Of a stretch of DNA of 64,000 nt, positions 1-64,000 are shown piece after piece; the stretch's first letter is position 1; every line of letters starts with the position of its first letter. The translations under genes and the position numbers were made by a program. The stretch is from [Phialemoniopsis] sp. UDSM-2020. Lineage: Eukaryota; Ascomycota; Sordariomycetes; Thyridiales; Thyridiaceae. The DNA lies in assembly GCA_018873225.1 (NCBI GenBank), contig JAEILZ010000007.1, forward strand, positions 2,542,001-2,606,000, written 5' to 3'. The notes beneath the pieces were generated by a model, which was not told the DNA's origin, searched no databases, and was given only the letters and a program-made list of their open reading frames with translations.

Positions 1-112
1 GGCCTGCAAGGGAGGGACGAGCCGCGGCTGTGGAGTTTGCTTTTGTCGCTAGAAATCCACATTCCAGACGACCAGAGCGGGCTTATAAAGTCGTGCGGGC
101 GCACCTCTCAAC

Positions 113-1781
113 TCATCGCCTCATGGCCCCCTTAGGGACATCGCGCTGCTTGAGGCGGCTTGTCCGCCAGCCCTCGTACCATTGTTCCCTGCTAGCCTCG
201 CGCAGCTCACCGCGCCACTCGCTGAAGACGGCGTCCTTGAGACGCAGGAAGTCGCAGTGCTCTTCGTCATTCGGGTCCGCGAAACCCCAAGGGAATTGAC
301 GGCCGACGACGCCGGGCTCGTAGATGTCTGGGCTGATGATGGACATGGGGATGAAAGGGGTCTCATCCTCCTTGAGCTCCTCGGTCTTGTTGCGTCGGAT
401 CGAGTTGGTCGAGAGCCTCTTGGAGTGTTTTGAAGGTGAGGAATTTGTCGACTCGCGACCTTGAATAGGTAGGTCATGCTCGGGGCTCTCCTCCTCCTCG
501 CTGCCACCCTCTTCTTCTAAACCCTCCTCGTCGGCCTCGTCGATCCGGTTGGAGTCTGGCGATGAGCTGTCTCCGTCATCGTCCAGGCCGAGCGCCTCGA
601 GTGGGTCGAGGTTCGCCTTCTTTAGGCTCTCCCAGACCGTCTTTTTAAGGACGTTCATGTGCTTGGTGGTGATGGTGTCGGCCTTGGAGATGACAGGAAT
701 GACGGTTGTCTTGCCCTGAAGCGTCCGTAGCACCTGCAGGTCCAGATCTTCGTCTAGACCGCCAACGACGCGGACCGGGGGAGCATACTTGCCATTGTGG
801 CTATGGCCATTGACGGTGGCAGACTTGGCAGCTGCGATGTTGCGATCGAGACGGGCGGGGTCGAGGATGAGGAAGACTGCGTGGATATGGGTATCCTGTA
901 CGCCTGGTGATCTCACGACCTTCATCTCCTCTGTGAATGTCTCTTCGAACTTGCTCTCGAGAAACGCCGACATCTCACGAAGCTGTAGGTCAACTACGTT
1001 CTTCTCCAGGCCTTCCGAGTCCCAGAGTGTCAGACCAATCCTCTCGCCATCGATCTCACTCTCGAGGAAGTGGGGAATAAAGTTGCCGGACGGCGGGGAC
1101 ATGGCCATGAATTCCTCCTGCTCAATGGTGCTCTTGGACCGCTTCTTCGGGGGCAGAGCCAGCGACGTCTTGAGGAACTCGAGGAAAGAAGTCTTGCCGG
1201 CATTGCGAGTTCCGACAATGAGAATGCTGCGGAGAGTGATTAGCACAGTCCGTCGTCAGGTCACGACACAGGGTAGGAAGCTTGACATGGGGGACAGGAC
1301 AGGCAATGGCAACTCACTTGAAGGGCGTAGGGTCCTTGCGTCTGCGGACACGCCGGGGGCTGTTGATGGTGCTGATGGCACTGCTGGCGTAGCTGTACCG
1401 GCCGCGGTGGGTCATGCTCTCGGTGCGGGCATAGGGGTCCCAGGCGCCGCCGTGGGGGATGGGCGGGACGGGGACGCTGACTACAGAACGGCCGGGCTCC
1501 ATGGAGGGCCGGGGCGTCGAGGATGAATAGTACTCGGCGTTGGGCGAGGGGACGTCGAGAGAGTCCGGACGGATGTCGCCATCAAAGGAGCTCTGGAAGT
1601 TTGGGGCGGGGGCGCCATTGTAAAGGACGGGAAGGCGCGGAGGGTTCTTGGGGATGGAGGCGTCACGCTGACGCTGGAGCTCCTGCTCTCTAAGCGCTTG
1701 CCCCTTCTTCCCCCGAAGCTCGCCCGACTTGCTGCGTCTCAGTAACATTCCGAGGCTGGAGCGGCGTGGTGGTGCGCTCAT
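113..1781 (-). CDS. Septin-type GTPase, divergent
   Basis: Two exons, 1781-1318 and 1226-113 (525 residues). The intron has donor GTGAGT, branch GCTAATC and acceptor CAG, and the join reads PFN-ILIVG. The first ~154 residues are a basic, Ser/Pro-rich disordered extension. The GTP-binding domain follows: P-loop GTRNAGKT (about 160-167), a DSEG in place of the usual septin DTPG (about 224-227) and the base-recognising SKAD (about 335-338). The septin-specific stretch GRQFPWG...HCDF is near 463. A roughly 80-residue acidic, Ser-rich insert (about 368-446) interrupts the G domain after G4. There is no C-terminal coiled coil. Septins form membrane-associated filaments at septa and hyphal tips; the divergent G3 motif and insert suggest a non-canonical, possibly filamentous-fungus-specific group. 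Septin assignment is firm; subgroup is not. Confidence 0.85.
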
Positions 1782-4755
1782 TGCTGATCGGTAGACCGAG
1801 AGAGAGAGAAAGGGTTTGTATTCGTGCTGCTGCTTGAGACGAGGGAGGAATGGTTAAATTTGTCGCTAACACACCCCGACCAAGAAGGGCATTCGAATTA
1901 TGCCGGGAATAGACAGTGTTTCGTCGAGCGAAAGGAGCGATCTGCAGGTGCAGGTGGACCGACCGAAGGCTTGCTTTCCTTGGGGGAAGCTACTGTAAGG
2001 CGAGGTATAAGCCGCGTGCTTTGCAGACCGGTCAGTAACTTTGAGCTTGCGTATCCCTCCTCCAACTTTCTGGGGCCAGTAGATTGGCTAGTACGTCACA
2101 AATGCACTTGTAGGCGTAGCGATGAGAGTAGAAATGAAACCCAAATAAAGTACATACGTGAACTGGGTCGCGCAGGCAGTCGACTTTGCCGGAAGAAAGT
2201 ACCTGGTAAAAAGGAGAGTCGGCTGGTTTGGGCGAAGAGGCGATGAAGCAAGTTTGGGTCTTGCTAGTAAGTCAAAAGGAGTGGACGAACGAGAACGGCG
2301 CTGGCGCAATGCGCAGATTCACTGGCTTAGCCAACCAGGAATCGCAGAGGAAGAGAAGAAAAGGATTGGTGCAGCGTTTTGGGGATGCTGCAACGAGAGG
2401 ATAGAAGGGAAAGTCTGCTTGGACGGGCGATTGGATGCTTGAACCGGGTCGATCTTTGGGCTTTGGGTTCAGTCGTCGGCGTAGGCGCTTCGACGGTCTC
2501 GTCGCGGTCTGTCGCAGGCTGCAGAAGGGAAACCACCTCTTAGGCGAGAGTAGATAGAAGAGAAGGACAGCCAGTCGTGTCAGAGAGTGACAGAAAGGGG
2601 AAGTGGATATTCTGTCGGGTAATAAAAAAGAAGAGGTGACGCCGGGGTCGATACAAGGACAATGACAGTGTACACACAAAGTATGGGTGTACAACCTTGA
2701 GGGAGCACCTTACTCTCTTTCTACTGAGTAGAGTCGCCTTAAGAGAAAAGGATAAAGTAAGGTACCTGGATGCATGTTTCACTCTTTGTCAGTCGATTGC
2801 GCGCGCCCCCGGTTTGCTGGTGCTGCCATTTTACCCCTGAGCTACCACTTTTTTCCAGCTTGCTTGTGCTTGCATCTCCCCCGCAAAGCTGTCGACTTTT
2901 TTGATTAAGCTGCAGGGTCGGCGGCGCGACAAGCTAGAGCCAGCGACTAGGCCGCATGCTAAAGAATTGACGCCCAAAAAGGGTTCGGCAGTGGAGCCAG
3001 CTTTTATGGCGTCGCCCCTTTGGCACCTCTGCTCATGAAACAGAAGAGCAGCAGCACAATATCCATCAATCAACAACTGCTCTTATTTTAGAGGGGGTTG
3101 CTTGCTGATCATCACAGACGTACTTTTACATGGCCAGAAAGATAAAGAGAAGTCCGTCACTGACCTGAGGGTATTTTCTACGTTGAACTGCCAGACAGTC
3201 CGGAGTGGCTGCTTAAGAGCTTCCTCCGAGAAAAAAAGGGGCTCGGGTGTCAGGAACCCGTTTGCGGAGAAGTGACCGTCCTTACAGCCGGTACCGCAGT
3301 CAGATACTCGCATAGAACGGAGGTAAAAATCACAGGACGAGCCCGGAGCCGTGAGAAATGTGAACAAATGGCAGTCGAGTCAAAGATTCTGAGAAAATTC
3401 GAGACTTTCTGGCCTCGAGTCTACGAAGTAGAAATCAACGGGCTCAAAAAGAGGAACTCCGGGCCTGAGGCCTGGTGAATCTCAGCGTGTCAAGCCTGTC
3501 TGGGTCTCTGGTCGCTGCGGGGCGAGCTTCTGCGGCAGTAATTTTAGGGGTTGCATCGCTGCAGGTACGGAAATGGCACCCACTTATCAGCGCCAAGTGG
3601 ACCCTGTTGCATCTGCATCCACTCTAGCATTTAGTGCCCAGGTGCTATTCCAGGTTCTGTGATCTTACTCTTGACTTTACCTCTTTGTCTGGCCTTTTGA
3701 GAGACAAAACCAGAGACATCACGGGCTTTGCTTTTACACTTTGAACGATGGAAACCCAAGCCCAATGAAATCAGCTGTCACATCCACCGTTGTCTCAAGG
3801 GTTTCTTCATACCATCCGCATGGACAGCTAACCGCCCAACATGCTCACAAGCGTTAAATCTTACACATTCTCGTGTCACGCAGCACACGAAAACCGTTAC
3901 TTTATGGAAGGATAAATGGAAGGCCGCAGAACGCATGCCAGCGGCAACCTGCCGTCCTTTCTGTACAGAATCACGGAATAGGTACAGACGGCGACAACAA
4001 TCGAAATGTTCCAGATCGCTGGCACCCCTTTAAATTGCAGGCCAGGAACGCCCCCCAAATAAATGCCCCCAGCCAATCGCCATCAGGACAGGGTAGGAGA
4101 CAAGGGGTCTATCCAGATGCGACCCGGGCTCCAAAGACGTTGGAATTAATGACAGGGTACGGCAAGACGCGTGCCTTTTTTTCTTTATGGCACCCGCCTA
4201 CAGCACGCGTTTCTCCCGTGAATTACAGGCTCTGCCGTTGCTCACAATGGGGGGTCCGCCGATAAGATGACAGGGTGGGTAACACCGTGAGATTGCCCAT
4301 GTTTCATCTCAGCCTTGCCGCATGGCATGCTCCTCTGCAACGATAATTTCCAGTACTCGAAGTAAGGCTAGACAGGGCCGTCGTCCATGCAGCCGAAGTG
4401 CACCAGAATAGGCAATTCGACAACGGCTTGCTTCTCTTCTCTTGAGAGGGGTTGCATTGATCGTCAGGTGAGGCTGAAGATTGGGGGACACCGTGCCCTT
4501 CGCAAATACAGCGCGGCAACCACAGTTGTGCTTTCTCTGGGTGTACCAAGATGTGATGCATTTTCTATGGTTACAAGCGATGATGAGCAGCGGTTTTGGG
4601 GGAATATCTCCATCTCTGCCCGGTTTCTCCTTTCTAACGCCAGAATGCTTTGCAAAGTGCGTCCGCAGTTCCATCTAACGCCCCTTCAAAGTCTATAGCG
4701 AGGATGCTTTTCATCAAACAAAAGAGAATATAATAGTACAACATCGCCCAAGTTC
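1782..4755. other. Intergenic, septin 5' side to MCP2-like 3' end
   Basis: About 3 kb with no ORF that looks like a real gene on either strand. The part next to the septin start (about 2100-2800) is strongly purine-rich on the + strand, i.e. CT-rich on the coding strand of the septin gene, as is usual for fungal leaders and core promoters. The rest shows nothing I can identify. Confidence 0.5.
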
Positions 4756-6856
4756 TCACCCCTCAAAGACGTCGTGCTGCAGCTCCACGCCCCAGTCCGA
4801 CGCCATGTCCTTCATCCGCGCCTCCATGGCGTCCTCCATCCCGCCGCCGAACCCGAGCATCTGCCGCGCCCGGAAGAAGTAGAAGAGCACGTCCGACGCC
4901 GCGAGCACCGTCTTAAACAGCGCGTGCCGCCACGCGTTGGTCAGGCGCTCCTGCCAGGGCCGCGACGGGTCCGAGTACAGGCTCACGCTGGCCCACTCGC
5001 CCATCTTCTTGATGCGGTTGACGGGGCTGCCCATGTACTGGTTGTTGCCCTGGACGATGCGCATGTTGCGCCCGATGAAGATGAGCTCCTTGGGCCACTT
5101 CTCCTCGTCGGCCAGGATCTCGCGGATCCCCTGCTTCATGCGCTGCTGCATCTCGTAGTGCCGCTCCTGCGGCGTCTTGCCCTCGAAGTCGGTCATCATC
5201 TTTTGTATGCGGCCGTCCCCGCCCTCGTAGGGCCGCATCAGCGTCGCCGACGCGAAGATGTCGGCCGCCTTGATGCCCCACTCCTCGCAGATGCCCTTGA
5301 TGGTCGAGTTGTCAAAGGTCATGAGCGCCTTCCAGAATTGCCCGTACTCGCGGCGGAACTTGTCCGCCATGTAGACGTAGAGGCCGTGGTCGATGAGGAC
5401 GAGCTCGGCATGCCCCGAGGGGAGCCGCCGGATGAAGATATTGCCCGGGTGCGGGTCGCAGTGGACGACGCCCCATTTGAAGATCTGCGCAGAGAACAGG
5501 TCGATCATGGTCGTCATGACGTCCTTGGGCGACAGACCTAGACCGCCCCGGCCCTTGGGTCCACGCCACTCGGTGCGCTCAGGCTTGAGCATCGCGTCCG
5601 GTGAGGCCCGCAGCTGGCCGCGGATGGCGTCCATATTCGGGGAAGGTAGTTGCTGGCCTTTGACGCCCATGGAGCCCTTGCCATATCCTCCCAGCCACTG
5701 CTGTGTCATGGCTTCCTTGTCCCACAGGCGCACACCCTCGATCCACTCCGTAGTTAGGACTCGCCTAGAGGAGAGCTCTGGGTAGACGGTAGGCACGTAG
5801 ACGCGGCCGCGTAGAGAAGGCTCCGCCATGACGAGGTCGCGCATCGTCTCAGAGTTCTTGGCCTCGTTGACAAAGTCCGTCTCGAGCATAAGACGTTCGG
5901 TAATGAAGGGGACGAGAGTGTAAAGCGGCAGGTCGAACCATAGGGTGTAGATCTTCGTCACGACCCTGTGAAAAGGTGAGACCGTTAGTCTGTGATAACG
6001 CATAATGATGTCTACCAGCAGAAACTTACTTGAAAGCCCAAAGATCCCAGCCGATCTGTTTTGCGATCTCGGGCTTCTGGATCTTGATCGCCACCTCCCG
6101 TCCGTCGGCGAGCCTCGCCCAGTGCACCTGCGCTACACTAGCGCTCGCCCGCGCCGTCCTCTCCATGACGCCCTTGCCCTCCTCCCCGGCGAAGCTGACG
6201 CCAAACACCTCCTGCACGCTGCGCCCGCCAAAATCGTCGCGGATCACCTTCTCGACGTCGGCCCACGAGTCCTGCGGCGCGTCGTCAAACATGCGCGCGA
6301 ACATGCGCTGGAACTCGGGCGGCAGGACGGCGCTCTGCATGGCGATGGCCTGCCCGATCTTGAGGTACAGGCCGCCGTTGTGCCGGAGCAGTTCGAACAG
6401 GCGCTCGGCGTTGCGGCGGTGCAGCTCCTCGACGCCGCCCTGCGCGCCGATGACGGGCAGCGGCACGGGTCGGAAGTTGAGTTTGTAGTCGAGCGCGACG
6501 AGCAGGCCCGTGCCGAAGGTGCGCAGGGAGCGGCCCACGCCCGAGGCGTAGAGCTGCCGGTCGAGAAGCCAGCCCGTCAGGCCGAAGGCGGAGAGGATGA
6601 GTAGGCGGCGGCCCCAGCGGCGGGTGCGGCGGAACTCGCGCGCCGTGCGCGGGGCGCCGAGGGTCGACGGCGAGGGGGGGCGGAGGGGTTGGAAGGGGGC
6701 TTCGGTCTGGTAGAGGCGGCGGGCGGCGGGTTGGAGGGCGGATTTCGTGCCGGAGAGGGAGTGTAGGTGTGTCGCGTGAGGCCTAGTGCTAGCCTGCGAT
6801 AGCCATCTTGACGGCGCCTGCTGTGCGCAGATGCGCGGCACTCCCCTGCGTATCAT
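4756..6856 (-). CDS. Mitochondrial ABC1/UbiB-family protein, MCP2/ADCK1-like
   Basis: Two exons, 6856-6030 and 5965-4756 (678 residues). Donor GTAAGT, acceptor CACAG; the join reads AFK-VVTKIY. The N terminus is rich in Arg, Ser and Ala and lacks acidic residues, as in a mitochondrial presequence, followed by a hydrophobic segment near 84-97. Family motifs of the UbiB/ABC1 atypical kinases are visible: KIGQ (about 166-169), the Ala/Ser-rich loop ending SVAQVH, the lysine strand VAIKIQKP, DPHPGN (about 446-451) and DHGLY (about 468), which takes the place of a DFG motif. DHGLY rather than the Coq8-type sequence, together with the length, favours the MCP2/ADCK1 branch, linked in yeast to mitochondrial lipid and coenzyme Q homeostasis. 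Inner-membrane location is inferred from family knowledge. Transcribed divergently from palI. Confidence 0.88.
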
Positions 6857-9800
6857 GGCTCCCGAAAAGGTCTATGATTGGAGGTGGAAGGGGAGCAGAC
6901 TTCCGAACCTCGTTGCGCGCTGTGGCAGACAGTAAGAAAAAAATTGAAATGGTGTTTGTGGACAATGCGAGGCTGACAATTTGCTCGATGACGCTTTGGT
7001 TTTGACAGATCCGATGGCCGCCGGCATTGCAGCGGAATTTGTGGCCCTAAAAAGGCCGCCTCGGCCGACACGACTCGGTGATTTTCTAGGATGGCTCTCC
7101 GCCCGCTATCCCCGAGAACAGGAGGCGGACTCGGGGATATCTACAAGTAAAAGAAATCTACAGCAGGTTGGGTCTGGATATGCAAGGCTGAGGAAGTGCA
7201 ATTGTTGGACTAAGTACTTGACTCTCAGTCCAACTCATAACTTGAGATAGTAAGCATGTTTCGCATCAATGATCGACCCGACTGCGCTGGCAAGTCGGTG
7301 TTAGTAAACCTGACTGGTTAACCCCTACCCGAAACACCAACAGACTGAATGACCCATTCAAGTTCTAATCACTGCATTTTCGATACTGCCGGATGGTAAT
7401 CAGTTAATGATTGAGGCATATCTAGAAGGAAGCCTGTCAACTAATCTGGCATCCATTCAGATACGCATATTTGACAGAACGATTGAGTTCGAATGAGCTC
7501 ACCAATTGACATGCATGGTTCAATACCTTGATTCAAAGGGTACTCAAAGTCGGCCCTCGAACCAGGTCTTGTAGGACCTCAATGTTCTGCAACATCTATT
7601 AATGGCATTCTTCGCATGGTTTTCTTGCCCTTGCTTCATCCCTGGGCCGGGTACGGCAGATCACAGACGTCAAGGCATGACTGTGACAGCTCTGAGTGGC
7701 TCTCGACAGGTGCATGAAACCTGTTACAGACGAGTACAGCCACCTTGCCCACATGCCAGCCAGCCAATGCCTAGATCTACGCCTCACCAGGCATTCGTCA
7801 GCCAGCTCTTGACTACTGCACATACTCTGGCACGAATTCATCATCGATGATGCAAGCCTCGCCCACTGCTCCCTGGTAAGTGTTGCAGGTCTTGTCGAGC
7901 TCTCGGCAGCTTGGCCTTGCTCCTGGAGCTAATGGACAGCACTTTCGATGGCAGTCTCTAGACCGTCGGCTGTTAGTGTAGACTATCTCTGACGGAACCT
8001 TGGACCAATGTTAGAGAATGGCGCCAGAAAAGGCCTGCTAATTGCCCACTATTGATCTCCAGGTCTTATTGGGATTGGCAGTCCCTATTGGTGGGTTTGG
8101 GACTGGTCATCTCACTCTCCCGAGTGCAGGTCACGATCCAGACCCTTGAGTGCCCTGTCAGAGGGAAAAGACCCATCGCCCCTCGCAACTTGACGCGACA
8201 GGGGCGGGACCTGAAAGGCCTGCGCATCATCCCTCGATACGCGGCATCGTGGTAAGCTGCGGCGATAACAATCGCCCATTGACGCGCAAGCGCGGCAAGA
8301 CATCATCGTGACATTATCTGCAGGGTATCGAGAGAAAGCTGCTTGCTGGCACTGCACGGGAGAAAGAGCCAGCGCACACGCATCCTGAATCCCAAAATCA
8401 ACCAAGCATTTCCGTTGTCTAGCCTTATCTAAAATAGGGCACTATCTCCGCAGACTTGGCAGCTAGCGTGCAGAGTGGCACGACCGAATACGGCAGGCCG
8501 CTCGTTGGGCAGAAGGACGATGGATGGGAATTGCCTGGCCTCAACTGCACGTAAAATGCTGTGGTTCCTGCAGTGCCTGCTCGTCCCCTCGTGTCGTGTG
8601 GGTGTGCAGACTGGACGGCCTGCATATTCCGTCGGCCTTGCTGTTGGGAGCAGGGAGCATGTTTTTAACCTTTAGCCTGCAGAGAGACGAAATAAGTTGC
8701 GGGAAAGGCTTGGCTCTGTCTGCGTGCATTGTGCGCTGAATCAAATCGCCAATAAAGAGAACAAAGGGGACGGGGTACCGCCGGCCTGGAGAGGCACGGA
8801 CGGGCCAAGAAAGAGAGGGATCGGATCGAAGCAGATCCTGATCCGTACCGCTGGCTAAGGCCTACGGCAGCAACTGCGCTCGTTAGAGTTTATTAGCTGT
8901 CCCGCGCCTCTTGTCTTGTTGGCTCAATTGTCTCGGTGGCCATGTGGCGCTGCGCTGCCTTTTGGTGGTTTGGCTTCTTCAAGGAATGGAGCTGGTTGCC
9001 CCAAAGATCAGCATCATCGCCCTCAATGCCATCTCGTCCTCGATGACTGATGTCATTACCCCAGTCTACCTGTACCTCATTGTGGCTGGGCTATGGTTTT
9101 GTACCAGTGATGATTGGTGATTCAACTTGCTTTCTCCTTCTTTGGCAAGTTGATATCTTTGAAGTGCAGAGTAGGAAAGTCGTGCTGTTAGTATGATACG
9201 AGCTATCTCTCACTCCTGTTAGTATGGTGTACTACTCTCACCTAGTGCCGTAGCCTGTGTATTAGAGGACTGGGATGCTCCATTGTATGATTTTAGCTCG
9301 CGAGACCATCCATCTCCAATCCATGGTCTTGGGGGGGACTTTTCGGTTTAGAGGACCGAAGAGTTGCAATAGTGAGGATTTGATGCGATACCGAATTACC
9401 ATGTCTCCACATCACCACCACCTACGCGGACCACCCTCCCCGTCCCCCTGCTAACTAAAATGGAGCAGTGCACCAACCAAGTCGAGCCAGGCACCCCCAA
9501 CCTTGCTTGGCCTCTCACACAAGTCCATCAATCCTCACATTACCCACACCCACTCTCCTGCACCTTCATCCACGCCCCCTGTCTTCAAGTCGACTGGCTC
9601 ACCCTTCCCTTGGATCTCAAGTTACAGAGAGATAAAATACCCATACCCATTTTCCAGAGCAAGCTAGCGGAGATCCACTTCCACTAGGTACACACTGCTC
9701 GCTGGCTGTCGCTCCTGGCTCTGGCTGTGCATGGGAGGAGACAGCACCACCACCACCGCCCACCCCCATTCGACTGCCCTTCCCCCCCCCCAAAGCATCA

Positions 9801-10379
9801 CCCGTTCTCCGCAAGCCCAGACAGGTTCCTTACCCGTCGCAACTTCACGCGGGCCTGCGCAAAGTTCCTGTTTGCGACCTCTCTCTCTTCCACGGCACTG
9901 ACGTTCGACGAGCCGGGACTTCTCCGACCCTCTAGCAGATTGAATACCTTCAGCACGACTGAGCTGGACAAGAGTTGGATTGGCGGCTGGCTGCTCGACG
10001 CTGGACGAACTTGGCTTCTTCATCTTCGTTACCGACGACCCTCGATAATAGCACGACTTCTCCCTCGTTCTATGGCCGCTCAGAGACAATAGAGAGCCCG
10101 AAATTCCGGCGCCCTATTCAGCCTACAGTGTTCGCTCTCCACGATCAGGTTCATTTACTTCCATGCCGCGATCAGGTCAACCCACGCCCTTTACTTCACG
10201 ACTCTCCTTACCGCTTCATATTCGCACCTCGCGCTGGTAGACCTGCCGCATGAGAACCTGCTGAACTCGACGGCGACCACCCGTTTTCCCCCTTCGCCGC
10301 GTCTTGAGGGCGCTGGCCTCGACACCACATTCGCTACTACTTCTCACTTCGGATTCACCACCTATTTTTCTTCAACAAA
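6857..10379. other. Long intergenic region between divergent genes
   Basis: About 3.5 kb between the start codons of the MCP2-like gene (-) and palI (+). Only short, unrelated ORFs occur, none with recognisable content. The last ~900 bases before palI are pyrimidine-rich on the + strand with a run of C near 9783-9792, consistent with a long palI leader and promoter. No tRNA or transposon features seen. Confidence 0.5.
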
Positions 10380-12565
10380 ATGTTGCGCCCAGCGACGCCC
10401 CTCGCGTTGTTGCTAGGCGTATCCTTCGCTCTACTGCTGATAGCGGTACTGTCGACACCCATCATCAAGCAGATCCCTCTCGGGTCCTTCCATGGCGTCA
10501 CCTTTGGTGTCTTTGGAATATGCAAGGAGGATGGAACTTGCAGCAACATCGAAATTGGCTATAACACTGGTAAGACTCAAGTCACATGAAATGCACTTGA
10601 CTTGTCCGCAGTACAATGCTAACCCTCACCCTAGGCCAATTTCTTTCCACCGATGACAATGCAGACTTCAACCTGCCCTCTGCGGCCAGAAACACCTTGT
10701 CTGCCATTCTTGTCGTTCACCCGGTTGCTGCTCTTTTCACGCTGATCATGTTTGTCATGTCCATTGTGGCCCATTTCCACTCACCCTCTCACTCGGTTCG
10801 CTACCTGCTCTTCCTCTTCATTGTGAGCATTTTCGCCTTCCTCGCTTGTCTTTTAGCATTCCTCATCGATGTGTTGCTGTTCGTCCCTCATCTGGCTTGG
10901 GGATCTTACCTCGTTCTTGCCGCGACCATTCTCGTGGCTTTGAGCGGCATCATCTCATGCGCCATGCGGAGGACTCTGGTTAGCAGAAAGACTAGGAAGA
11001 AGCGCATCGCGGAGAATGCCGAAATGAGCGGAGAGAACTTCTACAACAGGCAAGCCCAGACACAGCCTATTGAGCCTGTGGCTAGCACGGCCAGGCAGCC
11101 TACCGTGCCTCTTGTGAGCGGCGCCAATGGAGACGGCGAGAAGCTGCCTGCCTTTGCCACTTTTGAAAAGAAAGATGACAGGAGCAGCGACGAGCGCATC
11201 CCCCTCACAGCCCGAAGTCCAGCGGACAGGTCTCCCAACACCCAGTCAACTGATCTTGTGGCTGGAGACATGCCGATTAATGGACCACCAGGCGCGAGGA
11301 GGTCGCCCTCTATACCGAGGGATCAGTACGGAAATGCCATGGTCATGCAAGATGGCTACGGCGTCCGGCGCGGCCCTTCGCAGGAGAGCATGAATTCACG
11401 AGGCCGTGGACGAATGCCTCCAGGAGGCTATAGGGGACGTGGCGGCTACGGCCCCCCCGGAGGACGGGGAGGATATGGACCGCCAGGCCGAGGAGGATAC
11501 GCCCCGGGACCCAATGGTCGGGGCGGATACGGACCTCCATCTCGGGGCTATGGTGGCCCCATGAGGGGCGGCCGAGCACCGCCACCAGGCTACCAGTACG
11601 AGCGATCTGGACCTTACGGCATGAGAGGGCCATCGCCTGGACCTCCAAACGGACCGTACAATGCCAACCCATCCATGCCTAGCATGTCGACTGGAAGCTA
11701 CGACCCTTACAACCCTGACAACAGGGCCTCAGACCTGCCACGTGCTGAGTCGCCACCCCCGATGCCCGGTACCGAGGGACCGTCACAGATGGGACAGGCC
11801 GTAGAGATGGATGCGGCAAACGCAGCACCCCGGCAAGGTCCTCCAGGCTACGGCCCACAGTACGGTCAAGTCAGAGATAGTGACTCGGACATCGCGGGAA
11901 TGGTCGGACTACAGCAAGGACGGGGTCCCAGTGCCAACCGGCACGACACCTACATGAGTGACAACTCCAGGTACAGCCAGGATGCCGGGTAAGTTCTGCA
12001 CTCACGCATGTATTCCAGCCTAGATGGCATTTACTAACTGTAACCTGAAAGTGAATACGTCCCTCCCCGGGCAGCATGGAACCAAGGTGGAGGCAGCGGC
12101 AGAAACTCACCTCGCATGGGCTCGCCCCTAGGCCGTCCGGCCGAGCTGCCCGCGACAAGGAGCCCGCCGCCTGCAGCAGCTAATGGCGGCGGCAGTGCCT
12201 ATTACGAGGATGTTGACCCACGCTTTGCCGAACCACCACAGCAGAGGCCGACCCCGCCGCCTGCCATACAGACTAGCAACTCATACGAGGACATTCCCCA
12301 AGGTGCGAGGAGTCCTGCCGAATCAGAGCGGTCCAACTTCACCTCCATCTCTCAGCGAGGCATCAACCCGCGCTGGAACCCACCGCCACCTGCCCTGATG
12401 CCCGGCTACAACGGTCCTCCACCTCGTCGGCCGGTGAACCGGAATGATGTGCTGCTCAACAACAACCCTGACTTCCAGTTGCCAGGAAGGGCCGTCAACA
12501 ACTCTCCCCGGCCGGGAGGCCCCAACAACGGCATGGTTCCCGGCAGTGCTTACCCGGCGATCTAA
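10380..12565 (+). CDS. palI: pH-response regulator PalI/Rim9
   Basis: Three exons: 10380-10569, 10635-11988, 12052-12565 (685 residues). Introns have donors GTAAGA and GTAAGT and branches GCTAAC and ACTAAC. A nearer AG at 10611-10612 in intron 1 lies before the branch point, so the acceptor at 10634 was chosen; it gives the in-frame join NTG-QFL. Four hydrophobic segments (about 6-27, the others between about 75 and 185) form the SUR7/PalI membrane domain. A ~500-residue disordered cytoplasmic tail follows, containing repeated GRGGYGPP-like units (about 318-382) and Pro-rich stretches. In Aspergillus, PalI is a plasma-membrane helper of the ambient-pH receptor PalH, upstream of PacC activation. 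Short first exon carrying TM1 and the long Gly/Pro tail fit PalI rather than other Sur7-like proteins. Confidence 0.88.
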
Positions 12566-13606
12566 GCTTTCCACCTTACTCTGGAGAAGAATCAGTGTTC
12601 TTCTCGTCCGACCTGTACTTTTTGGTGGACCTTCACCGCCGGCACTTTCCAACAACTACTTCCTGCATAGATTCTTCTACCTCCTGCATCTCCCTGTTCT
12701 GGCCCAATTGCCAACGCGAGATCATGGGCTTGGGACCTTCATATCCCACTAATACGGTCTTTTATAAGGCGAGGCCGTGTATTGCTTAATGATATAGCAG
12801 ACGAACCTTATTTTCGCTGATCTTCTCATCTCAAGCAACAATGTTTTTTGCCCCAAACACTCATTTGGATCACCTCCCCCGATCTCCAGCTCTGGGGTGC
12901 CACGATCATCTCCTCTTCAAAATATTTCATCATTCGCGTTTTTATCAGCATACGACCGATCCTCCTTCACATTACTTCCGACCTCTTGATCCATTCTAAC
13001 AAAAATCACGCTTGACTTTGTATCTTCTACTTTTGGTGTTGGCGGCGGAGCATCTTACCACACGAGAGTGTTGTTTCTGTTCCCTAGGAGGAGAGGGGAC
13101 ACTTATACCTTGAACAACGAAACATGGCGTTTAAAGGGAGGGAGGACTGGAAAGTAGTTGCAGAGTATATAGAGCTCACGAGAGCTCTTGGGAGGACAAG
13201 GAAATAGGGTAGCCGAGTTAGGGTTTGGAGTAGGCATTGCTAGGATAATGCAAAAGAATGCTCTATCTGCAGTGTAAATCCACACCGCGCGCAATTCGTT
13301 GTGATCTTGTAAATAGAAAATACCTAGTGAATATACGGGCTCCGTTGAAGAGCCATCTCGCTAAAGCTACCTGACGCCTTGATTGTTTGAATACATGGAA
13401 ATCGAGCAAAGCTTCTGTCTCGCTCGTGAACGAATGGTAATTCCCCTAACATACAGTCGCGTCCCTTCTCTTCATTACTGCCGCTCCCAAAAGGCGATCC
13501 AAACATGCCTCAGCCCACCCATCCTACAGGATGATTGGAGGCCTGCTCAATGAAATACTATTACAATGTCCGAGCCGATGACCACCCGGCCAGATGAGTT
13601 GGCTCC
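12566..13606. other. Convergent 3' region
   Basis: About 1 kb between the palI stop and the stop of the telobox gene on the opposite strand. It should hold both 3' UTRs. No ORF with recognisable content. Confidence 0.5.
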
Positions 13607-16029
13607 TCACTCTTGCGAATCGCCCTCCCGGTACTCGGTGTTGGTCGCCACGTTACCCTCCGGGGTCACGTCCGTCTCTCTGCGGTCCGGGTTCTTGCCG
13701 ACAAGCTTGACGGCCTCGATCTCCTTCTTGCCCAGCACGACGAGGTCGAAGCCAGGGGGTAGGAGGGTGTCGGTCCTGTCACAAGAGTCAGCGAACCAAT
13801 ATCCTGACAAATCAGCAGGAGACATGAAGAAGCAACATACTTGAGAAAATCCACCTTGATCAGGCGCGCCTTGTCGCGCAGGCCCTGCTGGTCGCGCGGG
13901 TGCTCGAACGGCAGGCGGCCCTCCTCGATGGCCTTTTGCATCTTGCTCCACTTGGCCTCGAACGAGTGGATGGCGCGGATGAGCGTCTTTGTGTCGTTGC
14001 GCGACCACGGGGTGCGCGTCTGGGGGCCCGACCGCCGGCGCGAGACGGCCGTCAGTGCTTTGGCCTGCGACGACACGGCCTCGTGGTCGATCTCGTCGGG
14101 GCCGACGGCCGTGGCGCCGGAGGGCACGGGGTACGATGAGGATGGCGGGTTCTTAATCCGCGGGGCTGCTGCTGCGGAGGAAGCGGGTGGTTCCCGTTGC
14201 GGGTCGATGCGGACTCGCTTGTTGGACGAAGGTGGTGGCGGGCCCATGAGGCCGCGCTTCTGGCTGTCCGGGACGCGGGGGTCGGACTCAAAGGGGTCTT
14301 CGTCTTCGAAGGGGTCGCTGCTCTCGCTGGCTTGGGTCTGGTCGAAGAAGCGCTTCTGGCCAGAGACTGGAGGGATGGAGGACGAGGGTGCAGCCGCGGT
14401 GCGAGCAGTGGACTGCGGTGGCTGGTGCTGGTCGCGCAGCTGTTGCTGCTGTGTCCTCTTGATGATGGCCTCGTTGGAGAGCGCAGGATAGTCGCTGATG
14501 ACGCTGCCACCCTCGCTTGCTGGCTCGGCTTGGTTGAGGCCCTGCTCACGGTTGCGGAGGTATTTGATCGAATCCTGGTTCCAGGGAATGCGTTGTCTAC
14601 GGTATATTGTCAGTGTTCAACCAGTGCATTGGAAGTATATCAGGTCGAAATACTTACGCTGAAGAAGCGGGTGCAGCTCGCACGATCGGCTGGGATGCTA
14701 TCTCCGAGTCGATTTGTGAGTCGAGCTGAGAATCGACCTGCGAATCAAGGTCCTCCTGAGAGTCCATCACGAGTGGGACATCTTGCTGCTCGACGGGCTG
14801 CCTCACCGAGGCCTGGGACGCAGGCTCCTGGGAGCTCGGATTCTGGATTGCTTCGTGGCAAGCTTTGATCCACTCTTTGAGATTAACCCAGAAGTCCTCA
14901 AATCGGAAGTGCTCCTGCAGCTGGGCCACGTTATGGGCGTTGGCATGAGGGGACAAGAGTGACCTGATACTGGCGAGACGCGTCTTGTAGCGCCCACGGA
15001 AGTTCGAGTTGGAGTCGTCGTTCAGGTCAACTTCGGCCAGCGGCAGGTAGGGACCATTGTCCAGGGCGTGCTTAAAGTCCTGAGACGCGGCATCCCCATC
15101 GCAGAAAACCCTGGCGAGCAGGTTGAAAGGATCCTCGCTCTCTCCAATCTCCTCGAGGGTGGAGATGAAAGTCTGGGTCCGAATCTCGAGAGCCTGCTCA
15201 AAGGAATATTCGTCTCCATCCAGGGATCCATCAGGGTAGAACCTCGCCGGGAAGGCGCTGTCCAGGCTCTGCAGCTCCGACAGTCTGTCCTCGTGATCTA
15301 GCGTGACCAAATTGTGATGAAGATCCGTCAGGTTTGCCGCGGAGATGATGCGCATGGCTCGCTGCCAGGCGGGAGAGTTCTCGGGACAGCCGATCCTGGA
15401 GAGAACCTCTTGCCCGTTAATGTAAGGCATGCCCGAGTCGGCATAATGCTGTTTGTAGCTATCAAAGGCCTGGCGATAGAACTCGAGCTGGGTATCCCAG
15501 ATCTCGGTGTCAACAGAGTCCTGCTGCTCCAGGTGATGCTGCAGGTCCTTAGTTGCGGCTGACAGCCTGGGGAAGAAGGACTTCATGAGGCCAGACCGAG
15601 CCTCCCGCATTGCAGGAGTGCTGTCTGACAGGGTGGAAATAATTGATCCAACATCAGACACGCGCTTGCGTACGCCTGGTGTTCCTGAATACCGTGCCAA
15701 GGCGGCGAGGCCTGGAAGGAGGTGTCAGTCCGCCGTTCGCCAGTGTTAGGGAGCGGTAGCTCATATGAGTCTCACTTACGATTGGGACCCGGGGTGTTCT
15801 CATACTGAGTGGCGTTGGGATCAGTATGAGTGCTGTGGATGCTGGCGACACTCTGTGCATCTGTAGGTCTGCGGACGTTTCGCCGCCCTACAGGTATGAT
15901 AGGCTTGACCTCTGGAGGAGGCATCGAGGCAGCTGGTGCTGCTGCTTGCTGTCGCGTCTTGCGTCGCGTCACGGCCGGGGATGGCGCTGCTGTGGCCTCG
16001 GCCGCTTTTGCCGCCCGTCGGGTGGCCAT
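13607..16029 (-). CDS. Telobox-type Myb protein, TRF/Taz1-like
   Basis: Four exons: 16029-15780, 15711-14658, 14596-13841, 13775-13607 (742 residues). Donors are GTAAGT, GTAAGT and GTATGT; all joins keep frame. The N terminus is basic with TRRKTRQQ-like stretches. A large mostly helical region (about 85-330) occupies the place of the TRF homology domain in telomere repeat binding factors. Gln/Ser-rich segments follow. Near the C terminus lies one Myb-like domain starting TPWSRNDTKTL, with a following conserved W (AKWSKM) and a telobox-like third helix QQGLRDKARLIKVDFLK, where canonical telobox proteins have VDLKDKWRN. A single C-terminal telobox Myb plus a long helical N-terminal region fits Taz1/TRF-like double-strand telomere binders. 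The exact telomeric role is inferred. TTAGGG-like repeats lie about 140-165 bases upstream of its start. Confidence 0.72.
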
Positions 16030-17749
16030 GATGGCTAAGGCTTGAGACTTTTCGGGCTTAATGAGAGGATTCTTCTTTGCAAATGAACCTTCTCTATCTT
16101 CAACACAGAAGGATGTAGGTGGTCTGGGAAGAGAAGGACATTTGATGAAAAGGAGATGGGGCGGGGGTTCGGGTTAAGTGGGTTAGGGTTAGGATGGGGC
16201 CTAAATTTTCAAGGTGCGCGTTCCCCTCAAAACAGACTTCGGTCCCATTCTTTTGAATAATACGATTGGCTAGCACCAGACCAGGCTGTAGTGAAGGAAA
16301 ACATACAGGGGTCACCGCGAAGGTCAGCATCATCCTGCATCCTAGTGAAGTGAAATAGTATGTTTAGAAAGGCTGAATAAACAGTATCAGGAGGCTAGAG
16401 TAGTAAGTCTGTACTGTTTCTTCGACCTTGCTAGTCATTGGCACTTGACACCGTCCATGTCCAAGGCAAGTCTGTGTGAAGTTAACATGCCTTGCATGCT
16501 TTCAGTCCAAACCTTGTTTGAATGAAGATCGACAGCTTGTGCCATGTTATGCAAACGGGCTCTATTTCTCGTTGATCTCCTTATTGTATGCTACCGGTAT
16601 CCTATCTTCTACAAAGATTGCTCTTAGACCCCCGATTTCGAGCTAGACTTCTTTGAAGACTTCATTGACCATAAAGGCACCCTCATACAACATGCAAATT
16701 GGACGGAAGACAGAGCTGCAGCATAACCTAACAAAAGCCGGAACTATTTACTTCTACCCAATTTGAGACAAGGCTGGAGAAAGAACGTACAAGGAATCGC
16801 TTGATGCCACCTCGATCTCGACTGCCTGCTTACAGACAATTTCGCTATATCAATATTATTGCTCAGAAGGAACATTCTCAACGCAAGATCGATGCTGCAA
16901 TGCACCAAAGATCATCCCATTTGCTCCTCATGTCCCGCCAATCTGACTTGACTTGCTTCTTAAATGTTGAATATGGCTGGCATCAACTGAGAACAATCTC
17001 TGCCGCTTGTGGCGGAGCCGACTAGAGACCTCACCTCTTTTTGCCATGATGAAATCAGTATTTATGGCTATATTCTTTGGATTAGTAGCTTTAGCTACTT
17101 GAACGCAGAGCCTGACTGACGTCGACGCATTACAGATATCCTCATTATCGAGCCTAACCACTATATTGTGACTCGGTAATCTTTGCTACATTCTGGCAAG
17201 AGTCAAAAGGGAGTAGCTGGTGATTTCCTTGTCCTCCCCTCAAAAATCTCTTTTGAGCTGCTCTTTGAAAATTCGGAGAGTCAATCCGTGTAAATACTCC
17301 GTAGTTGTACAGTCTCGCTCCGGCTTTGCCATATTCTTCGCATCTCACACTTTCAGCTGGCCCCCTGATGCAACCAAGGCTATGGCAATCTTGTCAACAT
17401 TCGGCCCCCCATGGCTCCAATCATGCGCCGCCAAGAATAAGCATGCTTGCAGGTGCATATGCATAATTACGAGCCGAACGAGGTGATCATGACAAGGCTA
17501 CCAATCAGCGGTCAGATCAAGTGCCCGGAATTCCGGGGTGGCGTTCTGTCATAGACTTGGCATGAGTTGGGCAGCGGCAGGAGATGATGCAATAAGTAGT
17601 CCGAGTGTCCCCTCCCGCATCTGCCTCCAATTCTTCATCATTTCGTGGGAGCTGTCAGCTCTCCCCGTGGCTGCTTGCGCTCGAACTGGTTCGCAGAGAT
17701 TCGTTACACTGAATCGCAAGCATCGTCGCGCAACGTGATCACACGTACA
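16030..17749. other. Intergenic
   Basis: About 1.7 kb. Apart from the telomere-like repeat close to the left end, nothing recognisable; AT content rises compared with neighbouring genes and there is no plausible ORF. Confidence 0.45.
16171..16193 (+). repeat. Telomere-like repeats in telobox gene promoter
   Basis: The + strand reads GGGTTAAGT followed by GGTTAGGGTTAGG, i.e. nearly two perfect vertebrate/fungal-type TTAGGG units plus a degenerate one. It sits 142-164 bases upstream of the start codon of the TRF/Taz1-like gene. A telobox Myb protein would be expected to recognise GGTTAGGGTTA-like sites, so this could be an autoregulatory operator or an interstitial telomeric repeat. Confidence 0.6.
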
Positions 17750-18447
17750 ATGGACGTGCCTCCTGACAGCGACTTTCGCAATCGTGCGTTACAGTCTGGT
17801 AAGCACTGATTTTGGACAAGCCTGCGAAGCTTCGCGCGTTCTGAGGTCATACATAGTGGTGGTTCTAGAAGGTCGACTGTATATCCATGGAGGGGAAATC
17901 GGCCTCAAGTCCGAATACAACTCTAGCCCGATGACCAGGCCAAGTAATATCCTTCGAATATGACAGCCCCGATATCATCAAAGAGTGGTACTCCGGCGGG
18001 TAAGTGCCTTTCTGTTGGTAAGTGGTAGACCTCGCTGACCCGATGGGCTTTGCTAGTGGACTTGGAACGGTGACTTGGAATTCAGAGGAAGTCAAGAAGC
18101 TGTTTGCTCAAGGTGAGCTTTGAACTGCGTAGGGTCGAGACTCTGGGATTAACATCCGTGTGGCAGATGTCCCAAATACTTCTACTCCGGCTCCTGGCCA
18201 GCCTACGCCCGGTGCCTCGAAACAAAGTAATACTCCGATCGGGCCAATAGTCGGCGGAGTGGTTGGTGGTGTTGCACTCATCGTTATCATAGGGGTGATC
18301 GTGTTCTTCAGATGGCGCCGTAGATCTCACCGACGCGCTTATCTTGGAAACAGTCCACTTCCCTACCAGGGCCGGGCTCAGTGGCCTAAAGTTGAGCTCG
18401 CATCCAATAGAGAGCCTGTAAGGCCACAGGAACTGCCCGCAAACTAG
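17750..18447 (+). pseudogene. Kelch-repeat membrane protein remnant
   Basis: Pieces of one gene are readable. 17750-17798 joins 17857 onward (donor GTAAGC, acceptor ATAG) and gives VVVLEGRLYIHGGEI, a Kelch-type blade. Then frame is lost: the next readable piece ends with SPDIIKEWYSGG at 17999 and joins exon 18057-18112 (VTWNSEEVKKLFAQ), then exon 18167-18447. The last exon encodes a Ser/Thr/Pro stalk, a hydrophobic membrane span (about PIVGGVVGGVALIVIIGVIV) and a basic cytoplasmic tail. Fungal Kelch membrane proteins are normally several hundred residues with six or seven blades; here one blade lies next to the stalk with a frame break between, so most of the propeller is missing. The intact 3' introns suggest a fairly recent internal deletion. 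Alternative: a novel short membrane protein using only the 3' exons. Confidence 0.5.
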
Positions 18448-19873
18448 CATATCTGGTCGATAGAACTGGGATGGCGTGGGATGTAATCTGTACGGAGATC
18501 TATATTCTCAGATATTCATGTACTAGCAATGTTTTTGGATCTTCTATCTAGATCACCATAAATAATAAGTGGTTATCCACTGGACGAGTCCGAGTACACT
18601 CGAGGGGCTTGAGACATGAACGGGTCGCTTTCCCCCTCCGATGTCCGGCCTCGCTTCACCGCTGTCGCGGCGTACTTATCTGTACAACAAACCAGGGACC
18701 AGGAGAGAGACGACCCTAGATCGATTGACCTTCGATATCTGTATTTGGTCAGATAGGGGATGTTCTGGATGTGTTCTGTTCCTGGAAGCAGTGGGTTAAT
18801 TCAATGTTATTTTCTCGGTTACGTTTTGTTGGGTGACCCGCTAGGATCTCTGGAGCCACCGTTGACCGCCAGACCGCCTCGCCTTGGTCCCTTTTTGGAG
18901 GGCAGCAGGTGCCGGCCAAAGGCCCAAGCTCCCTCTTCAGGGAACGGCAGGGCATTCCCAACCAACAGCGTAGCTTTCCGGGGTAATTGCACCCCACCGG
19001 AGCAGGGGAGAAATGCATAAGGTTTGGTTGGCTGATCATGCTAATCTGGACACTCGATGGAATGAGTGTGAGACGGAATGGATGGAAGCGTTGAGCGACA
19101 ACCGGAGAAGGAGGGAAAAGGAGGGGGGCGGTACGGAAGTAGGACAGGAGGGCAACACGGTGTTTCCCACCCTCTTTCCATCACCATTTCTAGCATCGAG
19201 ATAACCTGGGAAAAGCTACGAGATATCACACGTGCAACGATCAAAAGTCGGGATGATCTATGCTGCGAAAGGAGTCATAGCAAGCCGAGAACCTCTGAGC
19301 CGAGGAACAAAGAAGCACGAAGTGGAACTCGAATTCCATGAACTGACTACGAGTGACACACACCTGATCTGATCTGGCTGTGACTGGGGTTGAGACGGCA
19401 GGCGTTTAGCGTGTCGAGCCGTCAGCCCCGGTAGTGCATCGGCCCTGGCAAAAGGGAAAATTGGTGGGCTCAAAGTGCTCCAGGGCGGTCCCCAACCTTG
19501 TACGGAGTAGGTTTGTAGCTAAAGATGGCGGTGGGGATCGCGAGCTGCACCTGTGCCGGGCTCCCTCTCCACCCCATTCTTGGTGTCTTGCTTCCATCCC
19601 TCCGCATTCCCAGTTGTACCACGAGCTTGTTGGCACCCTCAATAGCTAATAAGTAAGACCCGGATACCTATCCGACACCATTTTACCCATCCTTTTCCCT
19701 TCCCTTCTGCACATGAGTCACTGTCTATTGCTGTCTGTTTGAATCGCTTTCGCTGTTGCTTGTGTGATTGATTTCTCGAAACGAGACTTGGACGCTTGCG
19801 AATCACCAACCTTAGCTCCCACTTACATACACGAGATCCCGAGAGCTCATCGGATCACCTCTCCCCCGCCAAA
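18448..19873. other. Intergenic
   Basis: About 1.4 kb before the next gene, which starts at 19874. No supported ORF, repeat or RNA gene seen. The last ~150 bases are CT-rich, fitting a leader. Confidence 0.45.
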
Positions 19874-20677
19874 ATGACCAGAGTCACCGCTCCCCTCTCC
19901 AAGCTCACACGCTCTCTAACCTCGAATCCGTCCATCTCGAGGCCCACCTATCTCAACAATGTCTCAAAGGTAGCAGCTGCTTCGACACTTGCACACTCAG
20001 ATGCTGTCACCGAGGCAAGGAGTAGCGAGTCGGATGTAAGTCTATTTCTACTTGAGCTTCTCAACGGTCTACCGAAACATGCCGGCCGCAACCGTCGTGC
20101 ATGATATCCCACTACGTCTACCTAAATGTGCTTGCTTCATTATACTAACTAATCATTGATTCAGCCCGCTCGACGATCCATGACTACCACTCACCGGCCC
20201 GTCGCGGCGGCTGTCCCTTCTCCCACCCGCGTGATCCCCCTCATGCAGACCTTCAACTTCCAGACCAGCGCACGCACTGAGGCGAGACTAGACACCAGCA
20301 CCATCGACTATGCCGTGCTGCCTCCCTCGTCAAGTCTCTTTGCCGAACCCTCGAGCGACCCCTTCCTCAACGTGCGCGTGCCCCTGCTGCCGGACAACTA
20401 CTCGGTCGACCGCAGCCAGCTTTTTGGCCACGCCGTTGAGTCCTCGGATGCGCCCCTGGCGGCTCCCCAGATCTCGGTCGTGGCTGCCAACCCGGATAAC
20501 GTCCTGCCAGCAGCCCTCACCGAGGTCGAGGGAATGGGTATCGATGGTGTCGAGCTCAAGTTCGCGCACACTGCCGAGCCTGCTCGGGCTGAGGACAGCG
20601 AACCCGGCATGTTGAAGGATCTGTGGAAGGGTCTCGTGGAAGATGTCTTTGGCGAGAGGAAACCGATGCATGCTTAG
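19874..20677 (+). CDS. Unrecognised protein, possibly mitochondrial
   Basis: Two exons, 19874-20035 and 20165-20677 (224 residues). Donor GTAAGT, branch ACTAAC, acceptor TCAG; the join reads SESD-PARRSM. I do not recognise the family. The first ~75 residues are rich in Ser, Thr, Arg and Lys with few acids, which could be a mitochondrial presequence. The body is Pro/Ala/Asp-rich with a regular hydrophobic pattern and ends with an amphipathic stretch LKDLWKGLVEDVFGE. No membrane segment or catalytic motif is visible. GC-rich third positions and good splice signals support a real gene. Confidence 0.65.
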
Positions 20678-21956
20678 CCTTGCTGCTCTTGGGCCGGAAC
20701 TACGGTTAATGCCGTGACGTTGCGCTTCACCTGACTTTGCCCTCTTGTCGTTGTTATTGGATCATGGACAGTCCCCAACGGACGCCGGTCTTGTGCAACT
20801 GGACGCCAACGGTCGTTTATACGCTTGTAATGAATACTTATGACTGGGAAACCCCCAGGACCAAGACGAATTGTCCATATTTCTGGCTGTCGCACTAATC
20901 AAAATATACCTTGTTTACTTGTTCATGCGCCATATCATTCGTCTTTCTAGACGAACTTCGTAATTGGTATAATCGCCGCCCAGGGTATGCCTTCAGGCAT
21001 TGTGATACTTGTCCCCGGCAGCTGATCTTGATTCTTGGAACACCACAGTACTACGGCCGACGTTACTCGAAGACACCCTCAGTCCTATCGAATCGCCGCC
21101 TTCAGTGTTTGTCCAGGTCATGACCAGTTCAAATAGGGTTCATCGCGGACTTCAGGAGGCCGTCTTCGAGGCCGATGCGCCAAGGAGCTTCTGCAAACGA
21201 AGAACTAGTGTGTATCCAATATAATCAACGTGATCGCTGTCTTTTCAAGACTGTGCCACCGGCCTGTGCGTCACCAGTGCCGAGCCCAAAGACAGGAACA
21301 CAATTGGTTTCAGCTGCGTCGTTCCCGGCTGACCACCACCAGGGCATTGGGTCAAAGCTGCTGCAGAACGAAGATCACTCGGGCCATGTGCACACGGAAT
21401 GTCTAGCACCAGTCCCGTTGCATGCTGAAAGCACGGCTCGAAACAGCAGACTGGAGTCGCGAACCATGGCTGGCCCGGTCCGGACACAAAGAAGTTCCTC
21501 GTCCTCTCGCTCGGCACGAATGGCTTTGACACCTATATCCCGACTCTGCTATAGCTCTTGGTGCCCCATAGGACAGGCTGCTATGGTAGCATATTTGCCT
21601 GTTTCGATACCATAATACTACACTGCCGTGCCCGAGGGATTTTGCAACACCATGCAATCATCTCGAGCTTTTCCCCCCAATATTCTGCTCTGTTAACTTA
21701 CCAGTCCGATGTTAAGCTGCTGGCCACGAGACGATTCCACCAAAACCGAGTAATAGAAGGTCCCCTATTTCTTAGCGCATCGCTAGGGCCAGGATTACAG
21801 GCGTTTCCCCGCTAGAGACGCACGCCAATCACCCCTCGAGTGCGCTGGCGGTTGACGGCCCGACGAGCTGGGAGGGAGGCACCAGACCCCTAAACGCTAG
21901 GCGCGTCCACCACAGGGCGGGCACAAAAAAAAGAGTAAGAGGAAGCGCGGGCAGCC
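20678..21956. other. Intergenic
   Basis: About 1.3 kb. Scattered short ORFs on both strands have no recognisable content. Nothing else seen. Confidence 0.45.
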
Positions 21957-23487
21957 ATGTACCGTGGGCCCCCGATCCAGAATGCGGCTCCTCAATACCC
22001 ATCCTTCTCCTTTTCCTCCGCGACGACGACGACAAATATCTCCTCGGTCGGCTACGGTACCAGCAACAATAACAGCGAGAGCACCGGGCGCAGATCGACA
22101 TCACGCCCCCGAACGAGCTCAGCCGACCCGCACAGCCGCCCTTCTCTCGACTACGCCGAGAACCCTGTCCCGCAGCAGCGCCCGCACGTCTTAACCAAGG
22201 AGCGCCGCCTGCTCAGCCGCCGGCCCTCCTTCTCACGGCACCGGCGCAGCCGCTCTACCTCGTCCGCCGCCGAGCAGGACAACGGCGCCGCCTTCGTCAC
22301 CGACGACGCCGTCCCGCCGGCCCTCCCGCACTACGCCCTCTCCCCGAACCTAGGCGGCCAGGCCGGTTTTCAACCGGGACCGGGACTGGGCAAGAGGCCG
22401 CAACAACTGCAGCCCGCCGCCTCGGTCGTCGTCTCGCCGCCGCCGGGGTCGACCGACTCCTTCTCCAGGATGCTCAGCCGGACGGCGCCGTCGCCCGGCA
22501 CGAGCTATGCGCCCTCGGCCGTCATGTTTGGGGGGCAGCTGGCGCCGCCGCCGGCCATGATCGGGGGCGGAGGAGCGCCCAGCGAAGGGTCGTATGTGTA
22601 CCAGCTCATACACGACACGGCGAACAAGAGGATATCTACGCTGGACTACCTGCGGAAAGCGTAAGTACCTTCGCTTTCTACACCTACATGAGACCAATCC
22701 CGTAGCTAACACACTTCGAACACACAGTCACGAGGGCCGAGTCTACTGGTTCAACACGCTCCTCTTCGACAAGCCCGACCTCCAGCGCATGCCCTACTTC
22801 GACCCGCGCAAGCTCGCCCGCCGCGCGACTAACTATCTGCTCCTCGGCCTGTCCCTGCCCGCCGTCGTCGACCTCAACTCGTCGAGCGCCATGGAGCTGC
22901 TCAAGGGCCTCTCCGCCCTGCTCAGCGAGTTCGAGTCCTTCCAGCAGCTGCACTCCGAGTCCGGCGGCGCGTCCTCGTCTCTCTCCCGCGCCCGCCTGCC
23001 GCACATGTTCCGCCGCGCGCCCGGCGGGAAGGGCCGCAGGACGAGCGGCGCAGGGGAGATGGGCGGCTACTCGGTCGAGGACGACGGCGGCAGCAGCGGT
23101 CCCGTCGGCGGCGCTGGGTCCGGGGGCGCGTTCAGCCCCTCGGGCGGCGGCAGTGTCATGAACTTTGCCGCGAGCGAGACGGACCTGCTGCCTGGCGAGG
23201 AGTACACGCACCTGCTGACGCCGTCGCTGCCGTTCGACCCGGACTTCTTCGAGACCTTTGCGACGCTGTGCGATGTCCTGATCGACTGCTACGCACGCCT
23301 GCTGGCGCTGATGCCGACGCCCAAGGACTGCACGAGCGCCGCGGCGGAGCTGTTCACCAAGGTCGACGGCAAGATCCGCAAGCTCATCGTGCAGAACGTG
23401 GTCAAGGAGTTTGAGGACACGAGCCGGAGCGGGCTCAAGACTGAGGTGGCTAACGTGGGCAAGGTAGTCCTTGGTGGACTGCTGTGA
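21957..23487 (+). CDS. Conserved-looking fungal protein of unknown function
   Basis: Two exons, 21957-22660 and 22728-23487 (487 residues). Donor GTAAGT, branch GCTAAC, acceptor ACAG; the join reads LRKA-HEGRVYWFN. The first ~200 residues are low-complexity, rich in Ser, Arg, Pro and Gly, with RRSTSRPR and RHRRSRSTS segments that look like phosphorylation-prone disordered sequence. The ordered part (about 205-487) is mostly helical: YQLIHDTANKRISTLDYLRK, then a Gly/Ser-rich loop around 330-400, then a helical C terminus with LCDVLIDCYARLLALMP. I do not recognise the family. High GC3 and strong splice signals make it a confident gene. No membrane span or enzyme motif is visible. Confidence 0.75.
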
Positions 23488-24877
23488 AGTGGCCCATTTT
23501 TCGTGCGTTGAGCGGCATCTTTACACTGGCGTTTACGGAGTGGTTTGGGCATATTTCCTTTGCGTCATGATGGCATACCTAATGGTGCCTGACATTCTAG
23601 CTTTAAGAGTACCCAGGATTTTCAAGTCAAGACTTGCATCGATAGACACATTTCACGCTCGCATAATAGAAGCGAACTATCTAACTACTGATGTGATGCT
23701 TGAGGGTGTAAAAAGAAAAGAGAAGAATAAGAAGTTCATCAGAAACCATAACGCATGTTGAATCATCAATGTGGAGGTGTACTCCAATCAGTGCTTGACT
23801 CTAATATTGTGTATCATCATATGAACTTTGAGATCCCCCAGATGCAACCAAGATGTCAGTGTGTCGGGGTCAGCCAGACGAAGGGAGGCTTCCAGCGAAG
23901 CTTAGAGTTTAAAAGTGCCAAGGCTGAGTCCCTTCACAGAGATATCAAATGTAGGTTTGAAGCCACCCTCGTGCCAAGAATAAGCCCCATCGAGTAACTC
24001 GTGGCCGGTGAGGGCTCATGAGCAATCGCATACCTATTGTATCTCGACGAAAAGCTCTCCAGCCCTGCCCTAGCGGTCCAAGTCCGAAGCCACCTTGAGC
24101 GCCAAGCGATGGTCCCAGGAAAGGCAGAACCGTCACCAGTCTGGAGCGCGGACTCGTATCTTCGTCCATGTGGTCTCCAGGCCCGGCTCAAGCCATGCCA
24201 GCCCAGCCCCCACGAAGAGAGGCAGCGGGTACCGCAGAGGCAGGTGAAACTAAAGGGAAGCGAGGACTAGGCGGGGGAGATCAGCCGCAGTGCTTCTATG
24301 GCGGCGCGTTTCCGCAGCATCTCCGCACAAGTGCGTAGAAATGTCCGGGGACTTTCTCCCAAAGCGAAGTGCGAAGCAGCATGGCCGCAAGCGACCAGCT
24401 GTTCCGAGACGAGAGCCCGAGATGGGGTCGTCTCTGTGTGTGAGCTTCGATAGCGATTTGTTGGACGAGGGTGACTTGGGAGAAGGGAAGAGAGAAGAGA
24501 GTGCAAGTTTTTGGAGCTTGATGATTTTTAAAGGCAAAGGAAAAATTACAGTGGGTCCAGGGCAGGTCTGCTCGTGAGTGGCTGGGATGTGGCCCAGGCA
24601 GGAGCTAAGGTAGCCTGGTTCACCTCCACTGGCCGCCTTTATTGCTATTCATCAATCGCGACCAACCAACCAGCCTGCACTCGAATGTGGTTTCTTTCAA
24701 GACCGAACTTTGCTTTGCTTTGGACCTTGAAAGGTGTTAAAAGCAAACCGACCTGCCCCTCGTTTCGAAACCCGAGTCTACGACTAAAGATTTTTGCAAC
24801 CTATCCCGCATCTTGAATATCAGACACGTCGATTATTCCCAGCTCGATCTCGCATTCTCTCGACTCGACCCGCGACC
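23488..24877. other. Intergenic
   Basis: About 1.4 kb separating the unknown protein from rae1. No supported gene. Nothing notable seen. Confidence 0.45.
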
Positions 24878-26112
24878 ATGTCGGGTCTCTTTGGCTCTTC
24901 CTCGGCAGCGGCCACCAACACTGTTGGTGACCTCAAGCAGGATGTTGCCGTAGCGAACCCTCCTGAGGACAGCATCTCGGATCTGGCCTTCAACCCGAAC
25001 CCGACCGACCAGAAGGACTTCCTCGCTGTTGCCAGCTGGGACAAGAAGGTCCGCATCTACGAGATCCAGCCGAATGGACAAGCAGAACCACGCCATGCTT
25101 ACGAGCACGGTGCGCCCGTTCTGGGCGTCGATTTCTTCAAGGTCAGTAGCACGCATCGGAGGTCCGCACAGCTGTGCCCCTCCTCCCCGCCCTCATGGCA
25201 CATGCCATACCCTATGTACTTGGAGCTGACTGAATTTCTAGGACGGCCAAAAATTGGTCTCGTGCGGTGCGGACAAGCAGGCCCAGGTCTGCGACCTAGC
25301 GACCCTTCAGACGGCTCAAGTCGCGCAACACGACCAGCCCGTACGCTGCGTCCGGTACTTCGACAACAGCGGCACCCCCATGGTGGTAACTGGTTCTTGG
25401 GACAAGACGGTCAAGTACTGGGATCTGCGACAGCAGACGCCCGCCGCCACCGTCCAATGCCAGGAGCGTGTCTACACCATGGATGTCCGCGACAACCTCC
25501 TCGTCGTCGGTACGGCCGACCGCTACATCAATGTTGTGAACCTGAAGGAGCCGACGAAATTCTACAAGACCATGCAGAGCCCGCTCAAGTGGCAGACGCG
25601 AGTCGTCAGCTGCTTTGCCGACTCTGCCGGCTTCGCGATTGGTAGTATCGAGGGCAGGTGTGCGATCCAGTATGTGGAGGACAAGGATTCAAGGTACGTG
25701 TATCACAGAGCCCACCAATTACTTTGCATTCTACAGCAGCTAACCATGGGGCAGCTCCAACTTCTCCTTCAAGTGCCACCGTGACCCCCCTCAGGGTAGT
25801 GTGACTAATGTCTACTCGGTCAACGACATTTCCTTCCATCCTGTTCACGGCACGTTCTCGACGGCCGGCTCTGACGGTACCTTCCACTTCTGGGACAAGG
25901 ATGCTAAGCACCGCCTTAAGGGCTACCCGAATGTTGGTGGCAGCATCACGGCCACCCAGTTCAACAAGACTGGATCCATCTTTGCCTATGCCGTCTCATA
26001 CGACTGGTCCAAGGGCTACCAAGGAAACAACCCGCAGTACCCCAACAAGGTGATGCTGCACCCAGTGCAGGCGGACGAGTGCAAGCCGCGACCTAGTGTT
26101 AAGAAGCGGTAG
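24878..26112 (+). CDS. RAE1: mRNA export factor Rae1/Gle2 (WD40)
   Basis: Three exons: 24878-25141, 25242-25693, 25755-26112 (357 residues, close to the usual ~365 for yeast Gle2 and human Rae1). Joins read VDFFK-DGQKLVSC and KDSS-SNFSFKCHR. WD40 blades are visible: SISDLAFNP with WDKKVRIYEI, LVSCGADKQAQVCDL, VVTGSWDKTVKYWDL, VVGTADRYINVVNL and FSTAGSDGTFHFWDK. Near the C terminus is AYAVSYDWSKGYQ, matching the conserved Rae1 sequence around YDWSKG. Rae1 docks at nuclear pores through the GLEBS motif of Nup98/Nup116 relatives and functions in mRNA export and spindle assembly. An AATAAA lies at 26321-26326, about 210 bases past the stop. Confidence 0.95.
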
Positions 26113-26932
26113 GGCGCCGAAGACATACCAAAGCCCGATCCACCGCCGAAGAAGTCGGGTCCGAAACGTAAAACATCCAGAGAGTGAATCAGCACCTTTG
26201 TGTCTAAAGCGTCAAAGGTTCATGGACTGGGTGCCAAGAGAGAAAGAAGGGTGTGTGGTTTGTTACGATTATGCAGTCCAGGGTTAGGTAAAACTATTGA
26301 TACCAGCGTTTTGTTTGCGGAATAAACAACTTGAAACAGCCGATAGTTCTGTGGGAAAAGTTCCATACTTGTGTAAGCATGCAGTGAGGTGATCAGATCC
26401 GTTCGACCTTGAACAAAGAACAAAGAATTACACTGGTTAGCTTTCGTTGCGGGGAAGATGGTTGTTTGACGGTTGCAGAGCTAGTTACCTGGAGCTCACA
26501 TCCTAGCCGCGAAGGAAGCTCCAACAGGACTGTCAAATGAGGGGCATTTGCATGTGCCGATATCCACGGACGCCATGCTGGATCACTTGCAGCTGCCAAG
26601 CAATTTATCCATTTGACACATGTGTATTAGGAAAGCCTCTTTTATTCGTTCTTCCGTAGAATGTCTCGTAATTCAGACAACATTGATCACTGACTGTGTT
26701 GCCCAACCTGAGACCAGAGCAAGGTGCCCAGACCGCCATATGCCTCCTGGGACAAGCTCCAATTTCCCGCCATTCTAGCTAAGCTCCTTTCAACAGCTCA
26801 AGTCTCTAAGAACTAGACCAAGCAATAAATACCTCGAAAATTGTTCAAAGAGCGTACCCTAACAAGTGTATCGACATTGTCCAGAGTACCAAGGGGACCT
26901 TTGAGCTGCTCCTCGCAAAGCGCCGAACAGCC
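26113..26932. other. Intergenic
   Basis: About 820 bases holding the rae1 3' UTR with an AATAAA at 26321 and the promoter of the downstream cytidylyltransferase gene. No other feature seen. Confidence 0.5.
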
Positions 26933-28501
26933 ATGTCCGCTTCCGATCCTCAGCTGCCGCCCGGTGACCCCGCACCGGAGCTCCTTGACGGCCGCCTGTG
27001 GGTTGATGGCTGCTTCGACTTCTTTCACCACGGTAAGGATCATGCCGATTCGACCTCTATGATCGTTCTATACCGCAAGAGTCTTCACAGTATACAGTGT
27101 TCGCGCTGACATGACAGTACAGGCCATGCTGGCGCCATCGTGCAAGCCCGCCAGCTTGGCGATGAGCTATATGTCGGTGTCCACTCCGACGAAGCTATTC
27201 TTGAGAATAAGGGTCCTTCAGTGATGACCATGCAGGAGCGGTAAGCTTGCTCACGGCGTATACAGCCTACATACGCACAAGACGCTGACACTCGCCCCCC
27301 GTTAGCCTCGCCGCCGTCGACGCCTGCCGCTGGACCACCTGCTCCGTCGCTAACGCGCCGTACGTCACCCAGCTGAACTGGGTCAGCCACTACGGATGCA
27401 AGTACGTCGTGCACGGCGACGACATCACCTCGGACGGCTCCGGTGAGGACTGCTACCGCTTCGTCAAGGCCGCCAACCGCTTCAAGGTCGTGAAGCGCAC
27501 GCCGAGCATCAGCACCACCGACCTCGTGGGCCGCATGCTCCTCTGCACGCGCACCCACTTCATCAAGTCGCTCGAGCGCACGCTCGCGGGAGAGGAAGGG
27601 CCCGGGAACCCCGCGGATAGGAAGGCCGAGGGCGCGGCGATGCGCGAGCGCGCGCGCCTGTACGCCACGGACGAGACGGCGAAAGCCCCTGGTGTAGACG
27701 TGTGGTTCTGGGGCGCGAGCGAGGAGGCCAAGGCGGCGGACACGGCGGAGGAGCAGGGCAGCTTCCGGGAGCTGTTCAAGGGCAAAGGGCCCCGGTTGGG
27801 ACAGAGGGTCGTCTACGTCGACGGCGGGTTCGACCTCTTCTCGAGCGGGCACATTGCGTTCCTGCGCCTGGTCGTCGAGGCCGAGGAGGAGCTCGCGCGC
27901 AAGGACGGGTGGTACGAGCAGCAGGCTGTCGACGAGCGCAAGGGAAAGGGCAGCGACTACGGGCCCGTGTACGTTATTGCCGGCGTGCACGACGACGAGG
28001 TGATCAACCGGTGGAAAGGGGTCAATTATCCCATCATGAACATTTACGAGCGCGGTCTCTGCGTTTTGCAGTGCAAGGTATGTCATCACGACCGACAGTC
28101 AACTGCAGATGAACCCCCTACGTGATGCTAATACTCATTCGTAGTACATCAACGCCGTCATCTTCGGCGCGCCCTTCGCCCCGACAAAGTCATACCTGAC
28201 GCACCTGCCCTGGGGCACGCCAGACGCCGTCTACCACGGCCCGACGTCTTTCATGCCGCTGACGTACGACCCCTACGCGGCGCCGCGCGAGATGGGCATC
28301 TACCGCGAGATCGCGCCGCACGACTTCCAGGACGTCAACGCCGGGACGATCGTGCAGCGCATCATGAAGAGCCGGGACCTGTACGAGGCGCGGCAGCGGG
28401 CCAAGGGCATGAAGGCCGACATCGAGAAGGCGCACAAGGAGCGCGAGATGCTCGAGGCGGAGCAGAGGCGCAAGGAGGAGACGGGCGCGGCTGGGGTCTA
28501 A
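26933..28501 (+). CDS. ECT1: Ethanolamine-phosphate cytidylyltransferase
   Basis: Four exons: 26933-27032, 27123-27240, 27306-28077, 28145-28501 (448 residues). All joins keep frame: HHG-HAGAI, MQER-LAAVD, LQCK-YINAV. It makes CDP-ethanolamine from CTP and phosphoethanolamine, the rate-limiting step of the Kennedy pathway to phosphatidylethanolamine. Two nucleotidyltransferase domains are present. The first has VDGCFDFFHHGHAG (HxGH motif), EAILENKGP and RTPSISTTDLV near the CTP-binding end. The second has YVDGGFDLFSSGHIAFL, where the first His of HxGH is Ser, then IMNIYERGLCVLQCK. A basic/acidic helical tail with EKAHKEREMLEAEQRRK ends the protein. The first intron splits the HxGH motif. Confidence 0.93.
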
Positions 28502-30213
28502 AAAGAGGGAAAGCAAGACATGGGGCCTTTTGATCAGTTGATTCAACAACAGCAGAGCAGGCCGTAAAGGGGCATAAAAAGCATGAAGATGAGTGGCCTC
28601 CTTGGATGAGGTCGGTTTAGAATACCTGATACCTGATAGAAATAATAGTATCGTCTTTTGATTCGCCCGCTTAGATATGGGGTGTAAGCTGGTGCAACGT
28701 GGTGTTCTGAATGCCTGCAGAATGGTTCATGCAGCTCTTCTTACCTGCCAAGTCAAGTCTCGAAAAGGAGGATGGTGACTAGATAGCAGTTCAAGTGGTG
28801 ATTGGAGTACACGATGACGGAGGCTTATATCATCGCCGGTAGCATCCGTAGTGGGTGACTTGCAGGCTGGTGGTGTGAACAGGAGGGGATAAGTGTGTTA
28901 TCCAGCACACGCAAGGTGTCTGGATCCTTTGTCGGCTCGCGACAAGACCTCTTATCATGATTCCAGAGGTCTAAAAGCTGGATCCGGAGTCTGCTTATGT
29001 TTGACGCTCCGGGATGAAGTAGATATCGGATCGGAGTGAAGATCGGAGTACGGAGAACAATGTCGGAGTGGAGATGTTGAAGAACATCGGTCAAAGACGG
29101 CTTGAGCAATACTTTTTGACCCGCCGGGCCGCAGGAACGATTACCATCGCTCATTGAATATCCCCGTCCTTGTCTTCGGTGGCTCACTCATAGTTACGTT
29201 ACGGCTTGGCTAAACACAGGGCTTGGACAAAGCTCGGCATGTCCATTCTAGACTCCAGCATTGGCAAGTGCGGAGTTTTTGTTCGGCGGTGCAGCTCCAC
29301 CCTTCGGGGCTTATCATGCCTTATCGCGTCCGCCTACCGCCGGCTACTTGCGGCCCGCATCACGATGACGACCCGTGTTCCAAATTCCGCCCATTCGTTG
29401 CGTGTGGGTTTTTGCGACGACACGTTTACAACAAGATCATTACTGGAGCGTCCTGGTCCGGCTCAATGGCTTTCAAGATCGAGATGTCATATCTCAATAT
29501 GGACAATGTACACTGCCAATGACGAATTGCCTCGAAGGAAGTGCTCACGGGGACACAATGGCTCTTTGTATGCAGGGCCTGCCCCCAAGTTGGTGTCCGG
29601 AGAGCAGCGGTGTGGAGGGTGAAAAAAACGGAAGTTCGCCGCATTGCTGCTCCCCGTTCCATGACTCTCCGTCCCTTAACCCACCGCCGCCGCTGCCCAC
29701 CATGTCGATTTGGCAGCGACACTAAGACAGCAAATGGTGCTCATATGACCACCCCTCTCATGTAGGATAAGGTAAGAAGAATAAACAGGATAGCTGCCCA
29801 TGTTTGGTAGGTCCCACTGTGCCGGTGCCGGCGGAGGACGGAGCGCGTGGAAGCGGCTGGTGAAGGCACTCACACTCCAGTCTCCAGTCCGCGACACCGA
29901 GACTGCCCATTGGCCAATGAGTCACCTGCTCAACCTCTTCGACACTACGCCCTTTCCTCGACCTACATCATTTACCCAGTTTATTTTTTTCTTTTATTTT
30001 GCCATTCCCTTTCACACCCGTGTCTCGCTCTGCTACTCATCAAACTCTCTTTTTTTTGGGATTCTGGAACATTTCTGGATTGTTTGGAACACACGGGACT
30101 CTTTTCGTCTACACACTTATAAGTAGTCGGTGTGGTCTGGAAAAGTTTCTTTGACACTCTCACTCCCACTTATACGCATCCACACATCCCACGTAGTCTC
30201 CTTGTGATACACA
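28502..30213. other. Intergenic
   Basis: About 1.7 kb. No supported ORF. The last ~300 bases are CT-rich (T-runs near 29980-30060), consistent with the promoter and leader of the aminotransferase gene. Confidence 0.45.
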
Positions 30214-31531
30214 ATGGCTCCCGGCGCCCTAACCCAGGACTCACCGGCCGTCACGGCCACCCACAAGGCCGACCAGGACATCGACCTGACCTCCTCGGCC
30301 ATTCAGCACAAACTCAGCAACGGCACCGCTGCCACGACCCAGCCCCAGGAGCTCGATGCCTCCAAGCTCACCTACACCCTCACCAAGAACCCGCGGAACG
30401 TGCCGGATGAGGCCACCGCCTGCGCCGGCGAGGAGACCGTTTGCTCCGACCACATGATCACCATCTCGTGGAGCCTGTCCAAGGGCTGGTCCGCCCCGGA
30501 GCTCAAGCCCTACGGACCCCTCACCCTCATGCCCACCGCCTCCGTCCTGCACTACGCCACCGAGTGCTTCGAGGGCCTCAAGGTCTACCGCGGCTACGAC
30601 GGCAAGCTGCGCCTCTTCCGCCCGGACTGCAACGCCGCCCGCATGCTCATGTCCTCCACCCGCATCTCCCTGCCCGCCTTCCCGCCCGCCGAGCTCGAGA
30701 AGCTGCTCCTCGCCCTCATGGCCGTCGACGGGCCCCGCTGGCTGCCCCGCGACCGCCCCGGCGCCTACCTGTACCTGCGGCCCACCATCATCGGCACCCA
30801 GCCCCAGCTCGGCGTACAGGCGCCCCGACAGGCCCTCATGTTCATCACGGCGTCCTTCATGCCGCGCATGGACTCGCCGCAGGGCGGCATGCGCCTGCAC
30901 ACGAGCCCCGAGGACATGGTGCGCGCGTGGGTCGGCGGCTTCGGCTACGCCAAAGTCGGCGCCAACTACGGGCCCAGCCTGCTCGCCACGCAGGAGGCGC
31001 GCTCGCGCGGCTTCGGCCAGATCTTGTGGCTGTACGGACCGGAGGGCTACTGCACCGAGGCCGGCGCGTCCAACTTCTTCGTCGTGTGGAAGAACGCCGA
31101 GACGGGCCGCACCGAGCTCGTGACGGCGCCGCTCGACGACCGGCTGATCCTCGACGGCGTCACGAGGCGCAGCCTGCTGCAGCTCGCGAGGGAGCGTCTG
31201 TCTGGCGAGGTCGAGGTCGTTGAGAGGAAGTACACTATCGACGAGGTCCTCAAGGCCGAGTCTGAGGGTCGTCTGATCGAGTCCTTCGCCGCTGGCACTG
31301 CCGTAAGTTCTCTTCCTGTCATACTCTGACAAAATTCAAGATGCTAATGCGACGTAGTACTTCGTTTGCCCTATCTCCCTCATCCACCACCGCGGCAAGG
31401 ACGTTGCCATCCCCATGGGAAAGACCGGCGCCGGCGGCGACTTCACCACCAAGCTCAAGGGCTGGATGGGCGACATCATGTACGGCAACGAGCAGCACCC
31501 CTGGGGTGTCGTCGTGCAGGAGGAGCAGTAA
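30214..31531 (+). CDS. Branched-chain amino acid aminotransferase, cytosolic type
   Basis: Two exons, 30214-31302 and 31358-31531 (420 residues). Donor GTAAGT, branch GCTAAT, acceptor GTAG; the join reads AAGTA-YFVCPIS. It transfers the amino group between Leu, Ile or Val and 2-oxoglutarate, using pyridoxal phosphate. Class IV aminotransferase motifs: LHYATECFEGLKVYRG, RLFRPD, the lysine loop GYAKVGANYGPSL (catalytic Lys in AKVGANY), EGYCTEAGASNFF and LDGVTRRSLL. The N-terminal ~70 residues are Thr/Ala/Asp-rich with several acidic residues and do not resemble a mitochondrial presequence, so a cytosolic isoform is likely. Convergent with the downstream coiled-coil gene, 357 bases between stops. 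Confidence 0.93.
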
Positions 31532-31888
31532 GCGACTTCGCTGCTGCGATACCCATGCTTTTATGAGAGAATGTGGAAAAAGTGAGTTCAGGGGTTTGGT
31601 TGTCACCACTTCCAGCCCATTTGGCGTTTGGCGCAAGCATGCAAATATTACAAAGGCCATGATCTGCGAGAGGATCGCGATAGAACGGCTCGAATGAAGA
31701 GTTCTCTTGATTTATTGTGAGAGATGACTTTCTACATCTAGCATTAGAGATTAATTTTAAACACAATTACTCAGCTAAGTTTAGATTTCCAGCCAGATGT
31801 TTCTCATGCTGCAACATATTCCTCTGTTTAACTCTCTCGTGCAGGTGCAGGCCATAGTAAAGAAGGTTACGACGGCTTCTTGGGTGGC
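31532..31888. other. Convergent 3' region
   Basis: About 360 bases between two stops, AT-rich near 31700-31820; expected to hold both 3' UTRs. Nothing else seen. Confidence 0.5.
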
Positions 31889-32902
31889 TCAATCAAACTC
31901 TGAGGGTTGGCTTGCGATGATCTGGGCCAGCTTCGAGCGCTCATTCTGAATGAGTCTCTGGTACTTCTGTTCTCGAGCAAGTCAGTGAACCATTCATCTT
32001 TGAGCGCATGCGGCTTACCTTTTCATTGTCCGTCGCCTCTTTGAGAGACTGTGCTTCAATGTCCTTCAACTCTTTGCGGAAGCCATCCATCGTCTGCTCG
32101 AATTCCTCTTGAGCGTCATGGGCAAGGGCAGATCCAGCTGCATCGTCGCAGGTGCCCAAGATCTCGGCCACGACATTCTCGACTCTTTCCTGGGCAGTCT
32201 CCTACTCCGCCCAGAGCTGGTCGAGCGTCTCTTCGAGGGCGGTCAACCGTTTGCTGATGGCCGCAACGTGCTTGCCGATGTGGATCTCCTGGGTACGCGT
32301 CTGGCTGCTGCTGCCGAGAGAGCTGCTCCCCGCCACGACGGTGCGGACTTCGGTGCGGGACTCGTCGAGGGGGCGGCAGGTGTTTTCGTGCTGCGCCTTG
32401 ACGGATGCTACAAAGGCATTGTCGGCGTCTGCGAGAGCGGAGACCTTGGCTTTGAGACTTGACTGTCCCTCGGCGAGCTGGGCAGCGGCTGTGGTGTAGA
32501 GGTTCTGGGCGAGGTTGATGTAATTCTCTGTGACGAGTTAGTAGCATATCCTGGGATCCTAAGGAAGATGAGCTGATGTATACCCTTCAGTGTCTCTACA
32601 GCTGGTGGCTCGTGGCCTGCGGTTGAAGAGGAAGAACTCTCCTTCTGCTGCACCGGACGTGCTGATCGAGACTTTGACCGCACTGGTGAACCGCCAAATG
32701 CAGACTTGAGATTGTCAAAGAACGCCTTATTCGGGTCGGCGATCTTTGGTTTGGGCGTGGGAACCACTTCCTCGGGTGGTGGCTCTGTCTGCAGGCGCTC
32801 TAGGAAGGTCTGTCTGCGTATCGTGGAGTTGGGCGTGATATCGTCCCTCGACAAGAACAGGGTCGGACTCTCGTGCGAGTCCGAAGTCTGATGCTGCGGC
32901 AT
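31889..32902 (-). CDS. Coiled-coil protein of unknown function
   Basis: Three exons: 32902-32584, 32527-32019, 31966-31889 (301 residues). Donors GTATAC and GTAAGC, branch ACTAAC in the first intron; joins read TLK-ENYINL and DNEK-KYQRLI. The last exon is only 26 codons and ends IIASQPSEFD. Residues 1-100 are disordered, Pro/Ser-rich, with a short motif NKAFFDNLKSAFGG. Residues from about 105 to the end are almost continuous helix with heptad-like spacing (for example KHVAAISKRLTALEETLDQL and EEFEQTMDGFRKELKDIEAQ), suggesting a coiled coil. I do not recognise the family; no enzyme motif or membrane span. The antisense open stretches over it are shadows. Confidence 0.75.
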
Positions 32903-34981
32903 GTTGGCCAGGCTGTACCACCCACTGGAGGCTCGGGAGAGATGCTGTGTGACACCGCAGATGCAGGAACAGTTTGGTCTTGTCTTAGGAGTGGTGGAAC
33001 ACGGGTTGACAGGTGCCTCCGCGCCAAGGCGTATGTCTCACCACCTTTTTTTCTTGGAGATGGCGGGTGATTTTCGATCAAACGTCATGCGCCTCTCCCG
33101 CTCTGAAAGTGATGAATACCTAATGACTTGCCTTGCTTTCGCAAGGCCGCCGGCTCCGTGCAGAGGAAAGCGTTGCCTCCACGATGCTCCTTCCATTGCG
33201 GGTGGAAAGTCCAATGCATGGCGCCTGCCTACTTACACACCTATTTAAATACTTTACTTTTACTCTGAACATCGGCCGAAATGGGAGAGGACGGGATTTG
33301 AAGTAGATGGAATGGTAAGGCAGGTGCAAAGATGGCTGGTATTGTTTCAAATACCAGCTTCTGGCATTCTGCTCTATTCAACACCCACGAGGCAGCCAAC
33401 CTTGTTCACCTATGGGGTGGAGGATCTCACGATGTGCTACAGCCTCACCCCTTTTTACAGATCTCTGCCCTCTCCCAGAAGTCATCCTTTACCGGGTGGT
33501 CAGCACCCCTCGCGACTTATGCTGATATCTCTGAGCTGCTGGATGGCAGCTAACCCTCACAGGCAAGTGGGCGTTGGGAGGTCGGCCGATCCTGCAACTG
33601 CCACCATCTGGAGCTAAATGACGATAGGCAGGGGTTGATGACTGGGATGCTAGTGGGTGGCCAGGGATGCTGGCGCCCAAGCTCACCAAGGAAGTTGACG
33701 ATGGATATCAGTGGCCAATTGACACAGATTGCACCCCGGACATCCCCCGCCCCCTCCTCAACCACAAGCTTGACGGGTACAAGCTCTCTTGGCTGGCAGC
33801 CCTAGGAAGCCGCCCAGGAGACAAGTACCGATAGCCCATAGGTATCTGATTCAGGAACCAGAAATGCGGCGCGGGACGGTCGAGATCCACAATTGTCGCA
33901 GACGACCTGCCCCGTCGAGATTAGTTCAACATTGACCCATTGCATGCAGGTGTGCACCGGTACGACTGTGCGACCTGGATGATCTGGAAAGCAAACCGCC
34001 AGCCAAGGAAAAACAGATTCGCAAGTGATGGCATTCGGGGCACTGGCTTGTGGATATATTGGTCGCCAAGAACCTGCCACGGCGGGTCATGTCGCGACTA
34101 AAGTGGTTTGCGGTACCAGCTGGATTTCCCGAACGCGGTCTTCTTGGACGGTTATCCAGGGCAGTGGGCAGTAAGGAGAGGCACACGAGAGAGGGATCCA
34201 AATGATCGACACCCTCCAGGCCCTCATCTCCGCCAACGAATCATGCCGTGCTCAGCTGCCTTATCTGGCAACCGCTTCGGGGGCGTGCACCCGCACACAC
34301 GAGCACTTTACAGCTCCCGGCACGGTCGGTAGCCTACCAACCTGTCCCAACCCTGTCCTGATGTTGCCCGGAATCTTCAGCCCGCATGTCGTTACGCTAG
34401 GGCTCCCCTGGCTCAGGTAAATGCCTTGAAATTCCCCAGCTCCCATTCCCAAAGTGGCAGGCTGTTTCCTAGGTGTCGTGAGACGGGTCCCCGATGTTCT
34501 CCAATCTCCAACTCACGCCTCAAGCGAGGTGACATGGTTTGTCTCATGCACCGGCGCGTGGCCGGGATGTTGAACAAACGCTCCAGCCCTTGGGTGTTGA
34601 TTGGAGGCGTTTCCCCGCAGCTTCTTGTCTACTGACTGTCGCATCCCGGCTCATTCTCCCGCCGCCTTGACTCCTTCGTAGGGTCTCGGATGCATGTGTA
34701 TCCCAATTAATCTGCTTACACGCATATATAGGAAGGGATGCTGCTCTCGTAGCTTTCACTTTTAGCCTACCTCGGCCATCCCCTTGGCGCTCCTTCGTTC
34801 TTTGCCCTTGTGGTCGATCCTTCTTTATCTCTGAGCTCGCCTGTCAATAATACCAAGGAATTGTACTTTGTGGTTCTGCAAAGTATAAACGTCCTGGTCT
34901 CTGTGCACGCCGTGCTTGGAATTTGTCTTCCTTAACGACACCTCATCTTCACGGTCGTCATATTCCGCCACGTCAGCCAGC
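32903..34981. other. Intergenic between divergent genes
   Basis: About 2.1 kb between the starts of the coiled-coil gene (-) and the sedolisin gene (+). No plausible gene. It includes several GC-rich stretches and the promoter of the sedolisin gene; nothing else recognised. Confidence 0.45.
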
Positions 34982-36898
34982 ATGCGTTCGGGTATCTTCT
35001 ACGCCGCAGTTGCGGCTTTTCAGTCGCTTGCCGCTGCCGATGCAGTTGTCGAATCGCTCCATGGAGTTCCTCAGGGCTGGAAGAAGCTGAAAGATGCTGA
35101 GTCCGACCGTGTCCTCAAGCTCAGGATTGCCTTGGAGCAGCCGAACACGGCACTGTTTGAGCAGACATTGTATGATGTCTCCGACCCTGAGCACCCGCTT
35201 TACGGCAAGCATCTGAAGCGGGATCAAGTCAAGGAAATGATGAAGCCCCGCGCCGAGTCCACCGAGGTTGTGCTTAACTGGCTGCGCGAGGCCGGTGTCC
35301 CCAGCGACATGATCCAGGACGACGGCGATTGGGTCAACTTCAAGACCACCGTCGGTCGCGCGAACAGAATGCTCAAGACTACCTTTGGCGTGTACGAGCA
35401 TGAAGAGACCGAGACCGTCAAGGTCCGCGCCACCGAGTACTCCGTTCCCGACGAGGTCAAGAGCCACATCACCATGGTTGCCCCTATCACCCGTTTCGGC
35501 CAGCTTCGCCCCATGCGCAGCCACCTGTTCGAGAAGATCGATGTGATTGACCTTGGCCCTGCTGCGGTCTCGATGAAGGCTGTCAGCGACGCCACCCCGC
35601 CGCTCGACGTCACGGCTTGCAATGCCACCATCACTCCTCAATGCTTGCGAGCACTGTACAACATCGGGGACTACCAGGCGAAGCCTGTCGAGGGCTCGCT
35701 CATGGGTGTCGCTGGATACCTGGAGCAGTACGCTAAGTACGGTGACCTGGAGAAATTCAAGACTACCTATGCACCCTACGCAGTTGACGCCACCTTCGGT
35801 GTTGCCTCCATCAACGGTGGAGAGAACATTGAGAACTCGACTCTCGACAGCGGCGAGGCCAACCTGGACATTCAGTACGCCATTGCCATCAACTACAAGC
35901 AGCCTACCACGTACTACACGACTGGTGGCCGTGGCCCACTTGTACCTGATCTTGACCAGCCTGACCCCAACGACGTCTCTAACGAGCCGTATCTGGAGTT
36001 CCTCGAGCACATGCTCGCCCTCAAAGACGACGAGCTTCCCCAGACGCTCACCACTTCCTACGGCGAGGACGAGCAGTCCGTTCCCCGGCCCTATGTGGAG
36101 AAGGTCTGCCAGATGTTCGGCCAGCTCGGTGCTCGCGGTGTCTCCATCCTCTTCTCTTCGGGCGATACTGGCGTCGGATCTGCCTGCCAGACCAACGACG
36201 GAAAGAACACCACTCGCTTCCTGCCGATATTCCCCGCAGCTTGCCCGACTGTGACCTCCGTCGGCGGCACCCGCTACGTCGAGCCCGAGGCTGCCGTCAG
36301 CTTTTCGTCCGGCGGTTTCTCCGACATCTTCCCTCGCCCCAAGTGGCAGGATGAGGCCGTGAAAGGATACCTTGAGAAGCTTGGAGATCAATGGAAGGGT
36401 CTTTACAACCCCGAGGGTCGTGGCTTCCCCGATGTCGCTGCCCAGGGTGTTCGCTACCACGTCTTTGACCAGGGCAGAGATGCGCTGATCTCTGGCACGA
36501 GTGCCTCGGCGCCCATGTTTGCCGCACTCGTGTCCCTTCTCAACAACGCCAGGTTGGCGGAGGGCAAGGCACCCCTAGGCTGGCTTAACCCGTGGCTGTA
36601 CAAGGAGGGATACAAGGGCCTCACTGAGTAAGTTGTCTCGCACATTTGCAGGAAGGAGTAAGCTAACACACGGATGTGTAGTATCACACACGGTGGCTCT
36701 AACGGTTGCACTGGACGAGACATGTATAGCGGACTGCCCACTCCCTTCGTGCCCTATGCCTCGTGGAATGCCACCGAGGGCTGGGACCCCGTCACCGGCC
36801 TCGGCACCCCTCTCTTCGACAAGCTGCTTGAGCTCAGCAAGGCCGCCAAGCCGTGCACGAAGAAGCGCTCGGTTACCAAGAGGACGTTCCAGGCTTAG
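34982..36898 (+). CDS. Secreted sedolisin (S53) tripeptidyl-peptidase-like protease
   Basis: Two exons, 34982-36627 and 36682-36898 (620 residues). Donor GTAAGT, branch GCTAAC, acceptor GTAG. The start at 34982 is preferred over an upstream ATG at 34916 because it places a signal peptide ([20 protein letters not shown]) at the N terminus. A propeptide with the family pattern HPLYGKHL follows. Catalytic residues are visible: Glu and Asp in the [11 protein letters not shown] stretch (E-x3-D), the oxyanion Asp in [10 protein letters not shown] and the nucleophile in [11 protein letters not shown]. Calcium-site residues are the Asp-Ile formed across the splice junction (LTD-ITHGG) and GWDPVTGLG. 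These acid-active serine-carboxyl peptidases degrade extracellular protein. The basic C-terminal tail is short. Confidence 0.93.
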
Positions 36899-37273
36899 AG
36901 CTGAAGACCATGTGCCCTCGTGTGGCGTCTACCACCAGGCGCAGATAGACGTACATTAGCTTTCGATGTAGATGGTCCATGAAACAATGATTAATGTTGC
37001 AAGGTGGTTTTTACGAGTGAATCTATAGTCGGGCTGTTAGCTCTGGCCATTCGGAATAACTTGCATTCCAGTTGTGTCCCTGCACATGTGAGTGCATTTC
37101 CCGATGCAGTATGCAATGCGGTGTCCAATCATCAGCAATCAAGCATTAGACCAGCAATGATCATCCAAACTCAAATTTGACGACAACGTATCCCTTTCAT
37201 GTATTTATTGTATGCTGTCATATTTAATCAGTAAAGAAGTGGCATCCAGAACCTTGACACCACTCATGAATCT
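36899..37273. other. Convergent 3' region
   Basis: About 375 bases between the sedolisin stop and the HET gene stop, AT-rich; expected to carry both 3' UTRs. It marks the passage from the conserved segment to the accessory region. Confidence 0.45.
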
Positions 37274-39181
37274 TCACTCTATCCACAGCTTTTGACACTT
37301 GGTAGCATCCCAAGCTTCCCCATACATGACTCCGTGTATCTTGGCGTCGCCGACCAGCCTCCATCTGTCACCAGGGATCTGGCGGAGGATGAATGGTGCC
37401 CTAGAGCCTTCTACCAGGAAGACCCGATCGCCGGCCTCGGACTGGCGGGGTGCCAGACCGATGTATCCCGTCGAGGTCTTGACCAGACGCTTATTCTCTC
37501 CGCCAATGATCTTGGGCACCTCATCCACGACTTTGGCGTCCCCCGCATTGAACTTGTGCTTGTACGCGAGCTGCAGCAGCTTGGGCTGGCACCGGGCCCA
37601 GTCGACGGTGTCCATGGTCTCTTTCTCGTTCAAAAAGGCGAAGTTCTTGAGGACCATGGCGTCATATCGTTTAAAGATGGCTCGGAGCTCGTCCTCGGAG
37701 GGTGGGTTGGCGTCGATGGGTTGAATGGCCTTGCGGTATGCTTCCTCGATGGGCTCTTTGGTGTCTCGATAGCGGGTGCCTTCGACGTGTAAGCCGGCTA
37801 GTCGTCGCCACTGGAGGTAGACCCAGGCTACGTTCGGCCAAAAGTGGTCAAAGGCCATCATCTCGTTCTCAAAGGGGTCCAACGGAGGTCCTAGCTCCTG
37901 CAATTGATCGAGCTCGTACCCAGATACGGCCAGCATCTTGCTGTCGTCGCTGAACTCGAGCTTGGTGGTGGACGTGCCAGTGGCTTTGAAGTGGCAGTCG
38001 TTGGCTCCAGATGGGTCCCAGGCGAACATATCCCACGCGTCCGGATCGTTTGTGTCTGTGACAAGCCGCCAACTCCACGACGGTGCAGGGCCAAGCGCCT
38101 CCTGGACTCGGCAACCGATGCCCACCGCAAGCATGCCCACGTCGTTGGTCCGCTCGAGGTACTGGCGAGTGATGTTGCGGAAGACTTCTCCTGGCGATGT
38201 CTCGTAGTCGACGACGATGGGCACATCCGGCGCAGAGGGGTCTGGCAGCAGGAGGCCGAGCAGGCCGTAGATTTTATCACGGGGATCGGTCGCCTTGCTA
38301 CGGCACAAAGCCCATGCTTTGGCCGCCATTGTCTCCACCACGCCTCGCTGATACTTCTCCCGCTCCTCGATCAGGGTGACGAGCAGATTGGCGTACTGCC
38401 AGCTGTCGCGTGCGACATCGTACGCCTTCTGTATGCTGTCCCACGGGATCTCATGCTTGCCGCAGATTACGGTTGCGTTCCTGGACACGGCGACCTCCTG
38501 GATAATCCAGACCCGCGTGAACCACTCCCTGCCGACCAGTGCGTCAAGAGCGTCCCGAGCCTGGCTCTCCGAAATGGCGGACCACAGCCACCCGGCGCCC
38601 CAGAGCTTGTACTCGGACTCGCCCTTCTCGAGCCTACGGTGCTTCTTCCAGTCCTTCAGGTCGATCTGCTCGCCCGGGTGCGCCTCGCCGTAATCTGCCA
38701 GAAACCTGAGCATCTTGAACGCCAGCGGCGTGGTGTTCTGCTCCTCCTCGCCGAGCCAGATGAGCGTCCGCAGGCCGTCCTGGTAGACGGGCCGCATCAT
38801 CTGCACCTGCACGCTCTTCTCGGCCAGGTCGGCCTGGTTGATGCACAGCGCGTCGACCCACAGCAGGCGCGGCGCCTCGCCCTTCTTGCGCCGCAGGTTG
38901 AGCAGCGCGGCGTGCAGGTTCGGCCCGACGGACGAGATGGCGTCGTTGATGAAGATGGTGGTCTGGCTGTCCTGCGGGCCCCAGCAGTACGACAGGGGCT
39001 CGTAGGTGCCGGCCGCGGCGTCGCGGTCGACGATCTTGAGGCGGCATTTGATGGTGGTGGAGGGCGAGTCCGGGAGGACTTCTAGGAGGCGGATGTAGGT
39101 TGCTGGGTTGGGCAGGGGCTCATACTGGAACCGGGGGAGGCCCCATATGTTCCACGACAGGAGGTTGTCGGCTCGAGGCAT
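37274..39181 (-). CDS. HET-domain protein (heterokaryon incompatibility)
   Basis: Single exon, 635 residues from ATG at 39181. The frame is open further upstream to 39415, but that stretch looks like untranslated leader (low-complexity, cysteine and Ile/Val mix, no conserved content). The HET domain runs from about residue 55 to 200 with its hallmark blocks: TYEPLSYCWGPQ, LLWVDALCINQAD with EKSVQVQMM, VYQDGLRTLIWLG, and later ALVGREWFTRVWIIQEVAV. HET domains mediate cell death after fusion of incompatible hyphae and appear in fungal NLR-linked immunity. No NACHT, ankyrin or TPR region follows; the C-terminal half contains a conserved-looking end (LVEGSRAPFILRQIPGDRWRLVG) typical of HET-only proteins. 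Transcribed away from the adjacent zinc-finger gene at 39872. Confidence 0.92.
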   Translation of the reverse strand: MPRADNLLSWNIWGLPRFQYEPLPNPATYIRLLEVLPDSPSTTIKCRLKIVDRDAAAGTYEPLSYCWGPQDSQTTIFINDAISSVGPNLHAALLNLRRKKGEAPRLLWVDALCINQADLAEKSVQVQMMRPVYQDGLRTLIWLGEEEQNTTPLAFKMLRFLADYGEAHPGEQIDLKDWKKHRRLEKGESEYKLWGAGWLWSAISESQARDALDALVGREWFTRVWIIQEVAVSRNATVICGKHEIPWDSIQKAYDVARDSWQYANLLVTLIEEREKYQRGVVETMAAKAWALCRSKATDPRDKIYGLLGLLLPDPSAPDVPIVVDYETSPGEVFRNITRQYLERTNDVGMLAVGIGCRVQEALGPAPSWSWRLVTDTNDPDAWDMFAWDPSGANDCHFKATGTSTTKLEFSDDSKMLAVSGYELDQLQELGPPLDPFENEMMAFDHFWPNVAWVYLQWRRLAGLHVEGTRYRDTKEPIEEAYRKAIQPIDANPPSEDELRAIFKRYDAMVLKNFAFLNEKETMDTVDWARCQPKLLQLAYKHKFNAGDAKVVDEVPKIIGGENKRLVKTSTGYIGLAPRQSEAGDRVFLVEGSRAPFILRQIPGDRWRLVGDAKIHGVMYGEAWDATKCQKLWIE

Positions 39182-39871
39182 GACTATGTGTTGAGACTTG
39201 ATTGTTGAGAGGTGAAACACAGTCAGCGTAAGGTAAGCTGGGCAGCTAAAGTGGGGTGAGGCTGTGATGTTGTCAGATCTTCGCTTGTTTTGCCATAAAC
39301 AACTTAGCACTATGTATGGGGTTGCAATGACGATATAAGATGGGTTGTTAACTTGAACACCTTGCTCAATATAGACTACCAAGACATGAATTTCTTTGCA
39401 AATGGTTCTTTTCACTTAGGTCACAAGATAAGCAGAGCTGGGGAATTGCTCAGGCTCTTTTAGGAGTTGTTATAGAACCTAAAAGCTGCAGGTTTTATAG
39501 TAGGCCAATCAAGAACATCATTTTCAATGGAAAACAAAGGTGTCGTCACCGAATTTTCACTTCAGGCTTGCTTGAGATCTTGACACATCATTCTCGCTCC
39601 GTTTACGCGAAATCCCAAAAGTCGCGGCAGTCATCATCTCAACAAACTAATCACGACACAGTGACACACCAAACAGCGTCGACTAGATGACTAGACGCGA
39701 CAGTTCGTCTCATCTGAATTGAAATTGTCGCCCTGCTATCCCACTCCCTATCAGGTTCATCTGCTCTTTCTGCTTCATCTCTCCAACTTCCCCTCATACT
39801 TGTCACTTCCCTTGGCCACCTCGTTGAAGCGTTCATGATCGTCTGACTCCGGTACACCTGACCAGACCAAG
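39182..39871. other. Shared promoter region, HET gene and first MYND gene
   Basis: 690 bases between divergent start codons. The part before 39872 (about 39720-39860) is CT-rich on the + strand, like the leaders of the other cluster genes. No ORF of its own. Confidence 0.5.
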
Positions 39872-41639
39872 ATGGAGGACCCAATCCTGACCTTCTTTAA
39901 GGATCTCCCGGACCCTGAGGTTGATCCATACAGCACTGTGTACCACAATGGAGAAGTGGCCACTCGCTACCGATCTGCCTTCAAAACCGTCATCGCCAGT
40001 CTCAAGGAGCATGCGCCTACTGATCCTGAGGATCAGATTCTTCAGAAGTATCTCGAAGACGTTCACACCCAAAAGATCAGCTGGATTGACGACATAGCCT
40101 GTTCGCTGGCTCGATTTGCACTGCGCAAGGATACCATTGACGGCCCTCTAATCAAGCGGCGGCAGCTTGCCTATTACCTCTGGGTTGCTAGAGGTCGCAA
40201 TAATGAGGACCTTTTCCTGACCAAGATCTCTGGAACCAGCCCAGCGATCATCTCCACCCCGAATGCTGCAGTTCACGAGTACCTTCCAGAGTACGATCTT
40301 CGAAGCCAGAAATGTGTTGTCTGCGGCAAAGACGCCTCTCTGACTTGCAATGATTGCATCCTCATCACCAATGGTCGCACAGTCTTCGCGACAACCTACT
40401 GCAGTGCAAACTGCAAAGAGTTACACCACAACTTCCACCACCGAGTCTGTCGGGATACACGAAGAATCGGTCGCGCAGCACCGCTCTTTGTGATGGCCTT
40501 CTACATGCTGGCCAGAGCTTCAATCTCTAAGACCTTTCTGGATGTCTCTGAGAAGCAGTCGATGGCTTTTGTGAGAATCATCAACACGACTAACGCGGAT
40601 GCTTACCAGGGCAAGGCTCTGTTGTATCCGTATCGTCCTGTGAAGGCGGACTCAGCACGACTTGTAGAGCAGGTCATGTTGTATAACTCGTCTCAAGCTG
40701 TTCATTCCCATGGTTGGCCGCTTCTCGAGCTCTTTCTGCGACGTAAGTACAACTGAGAAACCAAGTTATTCCCCTTTCTACTAGTCAAAGTCTAATAAGT
40801 ATCTCTCTTCAGCTATGTGCGAGTCCATCGACGCCATCGAGTACTATCCGAAGAATATGTCCCGGACTACCAACATGGGTGTTAGCCCACAACTTCCTCC
40901 ATTCCAGCACTTCAACGCATTCGCGGTCCATGAAGTGCTGCGTCTCAATCTGCACTCCGGTTTGCAATTGGCCTTTGACCCGGCATGTGTCCAATTCGGA
41001 TGGCAAGACTTCTTGACACCCTGGGAGACTTTCTCCAAGCATCGCATCCACAGAATCCTCCGGTCACCAACCGTCCAGGCCATTCAAGACGCGCAGTATG
41101 TGGACCGCGTGGGTGATGAATGTGCGGACCTTACAGACCCCAATGCCTGCATCCACTACCAGCAGGCCATCATTGGCGTCTTTGTGGCTCGGCAGATCCG
41201 GGCGAAGCTCAAAGGCTTCAAGTCCATCGCCACCATGCTCGACCTTCCGGTTGAGCTTTTCGGCAGAATCCACGAGATTGTCTGCACCACAACTGCTTCC
41301 GCTCTCCAGCACCAGGACAGTCTCTTTGAGGAGTTCCTGGGCAAGTCCTACTTTGACGCGGACTTTAACCTTCGTGCCACAACCAGCCTTGAAGAATACC
41401 AGGCGCTCAAGAATGTCTGGTTCAGCAAGGAGGAGTACCAGAAGTATGAGAAGGATCCTCTCATGCTTCGGATCATCTGGGGACAGCGATTCAAGAAGCA
41501 CTTCCCTGCCCAGGAGAAGGCAGAGGAGAAGGCAGAGGAGAAGGCAGAGGAGAAGGCAGAGGAGAAGGCAGAGGAGAAGGCAGAGGAGAAGGCAGAGGAG
41601 AAGGCAGAGGAGAAGGCAGAGGAGAAGGCAGAGGAGTGA
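39872..41639 (+). CDS. MYND-variant zinc finger protein, paralog 1
   Basis: Two exons, 39872-40742 and 40813-41639 (565 residues); donor GTAAGT, acceptor TCAG, join LFLR-PMCESI. Order of parts: start [20 protein letters not shown], shared by several paralogs; [12 protein letters not shown] (about 99-109); the zinc finger at 148-193 with spacing C-x2-C-x7-C-x2-C-x14-C-x3-C-x7-H-x3-C; YYPKNM just after the intron; [17 protein letters not shown]; and a helical C-terminal part ending in ten perfect KAEE units. MYND fingers normally bind proline-rich peptides of partner proteins; no SET, DNA-binding or catalytic domain is present, so a scaffold or adaptor role is an inference. This is one of six paralogs in the window. 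The cysteine spacing has one residue fewer between Cys2 and Cys3 than in the others. Confidence 0.88.
41517..41636 (+). repeat. 12-base minisatellite coding KAEE x10
   Basis: Ten tandem, near-identical 12-base units (AAGGCAGAGGAG) run up to the stop codon of MYND paralog 1, giving a highly charged Lys/Glu tail. Twelve-base units keep the frame whatever the copy number, so length variation between strains is expected to change tail length only. On the opposite strand it reads as a Leu/Cys hydrophobic repeat, which I regard as a shadow. Confidence 0.95.
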
Positions 41640-42536
41640 GTGGGCTTCGTCGAGATGAGGCTGAGGCCTCTGAAGGTATCGACTTGAAAGTACAGACGGA
41701 TGGCTGAAGCTTGCAGGGTAACAGACCCATAATTGTTCAAGCAAGCATCTCATGAAAGGCTGTGCATAAGTCACACTGAGACAGGAGGCTGTCATTGTTT
41801 GAGGTCATTGTTCTGAGGGCAGAACCTAATAATTCGAGGTATTGACAGTGTGAGGCAAGCAACCACAAGCTTTAGTCTCCTGGGTTTGCATAACTGAGTA
41901 GTGATTGTGTGCATGATCATGGTGGCAAACATGGATGGTGTGCTCCTAAGTCATAGGATAAATTGGCCTTCATCCCGCTTCTAAATCAAGATCATTCTAA
42001 CAGTTGTGATATACAATCCTCCTTTCCGGACAACCAGTATAGAAGACAGCAACGTGACATCACAAGAGAGACTGTCTACATCAGAATGAGTATATAAGAC
42101 CTCCATAAACAAAAGATATTCTTTGAACTTCTGTCGATTTTGTTCCAAGGCCTCTTCCACTTCATATCACTGACCTTAACATCAGACGAAATAGAAGGCT
42201 CTGAAACGCGTGAGTCACCAGGTCAGCTATCCTATCGCGTCTGCTTTGACAACAAAGCTTGCGCGTAAATGGTGGCGAATTTGTTTACTTATCGATAGAG
42301 AGGCCGTCGATTCATCCATGATCCAGCTTGACTTCGCTTCCCCATTCTACTTCCTTCCAGCCTCATCCTCCCCCCCTTGAGCCAGACTCCCATCTTCCAC
42401 CCTGGTCTGCCCCTATCCTCACCCGCCCTCCCTCCTCCATCTTCCACCTTTCTACCCTCCCTTTGAACATTGTTCAAGTTATATACCTCACAATTTGTAC
42501 AAATTCACACGAAAATTCCAGCACTTGGGCGACACG
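41640..42536. other. Intergenic between paralogs 1 and 2
   Basis: About 900 bases. The left part is ordinary AT-balanced sequence. No ORF. The right end holds the CT-rich leader of paralog 2 described separately. Confidence 0.5.
42345..42475 (+). promoter_or_regulatory. CT-rich leader/core promoter of MYND paralog 2
   Basis: About 130 bases of almost uninterrupted pyrimidine-rich + strand sequence ending roughly 60 bases before the ATG at 42537. Such CT tracts just upstream of the start are typical of expressed genes in filamentous ascomycetes and support the chosen start. Confidence 0.5.
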
Positions 42537-44278
42537 ATGGAGAGATTGCTCACGGGCAACGTCAGGCTCCCCGCCGCGGGGGAGGATCCAACCGCCGCTT
42601 TCTTCAAGAAGCTCCCGCCTGTAAGCTGGGATCCATATAATACGAGCGACAAAGATGCCATGCTGGACATTGTTGCTGCATTCGAACACCTACAGCTGTC
42701 AACCAAGGCAGGAAACGTAGCGTTCACTCGGTGGGGACGTGTCCTGCAGCAATTTGTGCAGGAACTCTACGAAGAGAAGCAAAACACCATTACTCGCTTG
42801 TGTGCCCAGATTGCACGAGTGGCATTGCAATTCGGGATTGAGTGGGCCAGCACTGATCAAAAAGACCACCTAGCATACTATCTGTGGATAGGAAGAGGCC
42901 GCAAGGATGAGCAGTCACCTTTCCGCAGCAACCTGACCCAAGCTGCAACCGACACCGAGGCGAAACCAGCCTCACATGCGATCCTCCCTCAGCCACCAAC
43001 ACTGTCAGCATGTGCACATTGTAATGCGGAGGGCGCCTCCCTCAAATGCGGTGGTTGCATTGTGCGTATCAGTGGGCACGTTGTCGTCGGAACCAGCTAT
43101 TGCAGCAAAGACTGCCAGATCCGTCACCGAAAGGCTCATCGTCCCACCTGCCATGAACTCAAGAGACTGGGCCGAGCAGCGTTCATATGCCAGGAGATCT
43201 TTACCCACTTCCTGGAGCTCACCTCCTCTGTGCTGGCCCGGAGTGTCTCAGAGTCAAATGGATTCACTGTTCTCTGCCGCGAGTTCGAGCAGCTGGGAAC
43301 AACCTTGATGGGCGAGCATGCTATCACTCCGTTCCAACCGAAGAGATCAGAGAGCGCTCAACTCACATCCGAGGCTTTGATGCTTAACTCCTGCAAGTTC
43401 CTGTTCCAGATTGGAAGACCATTTGTTGACCTCCTGCTCCGTCGTAAGTTGAGTTGGATTTTTTGCAAGTTGTGTTGGGACTACCTTGACTGATCACAAC
43501 TATATTAGCAACTTGCAAGTCTATCCAGAAGATAAGCTTCCTGCCCAAGAACATGCACAGACCTGTTAACTCGGGCTACGACATGAGGCATCTTGGCGGT
43601 CCCAACCGACGTACGGCTCTATACCCCTTGACAGAGTTCAACTCATTCAGCTCCCATGAGGTCCTACGATTGACTACCCGATCCGGTCAACGACTGGTCT
43701 TTGACCCGACGGGCCTCCAGTACGGTTGGAGAAACTTTCTCACAGATTGGGAAACATTCAGAACACACCGAGTCCACAACATCGAGTCCGTTGAGCAAAT
43801 CGAGCCAGTTTCTGAACGATACCAGCTTGGCCAATACACGGCATCCCGTCAAAACACGCCACAGGAGCAGGGCTCCCTGGACGCACAAGAGTTCATCATG
43901 GTCAATATGACTCTAGCCATGAAGAAGACCTTGGCTCAGCCGACACTGGAGGGATCCATGTCGGCCATGCTGGATCTCAAAGAGGCCGAGTTTGCCAATG
44001 CACAGGTCCTGCTGAGGCAGACAGCGTACGAGTCGCTGGACCGTGCTATTGAGAGCTGCAGGCTCTCAAGCAAGTTCAAGTTCTATTCGGACCCACACAT
44101 GACTATTCGGCTCACCAACAGCGCCGAAGAGTACAATTTGCTCAAGAAGGTGTGGCTTAGCCGCGAGGAATTTGATTCGGTCGTGGTGCTCGATGGAAGT
44201 CTGCAGACTGAAATGCTCAAAGTCTATAACGAGCGGTACGAGAAGCACTTCAAGCCCCGTTCTTTCGGCTTGAGGTAA
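42537..44278 (+). CDS. MYND-variant zinc finger protein, paralog 2
   Basis: Two exons, 42537-43443 and 43509-44278 (558 residues); donor GTAAGT, acceptor TTAG, join LLLR-PTCKSI. ATG at 42537 is the first in frame after the CT-rich leader. Parts: FFKKLPPVSWDPY near 22-34; HLAYYLWIGRGRK (about 111-123); zinc finger at 159-205 with C-x2-C-x8-C-x2-C-x14-C-x3-C-x7-H-x3-C; LPKNMHRP; a well-kept HEVLRLTTRSG...FDPTGLQYGWRNFL block; then WLSREEF and a C-terminal YEKHFKPRSFGLR. It lacks the charged repeat tail of paralog 1. The intron sits at the same codon and phase as in paralogs 1, 3, 4 and 7. Nucleus or cytosol; no signal peptide or membrane span. Confidence 0.88.
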
Positions 44279-44791
44279 CGGAGTGGGGGATGTCACTGTC
44301 GAGGGATGTCACGAGCTATGGAAGAAGCCGTGGAGAAGAGATCACAGATGTCATTGTGTCTTGTATGGGATATGTTTGGGAGGAAAAACGTGGTAACGAA
44401 GGGAAAGGGTCGAGTGTCCTTGAGTTTGCGGTGTTTACAAGGCAGCGGCAAAGTCTGACTGGAGGTGTGCAGTCTCATTGACGAGATTAGATTAATTAAC
44501 AGACTACCGCCGTTCGGAGATAGCTTCCACGACAATAATGTCTCAATTGCGTTGACTATGACACAGCTCCACTGAGAGACAATGCCGACCCTTCATTGAT
44601 GATCCTGCATGCCATGTATTCAACGAATATGAATGGAAGCGATGACCCCATGGCTACATGTACATTCCTAGTACTAAGCTCTATATCACTGATAAAGAAC
44701 CTCAACTCTCAAGGTTGTATCGCGTGCTGCGTTGCAGTCCTTGTTGTTGGTACACAGTCTCCTTATCATTCTGCTCCGCCGCTCGCCGGCT
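44279..44791. other. Convergent 3' region of paralogs 2 and 3
   Basis: About 510 bases between stops of the two facing genes. No gene seen. Confidence 0.5.
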
Positions 44792-46506
44792 TCAATCATG
44801 TGTTTCCGCCTCCGGAACTTGTTCTTCCTTTTCGGCCTCCGGAACTTGCTCGTCCTTTTCGGCTTCGGCCCACCGCTTCAGCCAAAGCTCTTGGAGCTTG
44901 TCAGGCTGATCCTTGTACTGTTCGTACTCTTGTTGGGTCAACCAGATATTCTTCATGGTATTGTAGGTCTCCTCGCTGTCCGCGGTGGTCTTCATGCGGA
45001 AATCTTTATCGTAGTACAGCCTGCGCTGTGGCAGCGCCAGTACAGCGGCAAGTGCTTCCTGGATCGACTTTTCTGCACATCTCATGATCTCTGCACGCGC
45101 CTCGGCGAATTCGGCGTTTTCAAGCTCCAAGACGCGCATGTCCAGGCTTTTCAAGATCGGGGAAAGCGGCCACATGTCCCGGACCGCGCCTTCGGTGACC
45201 ATGGCTAGGTCATAAAGGTGAACCCCATCGGGACGCAAAAGGTCCGTGTCATCAATGGCCCCTTCCCAATCGTCGGATCCCATTGGCTCGACTTGCTTCA
45301 CAAGATGGATGCGGTGTTGCGCGAATGTGTCCCAAGGGGAAAGGTAGTCTTTCCAGCCGTACTGCGCAGCAGTTGGGTCAAGAGCAACTTGCAACCCCGA
45401 AGGCATTGTGATACGGATCACCTCATGCAAGCAGTCACTGTTGAGGTCGTCCAGCGGCGGTGATTTTACTTCTCCTGTGTCGGATGCCGTTCCGTAGTTG
45501 ATAGTCCGGTGGATGTTCTTTGCAAGAATGACAAACAGTTCCGCAGACTGAATTGATGCTTTGAAGATCCATTCACCGTTAGCATGTTGTTTACTGGCTT
45601 GATGAATCAGACAGTATCGGGGTACTTACATCGGAAGAAGCGCTCGAAGAGGATCCGAGTTTCCTCCTTGGCTAGACTGCATTTGCAATTCATCAAGGTT
45701 TGAGCGGCCAGGTCCGGTGTGGCTGCTTTCTCGAAGTCGGCCGTCACAAGGCGATGCTTTCCTGTGAATGCCAGAGAGTGGATCTGCCCATAAATAGACA
45801 CGTTGACCCCATCCTTTTTGTAGATCTTGTGCCATGGCACCCCTTGAGCAAGTTTGAGTAGTTGCACAAGGATCTCTAGGTATAAAGAGCTTGCTCTTCC
45901 AACCTTGCGCCAGTCATAGCAGGTTGCGATGTGGGTCGGCCAATGATGGATGGAGCAGCTTAAGTCACAATAGACTGTGCTTGCAACAGTGTGCTGTTCG
46001 ATTCGTATGACGCAGCCGCTGCATCTGAGCGACGCTTGCTCCTTGGAGCAGTAAGAGCACTTCTTGGAGTTCGGATCTCGAGGAAGAAATCGATGAGAGA
46101 TGGTGGTTTTGGGTAGAGGCTGAATGAGCGAACCGTCCTGGGAGAATGGGTATTCCTCCGTCTTGCGGCCCCTTGCTGTCCAGCGATAGTACGCGAACTG
46201 GCGTTGTTTTTCCACTGACTTTTCTTCGAGAGGGTCCCGAAAGAGCGCTAAGGATTGAAGAATTGAACAAAGGTTGGTGATCCTTGCTTTACGCTGACGT
46301 ACCTTGTCGTACAGAATGTTGACCGCCTCCAAGAGTGTCTCTGCGTCTGTGTCTGACGACTCGGTCGTCTTTGCCTGGATACGGAGGCTGGCGATTGCAT
46401 CGGCATATGCCATTGTGGTAGAGTCATCACCAATACAGGTCCCGGTCCAGGGGTCAGTTTCAGGATGTGGTAGAGATGCAAAGAACATTTGAACTGGGTC
46501 TTCCAT
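44792..46506 (-). CDS. MYND-variant zinc finger protein, paralog 3
   Basis: Two exons, 46506-45630 and 45558-44792 (547 residues); donor GTAAGT, branch GCTAAC, acceptor AAAG, join FFR-SSIQSAEL. The ATG at 46506 gives MEDPVQMFFASLPHPETDPW, matching the start of paralog 1, so these two look closely related. QFAYYRWTARGRK is at about 103-115. The zinc finger is at 150-196 with the same spacing (x8 and x14 loops) and all eight ligands. LAKNIHR, then HEVIRITMPSG, LDPTAAQYGWKDYLSPW (Leu replaces the Phe of the motif) and WLTQQEYEQY follow. The tail is acidic and contains a nine-residue unit repeated twice (EQVPEAEK-like). Inverted relative to paralogs 1 and 2. Confidence 0.87.
44808..44861 (-). repeat. 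27-base direct repeat x2 in paralog 3 tail
   Basis: Two adjacent 27-base units (44808-44834 and 44835-44861) differing at two positions encode a duplicated nine-residue acidic segment just before the stop of paralog 3. It is a second, independent case of tail growth by in-frame tandem duplication in this family. Confidence 0.85.
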
Positions 46507-46974
46507 GGCTATATTTCTTGACGGGTTGATGGGGAAGACGGACGACAAGAGTCTAGAATAAGGGTCCGATGAATGCTTTGATGTGTGTGAACAGGGAGGA
46601 AATGCTCATCAACACATCGACTTTGATGTTGGCATGGAAGCTGCTAATGAACGGATGGTGAACAGAGGAAGGAGCGCCCATCCTAGCTGAAGCGCCGTCG
46701 CCTGGGCTGTACATGAAAAGTCGGAGTCGGAGAAGGAGCATGAGAGCCTAGTCTTGATTATCAACGAGATGCTTCAAGATTCAGCATTCGACCCTCGAGG
46801 ATGAGTAGTTCGTAAAGAAATAGCGATCTCGAGTAAAATTTGACTGTGATCACCAACTCGGGGCATGTAACACGGTTGGATATGGCTCCATGCAACTTGA
46901 TCAGTGATGAATGGACAGACAGATATTGCCGTCCAGTCGCTCATTCTCTGATTAATCTATGCACATCGTACGAA
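46507..46974. other. Intergenic between paralog 3 and the Zn2Cys6 gene
   Basis: About 470 bases upstream of paralog 3 (-) and downstream of the regulator gene (-). Presumed promoter; nothing specific seen. Confidence 0.45.
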
Positions 46975-49183
46975 TCATATTAGCGGCACGGGAACGACGT
47001 CTCTCGATGCCTCGGCCTTGGCAACAGCATGGCTCGCCAGCCTCACCAGCTCCGTCACGAACCCCTCTACCATTTGCAGGTTCGCAAGCTCGTTCGAAGT
47101 CCAGTCACGGGATCCCATACGCTCACGCAGGTCCGGAGCCAAGTTGAGCAAGTGCAGATCCTCTCGAGCCCGGGAGTGGAGAGGATGCATCAGTATGGAC
47201 GAGAACACAGTGAGAATGGCAGACATTGGGTAGAATGCGACGAGCCTAAGGCGAAGAGTCAGCGAGTTGTAGCCCGCGAGGAGGATCCATCCTCGGGAGA
47301 ATCAGTGAAATGCCAGTCTTACCAGAAAGCGTCTTCGAAGAGAAAGTTGATGGTCCGGCGAAGATAGAAGATCGTCGTGCGGCTGGCCTCAACAGACATG
47401 GAAAGGCTGGATCCAAGGCCATCGACCTCGCCGCTTTCCCCGTGGATCCAGGCACGACACCGGCCGACAGCTCTGTGAATTGTGGCCACCAAGTAGTGAT
47501 ATTCGAAATGGATTATGGTGCAGTGCATAATTTGAGGGTGCGGCAAATCTAGATCGATCTGCTGATCCGGCGAGTAGAATAGCTGGGGCCGGTTGTGCGC
47601 GGGAAGAGAGATCCGCCATCGCTCCAACTCTTCGTCGAGCTCTCGTATGTCTTTGACCACGTCGGCATCGAGCTTGCGCAGTGCATTTGCAGAGTAAAGC
47701 ACCTTGTAGGCTTTTGATTTGATGAGGGACAGGCGCAAGTCTCCGGGTAGCCAAGGTGCCTCCGCCTCTTCCAGCAAAGACGAAGGATACTCATGAAACC
47801 GATGCACGGTCTCTAGGTACCCAGCTGGAAACGTCAGATCGCAATGTTCATCCTCTATGGTTGGTGGAAGCCCTGTTCTAAGCGCCATGTCTTTGTCAAA
47901 GGTGTAGCACAGCCAAAAAAGCTTGCGAATGTGGATTTTGAGTCTCCAGTCCAGATTTTGTTCTCGGTCCTGCGGCGCTTGACCGTAGTCTTGTGTGGGC
48001 TGAATGTGTCCACCGAGCATGAAGACCATGCGGCACGCAAGCGTATGGGTCTTCAGGGCTCCAGCCATCCGGCCCGTGAACAGGTGATACATGGTCGTCA
48101 CCGATTGTTAGCACCAGTCATGAGAGCTCGAGATTGGAGACTTACCAGAAGAAGCATGGTTTCCAAGGCGATTAGTGTGGTATCTTGTAGAAGGTAAGGG
48201 AGGAGGTGTTCCGCCTTTGAGGCACAAGCATCTCCATCGATGTCGGGCTTAAGATCACGGAACTCTATCCGTGCGACGGCAATGAGTGCCAGGAATGCAA
48301 AGATGCCAGTCTTGGCAGAGATGGCCTCCAGGCCAGGTTCGCCGTTGGGGTAGTCATATGCCGCATCGATTGTGTTTTGGAAAAGGACAAAATCGACAAT
48401 GGGAAATACTAGCTTGAAGTGGGATGCCCGATAGGCGTCGAAATAGATCTGGACAATGTCTTTGGAGGGCAGGTCTAGATTCGAACGCGCCAGAGTGAAA
48501 TCGCGGAGCATCGATGGGGTGAAGACTCTTGTTTTCCTAGGGGCCTCAGTGAGGTCAATCATGTTGGACCTGACATCTTGGCCGGTCCGTGATTTGATCC
48601 ACTTCCGTCCATGTACGGAAAAGAGCGGTATGCCGCGATACGAGCTGATCTCTCCAAGCTGATAACCAGCGAAGTGCATCTGCCCAAAGGCGGGTCGCGG
48701 AGAAGAGAGTTGTCCCGTCGGTACGGGGGAGTGATTGGTCAGGGTTGTGGTGGAGGGCGCATCCCTACCACAAGCACGTGGGTCCGAAACATCGGAGCCA
48801 GAAGAAGGCGTGGCTCCGACCGGGCTTTCGGAAGCAGAAGGGTCCAGATCTTGATTAGGTTTGTTCCTATGCATCCACTGGGATTAGTCGTCGATCTATG
48901 CGGCTCGTACGCGGCTGAGGTGCCGAGATACTTGACGCGACGCTAAGATGGAAACACCCGTGAGACTCACCTTGTCCGTTTCGTCTTCGTCTTCGTGACA
49001 CGTTTGCTCGCCCAGTTATATGTGCATGCTAGACCGTGATGCTTGCACCAATTACACTGGGGGACTGCGTTGTCGCAATGGATCTTGGGTCGACCTTGTC
49101 AGTGTTCTAATCCACTCAGTCCTCCGATGATAGCCACATACCTTGTTGTTGTGACAACAGTCACAAGCTTTTCTTCTAGCCAT
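46975..49183 (-). CDS. Zn(II)2Cys6 transcription factor
   Basis: Five exons proposed: 49183-49142, 49083-48971, 48866-48146, 48101-47323, 47245-46975 (641 residues). The binuclear zinc cluster is split by intron 1: ARRKACDCCHNNK joined to IHCDNAVPQCNWCKHHG and LACTY, with spacing C-x2-C-x6-C-x6-C-x2-C-x6-C, followed by a basic KTKTKRTR linker. The middle-homology (fungal-specific) region shows FDAYRASHFKLVFPIVD, then ACRMVFMLGGH and RKLFWLCYTFDKDMALRTGLPP. These factors usually bind CGG triplets. Intron 3 has a good donor (GTAAGT) and a GCTAAC branch, but no AG where homology requires the acceptor (it would end CG at 48102), so this exon border is uncertain and the gene may be impaired. It is divergent from the PDR transporter, a common arrangement of local regulator and target. 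Confidence 0.82.
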
Positions 49184-49476
49184 GATTGATTCTGATGAGA
49201 TAGACTTGTCGCTCCTCGGTCATGCAGCCTGCAGACTGTTGTGTGGGTCGTATACGCAATGAGAATAAGAAGGTCGACCGAGGGTCTACGGCATTTGCCC
49301 TGCGGCCTATTTGTCAAGCTTTTGATGGTTAGTGGGGTGGCTCACGTACATCAAAATGTAATCAAAAAGAGCGAAACCCCGAGGGCGGACCTACCGGAAG
49401 GACGCACGTAGGGAATGGGTTTCTTCAAGGCTGCTACGCGAGATGGACGTGTATGAGGTTGGAGATGACGCTGCAT

Positions 49477-49497
49477 TGCCGATGACTAATCGCTGAA
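49477..49497 (+). repeat. 21-base direct repeat, copy 1
   Basis: Exact copy of the sequence at 49899-49919, with core CCGATGACTAATCGC. Flanks differ at once on both sides, so the identity is confined to 21 bases, which suggests a protein-binding element rather than a recent large duplication. Confidence 0.8.
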
Positions 49498-49898
49498 ATG
49501 CTGGCCTGACCCACCCGTATGGGGGAAAATACTGACCCCCTGTAGGGTATGCTGCTGCGCTATGCCAGGTGATGGAATAGCAAAGCTCGGCCATTTCAGC
49601 ACTAGTCGGGGTGTCGAAACTTAAGCCTACCCGCTAGACGAGACCTAAGCCAAAGCTAGTTTCGGGATGGCAGTGGGCCGGAGTGGGGCCGTCTGCTCCG
49701 GAGGATGCTTCGATTCCCACCAGGCAGGAAAAAGACATAATGATCGGACATAAGTTGGTCCATCCAAAACGCGAGGGCGACAGACTCGTGCCTGTGCAGA
49801 GCCTCAATCCCGCAGGGTCTTTCGTAAGGCTGTCCTCTCCACAAACAGTGACGGCTCTTTGATTAGTATTAATATGGAGAGGACCCCTGGATCCGGGC

Positions 49899-49919
49899 TG
49901 CCGATGACTAATCGCTGAA
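49899..49919 (+). repeat. 21-base direct repeat, copy 2
   Basis: Second exact copy, 422 bases from the first and about 310 bases upstream of the transporter start. Confidence 0.8.
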
Positions 49920-50003
49920 CCGCCGTGTCGGTCCCGCTGTCAATGACGGCTACCCTTATCTACGCGAATTCGCAATATGAAACTAAGAGTGGTGACGGAG
50001 TGA

Positions 50004-50015
50004 CGGGGATATCCG
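50004..50015 (+). promoter_or_regulatory. CGG-N6-CCG candidate Zn2Cys6 site
   Basis: Reads CGGGGATATCCG, an inverted CGG pair with six-base spacing, the layout recognised by Ppr1/UaY-class zinc cluster proteins. It lies about 215 bases upstream of the transporter ATG and near GTGACGG direct repeats. A site of this length can occur by chance; location next to a Zn2Cys6 gene raises its weight. Confidence 0.45.
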
Positions 50016-50031
50016 TTTCGCCGTTGAGATC

Positions 50032-50043
50032 TTATATATATAT
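50032..50043 (+). promoter_or_regulatory. TATA-like element of the transporter gene
   Basis: A run of alternating T and A about 190 bases upstream of the transporter start codon, the best TATA candidate in the shared promoter. Confidence 0.4.
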
Positions 50044-50228
50044 CCCAACTTGCGATATGTTTCTTCTTTGATCCCAAGGCTTATGGTGACCTGTGTAATG
50101 AAGCTTTCAACTAGCCCTTGTCATTGGCTTTTCCTTTGAGTTGATTGTTTTATCCAACTATTTGTGTCAGTCCCTTACCCCATTTGTGCCATCTTGATTT
50201 CCATCATCCACTATTCGTCCTGCACAAG

Positions 50229-53200
50229 ATGCAGTCCGAAGCGTCTACCCTGGCGGTGCCAGAGGGCCCCGTAGCCAGCTCTGACACCTCAGACGTCTTA
50301 CAAGACGAGAAGACATGGGCACTCGAATGGAAGGTCAAGCAGAAGCGTGAACGGGAGGAGAAGTCCGGCATACCACCGAGACAGCTAGGTGTCACTTGGG
50401 AGAATCTCACGGTCAAGGCCGTGGCCAACGATGCAGCCATCCACGAAAACATGGCTACTCAGTTCAACATCCCCCGAGTCGTTCGCGATGCGAGACAGAA
50501 GCCTCCCATGAAGACGATTCTCGACAACAGCCATGGATGTGTCAAGCCTGGAGAAATGCTTTTGGTCCTTGGCCGTCCGGGATCCGGCTGCACCACTCTC
50601 CTTAGTGTGCTGGCCAATCGCCGGAGGGGATATGCCTCTGTCGAGGGTGATGTCTCCTATGGAAGCATGAAAGCCAGCGAATCCAAGAATTACCGCGGAC
50701 AAATCGTCATGAACACCGAGGAAGAGCTCTTCTTTCCTACCCTCACTGTCGGCCAAACGATGGACTTCGCGTCGCGACTCAAGGTGCCCTTCAAGCTCCC
50801 CGATGGATATACATCAAAGGAAGAGATCAGACAGGAGAACTTGGACTTTCTCCTCGAGTCTATGAGCATCGCTCATACGCATGGAACGAAGGTCGGAGAT
50901 GCTTTCGTGCGTGGTGTCTCTGGTGGTGAGCGCAAGCGCGTCAGCATCATCGAGTGTATGGCCGCGCAAGGCTCGATTTTCTTCTGGGACAACAGCACAC
51001 GAGGTCTGGATGCGAGCACGTAAGTCATCTAATCTATATCATCATGCGCTTATCTTTACGATATCTAATCTTTATCAGGGCTTTGGAATGGACGAAAGCC
51101 ATCCGGGCTATGACGGATGTTCTCGGGCTGTCAACTGTTGTTACCCTCTACCAGGCCGGCAACGGCATCTACAATCTCTTCGACAAGGTCCTATTGCTCG
51201 ATGGTGGCAAAGAGGTTTACTACGGTCCAAGGGAACAGGCTCGACCTTTCATGGAGAACCTTGGATTTATTTGCCGCGAGGGAGCCAACGTCGCCGACTT
51301 CCTGACCGGTGTCACCGTTCCGACGGAGCGAAAGATCAAACCTGGACATGAGAGAACATTTCCTCGCACGGCCACTGCACTCAGAGACGAGTACGAAAAG
51401 ACAGACATCAACACCCAGATGATTGCCGAGTACCAGTACCCAACGACAGATGAAGCCAAGGAAAACACCAGGGCGTTCAACGAGGCCATCGCTTCAGAGA
51501 AGAACCCCCGCCTACCTTCGGGAAGCCCTTTCACTGTGAGCTTCAAGGCTCAGATCAAAGCCTGTGTCACTCGACAGTATCAGATTCTCTGGGGCGACAA
51601 GGCCACATTCGTGATCAAACAAGTAGCCACCATCATCCAGGCCCTGATTGCAGGATCGCTATTCTATGACGCGCCAAACAATTCCGGCGGTCTCTTCTCC
51701 AAAAGTGGCGCCCTATTCTTCGCGCTCCTCTACAACTGCCTTCTCGCGATGAGCGAAGTGACCGATTCCTTCAGCGGGCGCCCTGTACTCCTGAAGCACA
51801 AAGCTCTGGCATACTATCACCCGGCCGCTTTCTGCTTTGCACAAATCACGGCCGACATACCCATCATTCTCTTCCAGATCAGCACATTCTCACTTATCCT
51901 CTACTTCATGGTTGGCCTCACCACGAGTGCTTCCGCATTCTTCACATTCTGGGTCATCCTTTTGGCAACAACGATGGTAAGTTCCAATATCGTGTGATTC
52001 AAGTATTTGGGCCTGCATAATGACTGACATTTTCTTGTTCGCAGTGTATTACCGCCATGTTCCGCGCTATCGGTGCTGCATTTGGCACTTTCGACGCTGC
52101 ATCAAAGGTTTCAGGTCTGGTCATCGGCGCTGTTGTCATTTACAGCGGCTACATGATTCAAAAGCCGCAGATGCATCCCTGGTTTGTCTGGCTATTCTGG
52201 ATCAACCCTTTGGCTTACGCATTCGATGCTCTACTGGCGAATGAGTTCCATGGCAAGACCATTCCATGTGTCGGTCTCAACCTCATTCCTAACGGGCCTG
52301 GGTATACCGACTCTGCAGCTCAGTCTTGTGCGGGTGTCCTTGGCGCAATCCAGGGGGAGACGTCTGTTCAAGGTGATAACTATCTCTCGGCTCTTCGTTA
52401 CAGCCACAGTCACGTCTGGAGAAACTTTGGCATCATCTGGGCCTGGTGGGCTCTCTATGTCTTCATTGTCGTGGTCTTCACCTCTCGATGGCGTTCGTCC
52501 TCCGAGTCCGGACCGTCCCTGCTTGTTCCCCGCGAGAAAGTCAAGGTCGCCGCTCACATCCTCCAGAATGACGAGGAGACTCAAGTCGGGGACGAAACTG
52601 CCGTCTCTAGCAATGAGGATCAGAGAAGGGAGAAGGACAGCTCCCAGGCGGAAGGCCAACTTATTCGGAACACATCTATCTTCACTTGGAAAAACTTGTC
52701 TTACACCGTCAAGACTCCGTCCGGCGACCGTCAGCTTCTGAATGACGTGCAAGGTTGGGTCAAGCCAGGCATGCTTGGAGCCTTAATGGGAGCTTCTGGG
52801 GCGGGAAAGACCACCCTGCTTGATGTCCTTGCTCAGAGGAAGACCGAGGGAACCATTCACGGATCCATCATGGTTGACGGACGACCCCTCCCCGTTGCCT
52901 TCCAACGTTCGGCAGGATACTGTGAGCAGCTCGATGTACACGAGCCATTCACAACAGTTCGAGAGGCATTGGAATTCTCTGCTCTTCTGCGCCAAAGCCG
53001 CAGCGTGTCTCGTGAGGAGAAGTTACGCTACGTTGATACGATCATTGACCTTTTGGAGCTCCACGACCTGGCCGACACTTTGGTGGGTAAAATCGGCGCC
53101 GGCTTGAGTGTTGAGCAGCGAAAGAGGGTCACCATTGGCGTTGAGCTGGTCGCCAAGCCAAGCATCCTGATCTTTCTTGATGAGCCCACCTCCGGCTTGG

Positions 53201-54582
53201 ACGGGCAATCGGCTTTCAACACTGTACGCTTCCTGAGGAAGCTGGCCGACGCAGGCCAGGCGGTTCTTGTTACCATCCACCAACCTTCCGCGCAGCTCTT
53301 TGCAGAGTTCGACACACTCTTACTCCTGGCCAAGGGTGGTAGAACCGTTTACTTTGGAGACATTGGCGATAACGCACAGACTGTGAAGGACTACTTTGGA
53401 AGATATGGAGCACCCTGTCCTACCGAGACAAACCCAGCAGAGCACATGATCGACGTCGTGTCTGGCCAGCTTTCGCAAGGCAGGGACTGGGCGGAGGTCT
53501 GGCTAAGCTCTCCCGAGTACGATACTGTGACCAAGGAGCTGGACAACCTCATCACCGAAGCGGCTTCGAAGCCTCCTGCCTCGCACGCCGACGATGGCTA
53601 CGAGTTCGCCATGCCGCTGTGGGACCAGGTCAAGATTGTCACTCAGCGAATGAACCTCGCCCTGTTCCGCAACACTGACTACATCAACAACAAGTTCGCT
53701 CTGCACATATCGACTGCGCTCTTCAACGGCTTCACTTTTTGGATGATCGGCGACTCGGTGTCGGACCTCCAGCTGCGCCTCTTCACTATCTTCAACTTCA
53801 TCTTTGTGGCTCCCGGTGTGATCGCCCAGCTGCAACCCCTGTTCATCGAGAGGCGGGACATCTTCGAGACGCGCGAGAAGAAGTCCAAGATGTATTCATG
53901 GATTGCCTTCGTCACTGGTCTTGTCGTATCCGAGGTCCCATACCTCTGCGTGTGCGCAGTCTTGTACTTTGTCTGCTGGTACTACACCGTCGGCTTCCCC
54001 AGCGATTCCGCCCGTGCAGGCGGCACTTTCTTCGTCATGTGGCTGTACGAGTTCCTATACACGGCGATCGGCCAGGCAATCGCTGCCTATGCGCCGAACG
54101 AGGTCTTCGCCTCGCTCATCAACCCTCTCGCCATCGGCATCCTTATCTCGTTCTGCGGCGTGCTGGTGCCGTACACCCAGATCCAGCCCTTCTGGCGCTA
54201 CTGGCTCTACTACCTGAACCCGTACAACTATCTGATGGGCAGCATGCTCGTCTTTGACCTGTGGGGCACCTATGTCACCTGCAAGGACCAGGAGTTCGCG
54301 CTGTTTGACCCTCCCAACAGCACGACCTGCGGGGAGTATCTCTCGGGCTATATGCAGGGAATGGGTGCCGGATCGCGGCTGGTCAACCCGGAGGCCGTCT
54401 CTGGTTGCCGTGTCTGCCCTTATCGCGATGGAAGCGATTACCTGCGGACCCTCAACCTATTGGAATATTCCTACGGCTGGCGAGACGCTGGTCTCGTGGC
54501 TGTCTTTGTGGCCAGCTCTTACGCCATGGTTTATGCCCTTATGAAGCTACGGACAAAGGCGTCCAAGAAGGCTGAGAGCTAA
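50229..54582 (+). CDS. PDR-type ABC transporter (ABCG full-length)
   Basis: Three exons: 50229-51019, 51079-51976, 52045-54582 (1408 residues); joins read LDAST-ALEW and TTM-CITAM. ATG 50229 is chosen because upstream residues from 50145 resemble leader. Layout NBD1-TMD1-NBD2-TMD2 as in Snq2/Pdr5/BFR1-type drug pumps of the plasma membrane. NBD1 has Walker [10 protein letters not shown] (115-123) with Cys for Lys, signature [10 protein letters not shown] and WDNSTRGLD in Walker B. NBD2 has intact Walker [10 protein letters not shown], degenerate signature [12 protein letters not shown] and [13 protein letters not shown]. This asymmetry is normal for the family. The extracellular end of TMD2 carries a Cys-rich segment ([12 protein letters not shown]...[13 protein letters not shown]) typical of the group. 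AATAAA lies at 54759-54764. Probably controlled by the divergent Zn2Cys6 factor. Confidence 0.96.
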
Positions 54583-55355
54583 GGGTATTACGGACCTTTA
54601 TCTGATACTTGTCTGAAAACGCGGCGAGTCTTTGTGATCTCACCGCTCTTATCATTAATAATTTCGTTTTGTTACTTGGTTTGGGGTTGGAAATTATCAG
54701 GAAATATGCATAGACTACATAGAACATAGAGGTTGGCGTACCTTGTCTTTCAGGATAGAATAAAGACTTGAGTTGTTTAGAAAACATGACCACACTTAAG
54801 AAAAATGGGCAATGGTTTTGCCAGTTGTCAGCCTTGCTAAAAGACTCACAGTCTCAACATTCTGCTTTGCGAATCGTCTTTACAAGAGCAAACCCAGGAA
54901 CTCTGGTTATGCTAACTAAAAGTGTTGAGTCAGAGTTGAGTCAAACTGCACTGTGTAGAGACACCTTTGTTACTGAACGCAGAGTGAGAAGTTTCTTGTG
55001 ACCAATGTGTGAGTGGAAGTGGGTCCTCAGCCTCCTGGCGAGGATACTATATCCAAGCAAGACAACAAGGAGCTCACATTTCCCCTCCACTACATTACCT
55101 AGGTTGGAACCTTTCTTTGAGCTGCAGTCCAGGCACTCAAATCTTTTTGCACGCGTTATAAATCAAACCAAGCACGCCAATGTGCGCAAACGCGTCCTCC
55201 CCACCTCCCACAAAAACACTCACACAACCTATCTCACACCCGTTCACCTCGCGTTCACCTCACGTTTCCCTTACTTCATCCCACTTCTATCATCCTCGTT
55301 TCTCCTCTCTCTCTTGACAAGAAAAAGACGAATCTGAACAGGTCTACGATCAATC
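54583..55355. other. Intergenic between transporter and paralog 4
   Basis: About 770 bases: transporter 3' UTR with AATAAA at 54759, then a promoter. From about 55190 to 55310 the + strand is CT- and CA-rich, the leader of paralog 4. Confidence 0.5.
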
Positions 55356-57192
55356 ATGGACGTGCCCGACCCGGTCACCATACTGTTCACCACCTTGCCC
55401 TGGCCACACTGGCTGGAGAAGAGCACTCCTGAAAACCAGGCGTTGGCATCGCTCTTCGATACTTCCATGCAGGTTTTCCTCTTGAACTCAAAGAGGTCTG
55501 AATCTAAGGATGCGGATTCGCCCTACCTGATCAAGCACGCTGAGAAGGCCCAGGACAAAGCCAAGCCGGCGCTCTACTTCTATACCCAGATCGCAATCCT
55601 CGCGGCGTCCAAGAAGGACATCGATGGCGACGGACCCAAAGCACAACAGCTGAGATACTACCGATGGGTTGCGCGGGGCCGAAAAACCTACGATTGGCCT
55701 TTGGATCTGGGCGACAAGCCCACAGATGCAGATGAAGTCAGCACCTCAGAGTCCCTGAGCTACCTTGCCGACTTTGTGGTCGACAAGCATGAATGTGCAT
55801 GCTGTGGACAAGAGGGAGCTATTCTGAAGTGCTCAGCCTGTCTTGTCCGCCACGGTAGCAAAGTGATTGTGGCCACTTACTACTGCAACGCAGAGTGCCA
55901 GCTTAACGACCTCGAGGAGCACAAGCCCTACTGTAACGACATGATCTGTCTCAATCGTGCCACTTCTCTTTTTCAGGAGATTTTCATGTACTACCTCAAC
56001 GTGGCAAACTCCCGCCTGCTCCTCAGCAGCTCGGATGAGGACGGCATGAATGTTGTCAAGTATGACAGCCGAGACGCCATGGCCTTTCAGGGCAAATTCA
56101 TTCTCCAGCCGTTCGCTGATGAGAATTGCGACACGGTTGAGCTTGCCTCGGAGACTTTGGTGAACAAAGAGTCGCACACAGTCATGGAGCTGTGCAGACC
56201 CCTCTTCGAGCTCTTCTTTCGAGGTAAGAAATCCTCTCAACTATCAGATGGGCTCATGTGGAGTTATTGTCCTGGAGACTAACAGAGAATTGCTAGAGAT
56301 GTGCCAGCCCTTTGTTACGGCGATCGAACACATGGTCTTCTACCCCAAGAACATGCATCGCCCTATCCTTTCTACTAGACTCGCCGATAAAAAATTGTTG
56401 ACACACATCAAGAGTCTGAACTCTGTTGGAAGGCACGATGCATTCTGCATCACTATGAGATCCGGACTCCAGATGATGTTCGACCCTACAGGTGGCCAGT
56501 TCGGCTGGAAGGACTACCTGACCCGTCGGGATACCTACATGGAGCACCGCGTTCATCGCCTGGTCTCGTTGGAAGACGTACCGAGCGCGGAAGAGGATGT
56601 CACCTACCAGGAGTTCCTTGAAAACTTGAAGGTTGTCCCGACAGGCATGTACTGGAGGCCCAAGCCGGCCGTCAACCGCATGAAGTGGATTTTGTCCGAG
56701 TTTATGTGCGAAAGCTTGAAAAAGTTGTTTCAAGTTACGGCCAAGGCTGCTGAAGTCGACAACATTATCGACATCGACAGGGACAACTTTGCTCAGGCCC
56801 GCGAGACCGCCATAGACTTCGCCGGCGAAATACTCCGCTTCAAGTTTGAGAAGTACTGGCACAGCGGGTTGTACCGGCTCTACTACGACCCCATGCTGCG
56901 AATGTGTACCACCGAGTGCGAGAGGGACTCGTCCATCATGGACGACGGAGTCTATTTCACGGAGGAGGAGTACACCCACATCAGGGGCCACCGCCGTCGC
57001 CTCCAAAAGTTGTGGGCAGACCGGTTTCAGTTACGCTACGACCGTATGGAGAAGCTGGAGCAGAAGCACGTCCTCAACGCTGCCCTGAAAAAGGCCACCA
57101 TGGTTCTCGAGAGAAAGGAGCAGCAGGAGAAAGAGGAGAAGGCAGAGCAGAAGAAGATTCAGCCGGCTCAGCAGGCTGAGCAGGATCCCTGA
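55356..57192 (+). CDS. MYND-variant zinc finger protein, paralog 4
   Basis: Two exons, 55356-56223 and 56297-57192 (587 residues); donor GTAAGA, branch GACTAAC, acceptor CTAG, join FFR-EMCQPF. Parts: short start with ILFTTLPWP; QLRYYRWVARGRK (about 98-110); zinc finger at 147-193, C-x2-C-x8-C-x2-C-x14-C-x3-C-x7-H-x3-C; FYPKNMHRP; FDPTGGQFGWKDYLTRRDTY; a helical C-terminal region with YFTEEEYTHI and LQKLWADRF; and a Lys/Glu/Gln-rich tail, non-repetitive compared with paralog 1. The C-terminal part is longer than in paralogs 1-3. A decayed family fragment lies about 425 bases downstream on the same strand, as if from tandem duplication. Confidence 0.88.
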
Positions 57193-57617
57193 ATGTGGGT
57201 AACATTTGGGGGTACGCGTGGTATGTATACCACGGAAGGGGTCCATTTGTTGTTCTTTTTCTCCTTTCCGTTTTTCTTCCTTTGGAGTGGAAATGTTGGA
57301 CAATGAGACCTGTCGAGACTTGGAGGAAAGGATTGACAATCAGTTTTGTCGACATGTGAGGAACGATTTGAGTATCTGAGAGCCAAGTTGGCTTGAGTTC
57401 GGAGAGAGAGTTTCCATTGTCACTACAACTGACTTCATGGACCATGGGCTTTGTCGGCCCCCTAGGGCTAGGGAAGGGCATTGAGGTCCAAAGACACAAT
57501 CAGCTAGGCTGGCTTGAGCTTTGAAGCACTAAAAGCACTCACGATAATAACATTGCATTTTCACTGAGCAGCAGCCTGCCTGTCTCCGCTCTTCTTGACG
57601 GGGCACTAACCTCTCCT
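57193..57617. other. Spacer between paralog 4 and relic
   Basis: About 425 bases with no readable family sequence; the missing 5' part of the relic copy has been lost or is unrecognisable here. Confidence 0.45.
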
Positions 57618-57915
57618 GACTGGCCGCCATGCGACCATCAACATCAACAACCCTGATGAGTTCAAGCAGGCTCGAGATCGCCTCTTGCAGGCAGGCAAGG
57701 CTGCCGCCGGTCCCGCGGCGGATGCAGCTCGCGCGAACCCGACCTATCGGACCTACATCACACGGCGGGGAATGATGAAGCGCGTCGGATCGCAGGAGAT
57801 GTACGACAAGATGAAGCAAGTCTGGCTCAGCGATGAGGTCTACGAGCAGGTCAAGGACGACCCCGCCGAGCTTAGCAAGCTCTGGATCGAGCGGCTCGGC
57901 AAGGTCGGTCTCTGA
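57618..57915 (+). pseudogene. 3' relic of a MYND-family paralog
   Basis: An open stretch of about 98 residues ends at TGA 57915. It matches only the C-terminal end of the family: INNPDEFKQARDRLLQAGK corresponds to the EDFSIAQDRIIKDCK region of paralog 6, and KQVWLSDEVYEQVKDDPAEL with SKLWIERLGKVGL closely follows QVWLDPNVYEQLKDKPKEL with HRLWFKRLHKVGL in paralog 6. Zinc finger, intron and FDPxxxQxGW block are absent, and an in-frame TAA lies just upstream. It may have come from a paralog 6-like gene, not from neighbouring paralog 4. An ATG at 57685 could start a 76-residue protein, but expression is doubtful. Confidence 0.75.
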
Positions 57916-58325
57916 GCTTGCGTGTTGGTGTTGCTCTCGGCAATGCATTTGTCTAAATGTCATCACATGCTGTGATAGATGCTGAGATTCTCGGTGTGGA
58001 GGAAGGAGAAGGAATGGGGTTATGAAAATCGAGCTGAGCTACTTGCTCATCTCATCAGCTGCATTACACGATGCAGCAATGATGATGTCTACCGCGCCTG
58101 GCAGTAATATTGGTCATTATTCGACCTTGGTGAGACTTTGTCTCCAGGAATGCCAACTGAAAAGGCCTCAGGAGCCGACATGAGCTACTAGCTAGTTTTC
58201 ACACAGATAATGCATTGATTTCCTGATTTTTTACTGTTCCGTGTACAGACGAGTGCCACAAGATTAAATCATACGAATGCCAACGAATCCAGATACTGAC
58301 GAAGGTCATTCATTAGCTAAACAAG
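57916..58325. other. Intergenic, convergent
   Basis: About 410 bases between the relic and the stop of the kinase gene (-). Nothing recognised. Confidence 0.45.
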
Positions 58326-60200
<1,875 letters not shown>

Positions 60201-62006
60201 CTAAAGGAAGAAGGAAGCGACACCCGGCGGCATGTGGCCGGGAGAACCAGGAATGTTCTGGTAGAGTCCAACCTTGTGAAGGCGTTTGAACCACAACCGG
60301 TGAAGTTCCTTGGGCTTGTCTTTCAGTTGTTCGTACACATTTGGGTCGAGCCAGACTTGGCCGAGCTTCTCAGCTTCCTCAGCGACCCCAGCAATCTCGG
60401 GAGCCAGGAAGCTGTTCAAGAAGAATCGATTCTTGGCAGTGGGGTACCATTTGGTAGCCCAGGTATCGATTGCTTCCTTGCAATCCTTGATGATACGGTC
60501 TTGCGCAATCGAGAAGTCTTCCTCGTTGAGGCTCAAGATGTTAAACAGTCCTCCTCCCTTCGCGAACTCCTTGTTGAGAACATCTGTCAGGTCTTGCGTA
60601 GTCAAAGTACGGTTCAGACAGATATCGAGCACCTGGTGGGTCGGCCCCATTCCGTAACTTGCTCGGTAGAATTTGTCCTTTTCCTTCCTGGCGATGGAGT
60701 TGGCAGCGGCCGTGGAGATGATGAGCTCAATTCGGTGTTCTTCGTAGGCTCCCCAGGGAGTGATGAGCTCCGACCAGCCAAACTGAGCGCCGACGGGGTC
60801 GAAAGCGAGGTCGATTCCCGAGTCCGTTTTGAGACGAAGCAGTGCGTGTGGCTCCATGGATACGATGTGCTTGACGATTCCAGATTTGTCAGCATCCAGG
60901 TTGGAGACCGGTCGCTCTACGTTCTTGGGGAGCACAGTTACCCGCTGGATAGTCTTAACTAAGGGGAGCGAGGCTGATTCGCGGAAGATACCACCCCATT
61001 CGATGCGCATTCCCATGAAGAAGACCTCCAGCAAGTTTTCGACGGTGTCCAGGGCCTCGCGATACTGTACGGCCATGAGGGATGTCAGGGCCGCCTCAGG
61101 ACTAGGAGCAAGATGACCGGGGAAGCGGTGGAAAGCGGAGCCTCCGGTGTAAGCTTTGGCCTCGAGGCTCGCCAAAGTGTTGATGAGCAATCCGTTCTTC
61201 TCAGAAATGCTCTTGAATTCGTGATAGTTCAGCATGGTGAAATAGTGAACCAGCAGGTCAGCGAACATAGGCGCCACACGACCAAGGCGCTGCATCTCTT
61301 CGCAGGCAGCAGTATGCTCAGTTAAATGGGCGAGCCTGCAAGCTTTGTCGCAGTAGGCCTGTCTGAAAGTGCATCGGCTGTCCTTTCGAATAATGCAATT
61401 GTCGCAATTATGATTGGCGCCGCTCTTGCCGCAGTGCCCACAGTTGGATGGGAGAAGGGTGGTAGGGATATGCTTGTGCGACACTGCATTGTTGGGTTTG
61501 GGGATCGTGTGGAAGGGGTTGTCTTCGTCCTTTGCGCCGAGAGCGAGCCACTTGTAGTAAGCCAAGTGCTCAGACTTCTTGTCGGCGATATCGCCGTTGG
61601 GGCGCTCGATACCAGATGACTTGCTGAGAGCAATGGAAGCCAGTTCGCCGATGAAGGCTATGGTGTTGACCTTCATGTGAAAAGTCTCAGCGGCTACGCG
61701 GAGACGCTCTGCATCAGGATCGGAAGTTTGGCGAACTTCGAGAGCATCTGCAAAACACTGGATGGCGCAGTAGTATTTGAAGGTCGTGGGTTTTGTCTCT
61801 CCCATGAGCATCCTTGTGAGCTCAGCAGACTCAAGATCAAGATGAATGCAAGCTTCAGCGACCAGCGACGGGTAGGGATTGGTTTTAGGATCGGGCAAAC
61901 ACTTGAAGAGAATAGTCGCCGGATCAGCACCCGCTTGAAGCATCGCTACGGCCTCAGTCGCCATCATCCGGTCCCAGGTCTGGGAAGTAAGAGTGGTGAT
62001 GTCCAT
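60201..62006 (-). CDS. MYND-variant zinc finger protein, paralog 6, intronless
   Basis: Single exon of 601 residues from ATG 62006 (the frame stays open to 62195, without ATG). Parts: FKCLPDPKTNPYP (about 34-46); HLAYYKWLALGAK (about 147-159), a weaker copy of the YYxW motif; zinc finger at 189-235 with C-x2-C-x8-C-x2-C-x14-C-x3-C-x7-H-x3-C and all ligands; LPKNVERP; FDPVGAQFGWSELITPW; QVWLDPNVYEQLKDKPKEL and LWFKRLHKVGL at the end, then a Pro/Gly-rich tail. At the place where the other paralogs have an intron, this gene reads through with about 15 extra residues (GMRIEWGGIFRESAS). The tail is not charged like in paralogs 1 and 4. Most divergent member. Divergent from paralog 7. Confidence 0.87.
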   Translation of the reverse strand: MDITTLTSQTWDRMMATEAVAMLQAGADPATILFKCLPDPKTNPYPSLVAEACIHLDLESAELTRMLMGETKPTTFKYYCAIQCFADALEVRQTSDPDAERLRVAAETFHMKVNTIAFIGELASIALSKSSGIERPNGDIADKKSEHLAYYKWLALGAKDEDNPFHTIPKPNNAVSHKHIPTTLLPSNCGHCGKSGANHNCDNCIIRKDSRCTFRQAYCDKACRLAHLTEHTAACEEMQRLGRVAPMFADLLVHYFTMLNYHEFKSISEKNGLLINTLASLEAKAYTGGSAFHRFPGHLAPSPEAALTSLMAVQYREALDTVENLLEVFFMGMRIEWGGIFRESASLPLVKTIQRVTVLPKNVERPVSNLDADKSGIVKHIVSMEPHALLRLKTDSGIDLAFDPVGAQFGWSELITPWGAYEEHRIELIISTAAANSIARKEKDKFYRASYGMGPTHQVLDICLNRTLTTQDLTDVLNKEFAKGGGLFNILSLNEEDFSIAQDRIIKDCKEAIDTWATKWYPTAKNRFFLNSFLAPEIAGVAEEAEKLGQVWLDPNVYEQLKDKPKELHRLWFKRLHKVGLYQNIPGSPGHMPPGVASFFL

Positions 62007-62741
62007 GGTGTTACCAAGATCCACGTTCTGGCCAAAACCCAGATTGAAGAGCAAGGAGTCTTGATCTGCAGGACCACAGTAGTGTCGACTTGAAGGTGCG
62101 AGTAAGATCAGAGATGGAAGTGTGATGGTAGTAATATGTGGAGGGTATTTGGCGTGGCCAAGGGGACTTGGTGGAATGCTCTTGAATCGTACCAAAGTTG
62201 AAAAGGCACGATGACAGAGAGAGATGATTCAGAGAGCAGTGAGACCGTTGAATAGGAAGAGAATTCAAGGAATTTGGGAGTGTATGGCAGCTAGAGGTTT
62301 GCTGAATGATTAATAGCACACTCTTGCTTTCAATCAGCAAAGCCTATGCTTGAAAGGGGACAAGAACTGCCTTCCAAATGATCGACTGAATCACCTTTTT
62401 GCGGGTAGGCCTGCTTGCAAGCTTGAGGTGTTTGTTTGAAGTCTTTGGCCTTTTTCTCACTTTGTCATCAAGACAAACTCAATCTGCAGCTGTCTGTTAC
62501 ACCAACTTTCCCAAAAGGCCGTTTGCCATCCTTTGATCCTACTGATGTCACCACCAGACTGACAGCATTCTCTTCCCAAACTCTTTATCTCTCAGCTCCT
62601 GCGGTCGTTTGATAATCTGATGAGCAAATCTATCATTTTACACGCGCGGCACTGCTCTAGGCAACAGACCACTTCCCTCTCTGAAACAAATACTGAACAA
62701 CAGTAACACGCACCGCCAGAGAAATCTTCAAATCCGGCAGC
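62007..62741. other. Shared promoter, paralogs 6 and 7
   Basis: 735 bases between divergent starts. CT/CA-rich near 62500-62600 on the + strand, likely the leader of paralog 7. No gene of its own. Confidence 0.5.
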
Positions 62742-64000
62742 ATGAGCACCAGAAAGGGCTTCAAGGTGTTTGAAGGGGATGAAGTTGACAAGGCCCTTGA
62801 GAACCTGAAAAAGGAGCATTGCCTGCCCTTGAGCTTGGCTGAGAAGAAGATCGAGCCACTCCAAGTCCTATTCTCGCGACTACCTCCTGTTAACGCGGAT
62901 CCCTATCCATACTTTCTGCATGAGACGGTGACCACTGACGTGGAGGTTGAAGGCAAGGTCATCATTGCTGGAGCGAATAAGACGACCGTCAAGTACAGCC
63001 AAGCAGTTCAGGGTTTTCATGACGCCTTTAAGCTCCATGGCTCGGCTGGTGACGCGAAGTCAGCTCTCCTTCGCGTGGCCCTTACTGGGAATGGGAAAAA
63101 CGACATCATTCCCTTCATCAACAAGCTCGCTTCTCTAGCCATCGACACGCCCAAGGAAGTGGTCAGGGATGACAGCACCTTGAACGGCGAGCAACTCGCG
63201 TACTATGCCTGGATCGCACGTGGTCGAAAGGACGAAGAGTCTCCTCTCCAGGGCAACACCATTCCCGCCAATTCAAACTCGCATGCTTTTCTTCCAGATA
63301 TCGCTCATCCAGAGAAGTGCGATCATTGCGGAGCCCAGGGACACCTTCAAAACTGCGCAGGCTGCTTTGTCAAGGAATCTGACCATGTCATGTTCAAGAC
63401 TTCCTACTGCAGCAAAGCCTGCCAGACCGAGGGTTGGAAGAAGCATAGGGCATACTGCAGAGACATTCAACGTCTTTCGAGAGCCACGGCTTTGTTCCAG
63501 CAAATCTTTGTCCATTTCCTTGGATCAGCATCTTGCGACACTCTGGCTGAGATTTCCGAAGAGGAGGGTGTCATTGTTGCGAAATACAACAAGTGCGGAG
63601 CCGTCGCCATGAAAACCTCCGCAAACCACGGCCCACACGTCTCTGATGCCGCGAAAGCCGTACTGATGGCATCGAACTACAACATCATCGCGAAGTCCTA
63701 CAAAGAGATTCTAGAGTTGCTTCTTGGCGGTTAGTTCCACCTTTTGATCTTTTGAGTAAAGCATGAGTACTAACATATGGTCAACTCAGGTAACCTCAAG
63801 CACATGTGGAGGGCCACTTTCATTCCGAAGAATGCGCACCGGGTGGTGAAGCAGACCGGATGCGGTGATGGATCCCCCGAGTTCTACAACTCTCTCTGGA
63901 TGCATGAGGTCATACGTCTTACAACCCACTCAGGAGTTGACATTGCCTTCGATCCAACAGGTGCTCAGTTTGGCTGGCGGGAGGTCATATCGCCTTGGGC
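62742..64000 (+). CDS. MYND-variant zinc finger protein, paralog 7, cut by window edge
   Basis: Exon 1 at 62742-63729 and exon 2 from 63790, continuing past the right edge; donor GTTAGT, branch ACTAAC, acceptor TCAG, join LLGG-NLKHMW. The first 399 residues are visible. Parts: a longer N terminus (about 40 residues before LFSRLPPVNADPYPY); QLAYYAWIARGRKDEESP (about 151-168); zinc finger at 193-239 with C-x2-C-x8-C-x2-C-x14-C-x3-C-x7-H-x3-C; FIPKNAHR; HEVIRLTTHSG; FDPTGAQFGWREVISPW at the edge. The intron is at the same position and phase as in paralogs 1-4. By the YYxW-to-finger distance (40 residues) it pairs with paralog 6, its divergent neighbour, whereas paralogs 1-4 have 45 to 48. Confidence 0.87.

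Follow-up and report, generated by a model that had tools for sequence, protein, structure and literature searches.

MYND fingers generally bind short proline-containing motifs. High and variable numbers of genes carrying this finger are already known in fungi. Thus, zf-MYND counts reach 41 in one of the ten columns of a published table (PMC4469406), 25 zf-MYND gene models are given for Moniliophthora perniciosa (PMC2644716), and a contracted zf-MYND family is mentioned in a further study (PMC5602860). In the parts cited here, these sources give domain counts only, and no tandem cluster of full-length genes of one family is described in them. SamB and Mub1 are fungal MYND proteins that lack a catalytic domain. 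According to the passages cited, Mub1 contains a MYND domain and acts together with Ubr2 (PMC3567142), and in the fission yeast Mub1 the MYND domain, located at residues 471-528, is combined with an Armadillo-type domain (PMC8645331).

The window analyzed in this study is the whole stretch of 64,000 nucleotides corresponding to C9:2542001-2606000 in a genome of 44.18 Mb assembled into 11 contigs (C1, C2 and so on). It contains most of a cluster of MYND genes which, like the expanded fungal zf-MYND sets, has a high copy number, and the members of which, like SamB and Mub1, have no catalytic domain recognized by Pfam. In contrast to Mub1, the finger is located in the first 40% of the protein and is followed by a different conserved domain. 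In the open-licence literature on MYND families and clusters, no paper describing the present family or any tandem cluster of fungal MYND genes was found.

Members and layout of the cluster

An earlier note on the window had placed six related genes in it, and long open frames indeed start or end at each of these positions, with 44792 and 60201 being the 3' ends of minus-strand genes (Table 1). Spliced models of the members were built from GT-AG introns. The variable orientation of the genes and the presence of unrelated genes between them, both claimed before, were also observed; the latter are a gene with a transcription-factor domain, one for a PDR-type ABC transporter, and one for a protein kinase. 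Two frames without Pfam matches, 48101-48874 and 58326-58799, are presumed to be parts of the adjoining PF04082 and PF00069 genes, respectively. The cluster had been expected to continue past the end of the window, and one more gene, G, was found there. To the right of G are an RRM-like gene, starting at 66801, and then an NBR1-like gene, both named by eye from their frames. With the family profile, no members beyond G were detected in 29 kb to the right of the window (about 26 kb past G), and none were detected in the 10 kb examined to its left.

Table 1. Features of the MYND gene cluster, in window numbering (position 1 is the first base of the window)
Feature	Position	Strand	Gene model and domains
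HET-domain protein, left neighbour adjoining the cluster	37274..39415	-	PF06985
Member A	39872..41639	+	exons 39872-40742 and 40813-41639; 565 aa; MYND residues 148-193; (EEKA)n tail at the C-terminus
Member B	42537..44278	+	exons 42537-43443 and 43509-44278; 558 aa; MYND 159-205
Member C	44792..46506	-	exons 46506-45630 and 45558-44792; 547 aa; MYND 150-196
Fungal transcription-factor gene, inside the cluster	47322..48874	-	PF04082 in frame 47322-48092
PDR-type ABC transporter, inside the cluster	50229..54582	+	three open frames
Member D	55356..57192	+	exons 55356-56223 and 56297-57192; 587 aa; MYND 147-193
Relic	57610..57912	+	open frame; match restricted to profile positions 435-521 of 524, E 2.3e-18
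Protein kinase gene, inside the cluster	58326..59722	-	PF00069 in frame 58949-59722
Member E	60201..62006	-	single exon 62006-60201; 601 aa; MYND ligands C189...C235
Member F	62742..64466	+	exons 62742-63729 and 63790-64466; 554 aa; crosses the window end at 64000
Member G	65106-66527		start 1.1 kb right of the window

The decayed copy reported earlier was recovered as the relic, and the stretch containing it (57193-58300) scores 64.5 bits against the family profile, compared with a maximum of 9.5 bits in 100 two-base-block shuffles. Two members are shortened at opposite ends: the profile matches F only up to position 479 of 524, so that the last ~45 positions are missing, and the first ~70 profile positions are missing in G. 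The C-terminally shortened F and the N-terminally shortened G are separated by ~0.6 kb of DNA (64466-65105). In a genome search at E 1e-5 this DNA is single-copy, and hence no repeat insertion was found behind the two truncations. A perfect 12-bp tandem repeat with 10.4 copies, located at 41512-41636, encodes the (EEKA)n tail of A, the length of which possibly varies between strains.

Using tblastn with A-F as queries (G was a target only), all other members were recovered, with the best E per query-target pair ranging from 1.2e-19 to 4e-71. Homology between the members spans nearly their whole length, and the identity between pairs of the seven copies in this genome is 23.2-31.4%, in agreement with the earlier description of one strongly diverged family. 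A phase-1 intron of 54-73 bases is located at the identical place in six of the seven genes, E being the exception. Member E has no intron, and 16 extra residues (about residues 331-346) are found at this place instead; a similar extra stretch is present in the relative from Thyridium curvatum (P0001, see Age, Fragments and Selection). This stretch is either an exonised intron or, in Thyridium, an intron missed in the annotation.

All eight zinc ligands of the MYND finger (C4-C2HC) are retained in all eight sequences, i.e., A-G and P0001. The finger is 46-47 residues long, seven or eight more than the 39 positions of the PF01753 model. When the proteins of the six window members were scanned with Pfam, B, D, and F exceeded the zf-MYND cut-off of 22.7 bits, A (22.6) and C (20.6) were below it, and E had no match; when the genome was scanned in six frames, all members except E were above the cut-off and E was not listed. 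No Pfam domain other than the finger was found above cut-off in the members. In the ten pieces scanned with Pfam, the SET domain, by which SMYD proteins are recognized, was not matched at any E up to 1. Genome-wide, 16 MYND finger matches were found, including six in the cluster (all but E). For eight of the ten matches outside the cluster, all except C4:2510766 and C9:1865575, a locus of ~3.1 kb was compared with the family profile in all six reading frames. These eight loci match approximately the finger only (positions 133-200, best E 1.3e-4), and they were rejected as family members.

C-terminal block and proposed role

Based on the domain content, the cluster probably represents an old tandem family, evolving by birth and death, of intracellular MYND adaptors of ~550-600 residues. 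A full-length copy consists of a helical N-terminal domain, the long MYND finger, and the conserved C-terminal domain. The finger would bind short peptide motifs of partner proteins, and a second binding surface would be offered by the C-terminal domain, which may have a papain- or transglutaminase-like fold devoid of catalytic activity. The diverged copies would serve different partners, and the family would be maintained by the birth and death of tandem copies. The frames of the members are long and intact despite identities of 23-31%.

The C-terminal block contains the pattern H-x15-D-P-x3-Q-x-G-W, in which D403, P404, Q408, G410, and W411 are retained in all eight sequences and H387 in seven of them. 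The form H...DPT..Q[FY]G looks transglutaminase-like. Protein-glutaminase belongs to the transglutaminase/NTAQ1 fold group, and the predicted fold of the block is weakly similar to the His-Asp half of these amidases (NTAQ1 and protein-glutaminase), in structure models with mean pLDDT values of 62.7 and 62.5, a middling level of confidence. The spacing between His and Asp (16) is identical to that in NTAQ1; in contrast to NTAQ1, the cluster proteins have no conserved catalytic Cys and show no sequence match to it. The Cys-His-Asp triad of the amidases is present only as His (7/8) and Asp (8/8): apart from the zinc ligands, no cysteine is conserved in the eight sequences, and E has none between residues 235 and 463. 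No matches to PF09764 were found in the genome at E<=1 or in the eight C-terminal blocks at E<=10. Searches of PDB sequences gave two chance-like matches for the block (best E 0.68) and weak matches, mostly to MYND fingers, for the full profile (best E 0.092), and no match below E 0.35 was found in a viral structure library. The block may be a degenerate transglutaminase-like fold. The earlier claim that no catalytic domain accompanies the finger stands as far as Pfam is concerned, and it is to be qualified by this possible fold.

A reading in which the C-terminal part represents a degenerate domain of the transglutaminase/NTAQ1-like (papain-fold) type, and the proteins are MYND-tethered pseudo-amidases binding peptide ends or glutamine-containing peptides uncut, is tentative and, in our opinion, somewhat doubtful. 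Its most specific form, a tandem array in which each dead pocket recognizes either the end of a peptide or a motif containing glutamine and passes it to the finger-bound partner, with an own ligand for each paralogue, appears unlikely.

Age, fragments and selection

The sole database relative found is an uncharacterised protein of the sordariomycete Thyridium curvatum, E0L32_005396 (P0001, 612 aa), which is 54% identical to E over 98% of E and has the same finger and C-terminal block; no second member was found in Thyridium. Two profile searches for relatives, in each of which scoring was limited to the 7999 candidates with the most words in common, returned P0001 only, and a protein search with residues 303-400 of B gave 11 candidates and no match. 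Because such searches need exact shared words and reach only close relatives, the lone P0001 does not imply that the family is rare. Neither ordinary single-copy orthologues nor a well-described family, which the earlier note had named as outcomes contrary to its reading, emerged from the searches run.

In the LG+C20 tree of the eight proteins, A-D are separated from E, F, G, and the Thyridium protein with support of 99/98, and E joins the Thyridium protein at 100/100. Three of the five inner branches are without resolution, and A, D, and F form long branches. The chromosomal order of the genes agrees with the one resolved deep split (A-D versus E-G), as tandem duplication would give. Since E joins P0001 at 100/100 and with 54% identity, several copies would be older than the divergence from Thyridium, provided that the tree is correctly rooted at its midpoint, as done here; with this root, at least the lines of E, F/G, and A-D appear to be older than the split. 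Alternatively, the root may lie on the Thyridium branch, with the other copies changing much faster. The absence of the intron, common to E and, as annotated, to P0001, argues mildly against the latter root.

Outside the cluster, the family was found as broken pieces at three places: C5:4259.5 kb, C8:384.2 kb, and C8:2222.4 kb. The underlying genome searches, both of which score first-look candidates only, gave 14 matches with B and 9 matches with the C-terminal block of P0001. The piece at C5:4259472-4259709, with 76-80% of its bases matching B, includes an intron end and was thus copied as DNA, not from RNA. The pieces at C8:2222 kb correspond to 138 bases of A (83% identity) and 161 bases of D (86%). 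The tandem copies lie in both orientations, one of them is a relic, two members are truncated at an end, and pieces are scattered over three further places. The family thus shows tandem duplicates and pseudogenes, two of the three marks of a birth-and-death family, the third being a copy number that changes between relatives; this supports birth and death, as proposed in the earlier note.

The dN/dS comparison, suggested earlier for separate regions, gave values for two short stretches rather than for whole regions. Between A and its C8 piece (45 codons), dS is 1.0, dN is 0.061, and dN/dS is 0.06; between D and its C8 piece (53 codons), these values are 0.70, 0.062, and 0.09. At the level of codons, these two short stretches of A and D appear to be under constraint, and not under relaxed or diversifying selection. 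The differences would have accumulated mainly while both sides were coding, and the pieces would accordingly derive from diverged functional relatives that were broken late.

Both C8 sites of the three off-cluster fragment sites are located within islands of 5-10 kb, C8:2222036-2227300 and C8:380700-390350, composed of scrambled short gene pieces (40-540 bp, 69-95% identity) from eight contigs. In C8:380700-389200, 32 of the 33 DNA matches are non-self, with 69-95% identity and some overlaps, and involve contigs C1 and C4-C10. Matches from other contigs account for 15 of 17 in C8:2224000-2227200, and five of six are non-self in C8:2221812-2224095. Donor loci recur in the islands in shuffled order. 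Runs of (TA)5 or longer were found nine times in C8:2222301-2226984 and five times in C8:380753-390831, compared with two in 103 kb round the cluster. For 53 aligned island pieces, some of them overlapping and with 22 loci and the cluster as donors, the mean codon-phase bias of mismatches (46 pieces with at least 10 mismatches) is 0.518, compared with a null mean of 0.435 and a highest value of 0.464 in 2000 draws. Individually, 16 of the 51 tested pieces have p < 0.05, and many show no bias. On average, many island pieces look as if they were derived from diverged coding genes broken late.

Divergence of the family could also be driven by self/non-self or other arms-race recognition, as in fungal HET or NLR genes. 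Tandem copies with copy loss, the HET-domain gene adjoining the cluster, and the perfect 12-bp repeat in A with its possibly variable tail are consistent with this view, and a root on the Thyridium branch would make the other copies young and fast. Such a scenario is nevertheless improbable: it is opposed by the low dN/dS in the two measurable stretches, by the age of the copies given the midpoint root, and by the absence of HET and other recognition domains from the Pfam matches of the members up to E 1.

It is very improbable that E alone is functional and most of the copies are decaying. The shortening of F and G at opposite ends, the presence of a relic and fragments, and a database relative of more than 50% identity for E only would fit such decay, but in A-D and F, frames of ~550 residues with proper splice sites and the complete set of zinc ligands are preserved at about 25% identity, and short stretches of A and D are under constraint.

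Implications for the family

The least probable reading considered here makes the members ubiquitin-ligase adaptors similar to SamB and Mub1, as the UniRef name of P0001 ('Suppressor of anucleate metula') and the partnership of the MYND protein Mub1 with the ubiquitin ligase Ubr2 might suggest; it is opposed by the location of the finger in E (residues 189-235 of 601), by the absence of Pfam matches to the Armadillo domain at E up to 1, and by the P0001 name itself, which looks domain-transferred.

The cluster represents an uncharacterised fungal protein family, the domain order of which beyond the finger is not described by Pfam. On present evidence, it is a sound though unremarkable example of gene-family evolution with a proposed role. 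Within a compact locus, it offers seven natural variants for comparison, along with a relic and broken copies. If the C-terminal fold is true, the family would add a pseudo-enzyme to the MYND adaptors.
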